From Segetibacter aerophilus (GTDB lineage: Bacteria > Bacteroidota > Bacteroidia > Chitinophagales > Chitinophagaceae): a stretch of 45,783 bases of DNA. Position numbers and translations under genes: made by a program. The stretch lies in NCBI RefSeq assembly GCF_007991655.1, contig NZ_BJYT01000033.1, forward strand, positions 1 through 45,783. Reading direction: 5' to 3'. Below the pieces are notes generated by a model. It worked only from the letters and a program-made list of their open reading frames with translations, had not been told where the DNA came from and did no database searches. Position 1 is the first letter of the stretch. Every line of letters begins with the position of its first letter. Shown one piece after another: positions 1-45,783 of this stretch.

Positions 1-294
1 AGTCGCGTTGCAAGAACGAAGCCCAGCGGCTTGACTTCTGACATGAGATGTTAGGTTCAACACAAATATCTAGGTTAAAAAAATATAACTTAAAAGACAT
101 CTCTAATCGGGCAACGGGGTATTCCCGAATTTGATTTTGCTAAATAAGCATCCTTTCAAGCAAAGCAACCTACCGCCAAAATATTCACCTCAATTTGCGG
201 TGGCTTCACCGCGTTTCCACAAGCATGTACCTAACCCTTGTTGCAGCGGTATAAGCCGCACACTAGATTTGTTACATCAATTAAAAATATCACG
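1..294. other. Left-edge noncoding stretch
   Basis: I see no convincing gene here. A GC-rich hairpin with arms GCGGTG (197-202) and CACCGC (207-212) and a GCTT loop lies in the middle. It may end an upstream transcript that starts outside the window, but no clear T tract follows it. The last 60 bases hold the candidate promoter of the LiaF-like gene. Confidence 0.4.
241..271 (+). promoter_or_regulatory. Bacteroidota-type promoter of the LiaF-like gene
   Basis: TAGATTTG at 264-271 matches the TAnnTTTG box at about -7 that Bacteroidota primary sigma factors use. A TTG at 241-243 lies 20 bases upstream, close to the usual spacing of about 19 for the -33 box. Transcription would start near 278, leaving a leader of about 17 nt before the ATG at 295. 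This is a consensus match only. Confidence 0.55.
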
Positions 295-1053
295 ATGGAA
301 CAGGATCAGTATAAAAGCAAAGGACGTATATCGACAGGATTATTTCTTGTGGGAGCAGGTGTATTATTATTTGCTTTTAAAATGGGTGCGCCTTTGCCCG
401 CCTGGCTCTTCAGCTGGCCGGTACTACTCATTTCCATTGGCCTGCTGATTGGTATCAGGCATAATTTCAAAAACCCCGGGGGCTTCATTCTTATCATCAT
501 TGGTAGCCTAAACCTTGTTGATCGCTTAAACCCCAACTTGAATTTCCAGGCTTACATAGCGCCTTTAATCTTCATTCTGTTGGGACTGGTATTCATTTTC
601 AAACCATCAAGAACCTGTAAGCATGGGAGAAAAAGAAGAATTGGAGAAGAAGAATTTGCTCACGCTACCAACGCACCTTACACTCCTGAGCAGGACGAAA
701 AAAAAAATGACGATGCCGACTACATAAATTCAATCTCTGTTTTTGGTGGAGTAAAGAAAAATATCTTAACCAAAAACTTTAAAGGGGGCGAAATAACTTG
801 TTTTATGGGCGGCGCTGAATTCAATCTTTCGCAGGCTGATATTCAGCATCACGTCGTGCTCGAAGTAACCCAGGTTTTTGGTGGAACGAAGTTAATTGTG
901 CCCGCAAACTGGCATGTAAAAACCGAAGTGGTTACCGTCTTTGGTGGCATCGAAGACAAACGACCTTTACAGGCAGGAAACATAAATTACGATAAAGTGC
1001 TTGAGTTGGTGGGTACGACGGTGTTCGGGGGAATTGATATAAGGAGTTATTGA
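295..1053 (+). CDS. LiaF-like membrane protein (cell-wall stress response family)
   Basis: A 252-aa protein. The first ~105 residues hold about four hydrophobic segments (near 13-30, 36-53, 62-75 and 86-102), resembling the LiaI/LiaF-type transmembrane domain. A charged Lys/Arg/Glu linker follows. The last ~100 residues repeat the phrase V-F-G-G four times in a beta-rich pattern typical of the C-terminal domain of LiaF (cell-wall-active antibiotic response). In Firmicutes, LiaF restrains the LiaSR two-component system at the membrane. The partner in Bacteroidota is unknown, although a LytS/LytTR pair lies 0.8 kb downstream. The ATG at 295 is preferred over an in-frame start at 238 because the protein begins just before the first membrane segment and a promoter box sits at 264-271. 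Family assignment is good; function is inferred. Confidence 0.8.
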   Translation: MEQDQYKSKGRISTGLFLVGAGVLLFAFKMGAPLPAWLFSWPVLLISIGLLIGIRHNFKNPGGFILIIIGSLNLVDRLNPNLNFQAYIAPLIFILLGLVFIFKPSRTCKHGRKRRIGEEEFAHATNAPYTPEQDEKKNDDADYINSISVFGGVKKNILTKNFKGGEITCFMGGAEFNLSQADIQHHVVLEVTQVFGGTKLIVPANWHVKTEVVTVFGGIEDKRPLQAGNINYDKVLELVGTTVFGGIDIRSY

Positions 1054-1126
1054 GATGGAAGTTAGCAGTTGCCGAATACATGTGTTGGTTTTGAGTTTTG
1101 GGTTTTGAGTTTCGGGTTCTGAGTTG

Positions 1127-1166
1127 ACTTTTTACTTTTTACTTTTTACTTTTGACTTTTTACTTT
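1127..1166. repeat. 7-bp tandem repeat (ACTTTTT x ~5.7)
   Basis: ACTTTTT is repeated from 1127 to 1166 with one variant unit (ACTTTTG at 1148). It lies in the noncoding tail after the LiaF-like gene. Such simple repeats can vary in copy number by slippage. No regulatory role is visible. Confidence 0.85.
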
Positions 1167-1190
1167 GCTACCAACTCACCAGCTTCCTTC

Positions 1191-1220
1191 AACATCCTTG
1201 TGTCACTCACTTTTACTTGT
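1191..1220. repeat. Dispersed GTGTCAC motif, copy 1
   Basis: The + strand reads CATCCTTGTGTCACTCACTT followed by TTACT. Two related copies occur at 8522-8550 and 13790-13815, sharing roughly TTGTGTCACnC.CTT.TACT. All three are intergenic. Function unknown; see findings. Confidence 0.55.
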
Positions 1221-1456
1221 ACAACTTTATTCGACTTTTAAAAAAAGACCCACAAAAAACTTTAAAGCTGAACGGAGCGTCGCAACCAAAGCCATAACAA
1301 AGAACAACTGCTGAAAACCAAAACAACAAACAAAAACCAACAAGTAAGTCAGAAACGCTCTAATCCAACTCGCGATTTTCGACTTACGACTTACGGTTCT
1401 ACTCTCACAACTCAAAACCCAAAACTTAAAACTTCAAATCCTTCAAACTGACTCAT

Positions 1457-1816
1457 ATGAAATGGTACATGGCAAAAATTGTTTACCAAATCGTTTGTGG
1501 TGACGGACAGCACACGCCGCAATTTGATGAACAGCTAAGGCTGATACATGCGCATAATCAATTGCACGCTTTTCATAAGGCACGCGATATGGGAAAGCAT
1601 GAAGAAGACTGTTTCTTAAACGACCTAAACAAGCCTGTTCATTGGAAATTTATAGACGTCGCAGAAATTGTGGTGATAGATGACCTCGCTGACGGAGCCG
1701 AGGTCTACTCTAAAATTTGTGAAGAAGATGATGAAGAAAACTACATTCGCACCATACATTTAAGGGCTGCTGCTTTGCGCGAAAACAGTTCGCACGAGTT
1801 ATTGGCGTTAAACTAA
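1457..1816 (+). CDS. DUF4288 family protein
   Basis: A 119-aa, acidic, probably cytoplasmic protein. The opening W-Y-x-A-K-I-V-Y-Q-I, then a G-D-G-x-H-T-x-Q-F-D-E-Q-x-R-L-I stretch (residues ~16-31), and V-H-W-K-F-I-D-V (near 61-68), match the pattern I associate with DUF4288, a Bacteroidota family of unknown role. The ATG at 1457 places the conserved W-Y at residues 3-4; an in-frame ATG at 1469 would remove them. The histidine kinase gene starts 13 bases after the stop, so the two may be cotranscribed. No catalytic motif is apparent. Confidence 0.72.
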   Translation: MKWYMAKIVYQIVCGDGQHTPQFDEQLRLIHAHNQLHAFHKARDMGKHEEDCFLNDLNKPVHWKFIDVAEIVVIDDLADGAEVYSKICEEDDEENYIRTIHLRAAALRENSSHELLALN

Positions 1817-1829
1817 AACCAACTGTTTC

Positions 1830-2870
1830 TTGTCGGCATCATCTTTATCAGATAAAAAATTTAAACTGGCTTTTACCGGATGGTGGCTGGTACTGACCCT
1901 GATGCATGCAGTTGTTTTAAAAGATTTTGGAGTACCAGGATTGACCTCCGTGATTGATGCAATTATAAGTAATGTTTTACTGGCTGGCACCTGTTTACTC
2001 ATTAGCAATAACATGCGTTATTACCTGCCGCGACAGGAAAGATATTGGTATGTGCTAATCATTAGTCTGGGTTTGGCTGCTGCATGGCTGGCCATACTAC
2101 GATTGATTTTACGGTCGTTTTTCAGCGACGATGAATCGTATATGATCTTCCTGAAGCAATCTTATGTGTTACGATATGGAATTGCATTTTTAATGGTTGG
2201 TTGTATGGCAATGATGAGTTTATCGTGGTACACACAACAGGAGCAAAAAGAAGCCGATGCAAGAAAAGCGGATGCGGAGAAACTGGCAAAAGATGCAGAA
2301 CTTTTTAAACTCAGGCAACAGCTGCAACCGCACTTTTTGTTTAACAGCCTCAACTCCATCAGTGCTCTTACCGGAACTCAACCCGAAAAAGCGAGGCATA
2401 TGATTCAGCAGCTTTCAGACTTTCTGAGGGGAACTTTACGAAAAGACGAAATGCTATGGAGTACGTTTGAAGAGGAACTGCAGCACCTGCAATTGTATCT
2501 CGACATTGAAAAGGTACGCTTTGGATATCGTCTTCAAACAGATATTACAACTGATGATGACGTTCTTCGGATGAAACTTCCTTCTATGTTATTACAGCCG
2601 ATTGTAGAGAACGCGATTAAGTTTGGGCTGTACGACACCATAGGTGAAGTTGTGATAACAATCGCTGCAAAGAATGTAAACAAAGCCTTACAAGTGAGTG
2701 TACAAAACCCGTTTGATATGGAGACGACACAACCCCTTCATGGTACCGGCTTTGGTCTTTCATCGGTTCAGAGACGACTATTTTTGCTATTTGCCCGACA
2801 CGATTTATTGCAAACAAAATCGCGCGACAACTATTTTGTAACCACTGTTACCATTCCGCAGGTAATATAA
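1830..2870 (+). CDS. LytS-type sensor histidine kinase
   Basis: A 346-aa inner-membrane kinase of the His_kinase (LytS/YehU) family. About four hydrophobic segments fill residues ~15-135. A short Ala/Lys/Glu-rich coiled linker follows, then the phosphoacceptor block L-Q-P-H-F-L-F-N-S-L-N-S with His at residue 168. The ATP-binding domain shows Q-P-I-V-E-N-A-I-K-F-G (N box) and G-T-G-F-G-L (G box). No periplasmic sensor domain is visible, so the signal is probably sensed in or near the membrane. The start is TTG at 1830, because no ATG lies near it after the upstream stop at 1816; the next ATG (1902) would cut into the first membrane segment. It forms an operon with the LytTR regulator 5 bases downstream, its likely phosphotransfer partner. 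Confidence 0.9.
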   Translation: MSASSLSDKKFKLAFTGWWLVLTLMHAVVLKDFGVPGLTSVIDAIISNVLLAGTCLLISNNMRYYLPRQERYWYVLIISLGLAAAWLAILRLILRSFFSDDESYMIFLKQSYVLRYGIAFLMVGCMAMMSLSWYTQQEQKEADARKADAEKLAKDAELFKLRQQLQPHFLFNSLNSISALTGTQPEKARHMIQQLSDFLRGTLRKDEMLWSTFEEELQHLQLYLDIEKVRFGYRLQTDITTDDDVLRMKLPSMLLQPIVENAIKFGLYDTIGEVVITIAAKNVNKALQVSVQNPFDMETTQPLHGTGFGLSSVQRRLFLLFARHDLLQTKSRDNYFVTTVTIPQVI

Positions 2871-2875
2871 ATAAT

Positions 2876-3607
2876 ATGAAAGCAGTAATTATTGATGATG
2901 AGCCTTTAGCCAGGAGTATTGTAAAAGAATACCTTCAATCACATCCCAAAATAGAAGTACTGCAAGAGTGCAACGATGGTTTTGAAGGTGTAAAAGCAAT
3001 TAATCAACACGCGCCGGATTTGATCTTTTTAGACATACAAATGCCAAAGATCAATGGGTTTGAAATGCTTGAGTTAATAGAAAATCCCCCTAATGTAATC
3101 TTTACAACAGCCTTTGAAGAATTTGCTATAAAAGCTTTTGAAACGCATGCAGTAGATTATCTACTCAAGCCTTTTGGCAAAGAGCGTTTCGATAAAGCGA
3201 TTCAAAAATTATTGCAGACAAAATCAACTTCTCCGCAGACGCAGGCAGTGTTAGAAACCGCCGCACAGTCACCAACTCAAAGCAACAGGGTAGTTGTAAA
3301 AGATGGCGGGAAAATTAAGATTATTCCGCTTGCTCAAATCAACTACCTCGAAGCAGCAGATGATTATGTAAAGATCTTTACCAATGATGGCAGTTTTCTA
3401 AAAAGGAAGACGATGTCATATTTTGAACAGTTCCTTCAACCGGAGCAGTTCATCAGAGTCCATCGTTCTTATATCGTAAACGTTCAACTCATCACCCGCA
3501 TCGATCCCCATGAAAAAGATACCCAGGTTGTTTTATTAACAACAGGGGCAAGGCTGCCGGTAAGCAAAGCAGGATATGCGAAATTGAGAGAGGTGTTGGG
3601 GATTTAG
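2876..3607 (+). CDS. LytTR-family response regulator
   Basis: A 243-aa two-component regulator. An N-terminal receiver domain (residues 1-~120) has the acidic pair D7-D8, the phosphoacceptor D53 in F-L-D-I-Q-M-P, and K-P-F near 108. A linker rich in Thr/Gln/Ser follows, then a LytTR DNA-binding domain (~140-240) with I-N-Y-L-E-A-A-D-D-Y-V and F-I-R-V-H-R-S-Y-I-V-N. LytTR proteins bind direct repeats upstream of target genes. It starts 5 bases after the LytS-type kinase and almost surely receives phosphate from it. Targets cannot be read from this window, though the LiaF-like gene is a nearby candidate. Confidence 0.93.
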   Translation: MKAVIIDDEPLARSIVKEYLQSHPKIEVLQECNDGFEGVKAINQHAPDLIFLDIQMPKINGFEMLELIENPPNVIFTTAFEEFAIKAFETHAVDYLLKPFGKERFDKAIQKLLQTKSTSPQTQAVLETAAQSPTQSNRVVVKDGGKIKIIPLAQINYLEAADDYVKIFTNDGSFLKRKTMSYFEQFLQPEQFIRVHRSYIVNVQLITRIDPHEKDTQVVLLTTGARLPVSKAGYAKLREVLGI

Positions 3608-3725
3608 GGACGAGTTGCGAGTTTAGAGTTTAAAGTTTTGCGTTACCCGTTACCAGTTGCCTGTTTCCGATTTGGAGTTCTGGTTTGGGTTTAAATTTTT
3701 GAGTTTGTGGTTGAGGTTAGATGTT
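3608..3725. other. G/T-rich tail after the LytTR gene
   Basis: The + strand after the stop at 3607 is built of GAGTTT, GTTTTG and TGGGTTT words. It resembles the tail after the LiaF-like gene (1057-1166). It contains GTTGCCTGTT, which reappears on the opposite strand at 4350-4362. Together the two stretches bracket the toxin-antitoxin pair. Confidence 0.5.
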
Positions 3726-4025
3726 TTAGTTAAAGGGGTTTTTTCTGGGATCTTGCCTCATGTCGATAATACTTAACAAGGTAATTCTTGATGGAAAAAT
3801 TTTGTAGTAGATTTTACTGTGGGGCTTCAATATTATACTTCTCACATTTTTTCTCGTGACTAATGGTCTTCCTATTTCAGGACGAGTTGAAACCTTGTTC
3901 AACTGTAAATCCAATCTGAGAATAAAATCAAAGGCCGTTTTCCTTCCAAACTCCGTTTCAATAAAGCCACATATATCATTTAGCTTTTTTCTGAATGTAG
4001 GTGTAGTAATTATGCTTCTTTCCAT
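3726..4025 (-). CDS. RelE/ParE-type toxin of a type II toxin-antitoxin system
   Basis: A 99-aa basic protein with the ParE/RelE plan: an N-terminal helix rich in F-R-K-K-L, a second helix (F-I-E-T-E-F-G-R-K-T), G-R-P-L near residue 53, and a C-terminal strand ending I-I-D-M-R-Q-D-P-R-K. ParE members poison gyrase and RelE members cut mRNA on the ribosome; which applies here cannot be told. The gene is second in the pair and its start overlaps the end of the antitoxin gene by 16 bases, as is usual for translationally coupled toxin-antitoxin genes. Confidence 0.82.
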   Translation of the reverse strand: MERSIITTPTFRKKLNDICGFIETEFGRKTAFDFILRLDLQLNKVSTRPEIGRPLVTRKNVRSIILKPHSKIYYKIFPSRITLLSIIDMRQDPRKNPFN

Positions 4026-4249
4026 TTATTGTCTAACTCACTTTTGAAACTTTTCCAATCTTGTAATCCCGTTTCATCATTTGCTTCTTTTAACGCCATA
4101 TCCAATTCCTCTAACTGTTTCGAGGTAAGTCCGTCAGTGCTTGATTCTAAAGCATAAGCAGCTAAATCTTCTTTCAATAGATTTAGAGTCTGTTCATCTT
4201 CAATCGAATCAATTATTTTATGTAATTCCTTTTTTAAATCCTGCATCAT
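4010..4249 (-). CDS. Antitoxin partner of the RelE/ParE-type toxin
   Basis: A 79-aa acidic, mostly helical protein (L-K-K-E-L, E-D-E-Q-T-L-N-L-L-K-E-D-L, Q-L-E-E-L-D-M-A-L). Size, charge and position directly upstream of the toxin fit an antitoxin that binds and neutralises it and usually represses the shared promoter. There is no clear ribbon-helix-helix or helix-turn-helix signature, so family placement is uncertain. Assignment rests mainly on genomic context and the 16-base overlap with the toxin gene. Confidence 0.75.
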   Translation of the reverse strand: MMQDLKKELHKIIDSIEDEQTLNLLKEDLAAYALESSTDGLTSKQLEELDMALKEANDETGLQDWKSFKSELDNKWKEA

Positions 4250-4396
4250 ACTATGACATCATTGTTTCTTAAAGTTATGTTTTTCTGCCCTAAAACGTTC
4301 CTTCCTGCTTAAAGTGCTAGACATCCAGCCCGCTTCACTGACAACCGGGTAACAGGCAACCTAAAACCCAAACCCCAAAACCTTAAACTCAAAACC

Positions 4397-5899
4397 TCAA
4401 ACCATCACTTTCTTTAAAGCCGTATAAGCCGGTCCTTCCAACACTTCACCATCTATTGAAAACCGGCTTCCGTGACAGGGACAGTCCCATGATTGCTCAA
4501 CTTCATTCCAATGATTGATACATCCCATATGAGTACATATAGCTGATACAACGTGCAACTTTCCACTTGCATCCCGATGAACGCCACATTTCTTACCATC
4601 TACCTCCATTACTTTTCCCTGGCCAACTGCAACCTCGGCAAATTCATCAGCTTCATTTTTTGTGAATCGGTCTTTTACAAACTCAAAGGCAACGTTTACA
4701 TTCTCCTTAATAAACTGTTTGGCAGAAGCGAGCGGAGTGACGCGAGACGCATCGTATGTTTTAGCCCACTTATTTTGTTTTCCTAAAATCTCGTCAGAAA
4801 TAATCATCGAAGCAAGCGTTCCATAAGTTAGGCCGTCTGCTGAAAACCCGGTAGCGATATAAGTTTTCGAATTACCTGAACTTAATCCGATATAAGGAAT
4901 GCCGTCTGCGGCTTTGAATTGCTGCGCTGACCACCTAAACTCAACCGACCTCACATCGTAACGCTCACGTAAAAACTTCTCGAGGTTGTCATAGCATTCA
5001 TGGTTATCCTCTTTTTGCCCTACTTTATGCATTTCGCCTAAAACCATCAATATTTTGCCCTTAGAAGTATCGTAGGTACGCATTGAATAATGTTCCTGCT
5101 TCACTCCATCCCAATCCCACCAGACCCCGTCTGCAGGATAGCTTCCGTTTAATGTGACTCCAACTGCATATTCACGGTATGGCCCCATGTTCATGTGCAC
5201 TGCATAAATACCCTTAGGACTATGAGTAGCCATAATTACCTGCGAGGCTGTAACTGTCCCACCGGCAGTCTTTACAGTGCATGTTTCGCCTTCCGTTACA
5301 TCATCAACTTTGGTTAGTTCGTAAACAGAACAATTCCCCGATACAATCTTTTTTGATAATGCCTTCACATACTCCAAAGGATTAAACTGTGCCTGTTTTT
5401 TAACTGTAAATCCTGTTTCTATTTTTAAGGGAATAGCGAAACTTTTACTAACTGTCAGACCTGCATCTTCTGCCGCTTGCATTTCCTTTTCTACAAAGGA
5501 TTTTCCAGCTTCACCTTCAGTAAACAAAGTCCATGGCACCCGCTTGAAATCACATTGAATATTTAACTCCGTAATTACTGTCTCGATAAAATCAACTGCG
5601 GCAGCCCTTGACTCTACCACCTCTTTTATTTTTTGCTCGTCAAACTTAGACTTTACGTTATGTAGTCCGGGGCTTCCTATCGTGCAATACAGGTTACCGG
5701 TAGAAGATCCGGTTGCGCCTTCCCCAATTTTTCTGGCTTCAAGCACAGCCACTTTTTTTCCTGCCTTTGATAAAATATATGCCGCTGTTAACCCGGTTAT
5801 TCCGCCGCCGACAATTGCTACATCCACGGTAATATCAGTTCGCAGCGGAGAAAATGAAGTTTCCTCCGCCTTGTCTTTCCATATTGAAATGCTGCTCAT
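4397..5899 (-). CDS. FAD-dependent oxidoreductase with C-terminal Rieske [2Fe-2S] domain
   Basis: A 500-aa two-domain protein. The N-terminus carries a dinucleotide-binding motif (V-A-I-V-G-G-G-I-T-G-L-T-A-A, near residues 28-41) followed by a DAO-type (glycine/D-amino-acid oxidase-like) flavoprotein fold to about residue 400. The last ~75 residues form a Rieske domain with C-T-H-M-G-C and C-P-C-H-G-S, which supply the two Cys and two His ligands of a [2Fe-2S] cluster. Fusions of this type occur in many bacteria and probably pass electrons from FAD to the cluster; the substrate is unknown. There is no signal peptide, so it is probably cytoplasmic. It is monocistronic, and its stop lies next to the G/T-rich element at 4340-4405. 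Confidence 0.9.
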   Translation of the reverse strand: MSSISIWKDKAEETSFSPLRTDITVDVAIVGGGITGLTAAYILSKAGKKVAVLEARKIGEGATGSSTGNLYCTIGSPGLHNVKSKFDEQKIKEVVESRAAAVDFIETVITELNIQCDFKRVPWTLFTEGEAGKSFVEKEMQAAEDAGLTVSKSFAIPLKIETGFTVKKQAQFNPLEYVKALSKKIVSGNCSVYELTKVDDVTEGETCTVKTAGGTVTASQVIMATHSPKGIYAVHMNMGPYREYAVGVTLNGSYPADGVWWDWDGVKQEHYSMRTYDTSKGKILMVLGEMHKVGQKEDNHECYDNLEKFLRERYDVRSVEFRWSAQQFKAADGIPYIGLSSGNSKTYIATGFSADGLTYGTLASMIISDEILGKQNKWAKTYDASRVTPLASAKQFIKENVNVAFEFVKDRFTKNEADEFAEVAVGQGKVMEVDGKKCGVHRDASGKLHVVSAICTHMGCINHWNEVEQSWDCPCHGSRFSIDGEVLEGPAYTALKKVMV

Positions 5900-6051
5900 A
5901 ATGTTTGATTAAAGTGTTAGAAGAAACAATTAGATATTCAAAAAAGTTTATCTATAAAAAACTAATGCCATCGACAGGGGAAGGTCTGGAATAAACAGGG
6001 TCTACTTCAAAAGAAGCTAAACTTGAAATTCAAGAAAATAAGTACAAAACG

Positions 6052-6094
6052 AAACGGGAGTTGGATGTTTCTAGTAAACAATCCACTCCCGTTT
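6052..6094 (-). terminator. Hairpin terminator downstream of the alpha-galactosidase gene
   Basis: Arms 6052-6066 and 6081-6094 pair over 14 bp with one bulged T (AAACGGGAG against CTCCCGTTT, then TGGAT against ATCCA) around a 14-nt loop. It sits 47 bases past the stop of the minus-strand gene ending at 6141. On that strand it is followed by a T-rich run, as expected of an intrinsic terminator. Confidence 0.7.
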
Positions 6095-6140
6095 AATTTT
6101 AAAAAATGCCGTCAACTTAATTAAGCCCGGCTAGCCCATT

Positions 6141-8336
6141 CTACTTGGCTTCCTCTATTTGCAACACTACGCTCATGCGATTTGAATTGACGCCGGGGTT
6201 GTAGCCAACAGTCATTAAATAATCTCCGGAGTAGCTGTTATTCGACCCGTTTCCAAAACGAGATTCCTGGTAGATATTGATCTCTCTTATTTTATATTTT
6301 TTAGCGGGATCTAAACCTTTGAGCTTTATTGGCGATAAGCTTCCAGCTCCATAACGGTTACTGGTTATATAATTAAACATTACCGCCTTGTCTTTTAATT
6401 CATTTACATACATGACAGAGGCGTATGGATTTTCACGGGGATCAGCCAGCCGATACATGTCTCCCTGCCAGATAATGGTTTTTATTGAATCATATGTTTT
6501 AACTGCCTTTTGCGCAAATTCCAAATCTTTCGGGGAGAGTTTGCTCACAACAATATCAAACCCCAGCTTACCCATCATAGCCACATCGGTTCTATATTTA
6601 AGCGGTTGCTTTCCCCAGTCAGTAACGTGGTTACTATGTGATATAGCTGGGTAGAAATAAGAGTACTCGTATTGAATAAATACCCTTTCCAATGGATCAG
6701 TATTATCGCTTAACCAGAACTCGTTGAAGTATTTCAATGCGCCATAATCCACTCTTCCGCCACCACCGGAGCATAACATCATCTCCACTTTAGGGTACTT
6801 AGCCCTTACCCTATCAAGCACGTTGTAAAGGCCCTTTACATAATCAACATACAAATGCGATTGTTTCTCGAGAAAGGAAGAATATGCATTGTAAATAACG
6901 GCGTTGCAATCCCACTTGATAAACGCGAGATTAGGGTTTTTAGTGAAGAGTGTATCGAGGATACCGAAAACGAAATTCTGCACCTTCGGATTACTTAAAT
7001 CAAGCACCAACTGGTTGCGGTATAAATGCTCCTGGCGATTGGGCTGTTTAATCACCCACTCCGGATGTTTTAAATACAAATCACTTTTAGGATTTACCAT
7101 CTCTGGCTCTACCCAGATACCAAACTTCACCCCGTTATTCTCGGCTTCTCTTACAAGAAAACCAACACCATGTGGAAGCTTTTTTACATTCTCCTGCCAG
7201 TCGCCCAAACCGGCCCTGTCATTGTTCCTGGGGTAATTATTACCGAACCATCCATCATCCAATAAAAACAGATCAACCCCTAATTTTTTAGTGTCTTTCA
7301 ACAGACCCGCTAGAATCGGTTCATCGAAATTGAAAAACGTTGCTTCCCAGTTATTCAGCAAAGTCATCCTGTCGCCTTTGCCGTCATACAGTTTGTAATT
7401 TCTTGCCCAACGATGCAAGTTCCGGCTCGCTTCCCCCGTTCCTTTATCTGAGAAAGTGAACACGAAAGCAGGTGTTTCGAATTGTTGATTCGGCTTCAGA
7501 GTATATTCAGAAGCAAATGGATTTATACCCGCAATCAACCGAAGATTATTTAATGGATCTACTTCAAGATCTACTTTAAAATTTCCAGACCATTCCAATT
7601 GCCCTAACAAAACTTTTCCCTCATCCTCTGTCGCCGGCTTATCCAATGACACCATAAAAGTTGGCGGCTGGTACAGGTGCGCTCTTGTTCCCAACTTCGT
7701 GTCCAGCACTTTTATTCCCGCAGTTAAACGAGTTACTTCAGGTTGCATTTCCTTTGCCCAATCACCATGAAACTGCTTCAGCCAATATTGATCGCCGGTT
7801 AAGTATAAATTAGCGGACGCATACTTTTGCAAAGTCACATTTCCCTTCTCTTTGTTGCGTATCACCGTCCATTGCTCCACGACATCTTCCTTGTAATAAA
7901 CCTTAAAAAACAAACTCACTTCCAGCGCATAAGCAGAGTCTCTGAGCAGAATATTGGTAACCGAAACATTGGCATCAGTCTTTTCAACAGCACTACTTAC
8001 AAAATATAGATCGAGCGAAGTATTGCCGTTTGCATGCCTTACCTCAATGGCCGGTTCTACCAGGTTACGCGAACCCGCAGGCGTATAAGCAGAATTAAGT
8101 ATGCCGGAGTAATCGTCTCCCCTTCTATACATCTGGCGCACAAATCTGTATTCACTCGTGTCTTTTAGTTTCGTTCCAAAGTACGCGGTCGATACCCTTA
8201 GGTCGTTACCAACTTGTAATGCTATAACGTTGTGTTGGGTTTCAATTGGGATGATTTGGTTTCTTTGGGCAAATGATATAGAAACAGAAAATGTAAATAA
8301 AACTGAGAGCAACTTTTTAGACCGGCAAACATTCAT
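6141..8336 (-). CDS. Secreted GH36 alpha-galactosidase
   Basis: A 731-aa protein with a signal peptide (basic start, hydrophobic core, cleavage near S-F-A-Q at ~23), so it acts in the periplasm or on the cell surface. It matches glycoside hydrolase family 36: an N-terminal beta-sandwich, a central barrel and a C-terminal beta domain. The catalytic nucleophile is D476 in I-K-W-D-C-N, and the acid/base is D544 in W-L-S-D-N-T-D-P. The loop C-S-G-G-G-G-R-V-D lies between them and G-I-W-V-E-P-E-M-V just before. These enzymes remove alpha-1,6-linked galactose from raffinose-type sugars or galactomannan, with retention of configuration. Length is normal for the family. It stands alone with its own terminator, and no susC/susD pair is nearby. 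Confidence 0.92.
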   Translation of the reverse strand: MNVCRSKKLLSVLFTFSVSISFAQRNQIIPIETQHNVIALQVGNDLRVSTAYFGTKLKDTSEYRFVRQMYRRGDDYSGILNSAYTPAGSRNLVEPAIEVRHANGNTSLDLYFVSSAVEKTDANVSVTNILLRDSAYALEVSLFFKVYYKEDVVEQWTVIRNKEKGNVTLQKYASANLYLTGDQYWLKQFHGDWAKEMQPEVTRLTAGIKVLDTKLGTRAHLYQPPTFMVSLDKPATEDEGKVLLGQLEWSGNFKVDLEVDPLNNLRLIAGINPFASEYTLKPNQQFETPAFVFTFSDKGTGEASRNLHRWARNYKLYDGKGDRMTLLNNWEATFFNFDEPILAGLLKDTKKLGVDLFLLDDGWFGNNYPRNNDRAGLGDWQENVKKLPHGVGFLVREAENNGVKFGIWVEPEMVNPKSDLYLKHPEWVIKQPNRQEHLYRNQLVLDLSNPKVQNFVFGILDTLFTKNPNLAFIKWDCNAVIYNAYSSFLEKQSHLYVDYVKGLYNVLDRVRAKYPKVEMMLCSGGGGRVDYGALKYFNEFWLSDNTDPLERVFIQYEYSYFYPAISHSNHVTDWGKQPLKYRTDVAMMGKLGFDIVVSKLSPKDLEFAQKAVKTYDSIKTIIWQGDMYRLADPRENPYASVMYVNELKDKAVMFNYITSNRYGAGSLSPIKLKGLDPAKKYKIREINIYQESRFGNGSNNSYSGDYLMTVGYNPGVNSNRMSVVLQIEEAK

Positions 8337-8521
8337 TTTTATGAATTTGGTTTTTTAATTTAAAACGTGGAGGTGAGTGTAACTCCGTAAAAATAATGAG
8401 GTTCAATTGAATAAGATGTGGCAATATTATTTCTATAAAAAAGATTAGAGAAATTGAATTTACCAGTTGTGGTTTGAACCTTTATCGATCCTTTTTGGGC
8501 TCGGGCATAATCTCTTTAATC

Positions 8522-8550
8522 AACATTGTTGTGTCACTCCCTTGTACTTA
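8522..8550. repeat. Dispersed GTGTCAC motif, copy 2
   Basis: The + strand reads AACATTGTTGTGTCACTCCC followed by TTGTACTTA, closely matching the copies at 1191 and 13790. It lies 185 bp upstream of the GH36 start on the minus strand. Confidence 0.55.
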
Positions 8551-8682
8551 TAAATCTTTTATCAGGCCTTTTAGGTGCAGCAGTTATGTTTCCTTGCCCT
8601 ACAAACATATTTTTCACAATAACATAAAAAGCCTTTAAAAAAGTAATAACTAAGGCCCAATCCTAATGTCAACGGGATATTT

Positions 8683-8690
8683 TAAATTTG
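8683..8690 (+). promoter_or_regulatory. Candidate -7 box for the map-like gene
   Basis: TAAATTTG matches the Bacteroidota TAnnTTTG box and sits 51 bases before the ATG at 8742. No TTTG-like -33 box occurs at the expected spacing, so support is partial. Confidence 0.4.
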
Positions 8691-8741
8691 GCTAACGATT
8701 GAAAAATTGAAGAGTAATTAAGTCGGCAAAAAAGAGCAAGC

Positions 8742-9506
8742 ATGTCAATAACAAGAGAATATGAATTAATCGGAATGCAAAAAGTAAGTGAAGCCGTTGG
8801 CTTGACACTTAAAGAAATGAGAGATCATGCAAAGCCAGGAATGACCACAAAACAACTAGATGAATTCGGTGGCAAAATACTGGCGAGTCTAGGTGCTAAA
8901 TCTGCTCCGCGATCGACTTATAACTTTCCTGGTTGGACCTGTATCTGTTTGAATAATGAAATCGCTCATGGTATTCCATCAGCTAAAAAAATAATGAAAG
9001 AGGGAGACTTAATAAACATCGACGTCTCAGCAGAATTAGATGGTTTCTGGTCAGACAACGGAGGATCTTTTGTACTTGGACAAGATCTGCACCATCATCA
9101 GAAACTAGTTGACACTTCAAAGCGAATTTTACAAAAAGCCATCAACAACATCAAAGGCGGAGTTCGCATTGCGGAGATAGGACGGCTAATAGAAACGGAA
9201 GCAAAAAAATCAGGCTATAAGGTTATAAAAAATCTAACAGGTCATGGAGTTGGCAGAAGCTTGCACGAGGAGCCACACAATATTGCTAATTATTTCGACA
9301 GGTTTAATCTTGCCAGATTTAAGAAAAATGCTGTTGTAGCCGTAGAGACTTTTATTTCGACCAAATCAACCATTGCAAACACAACAAATGACGGCTGGAC
9401 TTCTGTTGGAAATAATGGTGGTTATGTTGCTCAACACGAACATACAATTGTAGTAACAGACGGCGAGCCTATCATTTTAACAAAAATGAATGGAATTTGG
9501 AATTAG
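8742..9506 (+). CDS. map: Type I methionine aminopeptidase, divergent copy
   Basis: A 254-aa cytoplasmic metalloprotease that removes the starting methionine from new proteins. All five metal ligands of the family can be placed: D94 in N-I-D-V, D105 in W-S-D-N, His in G-H-G-V-G, Glu in A-V-E-T-F, and Glu in A-Q-H-E-H-T. Some usual blocks differ: N-N-E-I-A-H-G replaces the common V-N-E-V-V-H-G, and E-T-F-I-S replaces E-P-M/F. It is therefore likely a second, divergent Map rather than the housekeeping copy that normally sits in the ribosomal-protein operon. The GIY-YIG-like gene follows 52 bases downstream and may be cotranscribed. Confidence 0.88.
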   Translation: MSITREYELIGMQKVSEAVGLTLKEMRDHAKPGMTTKQLDEFGGKILASLGAKSAPRSTYNFPGWTCICLNNEIAHGIPSAKKIMKEGDLINIDVSAELDGFWSDNGGSFVLGQDLHHHQKLVDTSKRILQKAINNIKGGVRIAEIGRLIETEAKKSGYKVIKNLTGHGVGRSLHEEPHNIANYFDRFNLARFKKNAVVAVETFISTKSTIANTTNDGWTSVGNNGGYVAQHEHTIVVTDGEPIILTKMNGIWN

Positions 9507-9558
9507 AAGAAAAACGGTCTTAATTAATGCATAGTTTGAAAGAAGAAAAGCTTCTTAA

Positions 9559-9912
9559 ATGACGAGTGTGACATACCGGGTATATGTGGTAGAACTATCA
9601 AAAAAAGTGTTTACTGAAAACTGGAAGTTCAGGGCAGCTAACCCACAATTCAACGGCGTGCTTGAATGTTTGTATGTAGGCATGACGAGCAAGACTCCCG
9701 CGGAACGATTAAAGCAACACAAGACCGGATACATTAACAAGAAAGGACACAAGCTTTCAGCAAACGTTGTCGAGAAGTATGGAATATATCTTCGTCCCAG
9801 TTTGTACGAACATCTCAATGTGAAACCTATGAACCGCGAAGAAGCTTTAGCAATGGAGGAAAAGCTTGCACTGGACCTGCGACGAAAAGGTTACGCCGTT
9901 TGGTTTAACTGA
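9559..9912 (+). CDS. GIY-YIG-like small protein
   Basis: A 117-aa protein. Y-R-V-Y-V-V-E-L near residues 6-13 and L-Y-V-G-M-T-S-K-T-P-A-E-R-L-K-Q-H near 38-54 correspond to the GIY and YIG strands and the following helix (Arg) of the GIY-YIG nuclease fold. Later blocks include Y-G-I-Y-L-R-P and M-E-E-K-L-A, where a Glu could serve as the metal ligand. The family includes nucleases that nick or cut DNA, but many small members have no known activity. The GIY strand is degenerate here, so catalysis is unproven. It follows the map-like gene closely on the same strand. Confidence 0.6.
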   Translation: MTSVTYRVYVVELSKKVFTENWKFRAANPQFNGVLECLYVGMTSKTPAERLKQHKTGYINKKGHKLSANVVEKYGIYLRPSLYEHLNVKPMNREEALAMEEKLALDLRRKGYAVWFN

Positions 9913-9993
9913 AAATGTCTCCTTAAAAGATGCAAAGCTTATTTTAAGCGTACATGTTCCCAAGCGATTACCACTGCTATTACTTAAAAAACA

Positions 9994-10013
9994 AAAGCTG
10001 CCTGGGCAGCTTT
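9994..10013 (-). terminator. Intrinsic terminator of the AraC/DUF983 operon
   Basis: Eight-base arms AAAGCTGC and GCAGCTTT enclose a 4-nt loop. On the minus strand the stem runs into TTTTGTTTTTT, a strong T tract. It lies 40 bases past the DUF983 stop. It may also serve the + strand gene ending at 9912, but the + side is less T-rich. Confidence 0.75.
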
Positions 10014-10052
10014 CATTCATTTAATCTTTACTCTATTTTTCAAATCCGCAAT

Positions 10053-10544
10053 TTACCAATTATTCTCCTGGTCTTTGTTGGTTCTTTCAAGAGGTTGAGG
10101 TGGGTTGCTTCTCCAATTTTTATCGTACTTCACAAAGAAAGCAAGCCATCCGGTTCTTGACACTCTCATTAGATATGGTTGGGCCACCACTAATAAGACA
10201 GCATTCAATGCAAGCCAGTAAAAAATGCGATTGTCGTACAAAGAGAAGCCAACTAATACCCACCATGCTACAAATGTTGCTACACTTAATGCAACTGTTA
10301 GTGCATAAGCAACGTAGCTGGCACCGAAATAGAAACCGACCTCAATGTCGAGAGGCTGGTTACAAATAGGGCACTCTTTATTCATCTTCATCGTATTTTT
10401 TAAGTGCCAGGGATTGCTGTCCTGGAACATATTTGCTTTTCTGCACCTGGGACATTTGCATGCAAAAAGATTAAAAACGCTGGGAGTTCGGTCGGTATGC
10501 GGCATCGTAATATTATTTTCCCGGGTAAGATGTATCGTTTCCAT
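10053..10544 (-). CDS. DUF983 membrane protein with zinc-finger-like N-terminus
   Basis: A 163-aa protein. C-P-R-C near residue 31 and C-P-I-C near 59 form a four-cysteine, zinc-ribbon-like head. Two hydrophobic helices (about 73-98 and 108-128) follow, then a basic cytoplasmic tail. This is the layout of DUF983, found across Bacteroidota and Alphaproteobacteria with no firm function. In-frame ATG codons at residues 1 and 14 are both possible starts; the second, before P-H-T-D-R-T-P, is equally plausible. It is the second gene of an operon with the AraC regulator, 2 bases apart. Confidence 0.8.
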   Translation of the reverse strand: METIHLTRENNITMPHTDRTPSVFNLFACKCPRCRKANMFQDSNPWHLKNTMKMNKECPICNQPLDIEVGFYFGASYVAYALTVALSVATFVAWWVLVGFSLYDNRIFYWLALNAVLLVVAQPYLMRVSRTGWLAFFVKYDKNWRSNPPQPLERTNKDQENNW

Positions 10545-10546
10545 AA

Positions 10547-11434
10547 TTATAATTTTTTGATAATTTGTTTTCTAAAAGCTTCGGGTGATACTCCTTCGTA
10601 CTTCTTAAAAAATTTCGAGAAGTATGAGTTATCTATGAAATCGAGTTCAAGGGCTATTTCAGAAATTGTCATTTTCGCATTCACCAATAATCTTTTCGCT
10701 TCCAATAATATCCTGTCTCTTATCAATTCACCTGCGGGCCGGCCTGTAACATCTTTGCACAAGGCATTCAGATGGTTTGGCGTCACATTCAGCATTGCGG
10801 CATAGTCTTTCGTCAATTTCTTCTCTTTATAGTGTTGTTCAATTAGCTTTTGAAAGTTGCGAAGTAGCACCGAGTTATAATTGCTCTGCTGACTGCTGCT
10901 GTTGTTATTCGTGTACCTATTGACCAGTATAAACAATTGTACTAGCGCAGTTCTTACAAAATCATCTTTCCCTTCTTGTTGCGAGTGGGCTTCTCTCACT
11001 ATCGTCTCCAGCACTTGCTCTACTTGCTGCTTTGCTTCTGTTGGAATATTGATTACTTGTTCGCTCGCAATGCCCGAGAAGAAACTAAACTGGTCAAGGT
11101 ACCTGGGATTAGCAATCAAAGCATGTAAGTATTGCTCGGAGAAGTTGACGATATATCCTTCCGGCTGAGTTTCAAATTCCCACCCATGCACCTGTCCGGG
11201 AGCCATAAAATAAATTTGTCCAGCTTGTACAGGGAAGCTGACGAAGTCTATAGAATGACTGCCTGAACCTTGAGAGAAATAAACGAGGTGATAAAAGGAA
11301 TGCTTATGTGGAAAATGCAAATTCTTATGTTCATTGATGTAATGAGCAAAGTAATCTGCCATAAAATCTTTCGGTGAAAGGGGAGTTTCTTTCAGCGTGT
11401 TGATGTTGTAAGTAGGCAGAATAGCTTTTGACAT
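10547..11434 (-). CDS. AraC-family transcriptional regulator
   Basis: A 295-aa regulator. The first ~170 residues resemble the AraC cupin-like sensor domain (H-K-H-S-F-Y-H-L-V-Y near 43-52, and P-G-Q-V-H-G-W near 78-84). The last ~100 residues are a double helix-turn-helix with the signatures A-A-M-L-N-V-T-P-N-H-L-N and the closing I-A-L-E-L-D-F-I-D-N-S-Y-F-S-K-F-F-K-K, which are typical of AraC proteins. It probably senses a small molecule through the cupin and activates a nearby operon. DUF983 follows 2 bases later, so the two are cotranscribed. Confidence 0.92.
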   Translation of the reverse strand: MSKAILPTYNINTLKETPLSPKDFMADYFAHYINEHKNLHFPHKHSFYHLVYFSQGSGSHSIDFVSFPVQAGQIYFMAPGQVHGWEFETQPEGYIVNFSEQYLHALIANPRYLDQFSFFSGIASEQVINIPTEAKQQVEQVLETIVREAHSQQEGKDDFVRTALVQLFILVNRYTNNNSSSQQSNYNSVLLRNFQKLIEQHYKEKKLTKDYAAMLNVTPNHLNALCKDVTGRPAGELIRDRILLEAKRLLVNAKMTISEIALELDFIDNSYFSKFFKKYEGVSPEAFRKQIIKKL

Positions 11435-11450
11435 TGTTTTTATTTCAATG

Positions 11451-11458
11451 CAAAGCTA
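11451..11458 (-). promoter_or_regulatory. Candidate -7 box for the AraC/DUF983 operon
   Basis: On the minus strand TAGCTTTG matches TAnnTTTG, 16 bases before the AraC start codon. This would leave a leader of only about ten bases. No well-spaced -33 box is apparent, so this is a weak call. Confidence 0.35.
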
Positions 11459-11539
11459 TGCCGCTCATACAACTGCGAGGGGTAGTATTTAAGGCTTTTA
11501 TGGTACTTTTTACTGATTAGGCAAAATTCGTAGCAGGCA

Positions 11540-11809
11540 TTAATACTCAACAAACTGTTCGTCGGGAAAACACCATAGCCACCTTTCGCCGGGTTCGGCC
11601 GAAATAATTACGGGATGGCCCGTTGCGTGGTTATGGGCGGTCATATGTTTTTTGGGAGAATCGTTACAGCATAAAGTGACACCACACGTTTGACAAGTTC
11701 TTAAATGAACCCAACGGCTGCCGGTTTTAATACATTCTTCGCAGGCATATTTTTCCGCTGTTTTTAACTCTTCTATACTTTGTATGTGGGCACAAATGGC
11801 TTGTGTCAT
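11540..11809 (-). CDS. UBP-type zinc finger protein
   Basis: An 89-aa protein made almost wholly of a ZnF-UBP fold: C-A-H early, C-E-E-C near 19-22, C-Q-T-C near 38-41, C-C-N-D-S, then H-M-T-A-H-N-H-A-T-G-H-P with the zinc-binding histidines. In eukaryotes this domain binds the free C-terminus of ubiquitin; bacteria of this kind lack ubiquitin, so the ligand is unknown. It lies downstream of a response regulator/thioredoxin-reductase-like fusion and a cyclic-nucleotide-domain kinase on the same strand. I recall such proteins next to these flavoproteins in other bacteria, which suggests a shared pathway. Confidence 0.85.
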   Translation of the reverse strand: MTQAICAHIQSIEELKTAEKYACEECIKTGSRWVHLRTCQTCGVTLCCNDSPKKHMTAHNHATGHPVIISAEPGERWLWCFPDEQFVEY

Positions 11810-11961
11810 TATGTTGGATTTAACGAGTTTATTAGTTTATGATGATGTCCGTCTATCATAATTAAGATCACTAAAGATTTACCGATGAAGTGCTTGCGAC
11901 GCAACGATGTCGATTAAAAAATCCAATGCCGGTACTTCAATATTTTTCATTCAAATGCAAT

Positions 11962-13623
11962 CTATACTTCAGCCAGGTACTTATGAACAAAGCTAATTGC
12001 CATACTGCCTTCACCCACCGCGGAAGCAACCCGGTTCATAGCGTTGGCACGAACATCGCCGGCGGCAAAAATGCCAGGAGCACTGGTTTCAAGCAAATAA
12101 GGTTCCCGTTCGAGTTTCCAGATTCTACCAAAATCATCATAGCCTTTTACATCTCTGCCGGTTTCGATAAATCCTTTTTTGTTCCTGATCACGGCTTCGC
12201 AAAGCCAATCAGTGTACGGCCTGGAACCGATGAAAATGTATAACGCATCAGCCTGCTTTGTTTCCGTTGCTCCCGTCTGGATATTGCCTATTACAACTTG
12301 TTCAAGCCTGTCTTTGCCCATTGCTTCTTTTATCTCCGTGGTACCCAAAATTGTAATATTAGCAGCACCATTTATCTGGTCAATCAGGTAAGATGACATC
12401 GATGAAGTGAGGTCTTGTTTCCTGATTACTATATACACATTCCTGGCAAACTTTGAGAGGTACATGGCGGCCTGGCCAGCGGAATTACCGCCGCCAACGA
12501 CGTACACTTCCTTGTCTTTACACGAAGCTGCTTCAGTCATAGCTGCCCCGTAGTAAATACCCGCACCGGAAAAGTCACTGATACCTTTTGTCTCCAACTT
12601 TCTATAATCTACGCCTGTTGTAATCACAACGGAACGCGTAACAATCTCCCTGTCTTCCTCGAGTAAAATGGTTTTGTAACCGTCTTTCTCCCTTATACCT
12701 TTCACGTCTGTAGGTGCAAGAAATTCGGCTCCGAAGCGAGTCGCCTGGGTCATGGCACGCCTCGTAAGATCGGCACCGCTTAGACCTGAAGGAAAGCCTA
12801 GATAATTCTCTATGCGCGAACTGGTGCCGGCTTGTCCACCAGGAGAATGGCGTTCTATCAACAAAGTTTTGAGGCCCTCGGAGGCACCGTAGACAGAGGC
12901 AGCGAGCCCTGCCGGACCTGCACCTATAATTACCACATCATACACGTCATTTTTAAGCGACGGATTTAAACCTATCTTAATTGCAATCTCTTTAATCGTC
13001 GGTTTTTGCATTAAAGTACCATCTTCAAAAAGCACCACCGGCAAGTCTTTTTCCTGTATGTTGTTGGCGTCTAAAATTCGGCAGCCCTCCTTGTTTCTTT
13101 CCACATCAAACCATTGATACGGTATGAGGTTGCCCGCCAAAAATTCTTTTATTTCGTGCGACTTGGGTGAGAACTGGTACCCTATCAATTTCATTCCCCT
13201 AAAGTCGGGTTTGTAGTCATGTTGCCATTCGTCTAACAAGTCTTTTACGACAGGATACAACTTTTCCTCAGGTGGATCCCACGGCTTCATCAGGTAATAG
13301 TCGAGCTTGACTTCGTTAATAGCTTTGATGGCAGCACTGGTATCTGAGTAAGCGGTCAATAAAACACGTTTAGCTTCAGGAAAAAGATCAAGGGCCTTAA
13401 CCAAAAAAGTGACGCCATCCATCTCCGGCATTCGCTGGTCAGATACAATAAGCGCAACTTTGTCTCCCTGGTTTTTTAGTTGAAGTAAGCTTTCTAAAGC
13501 TTCACTAACAGAAGGGGTACTTAGAATTTTATACTCATTCCTGAATTGGGTTTTAAGGTCGCGGCTGATAGCTCTTAAAACCTGCACATCGTCATCAATA
13601 CAAAATATTATTGGCTCATTCAT
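11962..13623 (-). CDS. Response regulator receiver fused to thioredoxin-reductase-like flavoprotein
   Basis: A 553-aa fusion. Residues 1-~130 are a receiver domain: acidic pair D-D at 10-11, phosphoacceptor D62 in V-S-D-Q-R-M-P, and K-P-W near 113. Residues ~145-220 look like a thioredoxin/glutaredoxin fold without a C-x-x-C pair. From ~228 the protein is a two-dinucleotide-domain reductase, with G-A-G-P-A-G-L-A-A for FAD and V-V-G-G-G-N-S-A-G-Q-A for NAD(P)H. The redox-active C-A-T-C of true thioredoxin reductase, normally just before the NAD(P)H domain, is absent (only one Cys, in A-A-S-C-K), so ordinary thioredoxin reduction is unlikely. It probably acts with the histidine kinase encoded 240 bases upstream, linking phosphorylation to redox chemistry. 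Confidence 0.9.
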   Translation of the reverse strand: MNEPIIFCIDDDVQVLRAISRDLKTQFRNEYKILSTPSVSEALESLLQLKNQGDKVALIVSDQRMPEMDGVTFLVKALDLFPEAKRVLLTAYSDTSAAIKAINEVKLDYYLMKPWDPPEEKLYPVVKDLLDEWQHDYKPDFRGMKLIGYQFSPKSHEIKEFLAGNLIPYQWFDVERNKEGCRILDANNIQEKDLPVVLFEDGTLMQKPTIKEIAIKIGLNPSLKNDVYDVVIIGAGPAGLAASVYGASEGLKTLLIERHSPGGQAGTSSRIENYLGFPSGLSGADLTRRAMTQATRFGAEFLAPTDVKGIREKDGYKTILLEEDREIVTRSVVITTGVDYRKLETKGISDFSGAGIYYGAAMTEAASCKDKEVYVVGGGNSAGQAAMYLSKFARNVYIVIRKQDLTSSMSSYLIDQINGAANITILGTTEIKEAMGKDRLEQVVIGNIQTGATETKQADALYIFIGSRPYTDWLCEAVIRNKKGFIETGRDVKGYDDFGRIWKLEREPYLLETSAPGIFAAGDVRANAMNRVASAVGEGSMAISFVHKYLAEV

Positions 13624-13789
13624 AATGTCGATTGTTTAAACATAATTAGGAAGTAAGGCTGGGCAAGCAACATTATAAAAACAATTATTCTAAATTATTA
13701 AATCAATGATATACATCCTTTAATGTTAGCTGTCTTTACCAGTTTTCATTTACCTAAAATAATTTTTTACCGAACATCGTTTTTCATTG

Positions 13790-13815
13790 CATCATCGTTG
13801 TGTCACACACTTATA
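13790..13815. repeat. Dispersed GTGTCAC motif, copy 3
   Basis: The + strand reads CATCATCGTTGTGTCACACA followed by CTTATAC, matching the copies at 1191 and 8522. It lies in the gap between the kinase gene and the flavoprotein gene, 166 bp upstream of the latter's start. Confidence 0.55.
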
Positions 13816-13863
13816 CTAAAAATTAAAAAGCATCGAAAAAAAGGCGAAAGTAGCAATCGTAAT

Positions 13864-15267
13864 TTATAAATCGTCAATCGGTAACCGTACCTCGAATGTA
13901 GTTTTTCCGGGTATAGAGTCTAATTCAACAGAACCGTCATGCTGTCTAATAATTCTTGTAACTACATCAAGGCCCAGACCTGTCCCCTTCCCTATTTCCT
14001 TGGTTGTAAAAAACGGATCAAAAATCTGGCTTTGAATATCGTCTGGTACTCCTGGCCCATCATCAGTAATTGAGACCTTTATAAATCCTCCGTCTCTTAT
14101 TGTTTTGATCTCTAGTTTGCCCTGACTGTTTACTTCCATTGCGTCCAGTGCATTATCTAAAAGGTTGGTCCAAACCTGGTTTAGTTCTCCTACAAACGCC
14201 TTCACTTTCGGAAGTGTCACGTCATAGTCCTCCACCAGCTTTACATTGCCTTTTTTAAACTTGTACTCCAACATCGTCAGTGTGTTTTTAATACCCGAAT
14301 GAATATCTGTATACTCCTTATCGCGGTCGCGATCCATGTGTGTAAAGTTCTTAATTGCACTGACCAACTTTTCTATTCGCTGAGATGACTCCTGTATGTC
14401 GTTTACCATCTTCTCCGTAACTAAATTGTTGTTGATCCAGTTAAGCACAGGAGATAAATATGCAGGTGGCACAAGCTCCGAGAACTCATTCATGTCCTCG
14501 CATGTAAACCCAAATTCGATGAAGTTCTCAGCTAGCTCTGTACTGTTCTTTACTCCATGTCCGTCGAGACATTCGGCCAAATCATCTTCTAACGCCATGC
14601 GCTGCATAAGCGTTAGTATAGGTTTCTCCTTCCTTCGAAGTACCTCAAACATTTTATTGTTCACTATTTCTACTTCTTCAGCAGTCATCTTAATGGAGAT
14701 TACTTCTTTGAAAGTTTCCGGTTGCAACTGCAAGTGCTGCTTAAGAGAGATTGAACCGCGAACTATTGCTGATGCTGGATTATTTAATTCATGCGCAAGA
14801 CCAGCTGATAATTTCCCAAGGGCCATCATCTTTTCATTCTGCTGTTGCATCGTCGTAAACTCTCTTACTCTTGATGTCATCACGTGCACCAGCGCACTTG
14901 TCAGTTCAAAGTTCTTTACTATCAGTTCATTTATTTTCTCGATTGGAAACGTCATTACTTCCACCTCATCTACTGCCTGTGCGTCTACCTTTGAAACCAT
15001 TCCCCTTGAATAAGGCAGGTAGCCTGTGATTTCTTTTTCTTCGGCAAACCCAAGAATACGTACGCTGTTTTTCTGCGGCATGTAAAGCCTTACCCTGCCT
15101 TTGATAAGTACGTGCGTGCCGGAAGCCGGCTCTCCCGCTCTAAACAAAAACTCATCCTGCGCCAACGTTTTGATGTTGCTGTTATCAATCCACCATTGAA
15201 GCTGCTCCAAGGGAACATCATGAAATGCTTCTATTAATTGTAGCCATTTAGCCGTTACCGCCTGCAT
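13864..15267 (-). CDS. Histidine kinase with N-terminal cyclic-nucleotide-binding-like domain
   Basis: A 467-aa soluble kinase with no membrane segments. Residues ~10-130 resemble the CRP/cNMP-binding beta-roll (F-L-F-R-A-G-E-P-A-S-G-T-H-V-L-I-K-G-R-V-R-L). The dimerisation/phosphoacceptor helix has H159 in G-L-A-H-E-L-N-N-P-A-S. The C-terminal ATPase domain shows L-L-D-N-A-L-D-A-M (N box), D-D-G-P-G-V (G1), F-F-T-T-K (F box) and G-T-G-L-G-L (G2). The signal may be a nucleotide or another small ligand. The response-regulator/flavoprotein fusion lies 240 bases downstream on the same strand and is the likely phosphate acceptor. Confidence 0.92.
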   Translation of the reverse strand: MQAVTAKWLQLIEAFHDVPLEQLQWWIDNSNIKTLAQDEFLFRAGEPASGTHVLIKGRVRLYMPQKNSVRILGFAEEKEITGYLPYSRGMVSKVDAQAVDEVEVMTFPIEKINELIVKNFELTSALVHVMTSRVREFTTMQQQNEKMMALGKLSAGLAHELNNPASAIVRGSISLKQHLQLQPETFKEVISIKMTAEEVEIVNNKMFEVLRRKEKPILTLMQRMALEDDLAECLDGHGVKNSTELAENFIEFGFTCEDMNEFSELVPPAYLSPVLNWINNNLVTEKMVNDIQESSQRIEKLVSAIKNFTHMDRDRDKEYTDIHSGIKNTLTMLEYKFKKGNVKLVEDYDVTLPKVKAFVGELNQVWTNLLDNALDAMEVNSQGKLEIKTIRDGGFIKVSITDDGPGVPDDIQSQIFDPFFTTKEIGKGTGLGLDVVTRIIRQHDGSVELDSIPGKTTFEVRLPIDDL

Positions 15268-15474
15268 GATAGATTGGTTGTTAGGGAACCATAAAAATAA
15301 TAACGATTGCCTTATGAAGTACTTGTCGTCACGAAGGCGAGGGTGAAGTCACTCTCTTAAACCTCTCTCCCAATAAATTATACTTTACGGAAGTTGTTCT
15401 ATCACGTATGAAAGAAAAGTGAAAAAAATTGAAAGTTTTTTTTGTAGTTATAACTCAACCCGTACTTTTGCGCC

Positions 15475-15559
15475 GGAGAGTTGGCAGAGCGGTCGATTGC
15501 GGCAGTCTTGAAAACTGTTGACTGTAACAGGTCCTGGGGTTCGAATCCCTAACTCTCCG
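15475..15559 (+). tRNA. tRNA-Ser (anticodon TGA)
   Basis: The acceptor arms GGAGAGT (15475-15481) and ACTCTCC (15552-15558) pair fully, with G as discriminator at 15559. The anticodon stem GCAGT/ACTGT encloses the loop CTTGAAA, giving anticodon TGA. The long variable arm fits a class II serine tRNA, and the T arm contains GGTTCGAATCC. No CCA is encoded. An integrase gene lies 253 bases downstream, so the 3' end of this tRNA is the likely attachment site of an island. Confidence 0.95.
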
Positions 15560-15582
15560 CTGATAATCGATAAAAGAGTATT

Positions 15583-15616
15583 AAAAGCCCGTAAAATGCA
15601 AGTTTTACGGGCTTTT
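15583..15616 (+). terminator. Intrinsic terminator after tRNA-Ser
   Basis: Perfect 14-bp arms, AAAAGCCCGTAAAA (15583-15596) and TTTTACGGGCTTTT (15603-15616), enclose a 6-nt loop, followed by TTGTTGT. It lies 23 bases past the tRNA and ends its transcript. The symmetric A/T flanks would let it work on both strands. Confidence 0.88.
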
Positions 15617-15667
15617 TTGTTGTCTTCTCCTTCAAATCGTATCAAATAAACTCAAAGTTCTGGTGAC

Positions 15668-15714
15668 AAATTCGGTTGACCGTCAAATTCATGTAAACTT
15701 GGTCAACCGAATTT
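15668..15714. repeat. Perfect 14-bp inverted repeat between tRNA-Ser and integrase
   Basis: AAATTCGGTTGACC (15668-15681) and its exact complement GGTCAACCGAATTT (15701-15714) are separated by 19 bases. There is no T run after it, so a terminator is less likely than a protein-binding site. Its place between the tRNA and the integrase suggests a binding site for the recombinase or its regulator, or a part of the attachment region. Confidence 0.7.
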
Positions 15715-15800
15715 CTCTAAAACCCTTACTGCTACTGCATTTCACGGTGTTAAAAGTAGCATTTAAGAGGAGTTTTTATTGATTTGATTATTAAAAAATA

Positions 15801-15807
15801 AGGAGGT
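15801..15807 (+). promoter_or_regulatory. Strong Shine-Dalgarno sequence of the integrase gene
   Basis: AGGAGGT lies five bases before the ATG at 15813. Such full Shine-Dalgarno sequences are uncommon in Bacteroidota, and I see none before the neighbouring genes. It fixes the integrase start and suggests strong translation or foreign origin. Confidence 0.75.
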
Positions 15808-15812
15808 ATAAA

Positions 15813-17030
15813 ATGGATCACAAAATCAGTATTCTTTTTTACAGCAGAATTGCTTCAACTAACAGAGACAATTTAGTTCCTATCTATTTAAGAATTACCA
15901 TTGATGGGCAGCGAATAGAGCAAACAACAAAACGTTTTGTAGAGCTGTCGAAATGGTCAAATACTCGAGGCAAAATGAAAGGCGCGCACGCTGAGGCCAG
16001 ATCTTTTAATAGTTTTCTCGATGCAATAAAACACAAAGTCCACACCGCCGAGCGAGAGCTTTTACATGACGGAAAAGAAATTACCTATCAAACTTTTAAG
16101 GAGAAGTGGTTTGGAGTTGATGTAAAGGTGTACAAAATCCTGGAAGTTTTTGAAAACCACAATCGGCAGGTGGCCCAGCTAATTGGGAAAGACTTTTCTC
16201 CTGCAACTCTCCAGCGTTATAAAACCTCACTCGATCATACGAGAAGCTTTATTAAATGGAAATATAAGGTCCAGGATATCGAAGTGACCAAACTTAATTA
16301 TGAGTTTATTAATGATTATGCCTTTTGGCTAAAAACCACAAGGAATTGCAACCATAACAGCACAATGAAGTACCTGGCAAATTTTAAAAAAGTTGTATTG
16401 CTCTGTATTAAAAATGGTTACCTTCAAAAAGATCCCTTTGTAGGCTTTAAATTAACTAAACGCGAAGTTGAAAGACCATTTCTATCAAAAGATGAATTAC
16501 AGACGATGGCAGCAAAAGAATTTCCAGCTGCTCGCCTTAATCATGTAAGAGATATTTTTCTTTTTAGTTGTTACACTGGCCTTGCTTATGCAGATGTAAA
16601 AAAGCTTAAAAGAAATGAGATAGGTGTAGGTGTTGACGGCGAACAATGGATATTTACAAAAAGGCAAAAAACAGATACCGCTTCAAGAATACCCTTGTTG
16701 CCAGTCGCGGAAAGGTTATTAGATAAATACAAAGACAATCCTCAATGTATGTCCGGAAGTATATTACCGGTATTAAGCAATCAAAAAATGAATGCTTATT
16801 TAAAAGAAATTGCAGACGTGTGTGGTATAAATAAAGTTTTGACCTTTCACATTGCCCGTCACACTTTTGCGACTACCGTTACCTTAAGTAATGGTGTTCC
16901 TATTGAAACTGTTTCAAAAATGCTTGGTCATACAAATCTTCGTACCACTCAACACTATGCTAAAATTTTGGATATCAAAGTTGGGGAGGATATGAAAGCG
17001 TTGAAGGGTAAATTAGAGGATAGGATTTAG
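15813..17030 (+). CDS. Tyrosine recombinase (island integrase)
   Basis: A 405-aa site-specific recombinase of the Bacteroidota integrase type. An N-terminal arm-binding domain (residues ~1-95) and a core-binding SAM-like domain (~105-205) precede the catalytic domain (~220-395). Catalytic residues visible are Lys in F-T-K-R-Q-K-T, H-I-A-R-H-T-F (box II His and Arg), G-H-T-N-L, and the nucleophile Tyr in T-Q-H-Y-A-K-I. The first catalytic Arg, normally in T-G-L-R, is replaced: the block reads C-Y-T-G-L-A-Y-A-D-V. A comparable loss is known in IntDOT of CTnDOT. The gene starts 253 bases after tRNA-Ser in the same direction, a classic island layout. Length and motifs suggest it is intact. Confidence 0.93.
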   Translation: MDHKISILFYSRIASTNRDNLVPIYLRITIDGQRIEQTTKRFVELSKWSNTRGKMKGAHAEARSFNSFLDAIKHKVHTAERELLHDGKEITYQTFKEKWFGVDVKVYKILEVFENHNRQVAQLIGKDFSPATLQRYKTSLDHTRSFIKWKYKVQDIEVTKLNYEFINDYAFWLKTTRNCNHNSTMKYLANFKKVVLLCIKNGYLQKDPFVGFKLTKREVERPFLSKDELQTMAAKEFPAARLNHVRDIFLFSCYTGLAYADVKKLKRNEIGVGVDGEQWIFTKRQKTDTASRIPLLPVAERLLDKYKDNPQCMSGSILPVLSNQKMNAYLKEIADVCGINKVLTFHIARHTFATTVTLSNGVPIETVSKMLGHTNLRTTQHYAKILDIKVGEDMKALKGKLEDRI

Positions 17031-17063
17031 CAGGGAAAGAAGCGAAGTGCACTTTTAACTGTT

Positions 17064-17213
17064 AGAACAGTCGCCTTTGTGGATTACGAGACCGCCTACC
17101 TAAAGGCCCACTACCCCACGGAATACAGAGTAAGCGTTCTTAACCATGCCGGCAATATCGAAAAGATTACTTTCTTTATAGAGGAATGTAAGCGCATTGG
17201 CTTACATGTGCTT
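17064..17213 (+). pseudogene. dnaE: dnaE fragment (DNA polymerase III alpha remnant)
   Basis: Reading from about 17064, the translation contains A-F-V-D-Y-E-T-A-Y-L-K-A-H-Y-P-T-E-Y, then N-I-E-K-I-T-F-F-I-E-E-C-K-R-I-G-L-H-V-L. This closely matches an internal block of bacterial DnaE, where replicative copies read V-x-Y-Q-T-A-Y-L-K-A-x-Y-P-x-E-Y and F-x-E-E-C-x-x-M-G. Only about 50 codons of a gene of more than 1100 remain, with no start and no downstream continuation: likeness stops near 17213 and the repeat begins at 17242. It is a scar left by recombination rather than a working gene. Confidence 0.8.
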
Positions 17214-17636
17214 ACTTTATTATTCGATCAGACACAACTGATACCAACTTTGCATTTTGTTGCTTTAATTCCTGAAGGTCTTCAACCACTTCAGTTAGTA
17301 CTGTTTGTACGATTTCGGCTTCCATAACTGTCCCTTGATTTACAAGCGATGAGATTGCATTTTTTTCTTTCGCTTTTGGGAAAAACGTTTGTTTATTTCT
17401 TCATTGTTTGGCTCTGGCTTTATAAGCATCTATGGTGTCTTCTTTATTGCTTTGCAAAATTGAATGATTTGAACTTGCAGTCTGCTGAACTAAGGTACGG
17501 GCGAAGATTCTTTAACTTTATAAAAGGTATTTGCAAGACAGCTAAAGTGGATGTAGAAAGGTTCTGCTGAGCTTTACGTTAGTTAAGTCTTTGTGTACTG
17601 CTCTTAGTACTTACAAAAATGAAAAGTTTTCATCTA
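17214..17636. other. Island junction region without intact genes
   Basis: After the dnaE scrap comes the degenerate gene-end repeat (17242-17495), then about 140 bases with no recognisable content up to the TPR gene stop. Weak hairpins occur near 17595-17635 (GTACT/AGTAC and ATGAAAA/TTTTCAT). Neither has a T tract on the minus strand, so no terminator for the eCIS operon is claimed. Confidence 0.5.
17242..17495 (-). pseudogene. Degenerate copy of the gene end found at 45460-45715
   Basis: About 254 bp match 45460-45715 in the same orientation, with scattered substitutions and small gaps. On the minus strand it holds the end of one reading frame, closing K-R-K-K-K-M-Q-S-H-R-L-stop, and the start of a second, M-E-A-E-I-V-Q-T-V-L-T-E-V-V-E-D-L. 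Relative to the right copy, a 2-base deletion (ATAGATGCTTATAAAG against GTAGATGTGCTTATGAAAC) breaks the first frame, and the second diverges after L-V. So this is a pseudogene fragment. I suspect a mobilisation or conjugation gene from the Lys-rich ending and context, but the family is not recognised. Confidence 0.75.
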
Positions 17637-18494
17637 CTAAATTTTTTCTAAGTACTTTTTAGCCCTTAAATCATTTGGAGATATTTTAAGTACGGAAGCA
17701 AAAAAACATTTTGCCTTTTCATCATTTCCGTCAGCAAGTTCGAGTAAGCCCCTTTCGGTAATCACTTTTACATTATGTGGGTTTATTAAAAGTATTCTAT
17801 CAAATTCTTTTTTTGCTTTTTCTATGTTCTGTTGTGAAAGATATACCAGTGCAAGATGATAACGGGATGCTTCATCATCGGGAGCAATTGCAAGCGCACG
17901 GAAGAATGCCTTTTCAGCAACTCCAAAATTTTGTCTCATTAACTCCATAATACCGAGTTGACTCCAGGCAAAAGCATTGTTGGCATCATGTTCAATAGCC
18001 CGGTGCAAGCACGCTACCGCCTCATTAGCTTTTTTCAAACCGGTTTTTACAAGCGCCAGCTGTATCCAGTATTTTACCTGGTCCGGTTTTAAGGCAAGTG
18101 CTTTTTCCCAACACTGTTCTGCAGCCTGGAAATCTTGTTGTAGCATGGCTACGGTCGCGAGACTCTCCCAGGCGAAAACGTTTTGGAGATTATGCTCGAT
18201 CGCTTTGCTAATGCATGCTACTCCTTCTTCGCCCTTCCCTTCCTGCACGAGTATATTACCAAGGTTAAGCCAGGCGCTGGAACTCTCGGCGTTTATTTTC
18301 AACGATTTCCTCGCGGTCTTTTCTGCTTCGGAAAGTTTCCCTTTTTGCTGTAGTACGAAAGCAAGGTTATTGTACGCAGATGAATCCCTGGCATCAGCCT
18401 TAACTGCTTCCCTGAATTTTTTCTCTGCCGCGTCCAGGTCGCCGGTAAGGAACGTTTGCACACCGGCATTGTTGATCGTATCATTTAACTGCAT
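17637..18494 (-). CDS. TPR-repeat protein closing the eCIS operon
   Basis: A 285-aa protein made of about eight tetratricopeptide repeats (phrases such as S-A-Y-N-N-L-A-F-V-L-Q-Q-K-G-K-L and S-A-W-L-N-L-G-N-I-L-V-Q-E-G-K-G). The start chosen is the ATG at 18494, before Q-L-N-D-T-I; an earlier in-frame start at 18551 would overlap the DUF4157 gene by 41 bases and adds residues with no repeat likeness. TPR proteins are scaffolds for protein contacts. As last gene of the operon, directly after the candidate payload, it could be a chaperone, loading factor or assembly scaffold. That role is inference; no signal peptide is visible. Confidence 0.85.
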   Translation of the reverse strand: MQLNDTINNAGVQTFLTGDLDAAEKKFREAVKADARDSSAYNNLAFVLQQKGKLSEAEKTARKSLKINAESSSAWLNLGNILVQEGKGEEGVACISKAIEHNLQNVFAWESLATVAMLQQDFQAAEQCWEKALALKPDQVKYWIQLALVKTGLKKANEAVACLHRAIEHDANNAFAWSQLGIMELMRQNFGVAEKAFFRALAIAPDDEASRYHLALVYLSQQNIEKAKKEFDRILLINPHNVKVITERGLLELADGNDEKAKCFFASVLKISPNDLRAKKYLEKI

Positions 18495-18510
18495 AAGAAA
18501 AGTTTTAAGA

Positions 18511-21500
18511 TTAACCGAATAATTGTTGGCCGATACCTTTCGCAAAATCACTTACGCTAATGTCCGGTGCTTCAAACTTTACATCGTCAAGTGATATTTC
18601 AAAAGGTTTATTTTCTTCATAATGTACGGGGAATTTTACGCCGAACTTCATAGCAGGACCCCATTCAAACGCATACAGATTCCACTTCCACTCTTTGCTG
18701 AATTCTGTCACCCAAAGATCAAGCACCGCCTCCACGTAGGCATTTACATCAAACTTGAATTTGGGTTGAACGGATAACGAAGCTTCTGCATCAAGCTTGA
18801 ATCCAGTGGCAGGCGTCCAGTTCACGACAACACCTGCCTCTGCAGCGCCTTCTATACCCAGTGCACCACCGAGTTCGATGCCTCCTGATACACGTGCAAT
18901 ACCAACACTCAATCCAATACCTGCACGAACATAGACACGAAGACCTGCCTCGGCCGGTACCTTGAATTTTGCATTACCGGTGATGGACATACTTTCTTCC
19001 TCTGCCGGGTTGTATTTGACTTCTACCGCTGCATCCGTTAATTGACCGGGACCAATACTTGCATAGGCTTCTGCGCCGCCCCCAATTGTTGCAACAAGTC
19101 CGATACTCCTGCTCCCAACCGGAATAGCAAACAATGGAATCTCAATGGTAGGCGCTTTAAATATCTCTTTCTTGATCTCCTTCTTTTCGAAAATATTTAC
19201 TGCTGCTGGAATGCCAATCTTGCCTACTACTTCGATATTTCCATCGGGCTTGAAAGTAACGCCGGCCGTGCCCTGCAGCCAATCCGTTATCTTCAAAGTC
19301 AATGACCCGCCCCCGAATACTTTGAGATCTTCACCTGGTCCTCCCGACGGTTTGCCGTCAGCGCCTACCGCCTGGTTAGTAACACCTACGGTAGCGGTAC
19401 CCGCCAGCCTGCCTTTTGTATAACCAACAGTGCCGCTTACTGTAAATACGCCATCAACATAGCTTACGGTGAGGTCTGAATCAATACCGGGAATATTAGG
19501 TTTCGCATTGCCGGACATCGAAACTTTTGTTTCCTCACCGGCAGTTTCAACCTTTGCTGTTACCTTACCGCTTTTAATGAACTTGTGCTTGAAATTTGCT
19601 TCCCCCTCGATCAGCAACTGATCATTGCCGTAAGTAACGCTCATCTTACCGTCTTCAAGTCCGGGAATACCAAACTTCGCGGAACCGTCTGCCTTGAAAA
19701 TTCTGTCAGCGTAATTCACATTGATCTCTGCGCTATCAATGCCCTTAATTTTTCCCTTTGGTATTTTGATATTGCCATTAACATCCCATTTATCCTCTCC
19801 TCCTTCCGTATGCTCGTAGCTGGCTTTTACATTTGCTTTCACACCACCAAACAGTTTCTCATCAAACTCAAAATTTCCCATGAGCTTGAACACACCGTTA
19901 GTATCGCCTGTAGCGCTGATCTCGCCCTTTCCAACCTTATTGATTTCAAAATTGATTTTGCCTGTTACACCAATTGCAGCGGTACCACCATTGGCAAAAA
20001 CAATCAACGAGGCATCAGTTACTTTTAAGGGAGGTGGAATGCCTTTTATATTACCGGAGCTAAAGGTCCTGCTCAGTATTACATTCTTACCTTCAATAGA
20101 AAAATCGATGTAAAGGTCTTTGATGATTTCAACGGAAGGTTGTATTCTTCCTTTTGCCACTATACCTACATCCGGAAGCATCTCTGCTGAATCCAGTTCA
20201 ATAGGGCTCATCCCTTTTACCTTAAGATTGCTGAGTACAGTTTCAAGATTTCCGCCACCCCGGGTCCTTCGCTTCATGAAACCACCAAAGTCAACCCCAT
20301 CCATTGTATATATGTTGATCGAAATATTATCAAGGGGTTCGAAAATCTTGGGATTGGGGTTGAACTTGCCGGTAATCGTTCCTGCAACCGCCCCGCTTTT
20401 GGACAGATTTATATTTCCTTCAAAGCCGGGCATGCGCTTCAACGAATCATTACGTAACATCGCACCGCCTCCTTCCGAAGTATAAGCAATAGGATTATCT
20501 TCTTTGCCGGCAACCTGTTCTATTTCCCGGTCGGTCATTTTTTCGAAATTCTTCAGGTGCTGTCCCTTTTGGACCTGGTCGAATGACCAATATCCGTCAG
20601 CACCACTTCCCTTGCTGCTCTTTTCTGTTTTTCCTGTAAAAGATACTTTCTCAAATTTTATCTCGTAGTCCTTCATCGCATCATCAACGCTGAAGGCTTG
20701 ATTTGTTTTGGTGATGAAATTTTGAACAGCCTTTTCAACATTGTTGCTGATCTGCGAGCCAGAACTGCGATTGCCTGAAAAATTAAGCAGCTCCATATTA
20801 TCAATCGTGTTCTCACCACCAACTAATTGCAGCTCGAGGATGTGGTCTACATCGAATGCTGAAACTTCTCCGGATGCATTCCATAATGGCACCTTGCTGT
20901 TTTCTATCAACGTCTCCTCTTTACCGAATAACTTGATCCCCTTCCACTTCAAAAAATATACATCTGGTAAGGACGGCTTTTTACCTGCTTTAGTCTTTAA
21001 GCCATCAACAGCGGTCTTAACACCTGCAGCAATACCCGGATCTTTTTTCCAAATCTCTGTTTGTGCTTTGCCACCAGTGGCTGCCTTGCGGCTGTAATTT
21101 TTTTTGCGCGTAGCGCTGGTGCCAAACTTTCCTGTATTGCGCGATTTGAATTGCGGTACTTCGATGGACGGAATAACGATCTGGCTTCCGACGATCTTAC
21201 CTGCATCTGTTGCTCCTCCACCATCCGACGGCGTAGGATTACGGTAAGCAATAGCCCGCAGTACCTGGTCTTTTTGTTGCACAACGTGGGTTAATTCATG
21301 CGCAATCAGCTCCCTGCCACGGTCACTTTCAGGATCGTATTTCCCTGTATTGAAAAATATATCGTTCCCAATAGCAAACGCCTGTGCATTTAGTGAAGCG
21401 CAAAGCTCTGCAGATTCTTTATCATCATGGATTTTTACTTCAGAGAAATCATATTTAAAGGATTGCTCCATGTCAGCCTTCAGCTGGTCATTCAGTGGGC

Positions 21501-22425
21501 GACCAGAACCTTTCTTGGCATTGATCTTTTCTTCAATGGCCTGCAATTTCGCCTCATCGTTTTCAGGATCGTCCTGTTGTTTGGTGTCTCCTTCTTTACC
21601 ACCTTCCTTACGACCTAAAGCAGTGGCTAGCGGTTTCTCCTGCGGCTTTTGATGGATAACCGGAGCTGGTACGTCCTTGCGATGTAGAGATTTTGGTTTT
21701 GCACTTTTATCTTTTTCTTGGTCTACAGGCTTCTTATCCTTATTGTTTTCCTCCTTCTTCGCTACTTTATCTTGCTTATCATCGTCTTTTTTTGCAGCTT
21801 TCTTTTCTTCATTTTCATTTCCCTTTTTCTTCGCTTCCTGCTTCTTATCGTCTTTCTTTGCTAGTTTATCTTTTTTACCATCGTCTTGCTTGGCAACTTT
21901 TTTTTCTTCTTTCTGGCTACTCGCTTTCTTCGCTTCCTGCTTCTTATCGTCTTTCTTTGCTAGTTTATCTTTTTTACCATCGTCTTGCTTAGCAACTTTT
22001 TTTTCTTCTTTCTCGCTACTCGCTTTCTTCGCTTCCTGTTTCTTGTCGTCTTTCTTTGTTAGCTTATCCTGCTTATCGTCATCTTTTTTAGCAGCCTTCT
22101 TTTCCTCCTTCCGGCTTCCCATTTTCTGAACTTCCTTATTGTCCTTATCTTCCTTCGTCTTTAACCCTTCTTTTTTCGGCTCTACATTCGGTTCTGTCAA
22201 AGGTTCCTTCGCCGCATTGTCTTTTTTGTCATCTGCTGTTTTCGTATGAGCTCGCTTCTCCTTTTGTTCGTCCACTACCCTACTTGCAACGGTGTCCGCT
22301 TCTTTCTCCGCCGGGTCTGAGGCCTTGCTGACTGTGAGCTTCGCCTGCACTGGCAAAGCATCTGCCATACTGAACGGTGTTGCTTTACTGGCCAACGAAG
22401 AATTTGTTTTTCCAATGAAGCCCAT
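18511..22425 (-). CDS. Giant DUF4157 (eCIS core domain) protein, candidate payload
   Basis: A 1304-aa protein. Residues ~50-300 are extremely rich in Lys, Asp, Glu and Ala, with 33-residue tandem repeats at ~100-225. Residues ~310-385 form the DUF4157 domain ending in a metalloprotease-like H-E-L-T-H (H376-E377, H380). DUF4157 is a hallmark of proteins tied to eCIS loci, often toxins or loading-associated proteins. Around 520-565 lies an HNH-like block: D527-H528, E-L-Q-L-V-G-G, then spaced Asn residues and N-R-S-S-G-S. The rest (~660-1300) is a chain of beta-strand repeats (alternating V-x-x-x-G-x-V patterns) ending in E-W-K-W-N-L-Y-A-F-E-W-G. No signal peptide. It sits between the ATPase and TPR genes and is the best payload candidate here. 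A structural role is possible given the long beta region. Confidence 0.8.
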   Translation of the reverse strand: MGFIGKTNSSLASKATPFSMADALPVQAKLTVSKASDPAEKEADTVASRVVDEQKEKRAHTKTADDKKDNAAKEPLTEPNVEPKKEGLKTKEDKDNKEVQKMGSRKEEKKAAKKDDDKQDKLTKKDDKKQEAKKASSEKEEKKVAKQDDGKKDKLAKKDDKKQEAKKASSQKEEKKVAKQDDGKKDKLAKKDDKKQEAKKKGNENEEKKAAKKDDDKQDKVAKKEENNKDKKPVDQEKDKSAKPKSLHRKDVPAPVIHQKPQEKPLATALGRKEGGKEGDTKQQDDPENDEAKLQAIEEKINAKKGSGRPLNDQLKADMEQSFKYDFSEVKIHDDKESAELCASLNAQAFAIGNDIFFNTGKYDPESDRGRELIAHELTHVVQQKDQVLRAIAYRNPTPSDGGGATDAGKIVGSQIVIPSIEVPQFKSRNTGKFGTSATRKKNYSRKAATGGKAQTEIWKKDPGIAAGVKTAVDGLKTKAGKKPSLPDVYFLKWKGIKLFGKEETLIENSKVPLWNASGEVSAFDVDHILELQLVGGENTIDNMELLNFSGNRSSGSQISNNVEKAVQNFITKTNQAFSVDDAMKDYEIKFEKVSFTGKTEKSSKGSGADGYWSFDQVQKGQHLKNFEKMTDREIEQVAGKEDNPIAYTSEGGGAMLRNDSLKRMPGFEGNINLSKSGAVAGTITGKFNPNPKIFEPLDNISINIYTMDGVDFGGFMKRRTRGGGNLETVLSNLKVKGMSPIELDSAEMLPDVGIVAKGRIQPSVEIIKDLYIDFSIEGKNVILSRTFSSGNIKGIPPPLKVTDASLIVFANGGTAAIGVTGKINFEINKVGKGEISATGDTNGVFKLMGNFEFDEKLFGGVKANVKASYEHTEGGEDKWDVNGNIKIPKGKIKGIDSAEINVNYADRIFKADGSAKFGIPGLEDGKMSVTYGNDQLLIEGEANFKHKFIKSGKVTAKVETAGEETKVSMSGNAKPNIPGIDSDLTVSYVDGVFTVSGTVGYTKGRLAGTATVGVTNQAVGADGKPSGGPGEDLKVFGGGSLTLKITDWLQGTAGVTFKPDGNIEVVGKIGIPAAVNIFEKKEIKKEIFKAPTIEIPLFAIPVGSRSIGLVATIGGGAEAYASIGPGQLTDAAVEVKYNPAEEESMSITGNAKFKVPAEAGLRVYVRAGIGLSVGIARVSGGIELGGALGIEGAAEAGVVVNWTPATGFKLDAEASLSVQPKFKFDVNAYVEAVLDLWVTEFSKEWKWNLYAFEWGPAMKFGVKFPVHYEENKPFEISLDDVKFEAPDISVSDFAKGIGQQLFG
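21745..22120 (-). repeat. 99-bp tandem repeats coding a Lys/Asp/Glu-rich segment
   Basis: Nearly identical units begin at 21841 and 21940, with more diverged units on both sides (22039 onward and before 21841), giving about 3.8 units. Each encodes 33 residues of the type K-K-D-D-K-K-Q-E-A-K-K-A-S-S followed by K-E-E-K-K-V-A-K-Q-D-D. The period is a multiple of three, so gain or loss of units keeps the frame. It is not a CRISPR: the units are contiguous and coding. Confidence 0.88.
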
Positions 22426-22443
22426 AGCATTGCTTTTAGACAG

Positions 22444-23811
22444 TTATGAATTCAGATTATCACCGGACAGACTTGACTCCTTGGATAATTCTTTTTTGAT
22501 GCCCATAATCACATTTTCACTGGTGATAATATTGTTTCCCTGCTTCAATGCCATCACTGAAGCGTACCGGACAACGTTCATGATATTCGCTCCTGTGAGT
22601 GAAAAGTTCTCAGACAACGCTTGCAGGTTAACGTCATTAGCGAAGGACGTACTCGGCGAAAAACTTTGTCGCCATAAACGCTGACGCTGTTCTTTGTCAG
22701 GTAGCGGGAAATGGGTAATGAGTTGAAACCGGCGGAGAAATGCCTTGTCGATATTGCCCTTAAGGTTGGTGGCAAGAATGGCAAGCCCCTCATATTCTTC
22801 CATCCTCATCAAGAGGTACGAGACTTCCTGGTTTGCAAATCGATCGTTGGCGTTTTGGATATTCGAACGTTTGCCGAATAGTGCATCGGCTTCGTCAAAA
22901 AATAAAATCCATTTTTTGTTTGCTGCTGCGTCAAATATCCTTGATAAATTCTTTTCCGTTTCGCCGATGTATTTCGAGATCACCATTGACAGGTCGATCC
23001 GATAAACCGGCAGATTGTTTTGCTTCCCGATCAACGCCGCAGCCAAAGACTTGCCAGTACCGGAGGGGCCATAAAAGAGACATTTGAAACCATCTGGGAT
23101 TTTGTTGCCGAACCCCCATTTACCAAGTAATTTCTCTTTATGGTCCAACCATGTTCGTATTTCCTCCAATTGCTGCTCCGTCTCACTAGCCAGCACCATC
23201 TCATCATATTTGAAATTGGTGGTGAGGAGCCTGGCGGGAAAATTTGAATTGAATAAGGGTTGATACGTCGTTGCAGTAGTAAGCATATGCAACACATCTT
23301 TCGAAATAAGAATGACGCCACTAGTTTCCGGCTCATAAGCAGATATCTCCTGCAGCTTCAAGATGTTTTTTGTATAGAACTTATGTTGCGGAGAAAACAG
23401 CAGGCTGCATTCCAATCTTTTTTGAAGATCACTACCGGCAATGAGAAAGAAAACGGTTTCACCTGTTGGAATTAAACCGCCATGTGACGAACCCTTGATA
23501 CCACCGATATCGGGGAGCTGCCTGTTATCTATCCCAAACTTTGCCAACGAACGCTCGACAAGGTGAGGGTCCACATAAGGTAACAAGGAGACCAGCAGGA
23601 TCATCCGCTCTGTGTCGTTCAATTCGAAGGATCTGATAAACTGCTGATAAACGGAAACCGGTGAGTGAAATGCGGGCGCCGGCATTTTCGCAAATGGCAT
23701 TTCTTTTTTCTTTTGAACAAAAGACGTAAGCCGGCTTTCCAGCACCGCAGTCAGCCAATGAAGATCTTTTTGAAGATGTGCGGCGTTATGTATCAGGTTC
23801 TTGTTTGCCAT
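22444..23811 (-). CDS. AAA+ ATPase of the eCIS (Afp15-like)
   Basis: A 455-aa ATPase (464 if the ATG at 23838 is used). The Walker A motif G-P-S-G-T-G-K-S is at residues 257-264 and the Walker B motif with D315-E316 in L-F-F-D-E-A-D-A-L-F-G-K-R (numbering from 23838). An arginine-finger-like F-L-R-R-F lies after. The N-terminal ~200 residues are the helical domain typical of eCIS ATPases. Members of this family are conserved in Afp/PVC/MAC clusters and are thought to help assembly or cargo handling rather than sheath recycling. I prefer the ATG at 23811 because it overlaps the tape-measure gene by 19 rather than 46 bases; both are possible. Confidence 0.9.
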   Translation of the reverse strand: MANKNLIHNAAHLQKDLHWLTAVLESRLTSFVQKKKEMPFAKMPAPAFHSPVSVYQQFIRSFELNDTERMILLVSLLPYVDPHLVERSLAKFGIDNRQLPDIGGIKGSSHGGLIPTGETVFFLIAGSDLQKRLECSLLFSPQHKFYTKNILKLQEISAYEPETSGVILISKDVLHMLTTATTYQPLFNSNFPARLLTTNFKYDEMVLASETEQQLEEIRTWLDHKEKLLGKWGFGNKIPDGFKCLFYGPSGTGKSLAAALIGKQNNLPVYRIDLSMVISKYIGETEKNLSRIFDAAANKKWILFFDEADALFGKRSNIQNANDRFANQEVSYLLMRMEEYEGLAILATNLKGNIDKAFLRRFQLITHFPLPDKEQRQRLWRQSFSPSTSFANDVNLQALSENFSLTGANIMNVVRYASVMALKQGNNIITSENVIMGIKKELSKESSLSGDNLNS

Positions 23812-25325
23812 TGCGTATACAGGGGTTTTGACATCCATGGAAATTTAATTATACTGAAGCTCCATGGCAGGCTGTCGATGAGTATATCGTATCCTTTAGA
23901 ATCCGTGTGCAACTGCCATCCCCCGTCGTCATTTATCAGCCTACCCTGCCGCTGCAGGAAAGTGGTTCGGAAACCATCGATGCTTGTATTTTTAAGTATG
24001 TTCCAATGATGAATAATTGTTTGAAGAAACTCTACGCCAGCTTCTTTTTCGTGTGGTGCTAATGATAGCCTAACATCGCATATTTCGAATGGATGAACCC
24101 CAGCGAATATTTTATTTAATAGTAACCCATATTCGTGAACCTTGTGTTCACCCCATATCAGCCAGTCAAGCCATAATATGATCTTATGTCTTGCTGATTC
24201 GTCCGCCGTCGCCTGACCCTTTACCCAGCCTAATTGATGAAAATATCTTTGTAGCAGTGCTGCATTTAATAATACCAAACCGCCGTTGTCGATGAAATAC
24301 CGATTCTGGTCATAGTCCTCTGCATCAGCAAGACTGCTTTCATCATCATAACTTGCTTCACTTTTATTAGCTGGCAACTCCGGGGAACTGATGCTATCAT
24401 TCCCGGCTTTTTCAAACTTCTGTCCGCGAGGCAATTCTTTTGCAATCACTAATCGCGATGCCTGTTCCAGTGCAGATCTATACAGCTCCCGCCGAGAAGG
24501 GGAAGTTTCTGCTGAGATGACAATCTCGATCTGTCCAACTATTGCTGCCAGCGTTTGTGCATCATATTTAATAAGAACAATTAATAATTGCTTAATGAAT
24601 ACCATATCATAATCCTTCCCTGTTTTGATGGACTCATGTAAGCTTGTCAGCATCGTGACTGCGAGCTCCGTTTCGGAGATTCTTATACGCGCTGCATTTA
24701 ATTGATTTTTTATTGTTACGACTATCTCTTCCACCGCAACCGTTTGATCTCTGCCCACTATCTTTTCCCCAAGTAAACGAATAGTGGGAAAACTAAAAGC
24801 GGTTGCCAAGCGTTCAACAACATGCCGCCGGGACAGTTGTAACAGGATGGATCTTTTGAACGGCACTATTTCGTTTTCTAATATTTCCACCAGCAGCACC
24901 TCCATGTCGGGTTTCCCATAAATATTCCATGGTAGGGATCCGGTGACCAGGTAGTGGAGAAGTGTCTCAATTCCTGATCCGATATTTTCAGGCGCCAACG
25001 CGTGTTGCGGTTGTTCAGTAAACGCCTGCCGTTTTTCTACGCCATTTATATGCGCCAGCTTATCCGCAAGCACTTCTTCCAGTTGGTTCCTGATCAGTTC
25101 TTCAATACTACCAAAATTGTCAGCCTCTAAATGACCAAGATCCAGTTCGAGTTGATCGATCCGTATCTTCCACGGAACATAATCATATTGAGCGAACACT
25201 TGTGTTAACAACGATTCTGTTTTAATGCTGCTTATCTTATCGGTAAACTCATGGGCAGCTTCTTCAGTTGAGGCGTAAGCATCGAAGCATACTGTCTGAA
25301 TGATATGATTATTATGCGGAGGCAT
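23793..25325 (-). CDS. Contractile injection system tape measure protein (Afp14-like)
   Basis: A 510-aa protein. The N-terminus H-I-I-Q-T-V-C-F-D-A-Y-A-S, followed by I-R-I-D-Q-L-E-L-D-L-G-H-L near residues 56-68, is the signature of the CIS_TMP family. The rest is mainly helical, with Leu-rich segments and a central acidic stretch near 310-345. Tape measure proteins sit in the lumen of the tube and set particle length, so particle length should scale with this protein. The gene lies between the 1085-aa baseplate-associated gene (2 bases before) and the ATPase gene (overlapping), as in other eCIS clusters. Confidence 0.85.
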   Translation of the reverse strand: MPPHNNHIIQTVCFDAYASTEEAAHEFTDKISSIKTESLLTQVFAQYDYVPWKIRIDQLELDLGHLEADNFGSIEELIRNQLEEVLADKLAHINGVEKRQAFTEQPQHALAPENIGSGIETLLHYLVTGSLPWNIYGKPDMEVLLVEILENEIVPFKRSILLQLSRRHVVERLATAFSFPTIRLLGEKIVGRDQTVAVEEIVVTIKNQLNAARIRISETELAVTMLTSLHESIKTGKDYDMVFIKQLLIVLIKYDAQTLAAIVGQIEIVISAETSPSRRELYRSALEQASRLVIAKELPRGQKFEKAGNDSISSPELPANKSEASYDDESSLADAEDYDQNRYFIDNGGLVLLNAALLQRYFHQLGWVKGQATADESARHKIILWLDWLIWGEHKVHEYGLLLNKIFAGVHPFEICDVRLSLAPHEKEAGVEFLQTIIHHWNILKNTSIDGFRTTFLQRQGRLINDDGGWQLHTDSKGYDILIDSLPWSFSIIKFPWMSKPLYTQWQTRT

Positions 25326-25327
25326 GA

Positions 25328-28300
25328 TTATCTGATAAAGTTTTTCAGTGCATTGAAATCAATCCCCTCCGCGAAGCTTCCGATATTGCCGAAAAGTTTT
25401 ACATCCTCCAGTCCTTTGATGTCGATCAGAGGTGCTTTCTGCAGTTTCACTTCTGGGTTTGTTCGACTATTCACTTGCAGTACTGTTCGTTTGTACCCTT
25501 TTCTTTCAACTGTTATCACCTCGCCGGCTCTCAAGCCACTAATCTTATATTGACCTCTTTCATCAGTTACTGCTTCTTTTTCTGTGCTGGTTGTCAATTT
25601 CACGTCCCTCAAAGGCTGACCCTGGTCATCGGTGATAACACCTGTTAATGTATCAGTTCGTAGTTTATCTTTTTTATCAATAACGTTTACGTAGACCGAG
25701 TTTCTTGAGGAGGTACCGCCTGCTTCGAGTATAAACGGTATTTCTTCGACACCCGGCGTTTTCGCATTGATTACTTTTATGTACGACAAACCGCTCTTGT
25801 CTTTATATATGCCGAACTCGTTGCCGGTAGGCGTAGTGTATACTTTCACTCTTTCACCGCCGACGACTCTTGTCCTGAAGTCGCCTTCAAATTTCATTTC
25901 GGGTTTTGTTTTTTTCAGCGCTTCTTTGTCGTAAGGATAGAAAGGTTTCACCCTTCCTTCCACGGGTACATTGAATTCTTCCATTTTTGCTCCGGCGACC
26001 CTTCCGATTATCACCAGGAATATAATTCCCTCAACAATCTTTTCTTCGAAATCACCAGTCAGTTCATAAAACAATTTAAATATCCCGTCCTTGTTAGGAT
26101 TCTCATTTATGAAGTATTCCATTACAAGCTTATCCGATTGCCATGTTACTTGCAGATCATTAAAAGGCGTTCCTTTTTCGTCCACAACCTTTACTTTGAT
26201 ATCGATCCTGGTGTCGCCCTTATAGAAGCCCATGTCATCCAGCTCGAGTACGTATTCTTTTTTTAAAGGATCAAAGAACGCTTTCTGCTTAATCAATGCT
26301 TTTTCCGTTTTATAGTTGTAGTCCACAACCATAATAATCGGTTTCTCGAGTGGGGATACCAGCGCCAGGTTCTTTCCATCGCAAGGCGCCGTTTTGCAAT
26401 CGCACGAGCAACCCAATAGGTCAGGCATATTGAAATCCGCAACGACAGTATTGGTACCGGTGTCCGTTACCAGCAGAAAAGTTTCACCTCGCCTTACACC
26501 TGCGAGATGTTCCAGGCCGGTAGTTTTGCCAGCTAGCAATTTCAAACTACTGGTTTCGGTTTGCTTTAACAATGCAAGCCTGTACTGAAAGAAATACCAA
26601 ATTTTATATATCGGTGCAAAGAAGATGAGGTTGAGAATAGTAAGTACTATATTAAATGCCTGCGTGGCATTTGTTGTATTGCTTTTCAAACCATTGGCAT
26701 ATAGCTCAAGAAAAGCTTCCCATATCAGTAGGTAGGCGATTTTAAATTTATCATAAGGGAACTTGTTAATACAACGAATTTCTTTCAGCAACTTAGCCAT
26801 AGTGTCGATCCCCATCTTAAAATCCTGGAAGAACTTTTTCGTTTCGGGACTTCCTCCACTGCCGGTAAAAATCGGTTCTACAAAAGCCAGCCATCTTTGA
26901 ATTTCCTTAAGATAACCAAGTACCCGATCGCGATAGTAATTGTATTCTTCATCAAGATCAGTGTACGAGCAATTTACTGTTTTAGTATCTGGTTGAATGG
27001 AGATAGCTGTGACAGAAAAAGGAAGATTATAAGTGGTGCGCAAGGTGTCGATGGCAGCTTTGACATTTATGGGATTGCTTCCAATATGTCCCTCGATCCT
27101 GTAAAAATCATTTTTGGAAGTATCTTCTTCCAACAACTGATCTTGCGAAAATGGAAGTTTATAACCTTTTATCCGGCTGATCTTATTGCGGCGCGTGGCA
27201 TCATAGTTCCAGACACGTCTGATATTCTCTATTGCCGCCTGCAGGTAGAAGTAGGGAATAGCACGATCACCGAGCGACCGGTCGTAGTCTTTGCTTGGCG
27301 TCACCTTAATAATGATATCATTAGCAGCAGGTGCACTGAAATTTGCGATTATCCTTATCAATCGTTTGAACAGACTCTGCGTTTTCTCATACAGCATGAA
27401 TTGACCATCCATTACTGGTGAGGGAACGAAATAGTGACGGTATTTAAAGTTGGTTTCATTGTATTTTACTTCATGATAACAGGATAGCGTATCGTTTGTA
27501 GTTGGCCGGCCAAGCATAACATGAAAAGGATGTATGAACTCGTTTCCGCCGCATTCACCAACTAAATCACTTACTGCCGCGTATAGTTCGTTATAAGCAT
27601 CTACCACATCCCTCAGAAAGTCGTAGAGGTATTGCATATAGATATTATTCGCCGCATTGTTTCGAAACGCCTGCGACTGCGATTGAAGGAAGCTGCCTAG
27701 GTTTTGTCCTGCCAATGCCGGCACCTCGATTTTCATGCAATTGAATTGCGTATCGAATATCCACGGGAACTTTGCAACGAGGTTGTTGATGGTGGTGGAC
27801 ATGATGGCAAGTTCAGGATCGAGGCACGGTGCTTTAAAGAGGTCTACAAGCTGCGCCTGTGTACTCACATTCATGAGATTCGCTGCCTTGAAAAGATTTT
27901 TAAGATAGAGGTAGTCGGTCTCAAACAGTAAACTTTGCTTTGCCTTTGCTGACCGGCCCGGTTCAGTAAAAAATGGTTGCGTATCAGGAGCATTAAGTAT
28001 GTCATCGATCACCGCAATGGGAACCAATAACGGACGCGGCGTGTATTGGTAGATTTTCCCCTTATCATCACAACTCTCATCAAGACATTTTGCGATATTC
28101 AGCGCCTCAATATCATATAACAGTATCAACACCCGGTTGGTCTTGTTCGCATCAGTAAGGATGGCTTTTGTAGGACTTGTTTCAGAATCAAATACATCTT
28201 TGGTGATCAATTCGTAGATAGCAGGATTACCAGCGCCGACCACCGTCTTAAATGGTTCAAAATCCTTCAGGCGGGTAAAATTTCTGCGGTGGGTGTAAGG

Positions 28301-28585
28301 GATCAACACACCTGCTGTGTCTACCGGTTGTTTGAAAACGATCAGGTAGCCCGCAGACGTGACAGCACATCCATCATCAATCAATACTTCAGCATTGCCT
28401 GCTGCAATTGGCTTCCAACTGAAGGTTAGTGCACATACAATACCACTTCCGATCAACTTGTTCCGGGTATAGCGTTCCTGCTGGTAGAGATAGGATGCGA
28501 GTTCATTCAGGTGATTATACGTCAATACCTGGTTGGCCTGGAAAAAAGGCATGGTGTTAATCGGGTCCATCAGTTTGAGTGCCAT
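25328..28585 (-). CDS. Large eCIS structural protein with carboxypeptidase-regulatory-like C-terminus
   Basis: A 1085-aa protein. The start (M-P-F-F-Q-A-N-Q-V-L-T-Y-N-H-L-N-E-L and Y-L-Y-Q-Q-E-R near 13-38) resembles the N-terminal block of proteins at the baseplate end of Bacteroidota eCIS clusters. One hydrophobic stretch lies near 645-665, and a cysteine cluster G-C-S-C-D-C-K-T-A-P-C near 725-735 could bind metal. Residues ~990-1060 form a carboxypeptidase-regulatory-like (Ig-type) domain: L-T-G-V-I-T-D-D-Q-G-Q-P-L, then D-E-R-G-Q-Y-K-I-S-G-L and V-E-R-K-G-Y. Such domains are common in surface adhesins and TonB receptors. It could be the fibre or target-binding part (Afp13 position), but this is inference. 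Immediately follows the second J-like gene by 11 bases. Confidence 0.7.
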   Translation of the reverse strand: MALKLMDPINTMPFFQANQVLTYNHLNELASYLYQQERYTRNKLIGSGIVCALTFSWKPIAAGNAEVLIDDGCAVTSAGYLIVFKQPVDTAGVLIPYTHRRNFTRLKDFEPFKTVVGAGNPAIYELITKDVFDSETSPTKAILTDANKTNRVLILLYDIEALNIAKCLDESCDDKGKIYQYTPRPLLVPIAVIDDILNAPDTQPFFTEPGRSAKAKQSLLFETDYLYLKNLFKAANLMNVSTQAQLVDLFKAPCLDPELAIMSTTINNLVAKFPWIFDTQFNCMKIEVPALAGQNLGSFLQSQSQAFRNNAANNIYMQYLYDFLRDVVDAYNELYAAVSDLVGECGGNEFIHPFHVMLGRPTTNDTLSCYHEVKYNETNFKYRHYFVPSPVMDGQFMLYEKTQSLFKRLIRIIANFSAPAANDIIIKVTPSKDYDRSLGDRAIPYFYLQAAIENIRRVWNYDATRRNKISRIKGYKLPFSQDQLLEEDTSKNDFYRIEGHIGSNPINVKAAIDTLRTTYNLPFSVTAISIQPDTKTVNCSYTDLDEEYNYYRDRVLGYLKEIQRWLAFVEPIFTGSGGSPETKKFFQDFKMGIDTMAKLLKEIRCINKFPYDKFKIAYLLIWEAFLELYANGLKSNTTNATQAFNIVLTILNLIFFAPIYKIWYFFQYRLALLKQTETSSLKLLAGKTTGLEHLAGVRRGETFLLVTDTGTNTVVADFNMPDLLGCSCDCKTAPCDGKNLALVSPLEKPIIMVVDYNYKTEKALIKQKAFFDPLKKEYVLELDDMGFYKGDTRIDIKVKVVDEKGTPFNDLQVTWQSDKLVMEYFINENPNKDGIFKLFYELTGDFEEKIVEGIIFLVIIGRVAGAKMEEFNVPVEGRVKPFYPYDKEALKKTKPEMKFEGDFRTRVVGGERVKVYTTPTGNEFGIYKDKSGLSYIKVINAKTPGVEEIPFILEAGGTSSRNSVYVNVIDKKDKLRTDTLTGVITDDQGQPLRDVKLTTSTEKEAVTDERGQYKISGLRAGEVITVERKGYKRTVLQVNSRTNPEVKLQKAPLIDIKGLEDVKLFGNIGSFAEGIDFNALKNFIR

Positions 28586-28596
28586 TTCTACTTCAA

Positions 28597-31500
28597 TTAA
28601 AAGGTTCCTAATATAGTTTGACTCAAGATCACAGGGTTGTCGGTGGAAGGATTATCGCAATCATGCAAATGACCCACGGGATAAACATTCGTCATTGTGT
28701 TCATCGTCTTGATAAGGTCTCTCAGCTTTATTCTCAGCACATTCATATTGGGCTTGTAATTTTTATTCTCGGCAAACCATTCGGTGTATGCTTTTTCAAA
28801 GCGATGCATATCATACATGCTTACCCAACAGAATTTCGGAAGTATATGAGCCGGTGTTTCGCGGTGAATGGTGTCTTCAGCAAATGCACGAAAATCCATA
28901 TTGCGGAATCGCTGTGTCCAGTATGGAAGGATCACGCTGATGCGGAAGCTATAATAATCTGTTACGGGGCAGTCACAGTCGGGATTAAGATCAGCACACA
29001 AGGGGAAGAAACCTTCGGCAAGGTCAGCAGCCGTGATATGTTGCATTGTTGGCAATGCACGAAGCAATAAGTGATCAATTACTTTCATGCCTTCATCAAC
29101 AAATATTTTTTTCACCGACTTGATTGCCTCCTGTGCCAATAATGGGGTTGCATAGACCGGTGTAGACACCGCATAAGGAGTAACCGCCCCCATACTTTCT
29201 TTTACTTCGATCCGATGACCGCCGCCAAAAGGTTTCACTTCGAAATAAACATTTTCCGTATCCGGATTGTCTTCATCAATCATCAATTCCACGATCTTTT
29301 CCATGGCAGCGAACGCTAACTTGTCAGTAGCATACAGGTTCACCGAAACTAGCTGGTGAGCGCCGTCGTATTGTACCACGAACTGGAACTGCAAACCGGA
29401 CGGCAACACAAAAAACTTATTCAACGCCAGGTTGGAGTTATCGTGGATATTCATTCCAAGCATTAACGACGTTCGTTTATGCAACCCTGTTGGATTAGAT
29501 GGATGCGGCATCTTATACGTATCGTATTCGAGCACATCATCAGCGGTTAAAGTCGCTGGAGGAATGGGTGCGATTGCACATTCGCCGGTAGGACAACATT
29601 TATAATACTGTCCTTTACCCCGGTTATAACTTAGTATGTGGTATTGTTGTAAGAAATTGAATTTATCATTGGCAATCTCTTCTGCTGTCTTCTTGCTGTT
29701 ACTTTCCAGCATATTGCCGGTAAATTTGTACATCATGGCGGCGTAATCGCTAAAGCTTTCAGCAAAGCGTGCGAGCAGGTGATCCAGAAAGCGGTTTCTT
29801 CTGTCCAGCTTATCATCTTCAGGCTCTGTGAGTTCTTCCAGCGTTGTGCGGTAAGCATTCTTCTTACCGTTGGCAAATGCTTTCCACTGTACAGCGTATG
29901 CATCGGTATCATCAATGTCAACTGTCGTTAGCAAGCTAGGGGTTGCAAAGTCTTTTATCAGGGCAGCAGTACCATAGAAATTCAAATTTTCTGAATCTGG
30001 CATCTGCGGTGCAGGTGGAGGTGCATTGGAATAAAAATTGTCATCTTCAGTTAAATCCGGTATTGGTGTATCATAAACCGGTTGAGAAAAATAAGTTTTA
30101 TTGTTGCTGTTACCGGTGGCATAGAGATTCTTTATTTCATCCAGCTGCGATAAATAGTTGGCAAGTATCTGGTCAAAAAATAAAAGATAACCCTTGAGCT
30201 GTTTAATCTTCGTTTTGCGAATGATGTCTGCATCAGAAGGGATACCATCACGGTTAACGCCATACACAAAAGGAAATTCATTTTGTACTGAATAGTACTC
30301 GTCAAGTTTATAATTCTGACCGATGGGTGGGAGTATGTCGTTAATGATGGCGAGATCTGGATTTATTCTGGGCTTGGATAAGCTTGCTTTTAGATCGTTA
30401 TAAATACGGTTTGCTACCTGTTTGTCTGCAATGATGGGCATGTTGCCTTTGTAAAAAGTAATCTTCGAGCGAAGGCGGTCCAGATTGAGGTGGAATTCGC
30501 TAATCGGCAGCGTGACGCTGTTGATCTTATCCTGGTTCAATACCAGTTTCCAAAACTCACCTTCAGTAAGTGGAATACCATTGTAGTAATTGGTGATCTG
30601 GAGGTATTTGATCGTCTTTACTCCAGGGATGCTCATAATAATATTGTAAAGATCGGATACATGAATCTCTGAAAAAAGTGAACGCTTTCGCAGGTCTTCA
30701 TCCAGTATAAATCCGTGCCTGAGTAGCGGCCCCTCGAATATGATCTCTGAAGGATATCCTTTTTGAAGCAGTTCCTTCAATAGATAAAAGCGAACCGGAG
30801 GCGAGAAGAAAACATCAATAGCGAAATATACCTGTCCCAGTATTTCTTCGAGGTCAACCGCATTGTCAGTTTCTATATTAGCGCAAACGGCAATTTCCTG
30901 CGAAGGCACAATACCAATTTTGATCACATCTTCGCAGAGGTTGCGGATGTGTTCGTACATGCAATAGACTTCATCAATGATTGAGGATACCTTCTTCACT
31001 TTGGCACTGAATACCGAAAGGATCTTTGCGATTACATCGGCCTTCACAACCGGGTTAGCCGATGAAAGGTGAGCCCACATCGCCGTTTTTAGCGTAGATA
31101 TAAGATCGCCGGTATGAACGGGTTGCACGTGAAACGCCACTTTAGGTATGCTGATCTGCTGCAGCCCCGGGTTCAGCACCAGGTCGAAGGTGTTTTTTGA
31201 AAAGTCGACACCAGAGACTGTGTAGTTCATTATACTACCTCCAGCGATTTTTTCTATACCCGTATTAACGCCTTGTTTGCCGGGATAGACTTTTCCCATG
31301 TTCAATGGAAAAATAAAACGAACCAATGCCCTACGCACACCAGTAATCGGGTCTCTCATTTCCCAGTCAACACTTAGTATGTTTAAGTCGCCAAGAACTG
31401 CGTCTTCTTCTAGGAGCAGGTTGAAATGATAAAGCCCGTTGATATTTCTTGGTTCAAAACCGACTTCAAATTCTGCATTCAGGTCTATACTTCCCGGTAT

Positions 31501-31917
31501 CGGGTTGCATTTGATAAAATATGCGGGATTGACAAGAGGGCTTGAACATACGGTATCTGTATACGGAAGTATCCAGGCATTCTCAACTCCTTCCACGTCG
31601 ATGCTCTTTTTTCGCAAGTCATCAAAGGTTACGGGATTGCAGGGCAATATCTCGCGGGCGGTGAAAAAATCTTTAACGGTATCGGTGGTTATTCTTGCCA
31701 GTATATCTTCCATCGGCATATCAGTGCGATAGGCAAGATCGGTGATTACATATTCAAGCAATTCCATCGTAGTGATACCCGGGTCATGCGTGTTGTAGTC
31801 TGTCCAGATATCCTTCGAGAACTGCTCGATATATTTCAGTCCCAGCAACCGAAGTGCTTCGTAATCCTGCGACAGCGGTTTGGGCTTGTTTTTTATTATC
31901 GTGTACTGTTCAGCCAT
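28597..31917 (-). CDS. Baseplate J-like protein, second giant (Afp12 position)
   Basis: A 1106-aa protein. The N-terminal block W-T-D-Y-N-T-H-D-P-G-I-T-T-M-E-L-L-E and I-T-D-L-A-Y-R-T-D-M-P (residues ~37-67) is the signature of baseplate proteins seen in eCIS and related phage-like tails. A large central region follows, then a C-terminal part with P-A-H-I-L-P-K-F-C-W (baseplate wedge-like) and several cysteine groups, for example C-C-P-T-G-E-C and D-C-D-C-P. It likely forms the wedges that ring the spike. It starts 1 base after the stop of the larger J-like gene. It is longer than Afp12, as usual in Bacteroidota. No export signal is seen. Confidence 0.78.
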   Translation of the reverse strand: MAEQYTIIKNKPKPLSQDYEALRLLGLKYIEQFSKDIWTDYNTHDPGITTMELLEYVITDLAYRTDMPMEDILARITTDTVKDFFTAREILPCNPVTFDDLRKKSIDVEGVENAWILPYTDTVCSSPLVNPAYFIKCNPIPGSIDLNAEFEVGFEPRNINGLYHFNLLLEEDAVLGDLNILSVDWEMRDPITGVRRALVRFIFPLNMGKVYPGKQGVNTGIEKIAGGSIMNYTVSGVDFSKNTFDLVLNPGLQQISIPKVAFHVQPVHTGDLISTLKTAMWAHLSSANPVVKADVIAKILSVFSAKVKKVSSIIDEVYCMYEHIRNLCEDVIKIGIVPSQEIAVCANIETDNAVDLEEILGQVYFAIDVFFSPPVRFYLLKELLQKGYPSEIIFEGPLLRHGFILDEDLRKRSLFSEIHVSDLYNIIMSIPGVKTIKYLQITNYYNGIPLTEGEFWKLVLNQDKINSVTLPISEFHLNLDRLRSKITFYKGNMPIIADKQVANRIYNDLKASLSKPRINPDLAIINDILPPIGQNYKLDEYYSVQNEFPFVYGVNRDGIPSDADIIRKTKIKQLKGYLLFFDQILANYLSQLDEIKNLYATGNSNNKTYFSQPVYDTPIPDLTEDDNFYSNAPPPAPQMPDSENLNFYGTAALIKDFATPSLLTTVDIDDTDAYAVQWKAFANGKKNAYRTTLEELTEPEDDKLDRRNRFLDHLLARFAESFSDYAAMMYKFTGNMLESNSKKTAEEIANDKFNFLQQYHILSYNRGKGQYYKCCPTGECAIAPIPPATLTADDVLEYDTYKMPHPSNPTGLHKRTSLMLGMNIHDNSNLALNKFFVLPSGLQFQFVVQYDGAHQLVSVNLYATDKLAFAAMEKIVELMIDEDNPDTENVYFEVKPFGGGHRIEVKESMGAVTPYAVSTPVYATPLLAQEAIKSVKKIFVDEGMKVIDHLLLRALPTMQHITAADLAEGFFPLCADLNPDCDCPVTDYYSFRISVILPYWTQRFRNMDFRAFAEDTIHRETPAHILPKFCWVSMYDMHRFEKAYTEWFAENKNYKPNMNVLRIKLRDLIKTMNTMTNVYPVGHLHDCDNPSTDNPVILSQTILGTF

Positions 31918-31918
31918 A

Positions 31919-34900
31919 TCATGCCTTTTGAATGCTATGTGTACCAGAGGATGTTAATACCGACCTCGATGTAGTTGCTACTGCCAGTGACGGCTCTGTT
32001 GTATTCAATACGGTGAGTCCGTCCTTATGTTCTATTTCCAGGTCTTCGAGATAGTCGATGTAATGAAGCTGCTCAATGAAATACACTACCTGTGAAGCAT
32101 GCAATCTTCCGCCAAAATTGATCTTACCCGGATCACCAGTTATCCAGGGTGATAAAAAATTATTAAGATCATCAACCAATTGTGCTTCATAAAACATTTG
32201 ATCAAGACATTCTTTAACGCGGACTTTACAGGTTACTTTTATCGTTTCGTATTTCGGATTTTCGACTGCCAGCTGAGCGAGGTGGCAATGCAATGGCTTC
32301 AAATATTTATTACAGCTACCGGAATTATCGTCGCCATGAATAAAATTTCCTATGTCGGTAAGCTTCGCTGTGCTAAATGTTGGCTGGAAAATATTTCCTG
32401 CCTGCAGGTTGGTGACAAACGGCACAGGTACCAGCATAACCTGCCCTGGAATATTCTCTTTGTATTTTTTCAAACTAGTCGTGCAGTCCACTTCATAGCC
32501 AGTATGATTCAGACATTTTACCATATACACTTCCTGGAATTCGCGGAGCACCAATCGTTCATAATCCCAGATGGTGATAGCACGATGCTTATGACGTAGC
32601 CGTTCGCTTACCTGCGTATAGAACTTACTTCCCGATTCAATCTTCTTCCCACCAAATGATGCATATGGCTGGTTGACTTTTTTAACAGCAGCATCGGACT
32701 CGTACAATTTAGAAATAGTATGAGCGGGTAGCGCTTTTGCAAGATGTTCCGGATCGTTGCCATGATCTTCAAAATTTGCTTTCACAGCATTGGTAAATAG
32801 AGCAAGCACTTTCGGCAAAGCATGAGAACTTATTTTAGGATACTTAGGAAAGTCCGGTTTAATAGCAGCGCTGATCCAGGTAAAACCTGGGGGTAATTCA
32901 GTGGTTGCTGTATTTACATCCGCAGGTATCTGGAATTTCACAATTCCAGACTTTAATAAATTTTTGGTCGAGTCGCCGACCAGTAGCATATCAAAGTTCT
33001 TCCAGCCTGAAGTAGATAAATAATTCCAGATAATTGTGGGTGGGTCAACAGATATATCTTCGGTGCCCTCGTTCATCTGCAGCAGCAATGAAATTTGCTG
33101 GTTGATGACTGCATGGCTGACTCCGATCAGCAAGGCCGATTCTACCGGTTCATAAGCTAATGTTCCATCAACCTGTTTTTTTTCCGTCTCAAATGCCGGT
33201 AACAGCAACGCGTTGGTATGGGTAGGTCTTATTCCGAATGGTAAAAGATGTATGAACGCTCCCTGTTCAGGCTTATAACTAACATCCAGTTTAATGTCTT
33301 GTGTGGCAACATACTTTAACTTGATGCTTTCCAGCAATGGTGTGTACGGAGGATTAGGTAAGGTGTTATGGACATCTTTAGTAAGTGCGACTGTTTGCGC
33401 TGCAAATACCAATCCCCACTTAAAATGGCCAAATGCATCGGCGGGCGTTTTCAGCGTAAGACGGATGAATCCATCAGTAGTTCCTGTTTCAAATAATAGC
33501 GGAGCATTAGTATACGCTTCCGGGCGCTTCATTGGTTTCTTGATCGTGGTGATTGAACTATAGTTGAGCGTCTTCAGGTTGCTACCGGAAGCAACCAGTG
33601 CGCTATTGCCGGCGCCAAGAGTAGTCCATGTCTTGTTCCTGATAAATTCAACGAGAGCGGTAAAATCAGTTACTGCTCCTATCGGCAGGTACGTAGCATC
33701 CTTCATACCATCAGGAGCAGCGGTATCAGGAATCTTATACTTATAATGAGTAGTGAGATCAGGCAACCCCAGCCAGTTCAGTCTGAGTTCCAGCAGGGTA
33801 ATCTCTTTATGCACCAGTTCATGATGACCAACCAAAAACGAAGCGCCCACTTTTGGCAAGGGCCCGAAAGCCTGCACCGGTTTTACCGGGTCGAGTGTTC
33901 CTATTTCATTTTGCAGCGAAAGTGCGGTAATATCTTCAACGGTTACAGTGATGTTAATCTTGCTGATCTCTATATCCTTTAATTTTTCGTAAGCCGCGGC
34001 GGTAGCCTGGTTCAAAACAAACTTTACTACCGGGAAGATGGTGTTGAGATTGCCATCACAAACCAGGGGATCATATCCCACTACGGGTTTGAACTGGGCC
34101 AACAACACCAGGCGAATGGTAAAGGAGAGATCAGTTAAGAGAGGCGGTGTAAACGATAGTTCACTATTGTAATCGGTCACCACCCCATCATTGATGATCA
34201 GTTCTTCCCATTGTTTTTCGCCGGAACAAAAGAAGCTGAACAGGTAGAGTATATCCGTCACCGTTAGGGCATTCATTTTTGCGATGCCTGTCGGCTCGGC
34301 AAAAAAGGTGAATTCAAGAACCCGTCTTCCTTCTGTTAGATGCAACACGGGTGAAGCAATAAAAAATCCTATGGCCGCAGCATTCAGTTCATTACCAAAT
34401 CCTTTCCAGGAGGTATCTGACCCCGTAAATGCAGCACCTTTGCCATCAACAGAGTTAGCAATAGGAGATGCAGTAACTTTCTCAATTGTTCCGCTGATAC
34501 CGGACGGTTTTATGAAAATGGTTTTCAGTTGTTCAACCTTCGCCTCGTTTATGACGATCTCGTCCTCTGTATGATAAAGCAATAATTTTCCGGTACCATC
34601 CTTACCCGCATTCAATTCAGTCGCAGCTTTAATAAGATGGCTCCCGATATTTTTTGCGGGGTCAAATACGATGTGTGCCGTATCGGGAACAGCGGGCGCA
34701 GGATGTATTTGTAAAACACGGCTGTAATAATATTCAAGATGTTTGCGCGTGAATTCGTTCATGTCGGTGCGAAGTATGCCAAACAGCTTGATGAATGCAA
34801 GCATCAATCCATGATGAGCGTAGTGCGCTGAACTTCGCTCCAAACTATTTTCCAATAACTCGGTGGCCTTCGCAATTATTCTTACATAGGCTTCAAAAGC

Positions 34901-35689
34901 TCTTTTGAAAACCTGCTTTAGCTGTACTGTAGAGTAATCGATGCGGTCAAATTCGTCGATTAAACCTGCCGTATTGAAGAAGCTAAGCGCGAGCCCGGGA
35001 GTAAGTTTAAGAACAGCAACATAATCGGTCCATGAATCGGCCAGTGGTGCAAGGCTCTTATCTATCCATAACTTGTGGAAGCCGCTTTGAATGAGGTCGT
35101 CGGCAAATTTGAATTTATATTCATCATCAGTGGATACGGTTGAAACCTGCAGGTTCAGGGACGGGATGGCCGCTGCATCATTCAGGTAAGCACCTGCAAC
35201 GATTCCAAAATCAGTTACCAATCCGTTGCCGATTTCCGTAGCTATTTCATTGCGCAACGGCATATAAACAGGTAGTGCTGTGTAGAAGGCTTCTATTTCC
35301 TTATACACCGAAAAGATAATGTCCCACAAAACCCGGTATGCCAGGTTTCGTTTAGCAGTAGTACTACCCGCTTCATAGAGATTGACGTACCGGTAGAAAG
35401 TGATGTTGGGCAATGAATAAGGAGTGACCGATATTCCCGCGTAGTTAAATGCTTCGTCAGAAAGTATGAGGGCCTGCCAGTTTCCCTCAATAGCATAATC
35501 TTTTTGATCGGGTCCTTTAAGCGCATAAAAATTGATCAGCTCCGCATATTTCGTAATAAACACAAGCAGGTTAGCAACGGTACGTTCATCGGGTAATACA
35601 TAAGAAGGATCGAGCGCTTGGTATAAGCGCTGATCCTGCCGGGTGCCGGGAATCAGGAGATCATTTTTCTTAAAGCAACCGTCGCTCAT
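31919..35689 (-). CDS. Baseplate J-like protein, first giant (Afp11-like)
   Basis: A 1256-aa protein. The clearest match is the C-terminal part: V-S-E-R-L-R-H-K-H-R-A-I-T-I-W-D-Y-E-R-L-V-L, V-K-C-L-N-H, P-G-Q-V-M-L-V-P-V-P, and later Y-L-E-D-L-E-I, a pattern of baseplate J-like proteins. The N-terminal ~700 residues are lineage-specific, which explains the size well above phage gpJ (about 300 aa). The start is placed at the ATG at 35689, whose ATGA overlaps the gp25 stop; an upstream in-frame ATG at 35776 would run 91 bases into the gp25 gene. With gp25 and the next J-like protein it should form the baseplate that triggers sheath contraction. Confidence 0.82.
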   Translation of the reverse strand: MSDGCFKKNDLLIPGTRQDQRLYQALDPSYVLPDERTVANLLVFITKYAELINFYALKGPDQKDYAIEGNWQALILSDEAFNYAGISVTPYSLPNITFYRYVNLYEAGSTTAKRNLAYRVLWDIIFSVYKEIEAFYTALPVYMPLRNEIATEIGNGLVTDFGIVAGAYLNDAAAIPSLNLQVSTVSTDDEYKFKFADDLIQSGFHKLWIDKSLAPLADSWTDYVAVLKLTPGLALSFFNTAGLIDEFDRIDYSTVQLKQVFKRAFEAYVRIIAKATELLENSLERSSAHYAHHGLMLAFIKLFGILRTDMNEFTRKHLEYYYSRVLQIHPAPAVPDTAHIVFDPAKNIGSHLIKAATELNAGKDGTGKLLLYHTEDEIVINEAKVEQLKTIFIKPSGISGTIEKVTASPIANSVDGKGAAFTGSDTSWKGFGNELNAAAIGFFIASPVLHLTEGRRVLEFTFFAEPTGIAKMNALTVTDILYLFSFFCSGEKQWEELIINDGVVTDYNSELSFTPPLLTDLSFTIRLVLLAQFKPVVGYDPLVCDGNLNTIFPVVKFVLNQATAAAYEKLKDIEISKINITVTVEDITALSLQNEIGTLDPVKPVQAFGPLPKVGASFLVGHHELVHKEITLLELRLNWLGLPDLTTHYKYKIPDTAAPDGMKDATYLPIGAVTDFTALVEFIRNKTWTTLGAGNSALVASGSNLKTLNYSSITTIKKPMKRPEAYTNAPLLFETGTTDGFIRLTLKTPADAFGHFKWGLVFAAQTVALTKDVHNTLPNPPYTPLLESIKLKYVATQDIKLDVSYKPEQGAFIHLLPFGIRPTHTNALLLPAFETEKKQVDGTLAYEPVESALLIGVSHAVINQQISLLLQMNEGTEDISVDPPTIIWNYLSTSGWKNFDMLLVGDSTKNLLKSGIVKFQIPADVNTATTELPPGFTWISAAIKPDFPKYPKISSHALPKVLALFTNAVKANFEDHGNDPEHLAKALPAHTISKLYESDAAVKKVNQPYASFGGKKIESGSKFYTQVSERLRHKHRAITIWDYERLVLREFQEVYMVKCLNHTGYEVDCTTSLKKYKENIPGQVMLVPVPFVTNLQAGNIFQPTFSTAKLTDIGNFIHGDDNSGSCNKYLKPLHCHLAQLAVENPKYETIKVTCKVRVKECLDQMFYEAQLVDDLNNFLSPWITGDPGKINFGGRLHASQVVYFIEQLHYIDYLEDLEIEHKDGLTVLNTTEPSLAVATTSRSVLTSSGTHSIQKA

Positions 35690-36093
35690 ATATTTGTTCC
35701 TTCTTTCAAATAATAAGGATACACATAGTTGGCTCTCGAATTGGTCGCATCTATTCTGAAATCGATTTTGATCCACATAATCCCTTCCAGGTTTTGGAAG
35801 TCCACACCAACTTTTTCAAGTGTTATCCTTGGTTCAAAATAGATGATCGCATCTTCTACCAGTTTCTTGATATAGGCTTCCATTGCAGTGTTCGCAGGAT
35901 CAAAAACATAATCTTTGAGATTACATCCATACTCAGGTCGCATTACCCGTTCGCCGAGTGTAGTAGAAAAAAGAATATGGAGGCTGCCAAAAATGTCTTC
36001 CACTCCCGTTGTCATTGCGGTATTACCCGTGGCTTTGTCAAACGCAGGTGGAAAACTCCAGCCGGTACCTATAAATTGAAGATTGTCATTCAT
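35686..36093 (-). CDS. GPW/gp25 baseplate wedge protein (Afp9-like)
   Basis: A 135-aa protein of the gp25 family: G-T-G-W-S-F-P-P-A-F, G-V-E-D-I-F-G-S-L-H-I-L-F-S-T-T-L-G-E-R, R-P-E-Y-G-C-N-L, and the E-P-R-I-T-L-E block. gp25 binds the J-like protein and starts sheath assembly in T4, T6SS (TssE) and eCIS. It ends with an ATGA overlap into the first J-like gene, so the two are translated together. Length is normal. Confidence 0.93.
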   Translation of the reverse strand: MNDNLQFIGTGWSFPPAFDKATGNTAMTTGVEDIFGSLHILFSTTLGERVMRPEYGCNLKDYVFDPANTAMEAYIKKLVEDAIIYFEPRITLEKVGVDFQNLEGIMWIKIDFRIDATNSRANYVYPYYLKEGTNI

Positions 36094-36165
36094 CGTTTAA
36101 GCATTTTATTCGCGATGTTCTTTCATCTGACCTGTCCAGTTGTTTCGCTCTTTTTCATTAATGTT

Positions 36166-36444
36166 TCAGTTAATCATTACCGTTGAACATCCAACCACCG
36201 CACTTGCGCCACAGGCACAAACATCCCCGACACGTATAGCTGGCTTGCCTCCGATCAGCACTGTCGTACTTCCCATTGTAAAAGGACTTGTTGTGGGTTG
36301 GTGACCCACGGGTGGCAAAGCGCATACATGCATGTCGCCTGCAACTGCCGCCGGCATACCGCCGATCATTACGGTTGCCATACCCGGCCCACTGATGATG
36401 CCTCCGTGATTAGTCGTATCTGTTACCCTTGCTGCTGCCGGCAT
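36166..36444 (-). CDS. PAAR-domain spike tip (Afp10-like)
   Basis: A 92-aa protein made of PAAR repeats: P-A-A-A-R-V-T-D, H-G-G-x-I-x-G-P-G, V-M-I-G-G-M-P-A-A-V-A-G-D, then H-V-C-A, H-Q-P, and C-A-C-G, which provide the zinc-binding His and Cys. It caps and sharpens the VgrG-like spike. It lies between the spike gene (10 bases upstream) and gp25. No C-terminal toxin extension is present, so the tip itself is not an effector. Confidence 0.93.
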   Translation of the reverse strand: MPAAARVTDTTNHGGIISGPGMATVMIGGMPAAVAGDMHVCALPPVGHQPTTSPFTMGSTTVLIGGKPAIRVGDVCACGASAVVGCSTVMIN

Positions 36445-36454
36445 GTAATACTAT

Positions 36455-38206
36455 TTAGTTGATCATAACTGATGATCCCTTTACTGTTGTTGAGCCACTG
36501 GATGAAATTTCGGCGGAGCTGCTTCCCTTTACTTTCGCAGTAGTACTGCCGCTTGCTTCCAGTTCTTTACCACTGATGCCTATCTTGCCAGAAGCAGCAT
36601 CAAGCGTCAGGTCCTTAATACTTTTTATAGTGATACCATCTTTACTCATCGTGATCTCATTGCCATGTTGATCCTTTAACGCTATCTGTTTTCCGTCTTC
36701 ATCCAGTTTTATACTGTTGCCCGCAGGCGTTGAGATCTCGATCGTTTTTTTCTCATCGTTGAACCAGATTGTCATTTTCTCTCTCGTTACAAATCCCTTT
36801 TCATGATTGGTATCCTTTGCCTGGATAACGGCCGGTTTAGCGGAGCTATTCAGCATACCCAATATCACAGCGTGGCGCGGATCATCGTTGATAAAACCGA
36901 GCACTACTTCATCACCTACTTCAGGTCTGAAAAAACTGCCGCGGCTATCACCGGCGTCCGGCAAAGCATGTCTTGCCCAAATGCCTTCTGCATCTTTATC
37001 TACCAAAGGCATCTTTACGAGTACACGATCCTCGCCTAACGGATCGTCCTCAAGTTGTGTAACCACGCCCGCCTGCAAACCATTCACACCCGGTAGCAAG
37101 CCTGCAGCTGGAAATGGATTCACATCGTGTTCTGTTATAAATAACTGTGATGATAATCCAAACTCAACATCCGTTAGCCAGTTGCCCTGGTTGATCTCAT
37201 GCCGGACAGCGGAGATAAAAGTCTTTCCGTTGAATCGTTCGCCAGCACCCTGGAGGTTGGCGATTACACCGCATTTTAGTTTATCGCTACCCTGGCATTT
37301 AGCACGTCCTCTAACTTTAGAAAGACTATGTTTCATCATCTGCGCATCAGCCCATGCTCTCAGCTCTGTTTCAGTAAGAGGCGCAGCATTCTTATAATCT
37401 ATAGCTGCATCGCCAGTTTTTGAAGCGAGGTCACTACTGCTTACATTTCCTTGTTGTTGGAACCCCGATGGTACCGTGCCCTCGGTTTCTACTGCTTCCT
37501 GTGTCGCGGGATCCCAGCCCATTGCTTTTACGGTATCAAACTGGTACCGCGCATCCATTTCAGCATCAAACTCCAGGAGGTTGTTTCCAAATTTCAATTC
37601 CATAACTGCGGTTGCGGCGAGATCGGGTTTGCTAAGTTTGAGTTTGCCATTGTCGGTGATCACCAGCATGCTGTTCGCTTCAGCACGACTGATCATGAAA
37701 TCCCAGTCTGTGCAATTGAATTGCACCATTTCTTTATGCTCCACCTTCGTATCTGTGGCATCAGCGTTTATAGAGTAGCGTTGTAGAATGGATGAGAAAA
37801 TATCACTGTCTTTCTGCTCGGTAAATATTTTGTTCTTCCTGGTCTTAGTTGCTTTCACAGCCGCATGCCTGCATTCTACAAGTAAGAAGGTTGACTTATT
37901 TTCTTTCAGCTTGACGGAATGTTTAATAACGATTCCTTTGAAAATTGTTTGGTTCTGGCCTTTGTAACCGGCAGCTATTTCTACAGCTGCTCCCGGCAAA
38001 AAATCCGGCTTATTGCTCAACGGAAAGTCTCCCTTTGACGCATCCCCATCCAGGAAAATAAATTTGGCATAAGAGAGTCGGTTCACAGCATGATATACCA
38101 TCATCGATACCATGTTGTATTCGGCAGGTATTGCTGCTCCATTCACTTTAACCTCGAAGGATGGTGAGGCACTCGCAGCATTATTGTTTTGATCGTTTCC
38201 TGGCAT
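36455..38206 (-). CDS. VgrG-like spike protein (Afp8-like)
   Basis: A 583-aa protein combining a gp27-like hub (residues ~1-330) with a gp5-like OB fold (~375-460; V-V-T-Q-L-E-D-D-P-L-G-E-D-R-V-L-V) and a C-terminal beta-helix spike made of short Gly/Ser/Lys repeats, ending T-V-K-G-S-S-V-M-I-N. It forms the trimeric central spike under the tube. The first ~15 residues are Asn/Ala-rich. No enzymatic extension follows the spike. It sits 3 bases after the LysM gene and 10 before PAAR. Confidence 0.92.
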   Translation of the reverse strand: MPGNDQNNNAASASPSFEVKVNGAAIPAEYNMVSMMVYHAVNRLSYAKFIFLDGDASKGDFPLSNKPDFLPGAAVEIAAGYKGQNQTIFKGIVIKHSVKLKENKSTFLLVECRHAAVKATKTRKNKIFTEQKDSDIFSSILQRYSINADATDTKVEHKEMVQFNCTDWDFMISRAEANSMLVITDNGKLKLSKPDLAATAVMELKFGNNLLEFDAEMDARYQFDTVKAMGWDPATQEAVETEGTVPSGFQQQGNVSSSDLASKTGDAAIDYKNAAPLTETELRAWADAQMMKHSLSKVRGRAKCQGSDKLKCGVIANLQGAGERFNGKTFISAVRHEINQGNWLTDVEFGLSSQLFITEHDVNPFPAAGLLPGVNGLQAGVVTQLEDDPLGEDRVLVKMPLVDKDAEGIWARHALPDAGDSRGSFFRPEVGDEVVLGFINDDPRHAVILGMLNSSAKPAVIQAKDTNHEKGFVTREKMTIWFNDEKKTIEISTPAGNSIKLDEDGKQIALKDQHGNEITMSKDGITIKSIKDLTLDAASGKIGISGKELEASGSTTAKVKGSSSAEISSSGSTTVKGSSVMIN

Positions 38207-38209
38207 GCA

Positions 38210-38893
38210 TTATTCGTTATTCAGCGGTGGAAAATAAAGTTGCTCACCTGTTCTTAGTTTTCTGAAGTTGATAAGCCGGTTGGCTTTTGCTACATCCAGG
38301 TAGTATTGGTTGCTTTCATAAATGCGTTGCGACAAGAGCGGTAATTTCTCTTTGTCTTTTACAACGCGGAAATGGGTGATGTCTGGTGATTGCGCTTTAT
38401 CTGCCAGAACTCTTTTCTCGTCATTCACAAAGCCAAGGAACTTCGCATTAATCCTCGCCCGCAGAGGCCGTCCATCGCTGCGAAACAGTGTAAACGAAAC
38501 ATCGGCGTCTTTCAATACACAATCAAATACCAGGTAACTCCATACCACGCGCAGGTAATTGTTCTTGTGCTTTGAACCGTCATACGAATAGGTATGTTTC
38601 AGAAATTCTTCTACTTTCTGATCAACAAATACATCATCTGTATTTTCTATGCCTGTACCATCAAGAAAAAATTCAAGACTGAGCTCCTGCTGTTTCATAT
38701 TCGAAAACTTCGGGGCGGGTGGAGAAGTGCCGGCAGCACCCTTCTTATCGTATTCAATCTCGTATTTAAGATTGTACTTGCTGGGATTGAACATGGCAGT
38801 GAACGTCGCATCCTTCTTTTGCGTAAACTTTTCATCGTCATATGCCTCGATGTATAGTTTCACCAACTGCCCTGACTTTGCCTGTGCAGACAT
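38210..38893 (-). CDS. LysM-containing tube-baseplate adaptor (Afp7-like)
   Basis: A 227-aa protein of the CIS tube/LysM family. The N-terminal 160 residues resemble the gp53/gp54-like adaptor (T-A-M-F-N-P-S-K-Y-N-L-K-Y-E near 29-42). The C-terminus is LysM-like: P-L-L-S-Q-R-I-Y-E-S-N-Q-Y-Y-L-D-V-A-K-A-N and T-G-E-Q-L-Y-F-P. In Afp/PVC this protein joins tube and spike inside the baseplate. Despite the name, the LysM fold here is structural rather than a peptidoglycan binder. Its ATG overlaps the DUF5908 stop (TAATG), so translation is coupled. Confidence 0.9.
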   Translation of the reverse strand: MSAQAKSGQLVKLYIEAYDDEKFTQKKDATFTAMFNPSKYNLKYEIEYDKKGAAGTSPPAPKFSNMKQQELSLEFFLDGTGIENTDDVFVDQKVEEFLKHTYSYDGSKHKNNYLRVVWSYLVFDCVLKDADVSFTLFRSDGRPLRARINAKFLGFVNDEKRVLADKAQSPDITHFRVVKDKEKLPLLSQRIYESNQYYLDVAKANRLINFRKLRTGEQLYFPPLNNE

Positions 38894-39063
38894 TAGCGTT
38901 CCTTTTTATCTTTTATAATTTCCATTACCTGTCCTACACATTCTTTAATGATTTCTTCCTTCGGCGCTGCTTCCTGGTCGTTAGCCGTTGAGTTGTTGCT
39001 ACCACCCTGGTTGGGGTTGCCTACGCTCGCACGGATAATCAATTCGCGGATCTCTATGGGCAT
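38893..39063 (-). CDS. DUF5908 small eCIS protein (Afp6 position)
   Basis: A 56-aa protein: P-I-E-I-R-E-L-I-I-R-A-S-V followed by an Asn/Gln/Ser-rich linker and an acidic helix. This start pattern is typical of DUF5908, a short family found in eCIS and phage-like tails between tube and LysM genes. I use the ATG at 39063; an in-frame start at 39189 would run back through the tube gene and has no likeness. It ends in a TAATG overlap with the LysM gene. Role unknown. Confidence 0.82.
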   Translation of the reverse strand: MPIEIRELIIRASVGNPNQGGSNNSTANDQEAAPKEEIIKECVGQVMEIIKDKKER

Positions 39064-39065
39064 GA

Positions 39066-39524
39066 TTAAACTTTTTTCTGTGTGTAATAATTGTAATTGA
39101 GTTCCAGTGTTTCGATAACGATAGCGTTGTCCTGGCCTTTGAAGTCGGAAGTTGCCCATTTCAGAGGCCAGCATTTGACAAACTCCCATGCTACTAAAGG
39201 ATTATGATCTGGATTAAGCAGCGTTACTGTAATATCAACCGGTTGAAAATCGAAATGGTCAATAGCATCCCTTGCCCAATCGATTATCTTCGAATCGGGT
39301 TTCATGCCACGTTTTAAAACAAGATTGGGATATTTAGTGCCTTTGGGAAAACGATAGACAAACCGGTTCTCACCACCTTCCGTAAAATCTTCCGTCGTCA
39401 TTTCTTTATTGAGACCGGAGACCTCCTGGAAATTGATTTCTGATTTCGCACGCTGATCACTAAACTTGAACTCCACCCTGAAATGAAAACTAACCGGCGG
39501 ATAATCAAATTTGCTTTCTTCCAT
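39066..39524 (-). CDS. Tail tube protein, second copy (Afp5-like)
   Basis: A 152-aa gp19-type tube protein: F-H-F-R-V-E-F, F-Q-E-V-S-G-L-N near 32-39, R-F-P-K-G-T-K-Y-P-N-L-V-L-K-R-G near 59-74, and L-N-P-D-H-N-P. Tube proteins stack as hexamers inside the sheath. It differs clearly from the tube protein just upstream. In Afp the second tube paralogue (Afp5) makes the first ring on the baseplate, and this one probably does the same. The gap to the upstream tube gene is 2 bases. Confidence 0.9.
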   Translation of the reverse strand: MEESKFDYPPVSFHFRVEFKFSDQRAKSEINFQEVSGLNKEMTTEDFTEGGENRFVYRFPKGTKYPNLVLKRGMKPDSKIIDWARDAIDHFDFQPVDITVTLLNPDHNPLVAWEFVKCWPLKWATSDFKGQDNAIVIETLELNYNYYTQKKV

Positions 39525-39526
39525 AA

Positions 39527-39961
39527 TTAGGTTGCTTCAATAGTAAATCCTTCATGCGCCAGTTCTACCGATTCAATCGCCACTTCGTTTCCGCTGGCTT
39601 TCATACCAGGTCCTTCGAGCTTGACAGGAAATGCCTGCTTTACTTTCCAGATGATAACAGGATTATGCTCTTCATTCAACAACTTGATGGTGATATCACG
39701 TCGCTCGATGGTATTCATCTTAACCGTATTAAGCCAGGAGAAGAATTCATTGTCACCGCCGAATATGCCCCGCTTGAGCGTGATGTTGGAGAACTTCTGG
39801 ATACCAGGCATTTTCGTCACGTGAAATTCAGGACTTGCCCCATCGCGGTACTCGATGGCCTGTATTTCATAGGTCAGCCCGGTTACTTCTGTGAAGCCGA
39901 CGTTGGATCCGCCCCAATCAACAAGAAAATGAAAAGCCGGTAATGGATATGTATTTGCCAT
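39527..39961 (-). CDS. Tail tube protein, main copy (Afp1-like)
   Basis: A 144-aa gp19-type tube protein: P-A-F-H-F-L-V-D-W, G-F-T-E-V-T-G-L-T-Y near 22-31, K-M-P-G-I-Q-K-F-S-N-I-T-L-K-R-G near 49-64, and L-N-E-E-H-N-P. It is directly downstream of the sheath gene, the place of the major tube protein that fills the length of the particle. It is the same size as Afp1. Confidence 0.92.
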   Translation of the reverse strand: MANTYPLPAFHFLVDWGGSNVGFTEVTGLTYEIQAIEYRDGASPEFHVTKMPGIQKFSNITLKRGIFGGDNEFFSWLNTVKMNTIERRDITIKLLNEEHNPVIIWKVKQAFPVKLEGPGMKASGNEVAIESVELAHEGFTIEAT

Positions 39962-40000
39962 TGTAATAAAGAATTAGTTGTTTAAGATTTTTGTTACAGG

Positions 40001-42196
40001 TCAGGATGTCTGTACTTTATGTGAGAACTCAAGTATGATAAATTCTGCCGGGCGTACTGCTGCCATACCGATCTTTACGATCATTCTTCCTTCAAGTATG
40101 TCTACAAACGTCATGGTCTTGTTAAGGCCGACTTCCACAAAAAAAGCTTCCTCTGGTTTGGCGCCCGCAAGTGCACCCTGTCTCCACAGGAGCGTGAGGT
40201 AGTTTTCGATCATGCTTTTCACCTTCACCCAGGTATTGGCATCGTTGGGTTCAAATACAGCCCAGAAAGTTGATTTTTTTACAGACTCTTCTACCATGTT
40301 GAAGAATCGGCGCACAGGTACATATCTCCACTCATTATCGTTGCCGGCAAGTGTTCTTGAACCCCATACCAGAACCCCCTTGCCGCTGAATGAGCGGATG
40401 GCGTTCACTGATTTACCAGCATCCACGTCGATGTTCAATCCGTCCTGTATGTTGTCTGTAATATTTACCAATACACCTTTGGCATAAGTAACGCTTACGT
40501 TGGCAGGGGCTTTCCATACACCTCTTTCGTTATCCACTCTTGCATATATACCTGCCATGGCGCCGGATGGAGGCAGAATGGTGAGATTATTGTTTACACC
40601 GTCAATGATGTTTTTGAATACCGGCCATATTCGCTTCAGTTCCTCTTCCGCAGCTTTTTCAAATGCGCTGCCAAATATTTCGATAGACGAAACAATGTTG
40701 TTGAAATAATTAAACAATACCTGCAGCTTCGGAAGCGCATCTTTCATATTAATAATCTGATCGGCCGCTGTAGCAGCAGCAGCGACAGTCAGTAAAGCAG
40801 TATTAACAGCGGCCAGATTCGCTAATGGCAAGTTATACGTTTGGAAAACCAGGGCACCAGCGGGAACCCCATCCCTGGCGGGAATTACGGGGGCGGTTGA
40901 AATAGCATTTAATCCAGCCTGGAGATTGGAGAAGGTGGCATCCCAACCTACAAGCTCAGTTATCTTAGCAAGGAAATCACCCACCGCGTTAGCAGGGAAT
41001 GCGGGTGGAGGTAAAGCAAACCCGATCGACGTCCAGGTATTTTCTACCATTCTTTGATTGCTCATGAAACCCACGCTGTCGAAACCGAAGTCGTCCAGCA
41101 ACACCGTAAGATTGTATATCTGGCGGATCAATTTCACCACTTCCAGTGCAGCAATATTTACATTAGCAACAATCGGGTTTGCCTCCGCAGCTGCGATGAG
41201 GCTGTTGACCGATTGTAGTAATTGCGCATAACCACCGGAGAGGGATGGCAGATTTTTAGTAGCACCTGCCGGAGTATATTCAACAAACTCCGGGTTAGCA
41301 ATAAGATTAGAATCGAGAATACTGGCAATTCGCGCGGCAATAAATTTATTATCGTTCACAAGTTCATCTAGTAGGATGATCTGGCTTTTGATGGCAAGTG
41401 TATCAGCCGCTGAAAGATTTTTAACCAGTGAACTCAGCACAACCGCTGTCGTTGTACCCGCGAGCACGATCTGGTCTTTTATATCGCGATAGTGGACGTC
41501 TTTTTTGATTCCAACCTTTATCCACGGCGTATATACAGCACCGTATTTCAGGTTCGCCATGCCAATATTTTCCCGGAACTCTTTAACCTTATTGGCATGC
41601 GCTGTCTTATCCTCAGCTTTTTGAATATCGAACACACCCACACGATCCATCAGGTCACCGCACTGTTGTAATGCCGCTTGTTGCAACGTATACATATCAC
41701 CAGCCATTGAAACCGCATCAGGGAAAACGATCATCGTTGGCTCATCTACTTCTTTCAATACTTCAAGTCCACCCAGCATGCCGGTAGCGGGCGCAATTCC
41801 CCCGATATCTACAGCTCCATTGTCTTTGTATTTATCCACGGCTATGATATAGCTATCACCACCTCCATTGGCAAAGAACATCTGCATGGAATCATATAAG
41901 AAATAAAGTTGTTTGTTGACCGCTTTAACCACCTGGTTGTTCCCATCAATTTCTATCCCGTTACCCGTTGCCTTATCAAAAATCAATTTCGGGCCGCTTC
42001 CAAAATATTGCACGAACTCAACCATCGAGCTAATCTTTTTATATTTCAGAAAAAGACTCTCGCCGTTGGTCTCTTCCGCTTTCTCGGTGTAACCGATAAA
42101 AGCAGGTATGGCGGTAGGAACCTGTGCTACCGACGGCGGAAATATGGAGACTTCGTTCACATATACCCCGGGCGTTTTAATTGATGAGACAACCAT
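40001..42196 (-). CDS. Contractile sheath protein with large insertion
   Basis: A 731-aa sheath. The ends match the family: T-P-G-V-Y-V-N-E near 8-15 and A-I-P-A-F-I-G-Y-T near 29-37 at the N-terminus, and F-E-P-N-D-A-N-T-W-V-K-V, Y-L-T-L-L-W-R-Q-G-A-L-A-G, and F-V-E-V-G-L-N near the C-terminus. Afp sheaths are about 350-450 aa. The surplus is an Ala/Leu-rich, mostly helical insertion at roughly residues 225-540, between Y-T-P-W-I-K-V and L-P-P-S-G-A-M-A-G-I-Y-A-R-V. It probably decorates the outer surface. This is the only sheath gene here, whereas Afp has three. The gene is followed 39 bases later by the main tube gene. Confidence 0.9.
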   Translation of the reverse strand: MVVSSIKTPGVYVNEVSIFPPSVAQVPTAIPAFIGYTEKAEETNGESLFLKYKKISSMVEFVQYFGSGPKLIFDKATGNGIEIDGNNQVVKAVNKQLYFLYDSMQMFFANGGGDSYIIAVDKYKDNGAVDIGGIAPATGMLGGLEVLKEVDEPTMIVFPDAVSMAGDMYTLQQAALQQCGDLMDRVGVFDIQKAEDKTAHANKVKEFRENIGMANLKYGAVYTPWIKVGIKKDVHYRDIKDQIVLAGTTTAVVLSSLVKNLSAADTLAIKSQIILLDELVNDNKFIAARIASILDSNLIANPEFVEYTPAGATKNLPSLSGGYAQLLQSVNSLIAAAEANPIVANVNIAALEVVKLIRQIYNLTVLLDDFGFDSVGFMSNQRMVENTWTSIGFALPPPAFPANAVGDFLAKITELVGWDATFSNLQAGLNAISTAPVIPARDGVPAGALVFQTYNLPLANLAAVNTALLTVAAAATAADQIINMKDALPKLQVLFNYFNNIVSSIEIFGSAFEKAAEEELKRIWPVFKNIIDGVNNNLTILPPSGAMAGIYARVDNERGVWKAPANVSVTYAKGVLVNITDNIQDGLNIDVDAGKSVNAIRSFSGKGVLVWGSRTLAGNDNEWRYVPVRRFFNMVEESVKKSTFWAVFEPNDANTWVKVKSMIENYLTLLWRQGALAGAKPEEAFFVEVGLNKTMTFVDILEGRMIVKIGMAAVRPAEFIILEFSHKVQTS

Positions 42197-42226
42197 ATGA
42201 TGACGTTTTATGTGGTGATTTAATGA

Positions 42227-43282
42227 TTATACGTTGACGACTATCTTGGTGATAATATTATTGAGTGCATCTTTTTGTACAGTGATGGAAGAAGGAAGGG
42301 GCATAGTATCGAGTACGGTAGTGGCAGGAACTTTCTGCAGCTGCAATTGCATAGGGCGTTGTGAATAGGTGAGCTTTACATTGGATTTGAATTGAACAAA
42401 ACCGTTCACATCATCAGCTACACCCACCACGGCGAAAGTTCGTAGTGGTTCCGGCGGTACAGGTACATGCGTAATCTTAAGCTGGCTTGCCAGGTACGGA
42501 GGGATTGCTTTCTTACGGATATGGACATCGAAAAACCAATCGGTCGCGCGGCTGGTGATATTGACAACATAGCGTTGAAACGGTGGGATACCAGTCCATG
42601 CCAAACCTGACTGGTAACTGATTTCTACAATAGCAAGTGTGTCGGTTGAATAATCTTCCGAACAATAGACCGCTTCATCAACATCACCGCCCGAAGTAAC
42701 ATGACGAAGGGTATAAGATCCATCTGTAGAATTTTTTAGATCAACGAACAGAGCTTCTTTCTTCCCAACAGGTTCTACAACTGTCCTGGCGCGAACGATG
42801 ATGGTCCGCAATACATTACCGGTGGCGTCCAAAACTTTCAACAAACCAGGTACGTTTTCCATTACCAGTTCGTGTTTGAATTGCATGGGTCGAAACAGCA
42901 CTGTCGCATTTAGAGGGCCGGTAAGAACATTGATATCCCCTGTGGTATTAAAGAAGGGATTCTTCAACAGGAATATCTTATCCCTTTCCCAATTATTGAC
43001 GTCGGCATAATACCAGAACTCCGGATTGGCGACCGTGACCTTGAACGTAAATTTTTCGACAACATTAACCGGGCGGAAAGGCGTAGCATCATTGGTGAAG
43101 GGACTGCATTCATAAATAAGAGACATTCCATTTATAGTTTTCTTCGACAGCATTTTAAACCGGCTCATCTGCTTCACACAATAGCAGGTAGGTACGATAA
43201 CAAAATCACCATGCGGCAGCATATCCACATAATAAGCTGTGGTAAAATCAATCGAGAAAAGGTGTTCGTAACGAAGTCTCAT
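42227..43282 (-). CDS. Unknown eCIS operon protein between cap and sheath genes
   Basis: A 351-aa protein I do not recognise. It has no signal peptide and no membrane segment. It looks beta-rich with alternating hydrophobic patterns (for example F-T-F-K-V-T-V-A-N-P-E-F-W-Y-Y and V-V-N-I-T-S-R-A-T-D-W-F-F-D-V). It lies 1 base after the DUF4255 gene and 30 bases before the sheath gene, so it is surely cotranscribed with structural genes. Position and beta content suggest a structural part, perhaps near the cap or on the particle surface, but that is inference. Confidence 0.75.
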   Translation of the reverse strand: MRLRYEHLFSIDFTTAYYVDMLPHGDFVIVPTCYCVKQMSRFKMLSKKTINGMSLIYECSPFTNDATPFRPVNVVEKFTFKVTVANPEFWYYADVNNWERDKIFLLKNPFFNTTGDINVLTGPLNATVLFRPMQFKHELVMENVPGLLKVLDATGNVLRTIIVRARTVVEPVGKKEALFVDLKNSTDGSYTLRHVTSGGDVDEAVYCSEDYSTDTLAIVEISYQSGLAWTGIPPFQRYVVNITSRATDWFFDVHIRKKAIPPYLASQLKITHVPVPPEPLRTFAVVGVADDVNGFVQFKSNVKLTYSQRPMQLQLQKVPATTVLDTMPLPSSITVQKDALNNIITKIVVNV

Positions 43283-43283
43283 A

Positions 43284-43895
43284 TTAGTTGACTACCTCAT
43301 CGGTTATAAGCTCTTTGATCAATGGAGTTTCCGGCGATACAACAGTCTCACGGAATGTTAACATCCTGCATTTGTATATAACCGATGGAAGATACTTCGC
43401 TCCCATGGTCGCCCAAAGATGGTTGAGTTGTTCGAACGTGAGACTGATCGGTTCGATGATCAATTTCTCTATCCCTGCGGCCATCAGTACGGGATAGTGT
43501 TTTTTTGAGAAAACATTTCTGTATTGGAAAAAGAAAACAACCTGGTCGAGTAAAATCAATGCCCGTTCATAGGCGCTTTGTGGTCCTGATGTTGTATCCG
43601 AGAACCCTGCGAATTGTATATAAAGATTCAATTTGATATCCGGGTTCTGTACATGCAACTTGTCATCGGGTGTCTTAAGATAAGGAAGTTGAGATTTGCC
43701 AACCGTCTCTTCTTCTGTATTCACGAGCGTCATAACTACAAAATCACCAGTCTTATTAAACAAATGATTTTCCTGGTCTACTATATTGGAGAGAACCACC
43801 GGATTTGCTAATGCGCCTACCATATTAAGGGGATCTTTCAATGTAATGAAGTTGTTTAATGCGAGTCTTAAGAAGGACAGGGATATATGTATCAT
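43284..43895 (-). CDS. DUF4255 tail terminator/cap protein (Afp16-like)
   Basis: A 203-aa protein with the DUF4255 pattern: I-H-I-S-L-S-F-L-R-L-A-L-N-N-F near 2-16, V-V-M-T-L-V-N-T-E-E-E near 52-62, L-N-L-Y-I-Q-F-A-G-F near 90-99, and A-L-I-L-L-D-Q-V-V-F-F-F-Q. Afp16, of this family, caps the far end of the tube and stops growth. It is the first structural gene of the operon; its start lies 334 bases from the LytTR gene, and this gap must hold the operon promoter. Confidence 0.88.
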   Translation of the reverse strand: MIHISLSFLRLALNNFITLKDPLNMVGALANPVVLSNIVDQENHLFNKTGDFVVMTLVNTEEETVGKSQLPYLKTPDDKLHVQNPDIKLNLYIQFAGFSDTTSGPQSAYERALILLDQVVFFFQYRNVFSKKHYPVLMAAGIEKLIIEPISLTFEQLNHLWATMGAKYLPSVIYKCRMLTFRETVVSPETPLIKELITDEVVN

Positions 43896-44229
43896 TTATC
43901 AATTATTGTTTTTAGATAATTTGACTCTCATACTTAAAAAGGGATGCGACCACATCAATAAAACATTACATGTTCATCAATTACAATAATATTTCGTCCC
44001 TTATTTTGCTACTCTATAAAATCTACGATGGGAAGCAATTTGAATTCCAACGTCTGATTTTTTAGGTCAAGGTGAGGTTAATTTAGGAGTATTAAAAGTG
44101 ACATTCATAATAAAAGAATTTAATAATCATAAAATGTAATAAGAAAAGATTATTGCTGCCAATAAGATAACGTGAACAGCACTTTTAAAGACGCGAACAG
44201 AAGATAATTTACGCGAAATAAATTAAGCG
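43896..44229. other. Promoter region of the eCIS operon
   Basis: A 334-bp noncoding, AT-rich gap between the LytTR gene and the first eCIS gene. It holds one copy of the 12-bp shared motif (43970-43981). A near-match to the -7 box, TAGATTTT on the minus strand, lies at 44018-44025 with a TTG 22 bases upstream. Both are weak. No gene is seen. Confidence 0.5.
43970..43981 (-). promoter_or_regulatory. Shared 12-bp motif upstream of the eCIS operon
   Basis: The minus strand reads ATTGATGAACAT, preceded by ATTATT three bases upstream. It ends 74 bases before the DUF4255 start codon. The same motif, with ATTATT two bases upstream, occurs before the LytTR gene at 44882-44893. It could be a regulator binding site. 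Confidence 0.5.
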
Positions 44230-44823
44230 TCATTTACCAATAGTTCCAAAAGCAGCAAGCGAAATGGCATGTTTAAGTTTTATTGAAACCTTGAAATCAA
44301 ATTCAAAAGTTTGATCATTATAATTGCCCCCTGAAAGTCTGCGTGTGTTAACAGCACAAAAACGACCAATGCGAAGAAATTGTGTTTTCGGAAGCTGCAG
44401 CAGAAAATCTTTTAGAGTGTTAGCTCGTACTGTTTTTTTAATTGTATCATCAAAAGCTACATACACCTTTACTAAATGATCACAGCTCTCCATCATAACT
44501 ATATCATCTGGACGAGCGTACACATAGTCGCCATTTTTTACAAAAAGACGGAATAGGTCTTTAGCATTTGGATAAGTTGTGGTTGACAGTTCTTCATTAG
44601 AATGGTCATGAAGCAATAAATTTGAAATTATACTTGGAATTTGACTTTGTTCTTTGTTAGCAGAAAATCTAACTTTACTTTTAATAAATTCTTCATTAAT
44701 TATAATTTCGGAGGAGCTACTCTTAACTTTTTTATTGCTTGCAAATTTGGAAGTGCCAGCCCCACTATAGATATCGATATCACGTTCTCTTTTGGTTGAG
44801 GAGAAGTTTTGCAGTTTACTCAT
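44230..44823 (-). CDS. Orphan LytTR-domain DNA-binding protein, candidate eCIS regulator
   Basis: A 197-aa protein without a receiver domain. Residues 1-~85 are polar and low-complexity (Ser/Lys/Asn-rich), with no known fold. Residues ~90-175 look like a LytTR DNA-binding domain: L-F-V-K-N-G-D-Y-V-Y-A, I-V-M-M-E-S-C-D-H-L-V-K-V-Y-V, T-L-K-D-F-L-L-Q-L-P, and F-L-R-I-G-R-F-C-A-V-N. It has no paired kinase nearby and lies just upstream of the eCIS operon on the same strand. A 12-bp motif occurs before both its own gene and that operon. It may therefore control the eCIS operon and itself; this is inference. Confidence 0.8.
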   Translation of the reverse strand: MSKLQNFSSTKRERDIDIYSGAGTSKFASNKKVKSSSSEIIINEEFIKSKVRFSANKEQSQIPSIISNLLLHDHSNEELSTTTYPNAKDLFRLFVKNGDYVYARPDDIVMMESCDHLVKVYVAFDDTIKKTVRANTLKDFLLQLPKTQFLRIGRFCAVNTRRLSGGNYNDQTFEFDFKVSIKLKHAISLAAFGTIGK

Positions 44824-45420
44824 CGGTATGAATACTTATAATCTTTTAATTCATTGTTTTTATCCAAAACAAAAATCACTTATGTTCATCAATATAATAA
44901 TTCTGAGGGTTTCAAATTAAAACCAATTCTGTTACTTTTAATCTACAACCTCAACTTTAAAAGAAGTTGTTTTCAATCGAATCAATTCAATTTTTTTAAA
45001 TTTAAATGAGTATTTATTGGGCACTTTCCTCTGTAAAACTTTCCTTTTTGTAGTAAATAGAAGAATTTAAAAAAGTGATGCAGAAAATACTCATAGGGCT
45101 ATATATATTATTTTTAGCCAAAAGGAGATTGATTTATCAAAACATTTGTGCAGATTCAAATTAAGATAGAAACTTTGAATTGAATTTGCAATAGCAAAAT
45201 AGCTTTCTAAAAAAATGCAAGTATTTATTTCACAAAAAAGGAACCCACGAATGCTTCAATCTTCTCCGGCATTATATTCCAAATATAATATCGTTCGCAG
45301 GAGTTTGTCAAGAGTAGAATTACGCACTTTTATTTAAGATAGTGCAGATATACATCTATCTATTACACCAGTGAAAAAGTTATGGCAAGAAATGATACTT
45401 AGGTCCGATGTCACATTGAA
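44824..45420. other. AT-rich region upstream of the LytTR gene
   Basis: About 600 bp, strongly AT-rich, without a credible gene. It contains the second shared motif (44882-44893) and, on the minus strand at 45280-45287, TATATTTG (a TAnnTTTG match) with a TTG 21 bases upstream at 45309-45311. Transcription from there would give a leader of about 450 nt, so a small RNA or long 5' region is possible but unproven. Confidence 0.4.
44882..44893 (-). promoter_or_regulatory. Shared 12-bp motif upstream of the LytTR gene
   Basis: The minus strand reads ATTGATGAACAT with ATTATT two bases upstream, ending 58 bases before the LytTR start codon. It is identical over 12 bases to the site before the eCIS operon. 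Confidence 0.5.
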
Positions 45421-45543
45421 TTATCCTGATAACACATAAGCAGAGATTAGTACCGTTCCTACCAACCCTGCATTTTGTTGCTTTAATTCCTGAAGGTCTT
45501 CCATCACTTCAGTTAGTACTGTTTGTATGATTTCAGCTTCCAT
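45421..45543 (-). CDS. Small 40-aa ORF after the right-edge gene
   Basis: A possible 40-aa product beginning M-E-A-E-I-I-Q-T-V-L-T-E-V-M-E-D-L-Q-E-L-K and ending V-L-S-G. Its first ~28 codons are shared with the repeat copy at 17242-17495, where the frame is also open, which suggests past selection for the protein. After L-V the two copies diverge, so at least one is truncated or joined to foreign sequence. The helix is amphipathic with Glu/Gln/Lys. It opens in the -1 frame relative to the preceding gene, next to an A7 run. Family not recognised. Confidence 0.45.
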   Translation of the reverse strand: MEAEIIQTVLTEVMEDLQELKQQNAGLVGTVLISAYVLSG

Positions 45544-45715
45544 AACTGTCGGTTGATTTACAGGTGATGAGATTGCCTTTTTTTCTTTCGCTTTTGTTTA
45601 AAATGTTTGTCTATTTCTTCGTTGTTGGGCTGCGGTTTCATAAGCACATCTACAGTGTCTTCTTTATTGCTTTGGAAGTTCGAATGATTTGAACTTGCAG
45701 ACTGCTGAACTAAGG
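45460..45715. repeat. Right copy of the direct repeat flanking the eCIS region
   Basis: It matches 17242-17495 in the same orientation with scattered differences. The match begins at TACCAAC and ends at CTGAACTAAGG in both. Being intact in its first reading frame, this copy looks like the parent or the better-kept one. Confidence 0.85.
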
Positions 45716-45783
45716 GTTGGACAGGTAGATTACTTTGACCTTGAGCTCGTAAAACCTGTTGCCTTGCAAGTATTTTTTCAATG
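45558..45783 (-). CDS. C-terminal end of an unidentified protein (partial, runs off the window)
   Basis: Seventy-four codons and a stop are visible on the minus strand; the gene begins beyond the right edge. The visible part reads I-E-K-I-L-A-R-Q-Q-V-L-R-A-Q-G, a Gln/Ser/Asn-rich linker, then N-N-E-E-I-D-K-H-F-K-Q-K-R-K-K-K-R. A basic tail of this kind is common in relaxases and other DNA-handling proteins of Bacteroidota mobile elements, and the context is an island, so a mobilisation protein is one guess. No diagnostic motif is in view. Confidence 0.55.
   Translation of the reverse strand, partial: IEKILARQQVLRAQGQSNLPVQPLVQQSASSNHSNFQSNKEDTVDVLMKPQPNNEEIDKHFKQKRKKKRQSHHL

Follow-up and report, generated by a model that had tools for sequence, protein, structure and literature searches.

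An intact AlgoCIS-like contractile injection operon with a candidate nuclease cargo in Segetibacter aerophilus

The window that we analyzed is a stretch of 45,783 nucleotides from Segetibacter aerophilus, and its sequence shows that positions 17637-43895 (minus strand) hold a compact and intact operon for an extracellular contractile injection system (eCIS) of the type known from AlgoCIS and the Anabaena CIS. By ORF listing, Pfam scans and a frame check we found 17 genes in an unbroken leftward array, all of which, including those for sheath, tube and baseplate, start with ATG and are free of internal stop codons. The first-pass annotation counted sixteen, having omitted a 351-aa gene (42227-43282) that encodes a cap adaptor. 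Because ORFs taken from the first available start make three genes too long, we revised these starts from in-frame ATGs and orthologs: the gene for the Alg11-like protein probably starts at 35689 (1256 aa, overlapping the gp25 gene by 4 bp), the DUF5908 gene probably at 39063 (56 aa), and the TPR gene probably at 18494 (285 aa). With the corrected starts, the spacing between operon genes ranges from -46 to +72 bp, and there are two overlaps of 1 and 4 bp, so that the earlier mention of several such overlaps was slightly too generous.

Sheath, tube, spike, baseplate, cap, tape measure and AAA ATPase genes all sit in this one cluster, and between them the Pfam and PDB matches account for every structural class, as the first-pass annotation had proposed for a complete eCIS. 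The marker domains DUF4157/eCIS_core, Pvc16_N and CIS_tube are all present in the Pfam scan, as are DUF5908 and CIS_TMP. Also as first proposed, no family of a T6SS membrane complex or phage head was matched by any of the 28 window proteins scanned against Pfam (the products of the 17 operon genes, of a LytTR gene and of 10 larger left-flank genes).

At the upstream end of the operon, the cap or tail terminator (43284-43895, 203 aa; Pvc16_N/DUF4255, PF14065, E = 3.6e-25) is the counterpart of Alg16A and Afp16, and has orthologs in the matching place in genomes G021 and G042. The neighboring cap adaptor is the counterpart of Alg16B and All3326. As a single sequence it has no match in NCBIfam, PADLOC, PHROGs or PDB and only one in Pfam, far under the cut-off (E = 0.064), but a profile built from five homologs finds All3326 (1.6e-18), the AlgoCIS cap adaptor (4.2e-8) and SalCis16b (0.015) in PDB. 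The only sheath gene (40001-42196, 731 aa) has the sheath C-terminal domain (PF17482, 1.5e-14), and its likeness to AlgoCIS (clade Ib) is a matter of ranked PDB scores: AlgoCIS 8.7e-126, All3325 6e-123, SalCis 7.6e-105, Pvc3 1.3e-63 and Afp3 2.9e-59. There are two inner tube proteins of the gp19 family (PF06841), one of 144 aa (39527-39961; 5.2e-48) and one of 152 aa (39066-39524; 2.5e-41); the second is, by gene order alone, a candidate tube initiator like Alg5. The DUF5908 protein (38893-39063; PF19265, 6.2e-21) belongs to the plug family, and is a candidate counterpart of the Alg6/Afp6 plug on the basis of position, size and an excerpt of PMC8894135 rather than a direct sequence match. What was first called a LysM adaptor is indeed the tube-spike adaptor, the counterpart of Alg7 and Afp7 (38210-38893, 227 aa; CIS_tube, PF19266, 2.6e-49), but no LysM family was matched in the Pfam scan. 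The spike consists of a VgrG-like (gp27-gp5) hub corresponding to Alg8 (36455-38206, 583 aa; Phage_base_V, PF04717, 3.2e-20) and a PAAR tip corresponding to Alg10 (36166-36444, 92 aa; PF05488, 6.1e-20). The hub also matches NCBIfam TIGR01646 (vgr_GE) with 240 bits against a cut-off of 121.8; NCBIfam labels this family as T6SS VgrG, and it is common to T6SS and eCIS.

The baseplate begins with a gp25 wedge protein, the counterpart of Alg9 (35686-36093, 135 aa; PF04965, 1.1e-22). Neither of the two J-like proteins that follow, nor the 1085-aa protein after them, has a structural Pfam family of its own, but all three match solved baseplate or fiber proteins of AlgoCIS and the Anabaena CIS. The first J-like protein (31919-35689, about 1256 aa) is the counterpart of Alg11 and All3317 (Alg11 chain, 1.9e-121) and has a spike-cage stretch: query residues 314-684 align with Alg11 107-492 and residues 762-1280 with Alg11 535-1028, so the Alg11 cage domain, placed at 278-643 in an excerpt of PMC8894135, is aligned except for residues 493-534. 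The second (28597-31917, 1106 aa) is a wedge protein corresponding to Alg12 and All3315 (All3315 8.8e-125, Algo12 2.4e-107). The 1085-aa protein (25328-28585) had been described as a large baseplate-associated protein, and is better read as a tail fiber of the Alg19/Cis19 type (All3314 1.6e-34; the 1443-aa PKD protein of 9wt0 3.9e-30); near its C-terminus are a carboxypeptidase-regulatory domain (PF13620, 2e-9) and a Big_1 match under its cut-off (PF02369, 7.5e-6). The tape measure (23793-25325, 510 aa) matches CIS_TMP over the whole profile (PF19268, 8.4e-85, positions 1-463 of 463), a family present once in this genome, and the AAA+ ATPase (22444-23838, 464 aa; PF00004, 4.3e-26) is of the Pvc15/Afp15 type by its place. 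Together with the eCIS_core and TPR genes downstream, the products of these two genes bear out their first-pass identifications.

The eCIS_core (DUF4157) protein (18511-22425, 1304 aa; PF13699, 6.2e-30) was counted at first among the large parts of the particle. Its length of more than 1000 aa stands, but by analogy with the DUF4157 proteins Cgo1 and Cgo2, which fill the AlgoCIS tube according to an excerpt of PMC8894135, it is more likely to be a cargo than a particle component. It has a charged N-terminal part with 33-aa repeats (99-nt repeats at 21730-22224), an eCIS_core domain at residues 310-387 with HExxH at 376, an HNH-type motif at 527-552, which is therefore internal and not C-terminal, and a long C-terminal half that is beta-rich in appearance. 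The pattern (D)H...N...N is the catalytic pattern of HNH nucleases, and each of the 14 loci that we read, this one included, retains its His and two Asn residues, with the preceding D replaced by E in two (G170 and G191). PF01844 matches 10 of 11 aligned cargo members weakly (E up to 0.1), and scores just under the Pfam cut-off in the window protein (20.9 bits against 21.4 for the domain; 16.6 for the whole protein). No NCBIfam family was matched, and in PDB the first-ranked match of the cargo profile was an unrelated AAA-domain protein, while HNH proteins scored no better than E = 0.36-1.1. Structure predictions were poor (pLDDT 32.7 from residue 388 on with a two-sequence alignment, and 54.7 for the HNH region alone), a clear beta-beta-alpha unit being seen in neither model. 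The cargo probably carries a nuclease domain of the HNH type. No relatives of it were found in viral contigs, whether we searched with the single sequence or with an alignment.

Directly downstream is a gene for a 285-aa TPR protein (17637-18494; TPR_2, 2.4e-34). It occupies this place in eight of eight close relatives, and was matched in none of eight other cargo loci. We read this 3' end of the operon, as the best interpretation, as a nuclease effector with a dedicated chaperone (or immunity) partner, and the steady pairing offers an easy way into the study of cargo loading. By analogy with characterized systems, the particle would assemble in the cytoplasm, the AAA ATPase would assist cargo loading, and cell lysis would set the particle free; the fiber would then bind a target, the sheath contract, and the tube drive the cargo into it. 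In this operon we suggest that the 1304-aa protein would be the cargo and its charged N-terminal part the loading signal, that the HNH-type domain would be the toxic nuclease, and that the long C-terminal half may serve as a delivery or linker module common to other cargos. The TPR protein would be the dedicated chaperone or loader, or, less probably, an immunity protein.

It is possible, though doubtful, that the HNH-like domain is instead a structural or self-processing part and that effector activity, such as an action on membranes, lies in the C-terminal half. The motif is constant and not swapped in every close relative read, while effector domains often vary; residues 893-1285 recur in two cargos, those of G006 and G167, that lack the HNH part; and the G170 and G191 cargos extend about 950-1080 residues past the shared part, as they might if the HNH unit were a processing or scaffold element. 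However, in G006 and G167 the stretch resembling 893-1285 has the position of a linker, with eCIS_core before it and about 510 further residues after it, and in G065 the motif lies at the very C-terminus, the usual place of a toxin, of an otherwise unrelated 2247-aa frame. Rather unlikely, in our judgment, is an immunity role of the TPR protein, protecting against a nuclease cargo directed at other bacterial cells. In favor of this role, the gene comes directly after that of an HNH-type cargo, and no relatives of the protein turned up outside the close cargo group, but TPR repeats are a usual chaperone fold, no immunity family was matched in Pfam or NCBIfam, and the many TPR families among its NCBIfam matches, all under cut-off, include type III secretion chaperone families.

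For the particle itself, a membrane-attached mode of action inside the cell, like the T6SSiv of Amoebophilus or a thylakoid-anchored CIS, is improbable. Those systems too have cage or large baseplate proteins of this kind, and the baseplate proteins in the window score about equally against the Anabaena CIS and AlgoCIS. Against it, none of the 17 proteins has a 19-residue stretch whose mean Kyte-Doolittle hydropathy reaches 1.8 (the highest value, 1.79, is in the fiber), so there is no clear membrane anchor among them. Anchoring in Anabaena has been sought, in an excerpt of PMC8894136, in an extension of Cis12 and in a transmembrane segment predicted for Cis13 (All3316), and since only 1 bp separates the Alg11-like and Alg12-like genes there is no gene here in the place of all3316. 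It is exceedingly improbable that the operon is a prophage in decay or an R-type tailocin. An integrase does adjoin a tRNA nearby, and the sheath, tube and gp25 proteins belong to families of phage tails, but the operon has Pvc16_N, CIS_tube, CIS_TMP, DUF5908 and eCIS_core, the 28 window proteins scanned gave no match to a head, portal or terminase family, and the gene set is intact and conserved in other genomes. Phage matches to the sheath are partial: the 10 records listed cover 26-34% of it, and none of the 688 matching records covers 80% or more.

The same 17 genes in the same order are found in G021 and G042, two further members of the family, with identities of 32-89% by gene over aligned stretches, and CIS_TMP is present in 55 of 244 sampled genomes of the family. 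A Parafilimonas MAG (JAFBAF010000162.1, our locus L013) has five of the genes, from fiber to TPR, on a stretch that begins inside the fiber gene. A weak eCIS_core match elsewhere in the S. aerophilus genome (C34:8331, 23.2 bits, above cut-off) was rejected as a second eCIS: it is a 110-aa frame with HExxH, whose neighbors are not eCIS-like by eye.

The operon is flanked by traces of mobile elements, which had escaped the first-pass annotation. To its left are a tRNA-Ser (TGA) gene found by ARAGORN (15475-15560, plus strand), possibly the attachment side of an island, and a tyrosine integrase gene (15813-17030, plus strand; PF00589 1.1e-13, PF13102 7.2e-16, PF17293 1.9e-13), which has homologs after the same tRNA in G172 (78%) and G223 (52%); no related integrase was found in the stretches read of G021, G042 and L013. 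Next to the operon on this side is a decayed relaxase 3' end with the sequence that follows it (17242-17495, minus strand), a direct repeat (88-90%) of 45460-45715 on the other side, where a second relaxase end (45460-45783, minus strand) is cut by the contig end. Both match a relaxase on contig C28 (PF03432, 7.3e-33): positions 17343-17438 have 72% identity to its last 32 residues, with an internal stop, and 45561-45782 have 86% identity to its last 74 residues. Because tRNA-Ser, integrase and relaxase remnants surround it, lateral acquisition of the operon is suggested, making this a candidate island. A second copy of the 23-nt tRNA 3' end was not found in the genome at up to two mismatches. 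A 15-nt exact copy of the last bases of the tRNA lies at C13:416-430 (expected number for this 15-mer 0.011; exact 15-16 nt matches to the 273-nt query numbered 4, with 2.8 expected under equal base use), but we dropped it as an attachment site, and the C13 genes gave no clear empty-site match. An aldo/keto reductase gene 13.5 kb further in on C13 adjoins the tRNA in G246 and G172, and the terminator after the tRNA is common to G246, which has no integrase there. To the right of the operon is a gene for a LytTR DNA-binding protein, a possible regulator (44230-44823, minus strand; PF04397, 5.5e-6); in G009 a LytTR-like stretch (66% identity over 108 residues) lies ahead of the cap gene, but none was found in G021 or G042. 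We claim no promoter upstream of the operon (a sigma-70 scan gave 12 sites with 8.1 expected, and the Bacteroidota-type pattern one loose site). Tentatively, and with less confidence than not, DUF4157, an internal HNH nuclease, a long delivery half and an obligate TPR loading chaperone may form an effector module of its own in at least two Bacteroidota families, with the whole eCIS moving in tRNA-Ser-associated, relaxase-bearing islands.

Judged by its genes, the eCIS is of an already known, AlgoCIS-like kind, since the cap adaptor, the DUF5908 protein of the plug family and the cage stretch are present; what it adds is a complete, intact particle operon of this type in Chitinophagaceae with a candidate cargo and a testable partner gene. 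The closest known system is AlgoCIS of Algoriphagus machipongonensis (clade Ib; PDB 7ADZ/7AEB/7AEF; PMC8894135, in excerpt), with which it also shares the cap, a single long sheath, Alg12, an Alg19-type fiber and a DUF4157 cargo. Sequence similarity is moderate, however, and there is a single DUF4157 cargo here instead of two, which has an HNH-type domain and is paired with a TPR protein; the Alg11 counterpart has about 180-205 extra N-terminal residues, depending on the start; and the fiber domains differ, being Big_1 and CarboxypepD_reg here. The thylakoid-anchored CIS of Anabaena (all3313-all3327; PDB 7B5H/7B5I; PMC8894136, in excerpt) is also close, giving the top score for the Alg12-like, fiber and cap-adaptor proteins and the second for the Alg11-like protein and sheath, but the operon described here has no gene where all3316 (cis13) lies and no clear membrane-spanning stretch. 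Proteins that combine DUF4157 with a toxin domain are frequent in eCIS, and one DNase-DUF4157 fusion is mentioned, in excerpts of PMC8213781 and PMC11297309, which treat as open questions what DUF4157 does and what most of the proteins injected by eCIS are; there the toxin is C-terminal, sometimes after a very long linker, whereas in this cargo eCIS_core is followed by the HNH-type motif and only then by the long part. Afp and PVC (clade Ia) have the same basic gene classes, but the PDB list shows three sheath proteins for them where this operon has one, their baseplate proteins are shorter and their scores lower. The first-pass expectation of a particle much different from Afp thus holds with respect to Afp, but the large proteins do not point to a new type of particle, because their counterparts in AlgoCIS and the Anabaena CIS are already of about 900-1500 aa (Alg11 1050, All3317 1231, All3315 1335 and All3314 1476).

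The eCIS (extracellular contractile injection system) operon lies on a single whole contig of a 5.89-Mb draft genome comprising 79 contigs. It consists of 17 open genes on the minus strand (17637–43895), separated by intergenic gaps of −46 to +72 bp, and a frame check showed that internal stops are absent from all 17. In order, they encode a cap, cap adaptor, sheath, two tubes, a DUF5908 protein, a CIS_tube adaptor, spike hub, PAAR protein, gp25, Alg11-like and Alg12-like proteins, an Alg19/Cis19-like fibre, the tape measure, an AAA ATPase, an eCIS_core protein and a TPR protein. By Pfam and PDB searches we found a relative for each of the 17. The first-pass annotation had claimed an apparently complete eCIS here, and this is a sound observation; judged from its genes, the operon encodes a complete system of an already known type. 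That annotation counted only 16 genes, having overlooked the cap adaptor gene.

Loci of this kind are well populated. In a sample of 244 genomes of the family, the tape-measure domain CIS_TMP occurs in 55 (54 above the cut-off), and within the genus it occurs in three of 10 genomes. Two other genomes (G021 and G042) have all 17 genes with their order kept, at 32–89% identity over aligned stretches, the alignment for the G021 tape measure covering residues 333–509 only. A stretch from a Parafilimonas MAG (JAFBAF010000162.1; L013) begins within the fibre gene and has the five genes from there through the TPR gene, including a full-length relative of the eCIS_core protein with 66% identity in the best segment. 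Because Parafilimonas belongs to the Chitinophagaceae (Bacteroidota), the host of the operon is probably a member of this family. The eCIS of genome G009 is more distant, and its relative of the eCIS_core protein is at 37%. Plasmid records gave no comparable match: 80% coverage was reached by none of the 76 records matching the eCIS_core protein and none of the 41 matching the Alg12-like protein. A genome of the same genus, G098, has a different eCIS (loci L097 and L098) in another arrangement, with a tape-measure frame of about 1095 residues.

Beside this known type of particle, the effector module at the end of the operon is modestly interesting. It consists of the 1304-aa eCIS_core (DUF4157) protein (18511–22425, minus strand) and the 285-aa TPR protein (17637–18494, minus strand). 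We regard the 1304-aa protein as a candidate cargo because the DUF4157 proteins Cgo1 and Cgo2 fill the tube of AlgoCIS, the Algoriphagus machipongonensis system (PMC8894135). Its eCIS_core domain is at residues 310–387 by Pfam, with an HExxH motif at 376; the AlgoCIS paper describes inhibition by Cgo1 as independent of the metalloprotease motifs of that protein (PMC8894135). The part before eCIS_core is charged and contains 33-aa repeats (99-nt repeats in the DNA). Visual inspection, together with a model of too low quality to trust, suggests that the second half contains many beta strands. Cargo matches occur somewhere in 53 of the 244 family genomes, most of them to the eCIS_core domain only. 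Residues 481–904 were found in six of 395 genomes of the phylum, among them this genome and G021; the remaining four belong to another family.

After eCIS_core, the cargo has a (D/E)-H...N...N pattern (D527, H528, N543 and N552). The histidine and both asparagines are kept in all 14 loci read (the window, L013, L085, L087, L090–L095 and L112–L115), which represent fewer than 14 independent cases because the aligned stretches of L112 and L113 are identical. In the cargos of genomes G170 and G191, E replaces the D before the histidine. In an 11-member alignment of the region, which omits L092, L093, L095 and L113 and adds the C-terminus of a 2247-aa frame from genome G065, the D, the H and both Ns are invariant. 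Ten of the 11 members match the Pfam HNH family PF01844, with E-values up to 0.1, and the window's own region scores 20.9 bits, just below the cut-off of 21.4. A PDB profile search with this region gave no significant match. We predict that the cargo likely carries an HNH-type nuclease domain. The G065 frame (L096:9289–16032) is polymorphic-toxin-like, with a signal-peptide-like start (by eye) and the same motif in its final ~70 residues. Residues 893–1285 of the cargo recur in the cargos of two other genomes (G006 and G167), where they lie nearer eCIS_core and are followed by about 510 other residues, so this part looks like a common module.

A TPR relative lies immediately downstream of the cargo gene, on the same strand, in all eight close relatives (L013, G021, G042, G009, G600, G475, G399 and G557), which amount to about six independent cases because G600 and G557 share one genus, as do G475 and G399. 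At E 1e-3, a threshold that a strongly divergent TPR gene may escape, it is absent from the stretches read of five distant cargo loci (L091–L095) and three other eCIS cargo loci (L098–L100). Pairing in all the close relatives and in none of the eight other loci suggests that the TPR protein is a cargo-specific partner. For a TPR fold, chaperone is the more usual role, with immunity as the alternative. We make no claim that the pair is unpublished.

The surroundings of the operon support a mobile origin, because it is accompanied by a tRNA gene, an integrase, relaxase remnants and differences in G+C content. On the left, tRNA-Ser (TGA) is followed by a tyrosine integrase (15475–17030). Of four further genomes read from this genus, G172 (78%) and G223 (52%) carry a related integrase behind the same tRNA, and G246 and G098 do not. 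The genes behind the G172 and G223 integrases differ from those in the window, which makes this site look like a hot spot for integration within the genus. Closer to the operon is a piece of ~140 bp (17073–17212), 81–82% identical to two places on contig C2 of the same genome, both inside genes that encode DNA polymerase III alpha domains; C2 carries a full gene of this kind and then a second, partial-looking copy of 467 aa. Next to this piece is the decayed 3' end of a relaxase gene (17242–17495). Another relaxase 3' end, truncated by the contig end, lies on the right (45460–45783); the two run in the same direction either side of the operon and are 88–90% identical, and a full relaxase of their family (PF03432) is on contig C28. 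G+C content is 44.0% in the operon, 40.8% on the left, 36.6% in the integrase region and 31.9% on the right. No attachment repeat around the operon was proven, and we did not find a related integrase in the stretches read around the operons of G021 and G042. Integration of an eCIS between identical tRNA genes has already been reported (PMC8213781); a literature search by term found no paper joining eCIS, horizontal gene transfer, integrative and tRNA.

Other genes in the window include one that joins a receiver domain to a thioredoxin-reductase-like FAD protein (11962–13623); its neighbour encodes a histidine kinase that also contains a cyclic-nucleotide-binding domain (13864–15267). Further left, an imperfect 46-nt inverted repeat (78%; 1087–1132 and 4351–4396), abundant in TTTTGAGTTT-like units, encloses a paired kinase and regulator. 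A lone LytTR-domain protein (44230–44823) is encoded upstream of the cap gene, with a 66% identical stretch at the same place in G009 and none in G021 or G042.

Among the particle parts, the 1085-aa fibre protein matches CarboxypepD_reg above the Pfam cut-off and Big_1 below it; a 2026 catalogue links one eCIS fibre group, eBAP4, to carboxypeptidase-regulatory, PKD and Ig-like domains (PMC12923769). As a single sequence, the cap adaptor matched nothing useful in searches including Pfam, NCBIfam, PHROGs and PDB. A profile of five homologues, all encoded immediately after the cap gene, matched All3326 of the Anabaena system (1.6e-18) and the AlgoCIS cap adaptor (4.2e-8) in PDB. The Alg11-like protein aligns with Alg11 residues 107–492 and 535–1028, covering, except for 493–534, the cage domain that the AlgoCIS paper places at 278–643 (PMC8894135). 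In the PDB search, the sheath scored highest with AlgoCIS and All3325, then with SalCis, and after these with PVC and Afp. Because of this ranking, and because the AlgoCIS paper singles out the cap adaptor, plug and cage as marked features (PMC8894135), we place the predicted particle as AlgoCIS-like: like AlgoCIS, the window operon has the cap adaptor and the cage stretch, and its best sheath scores are with AlgoCIS and All3325.
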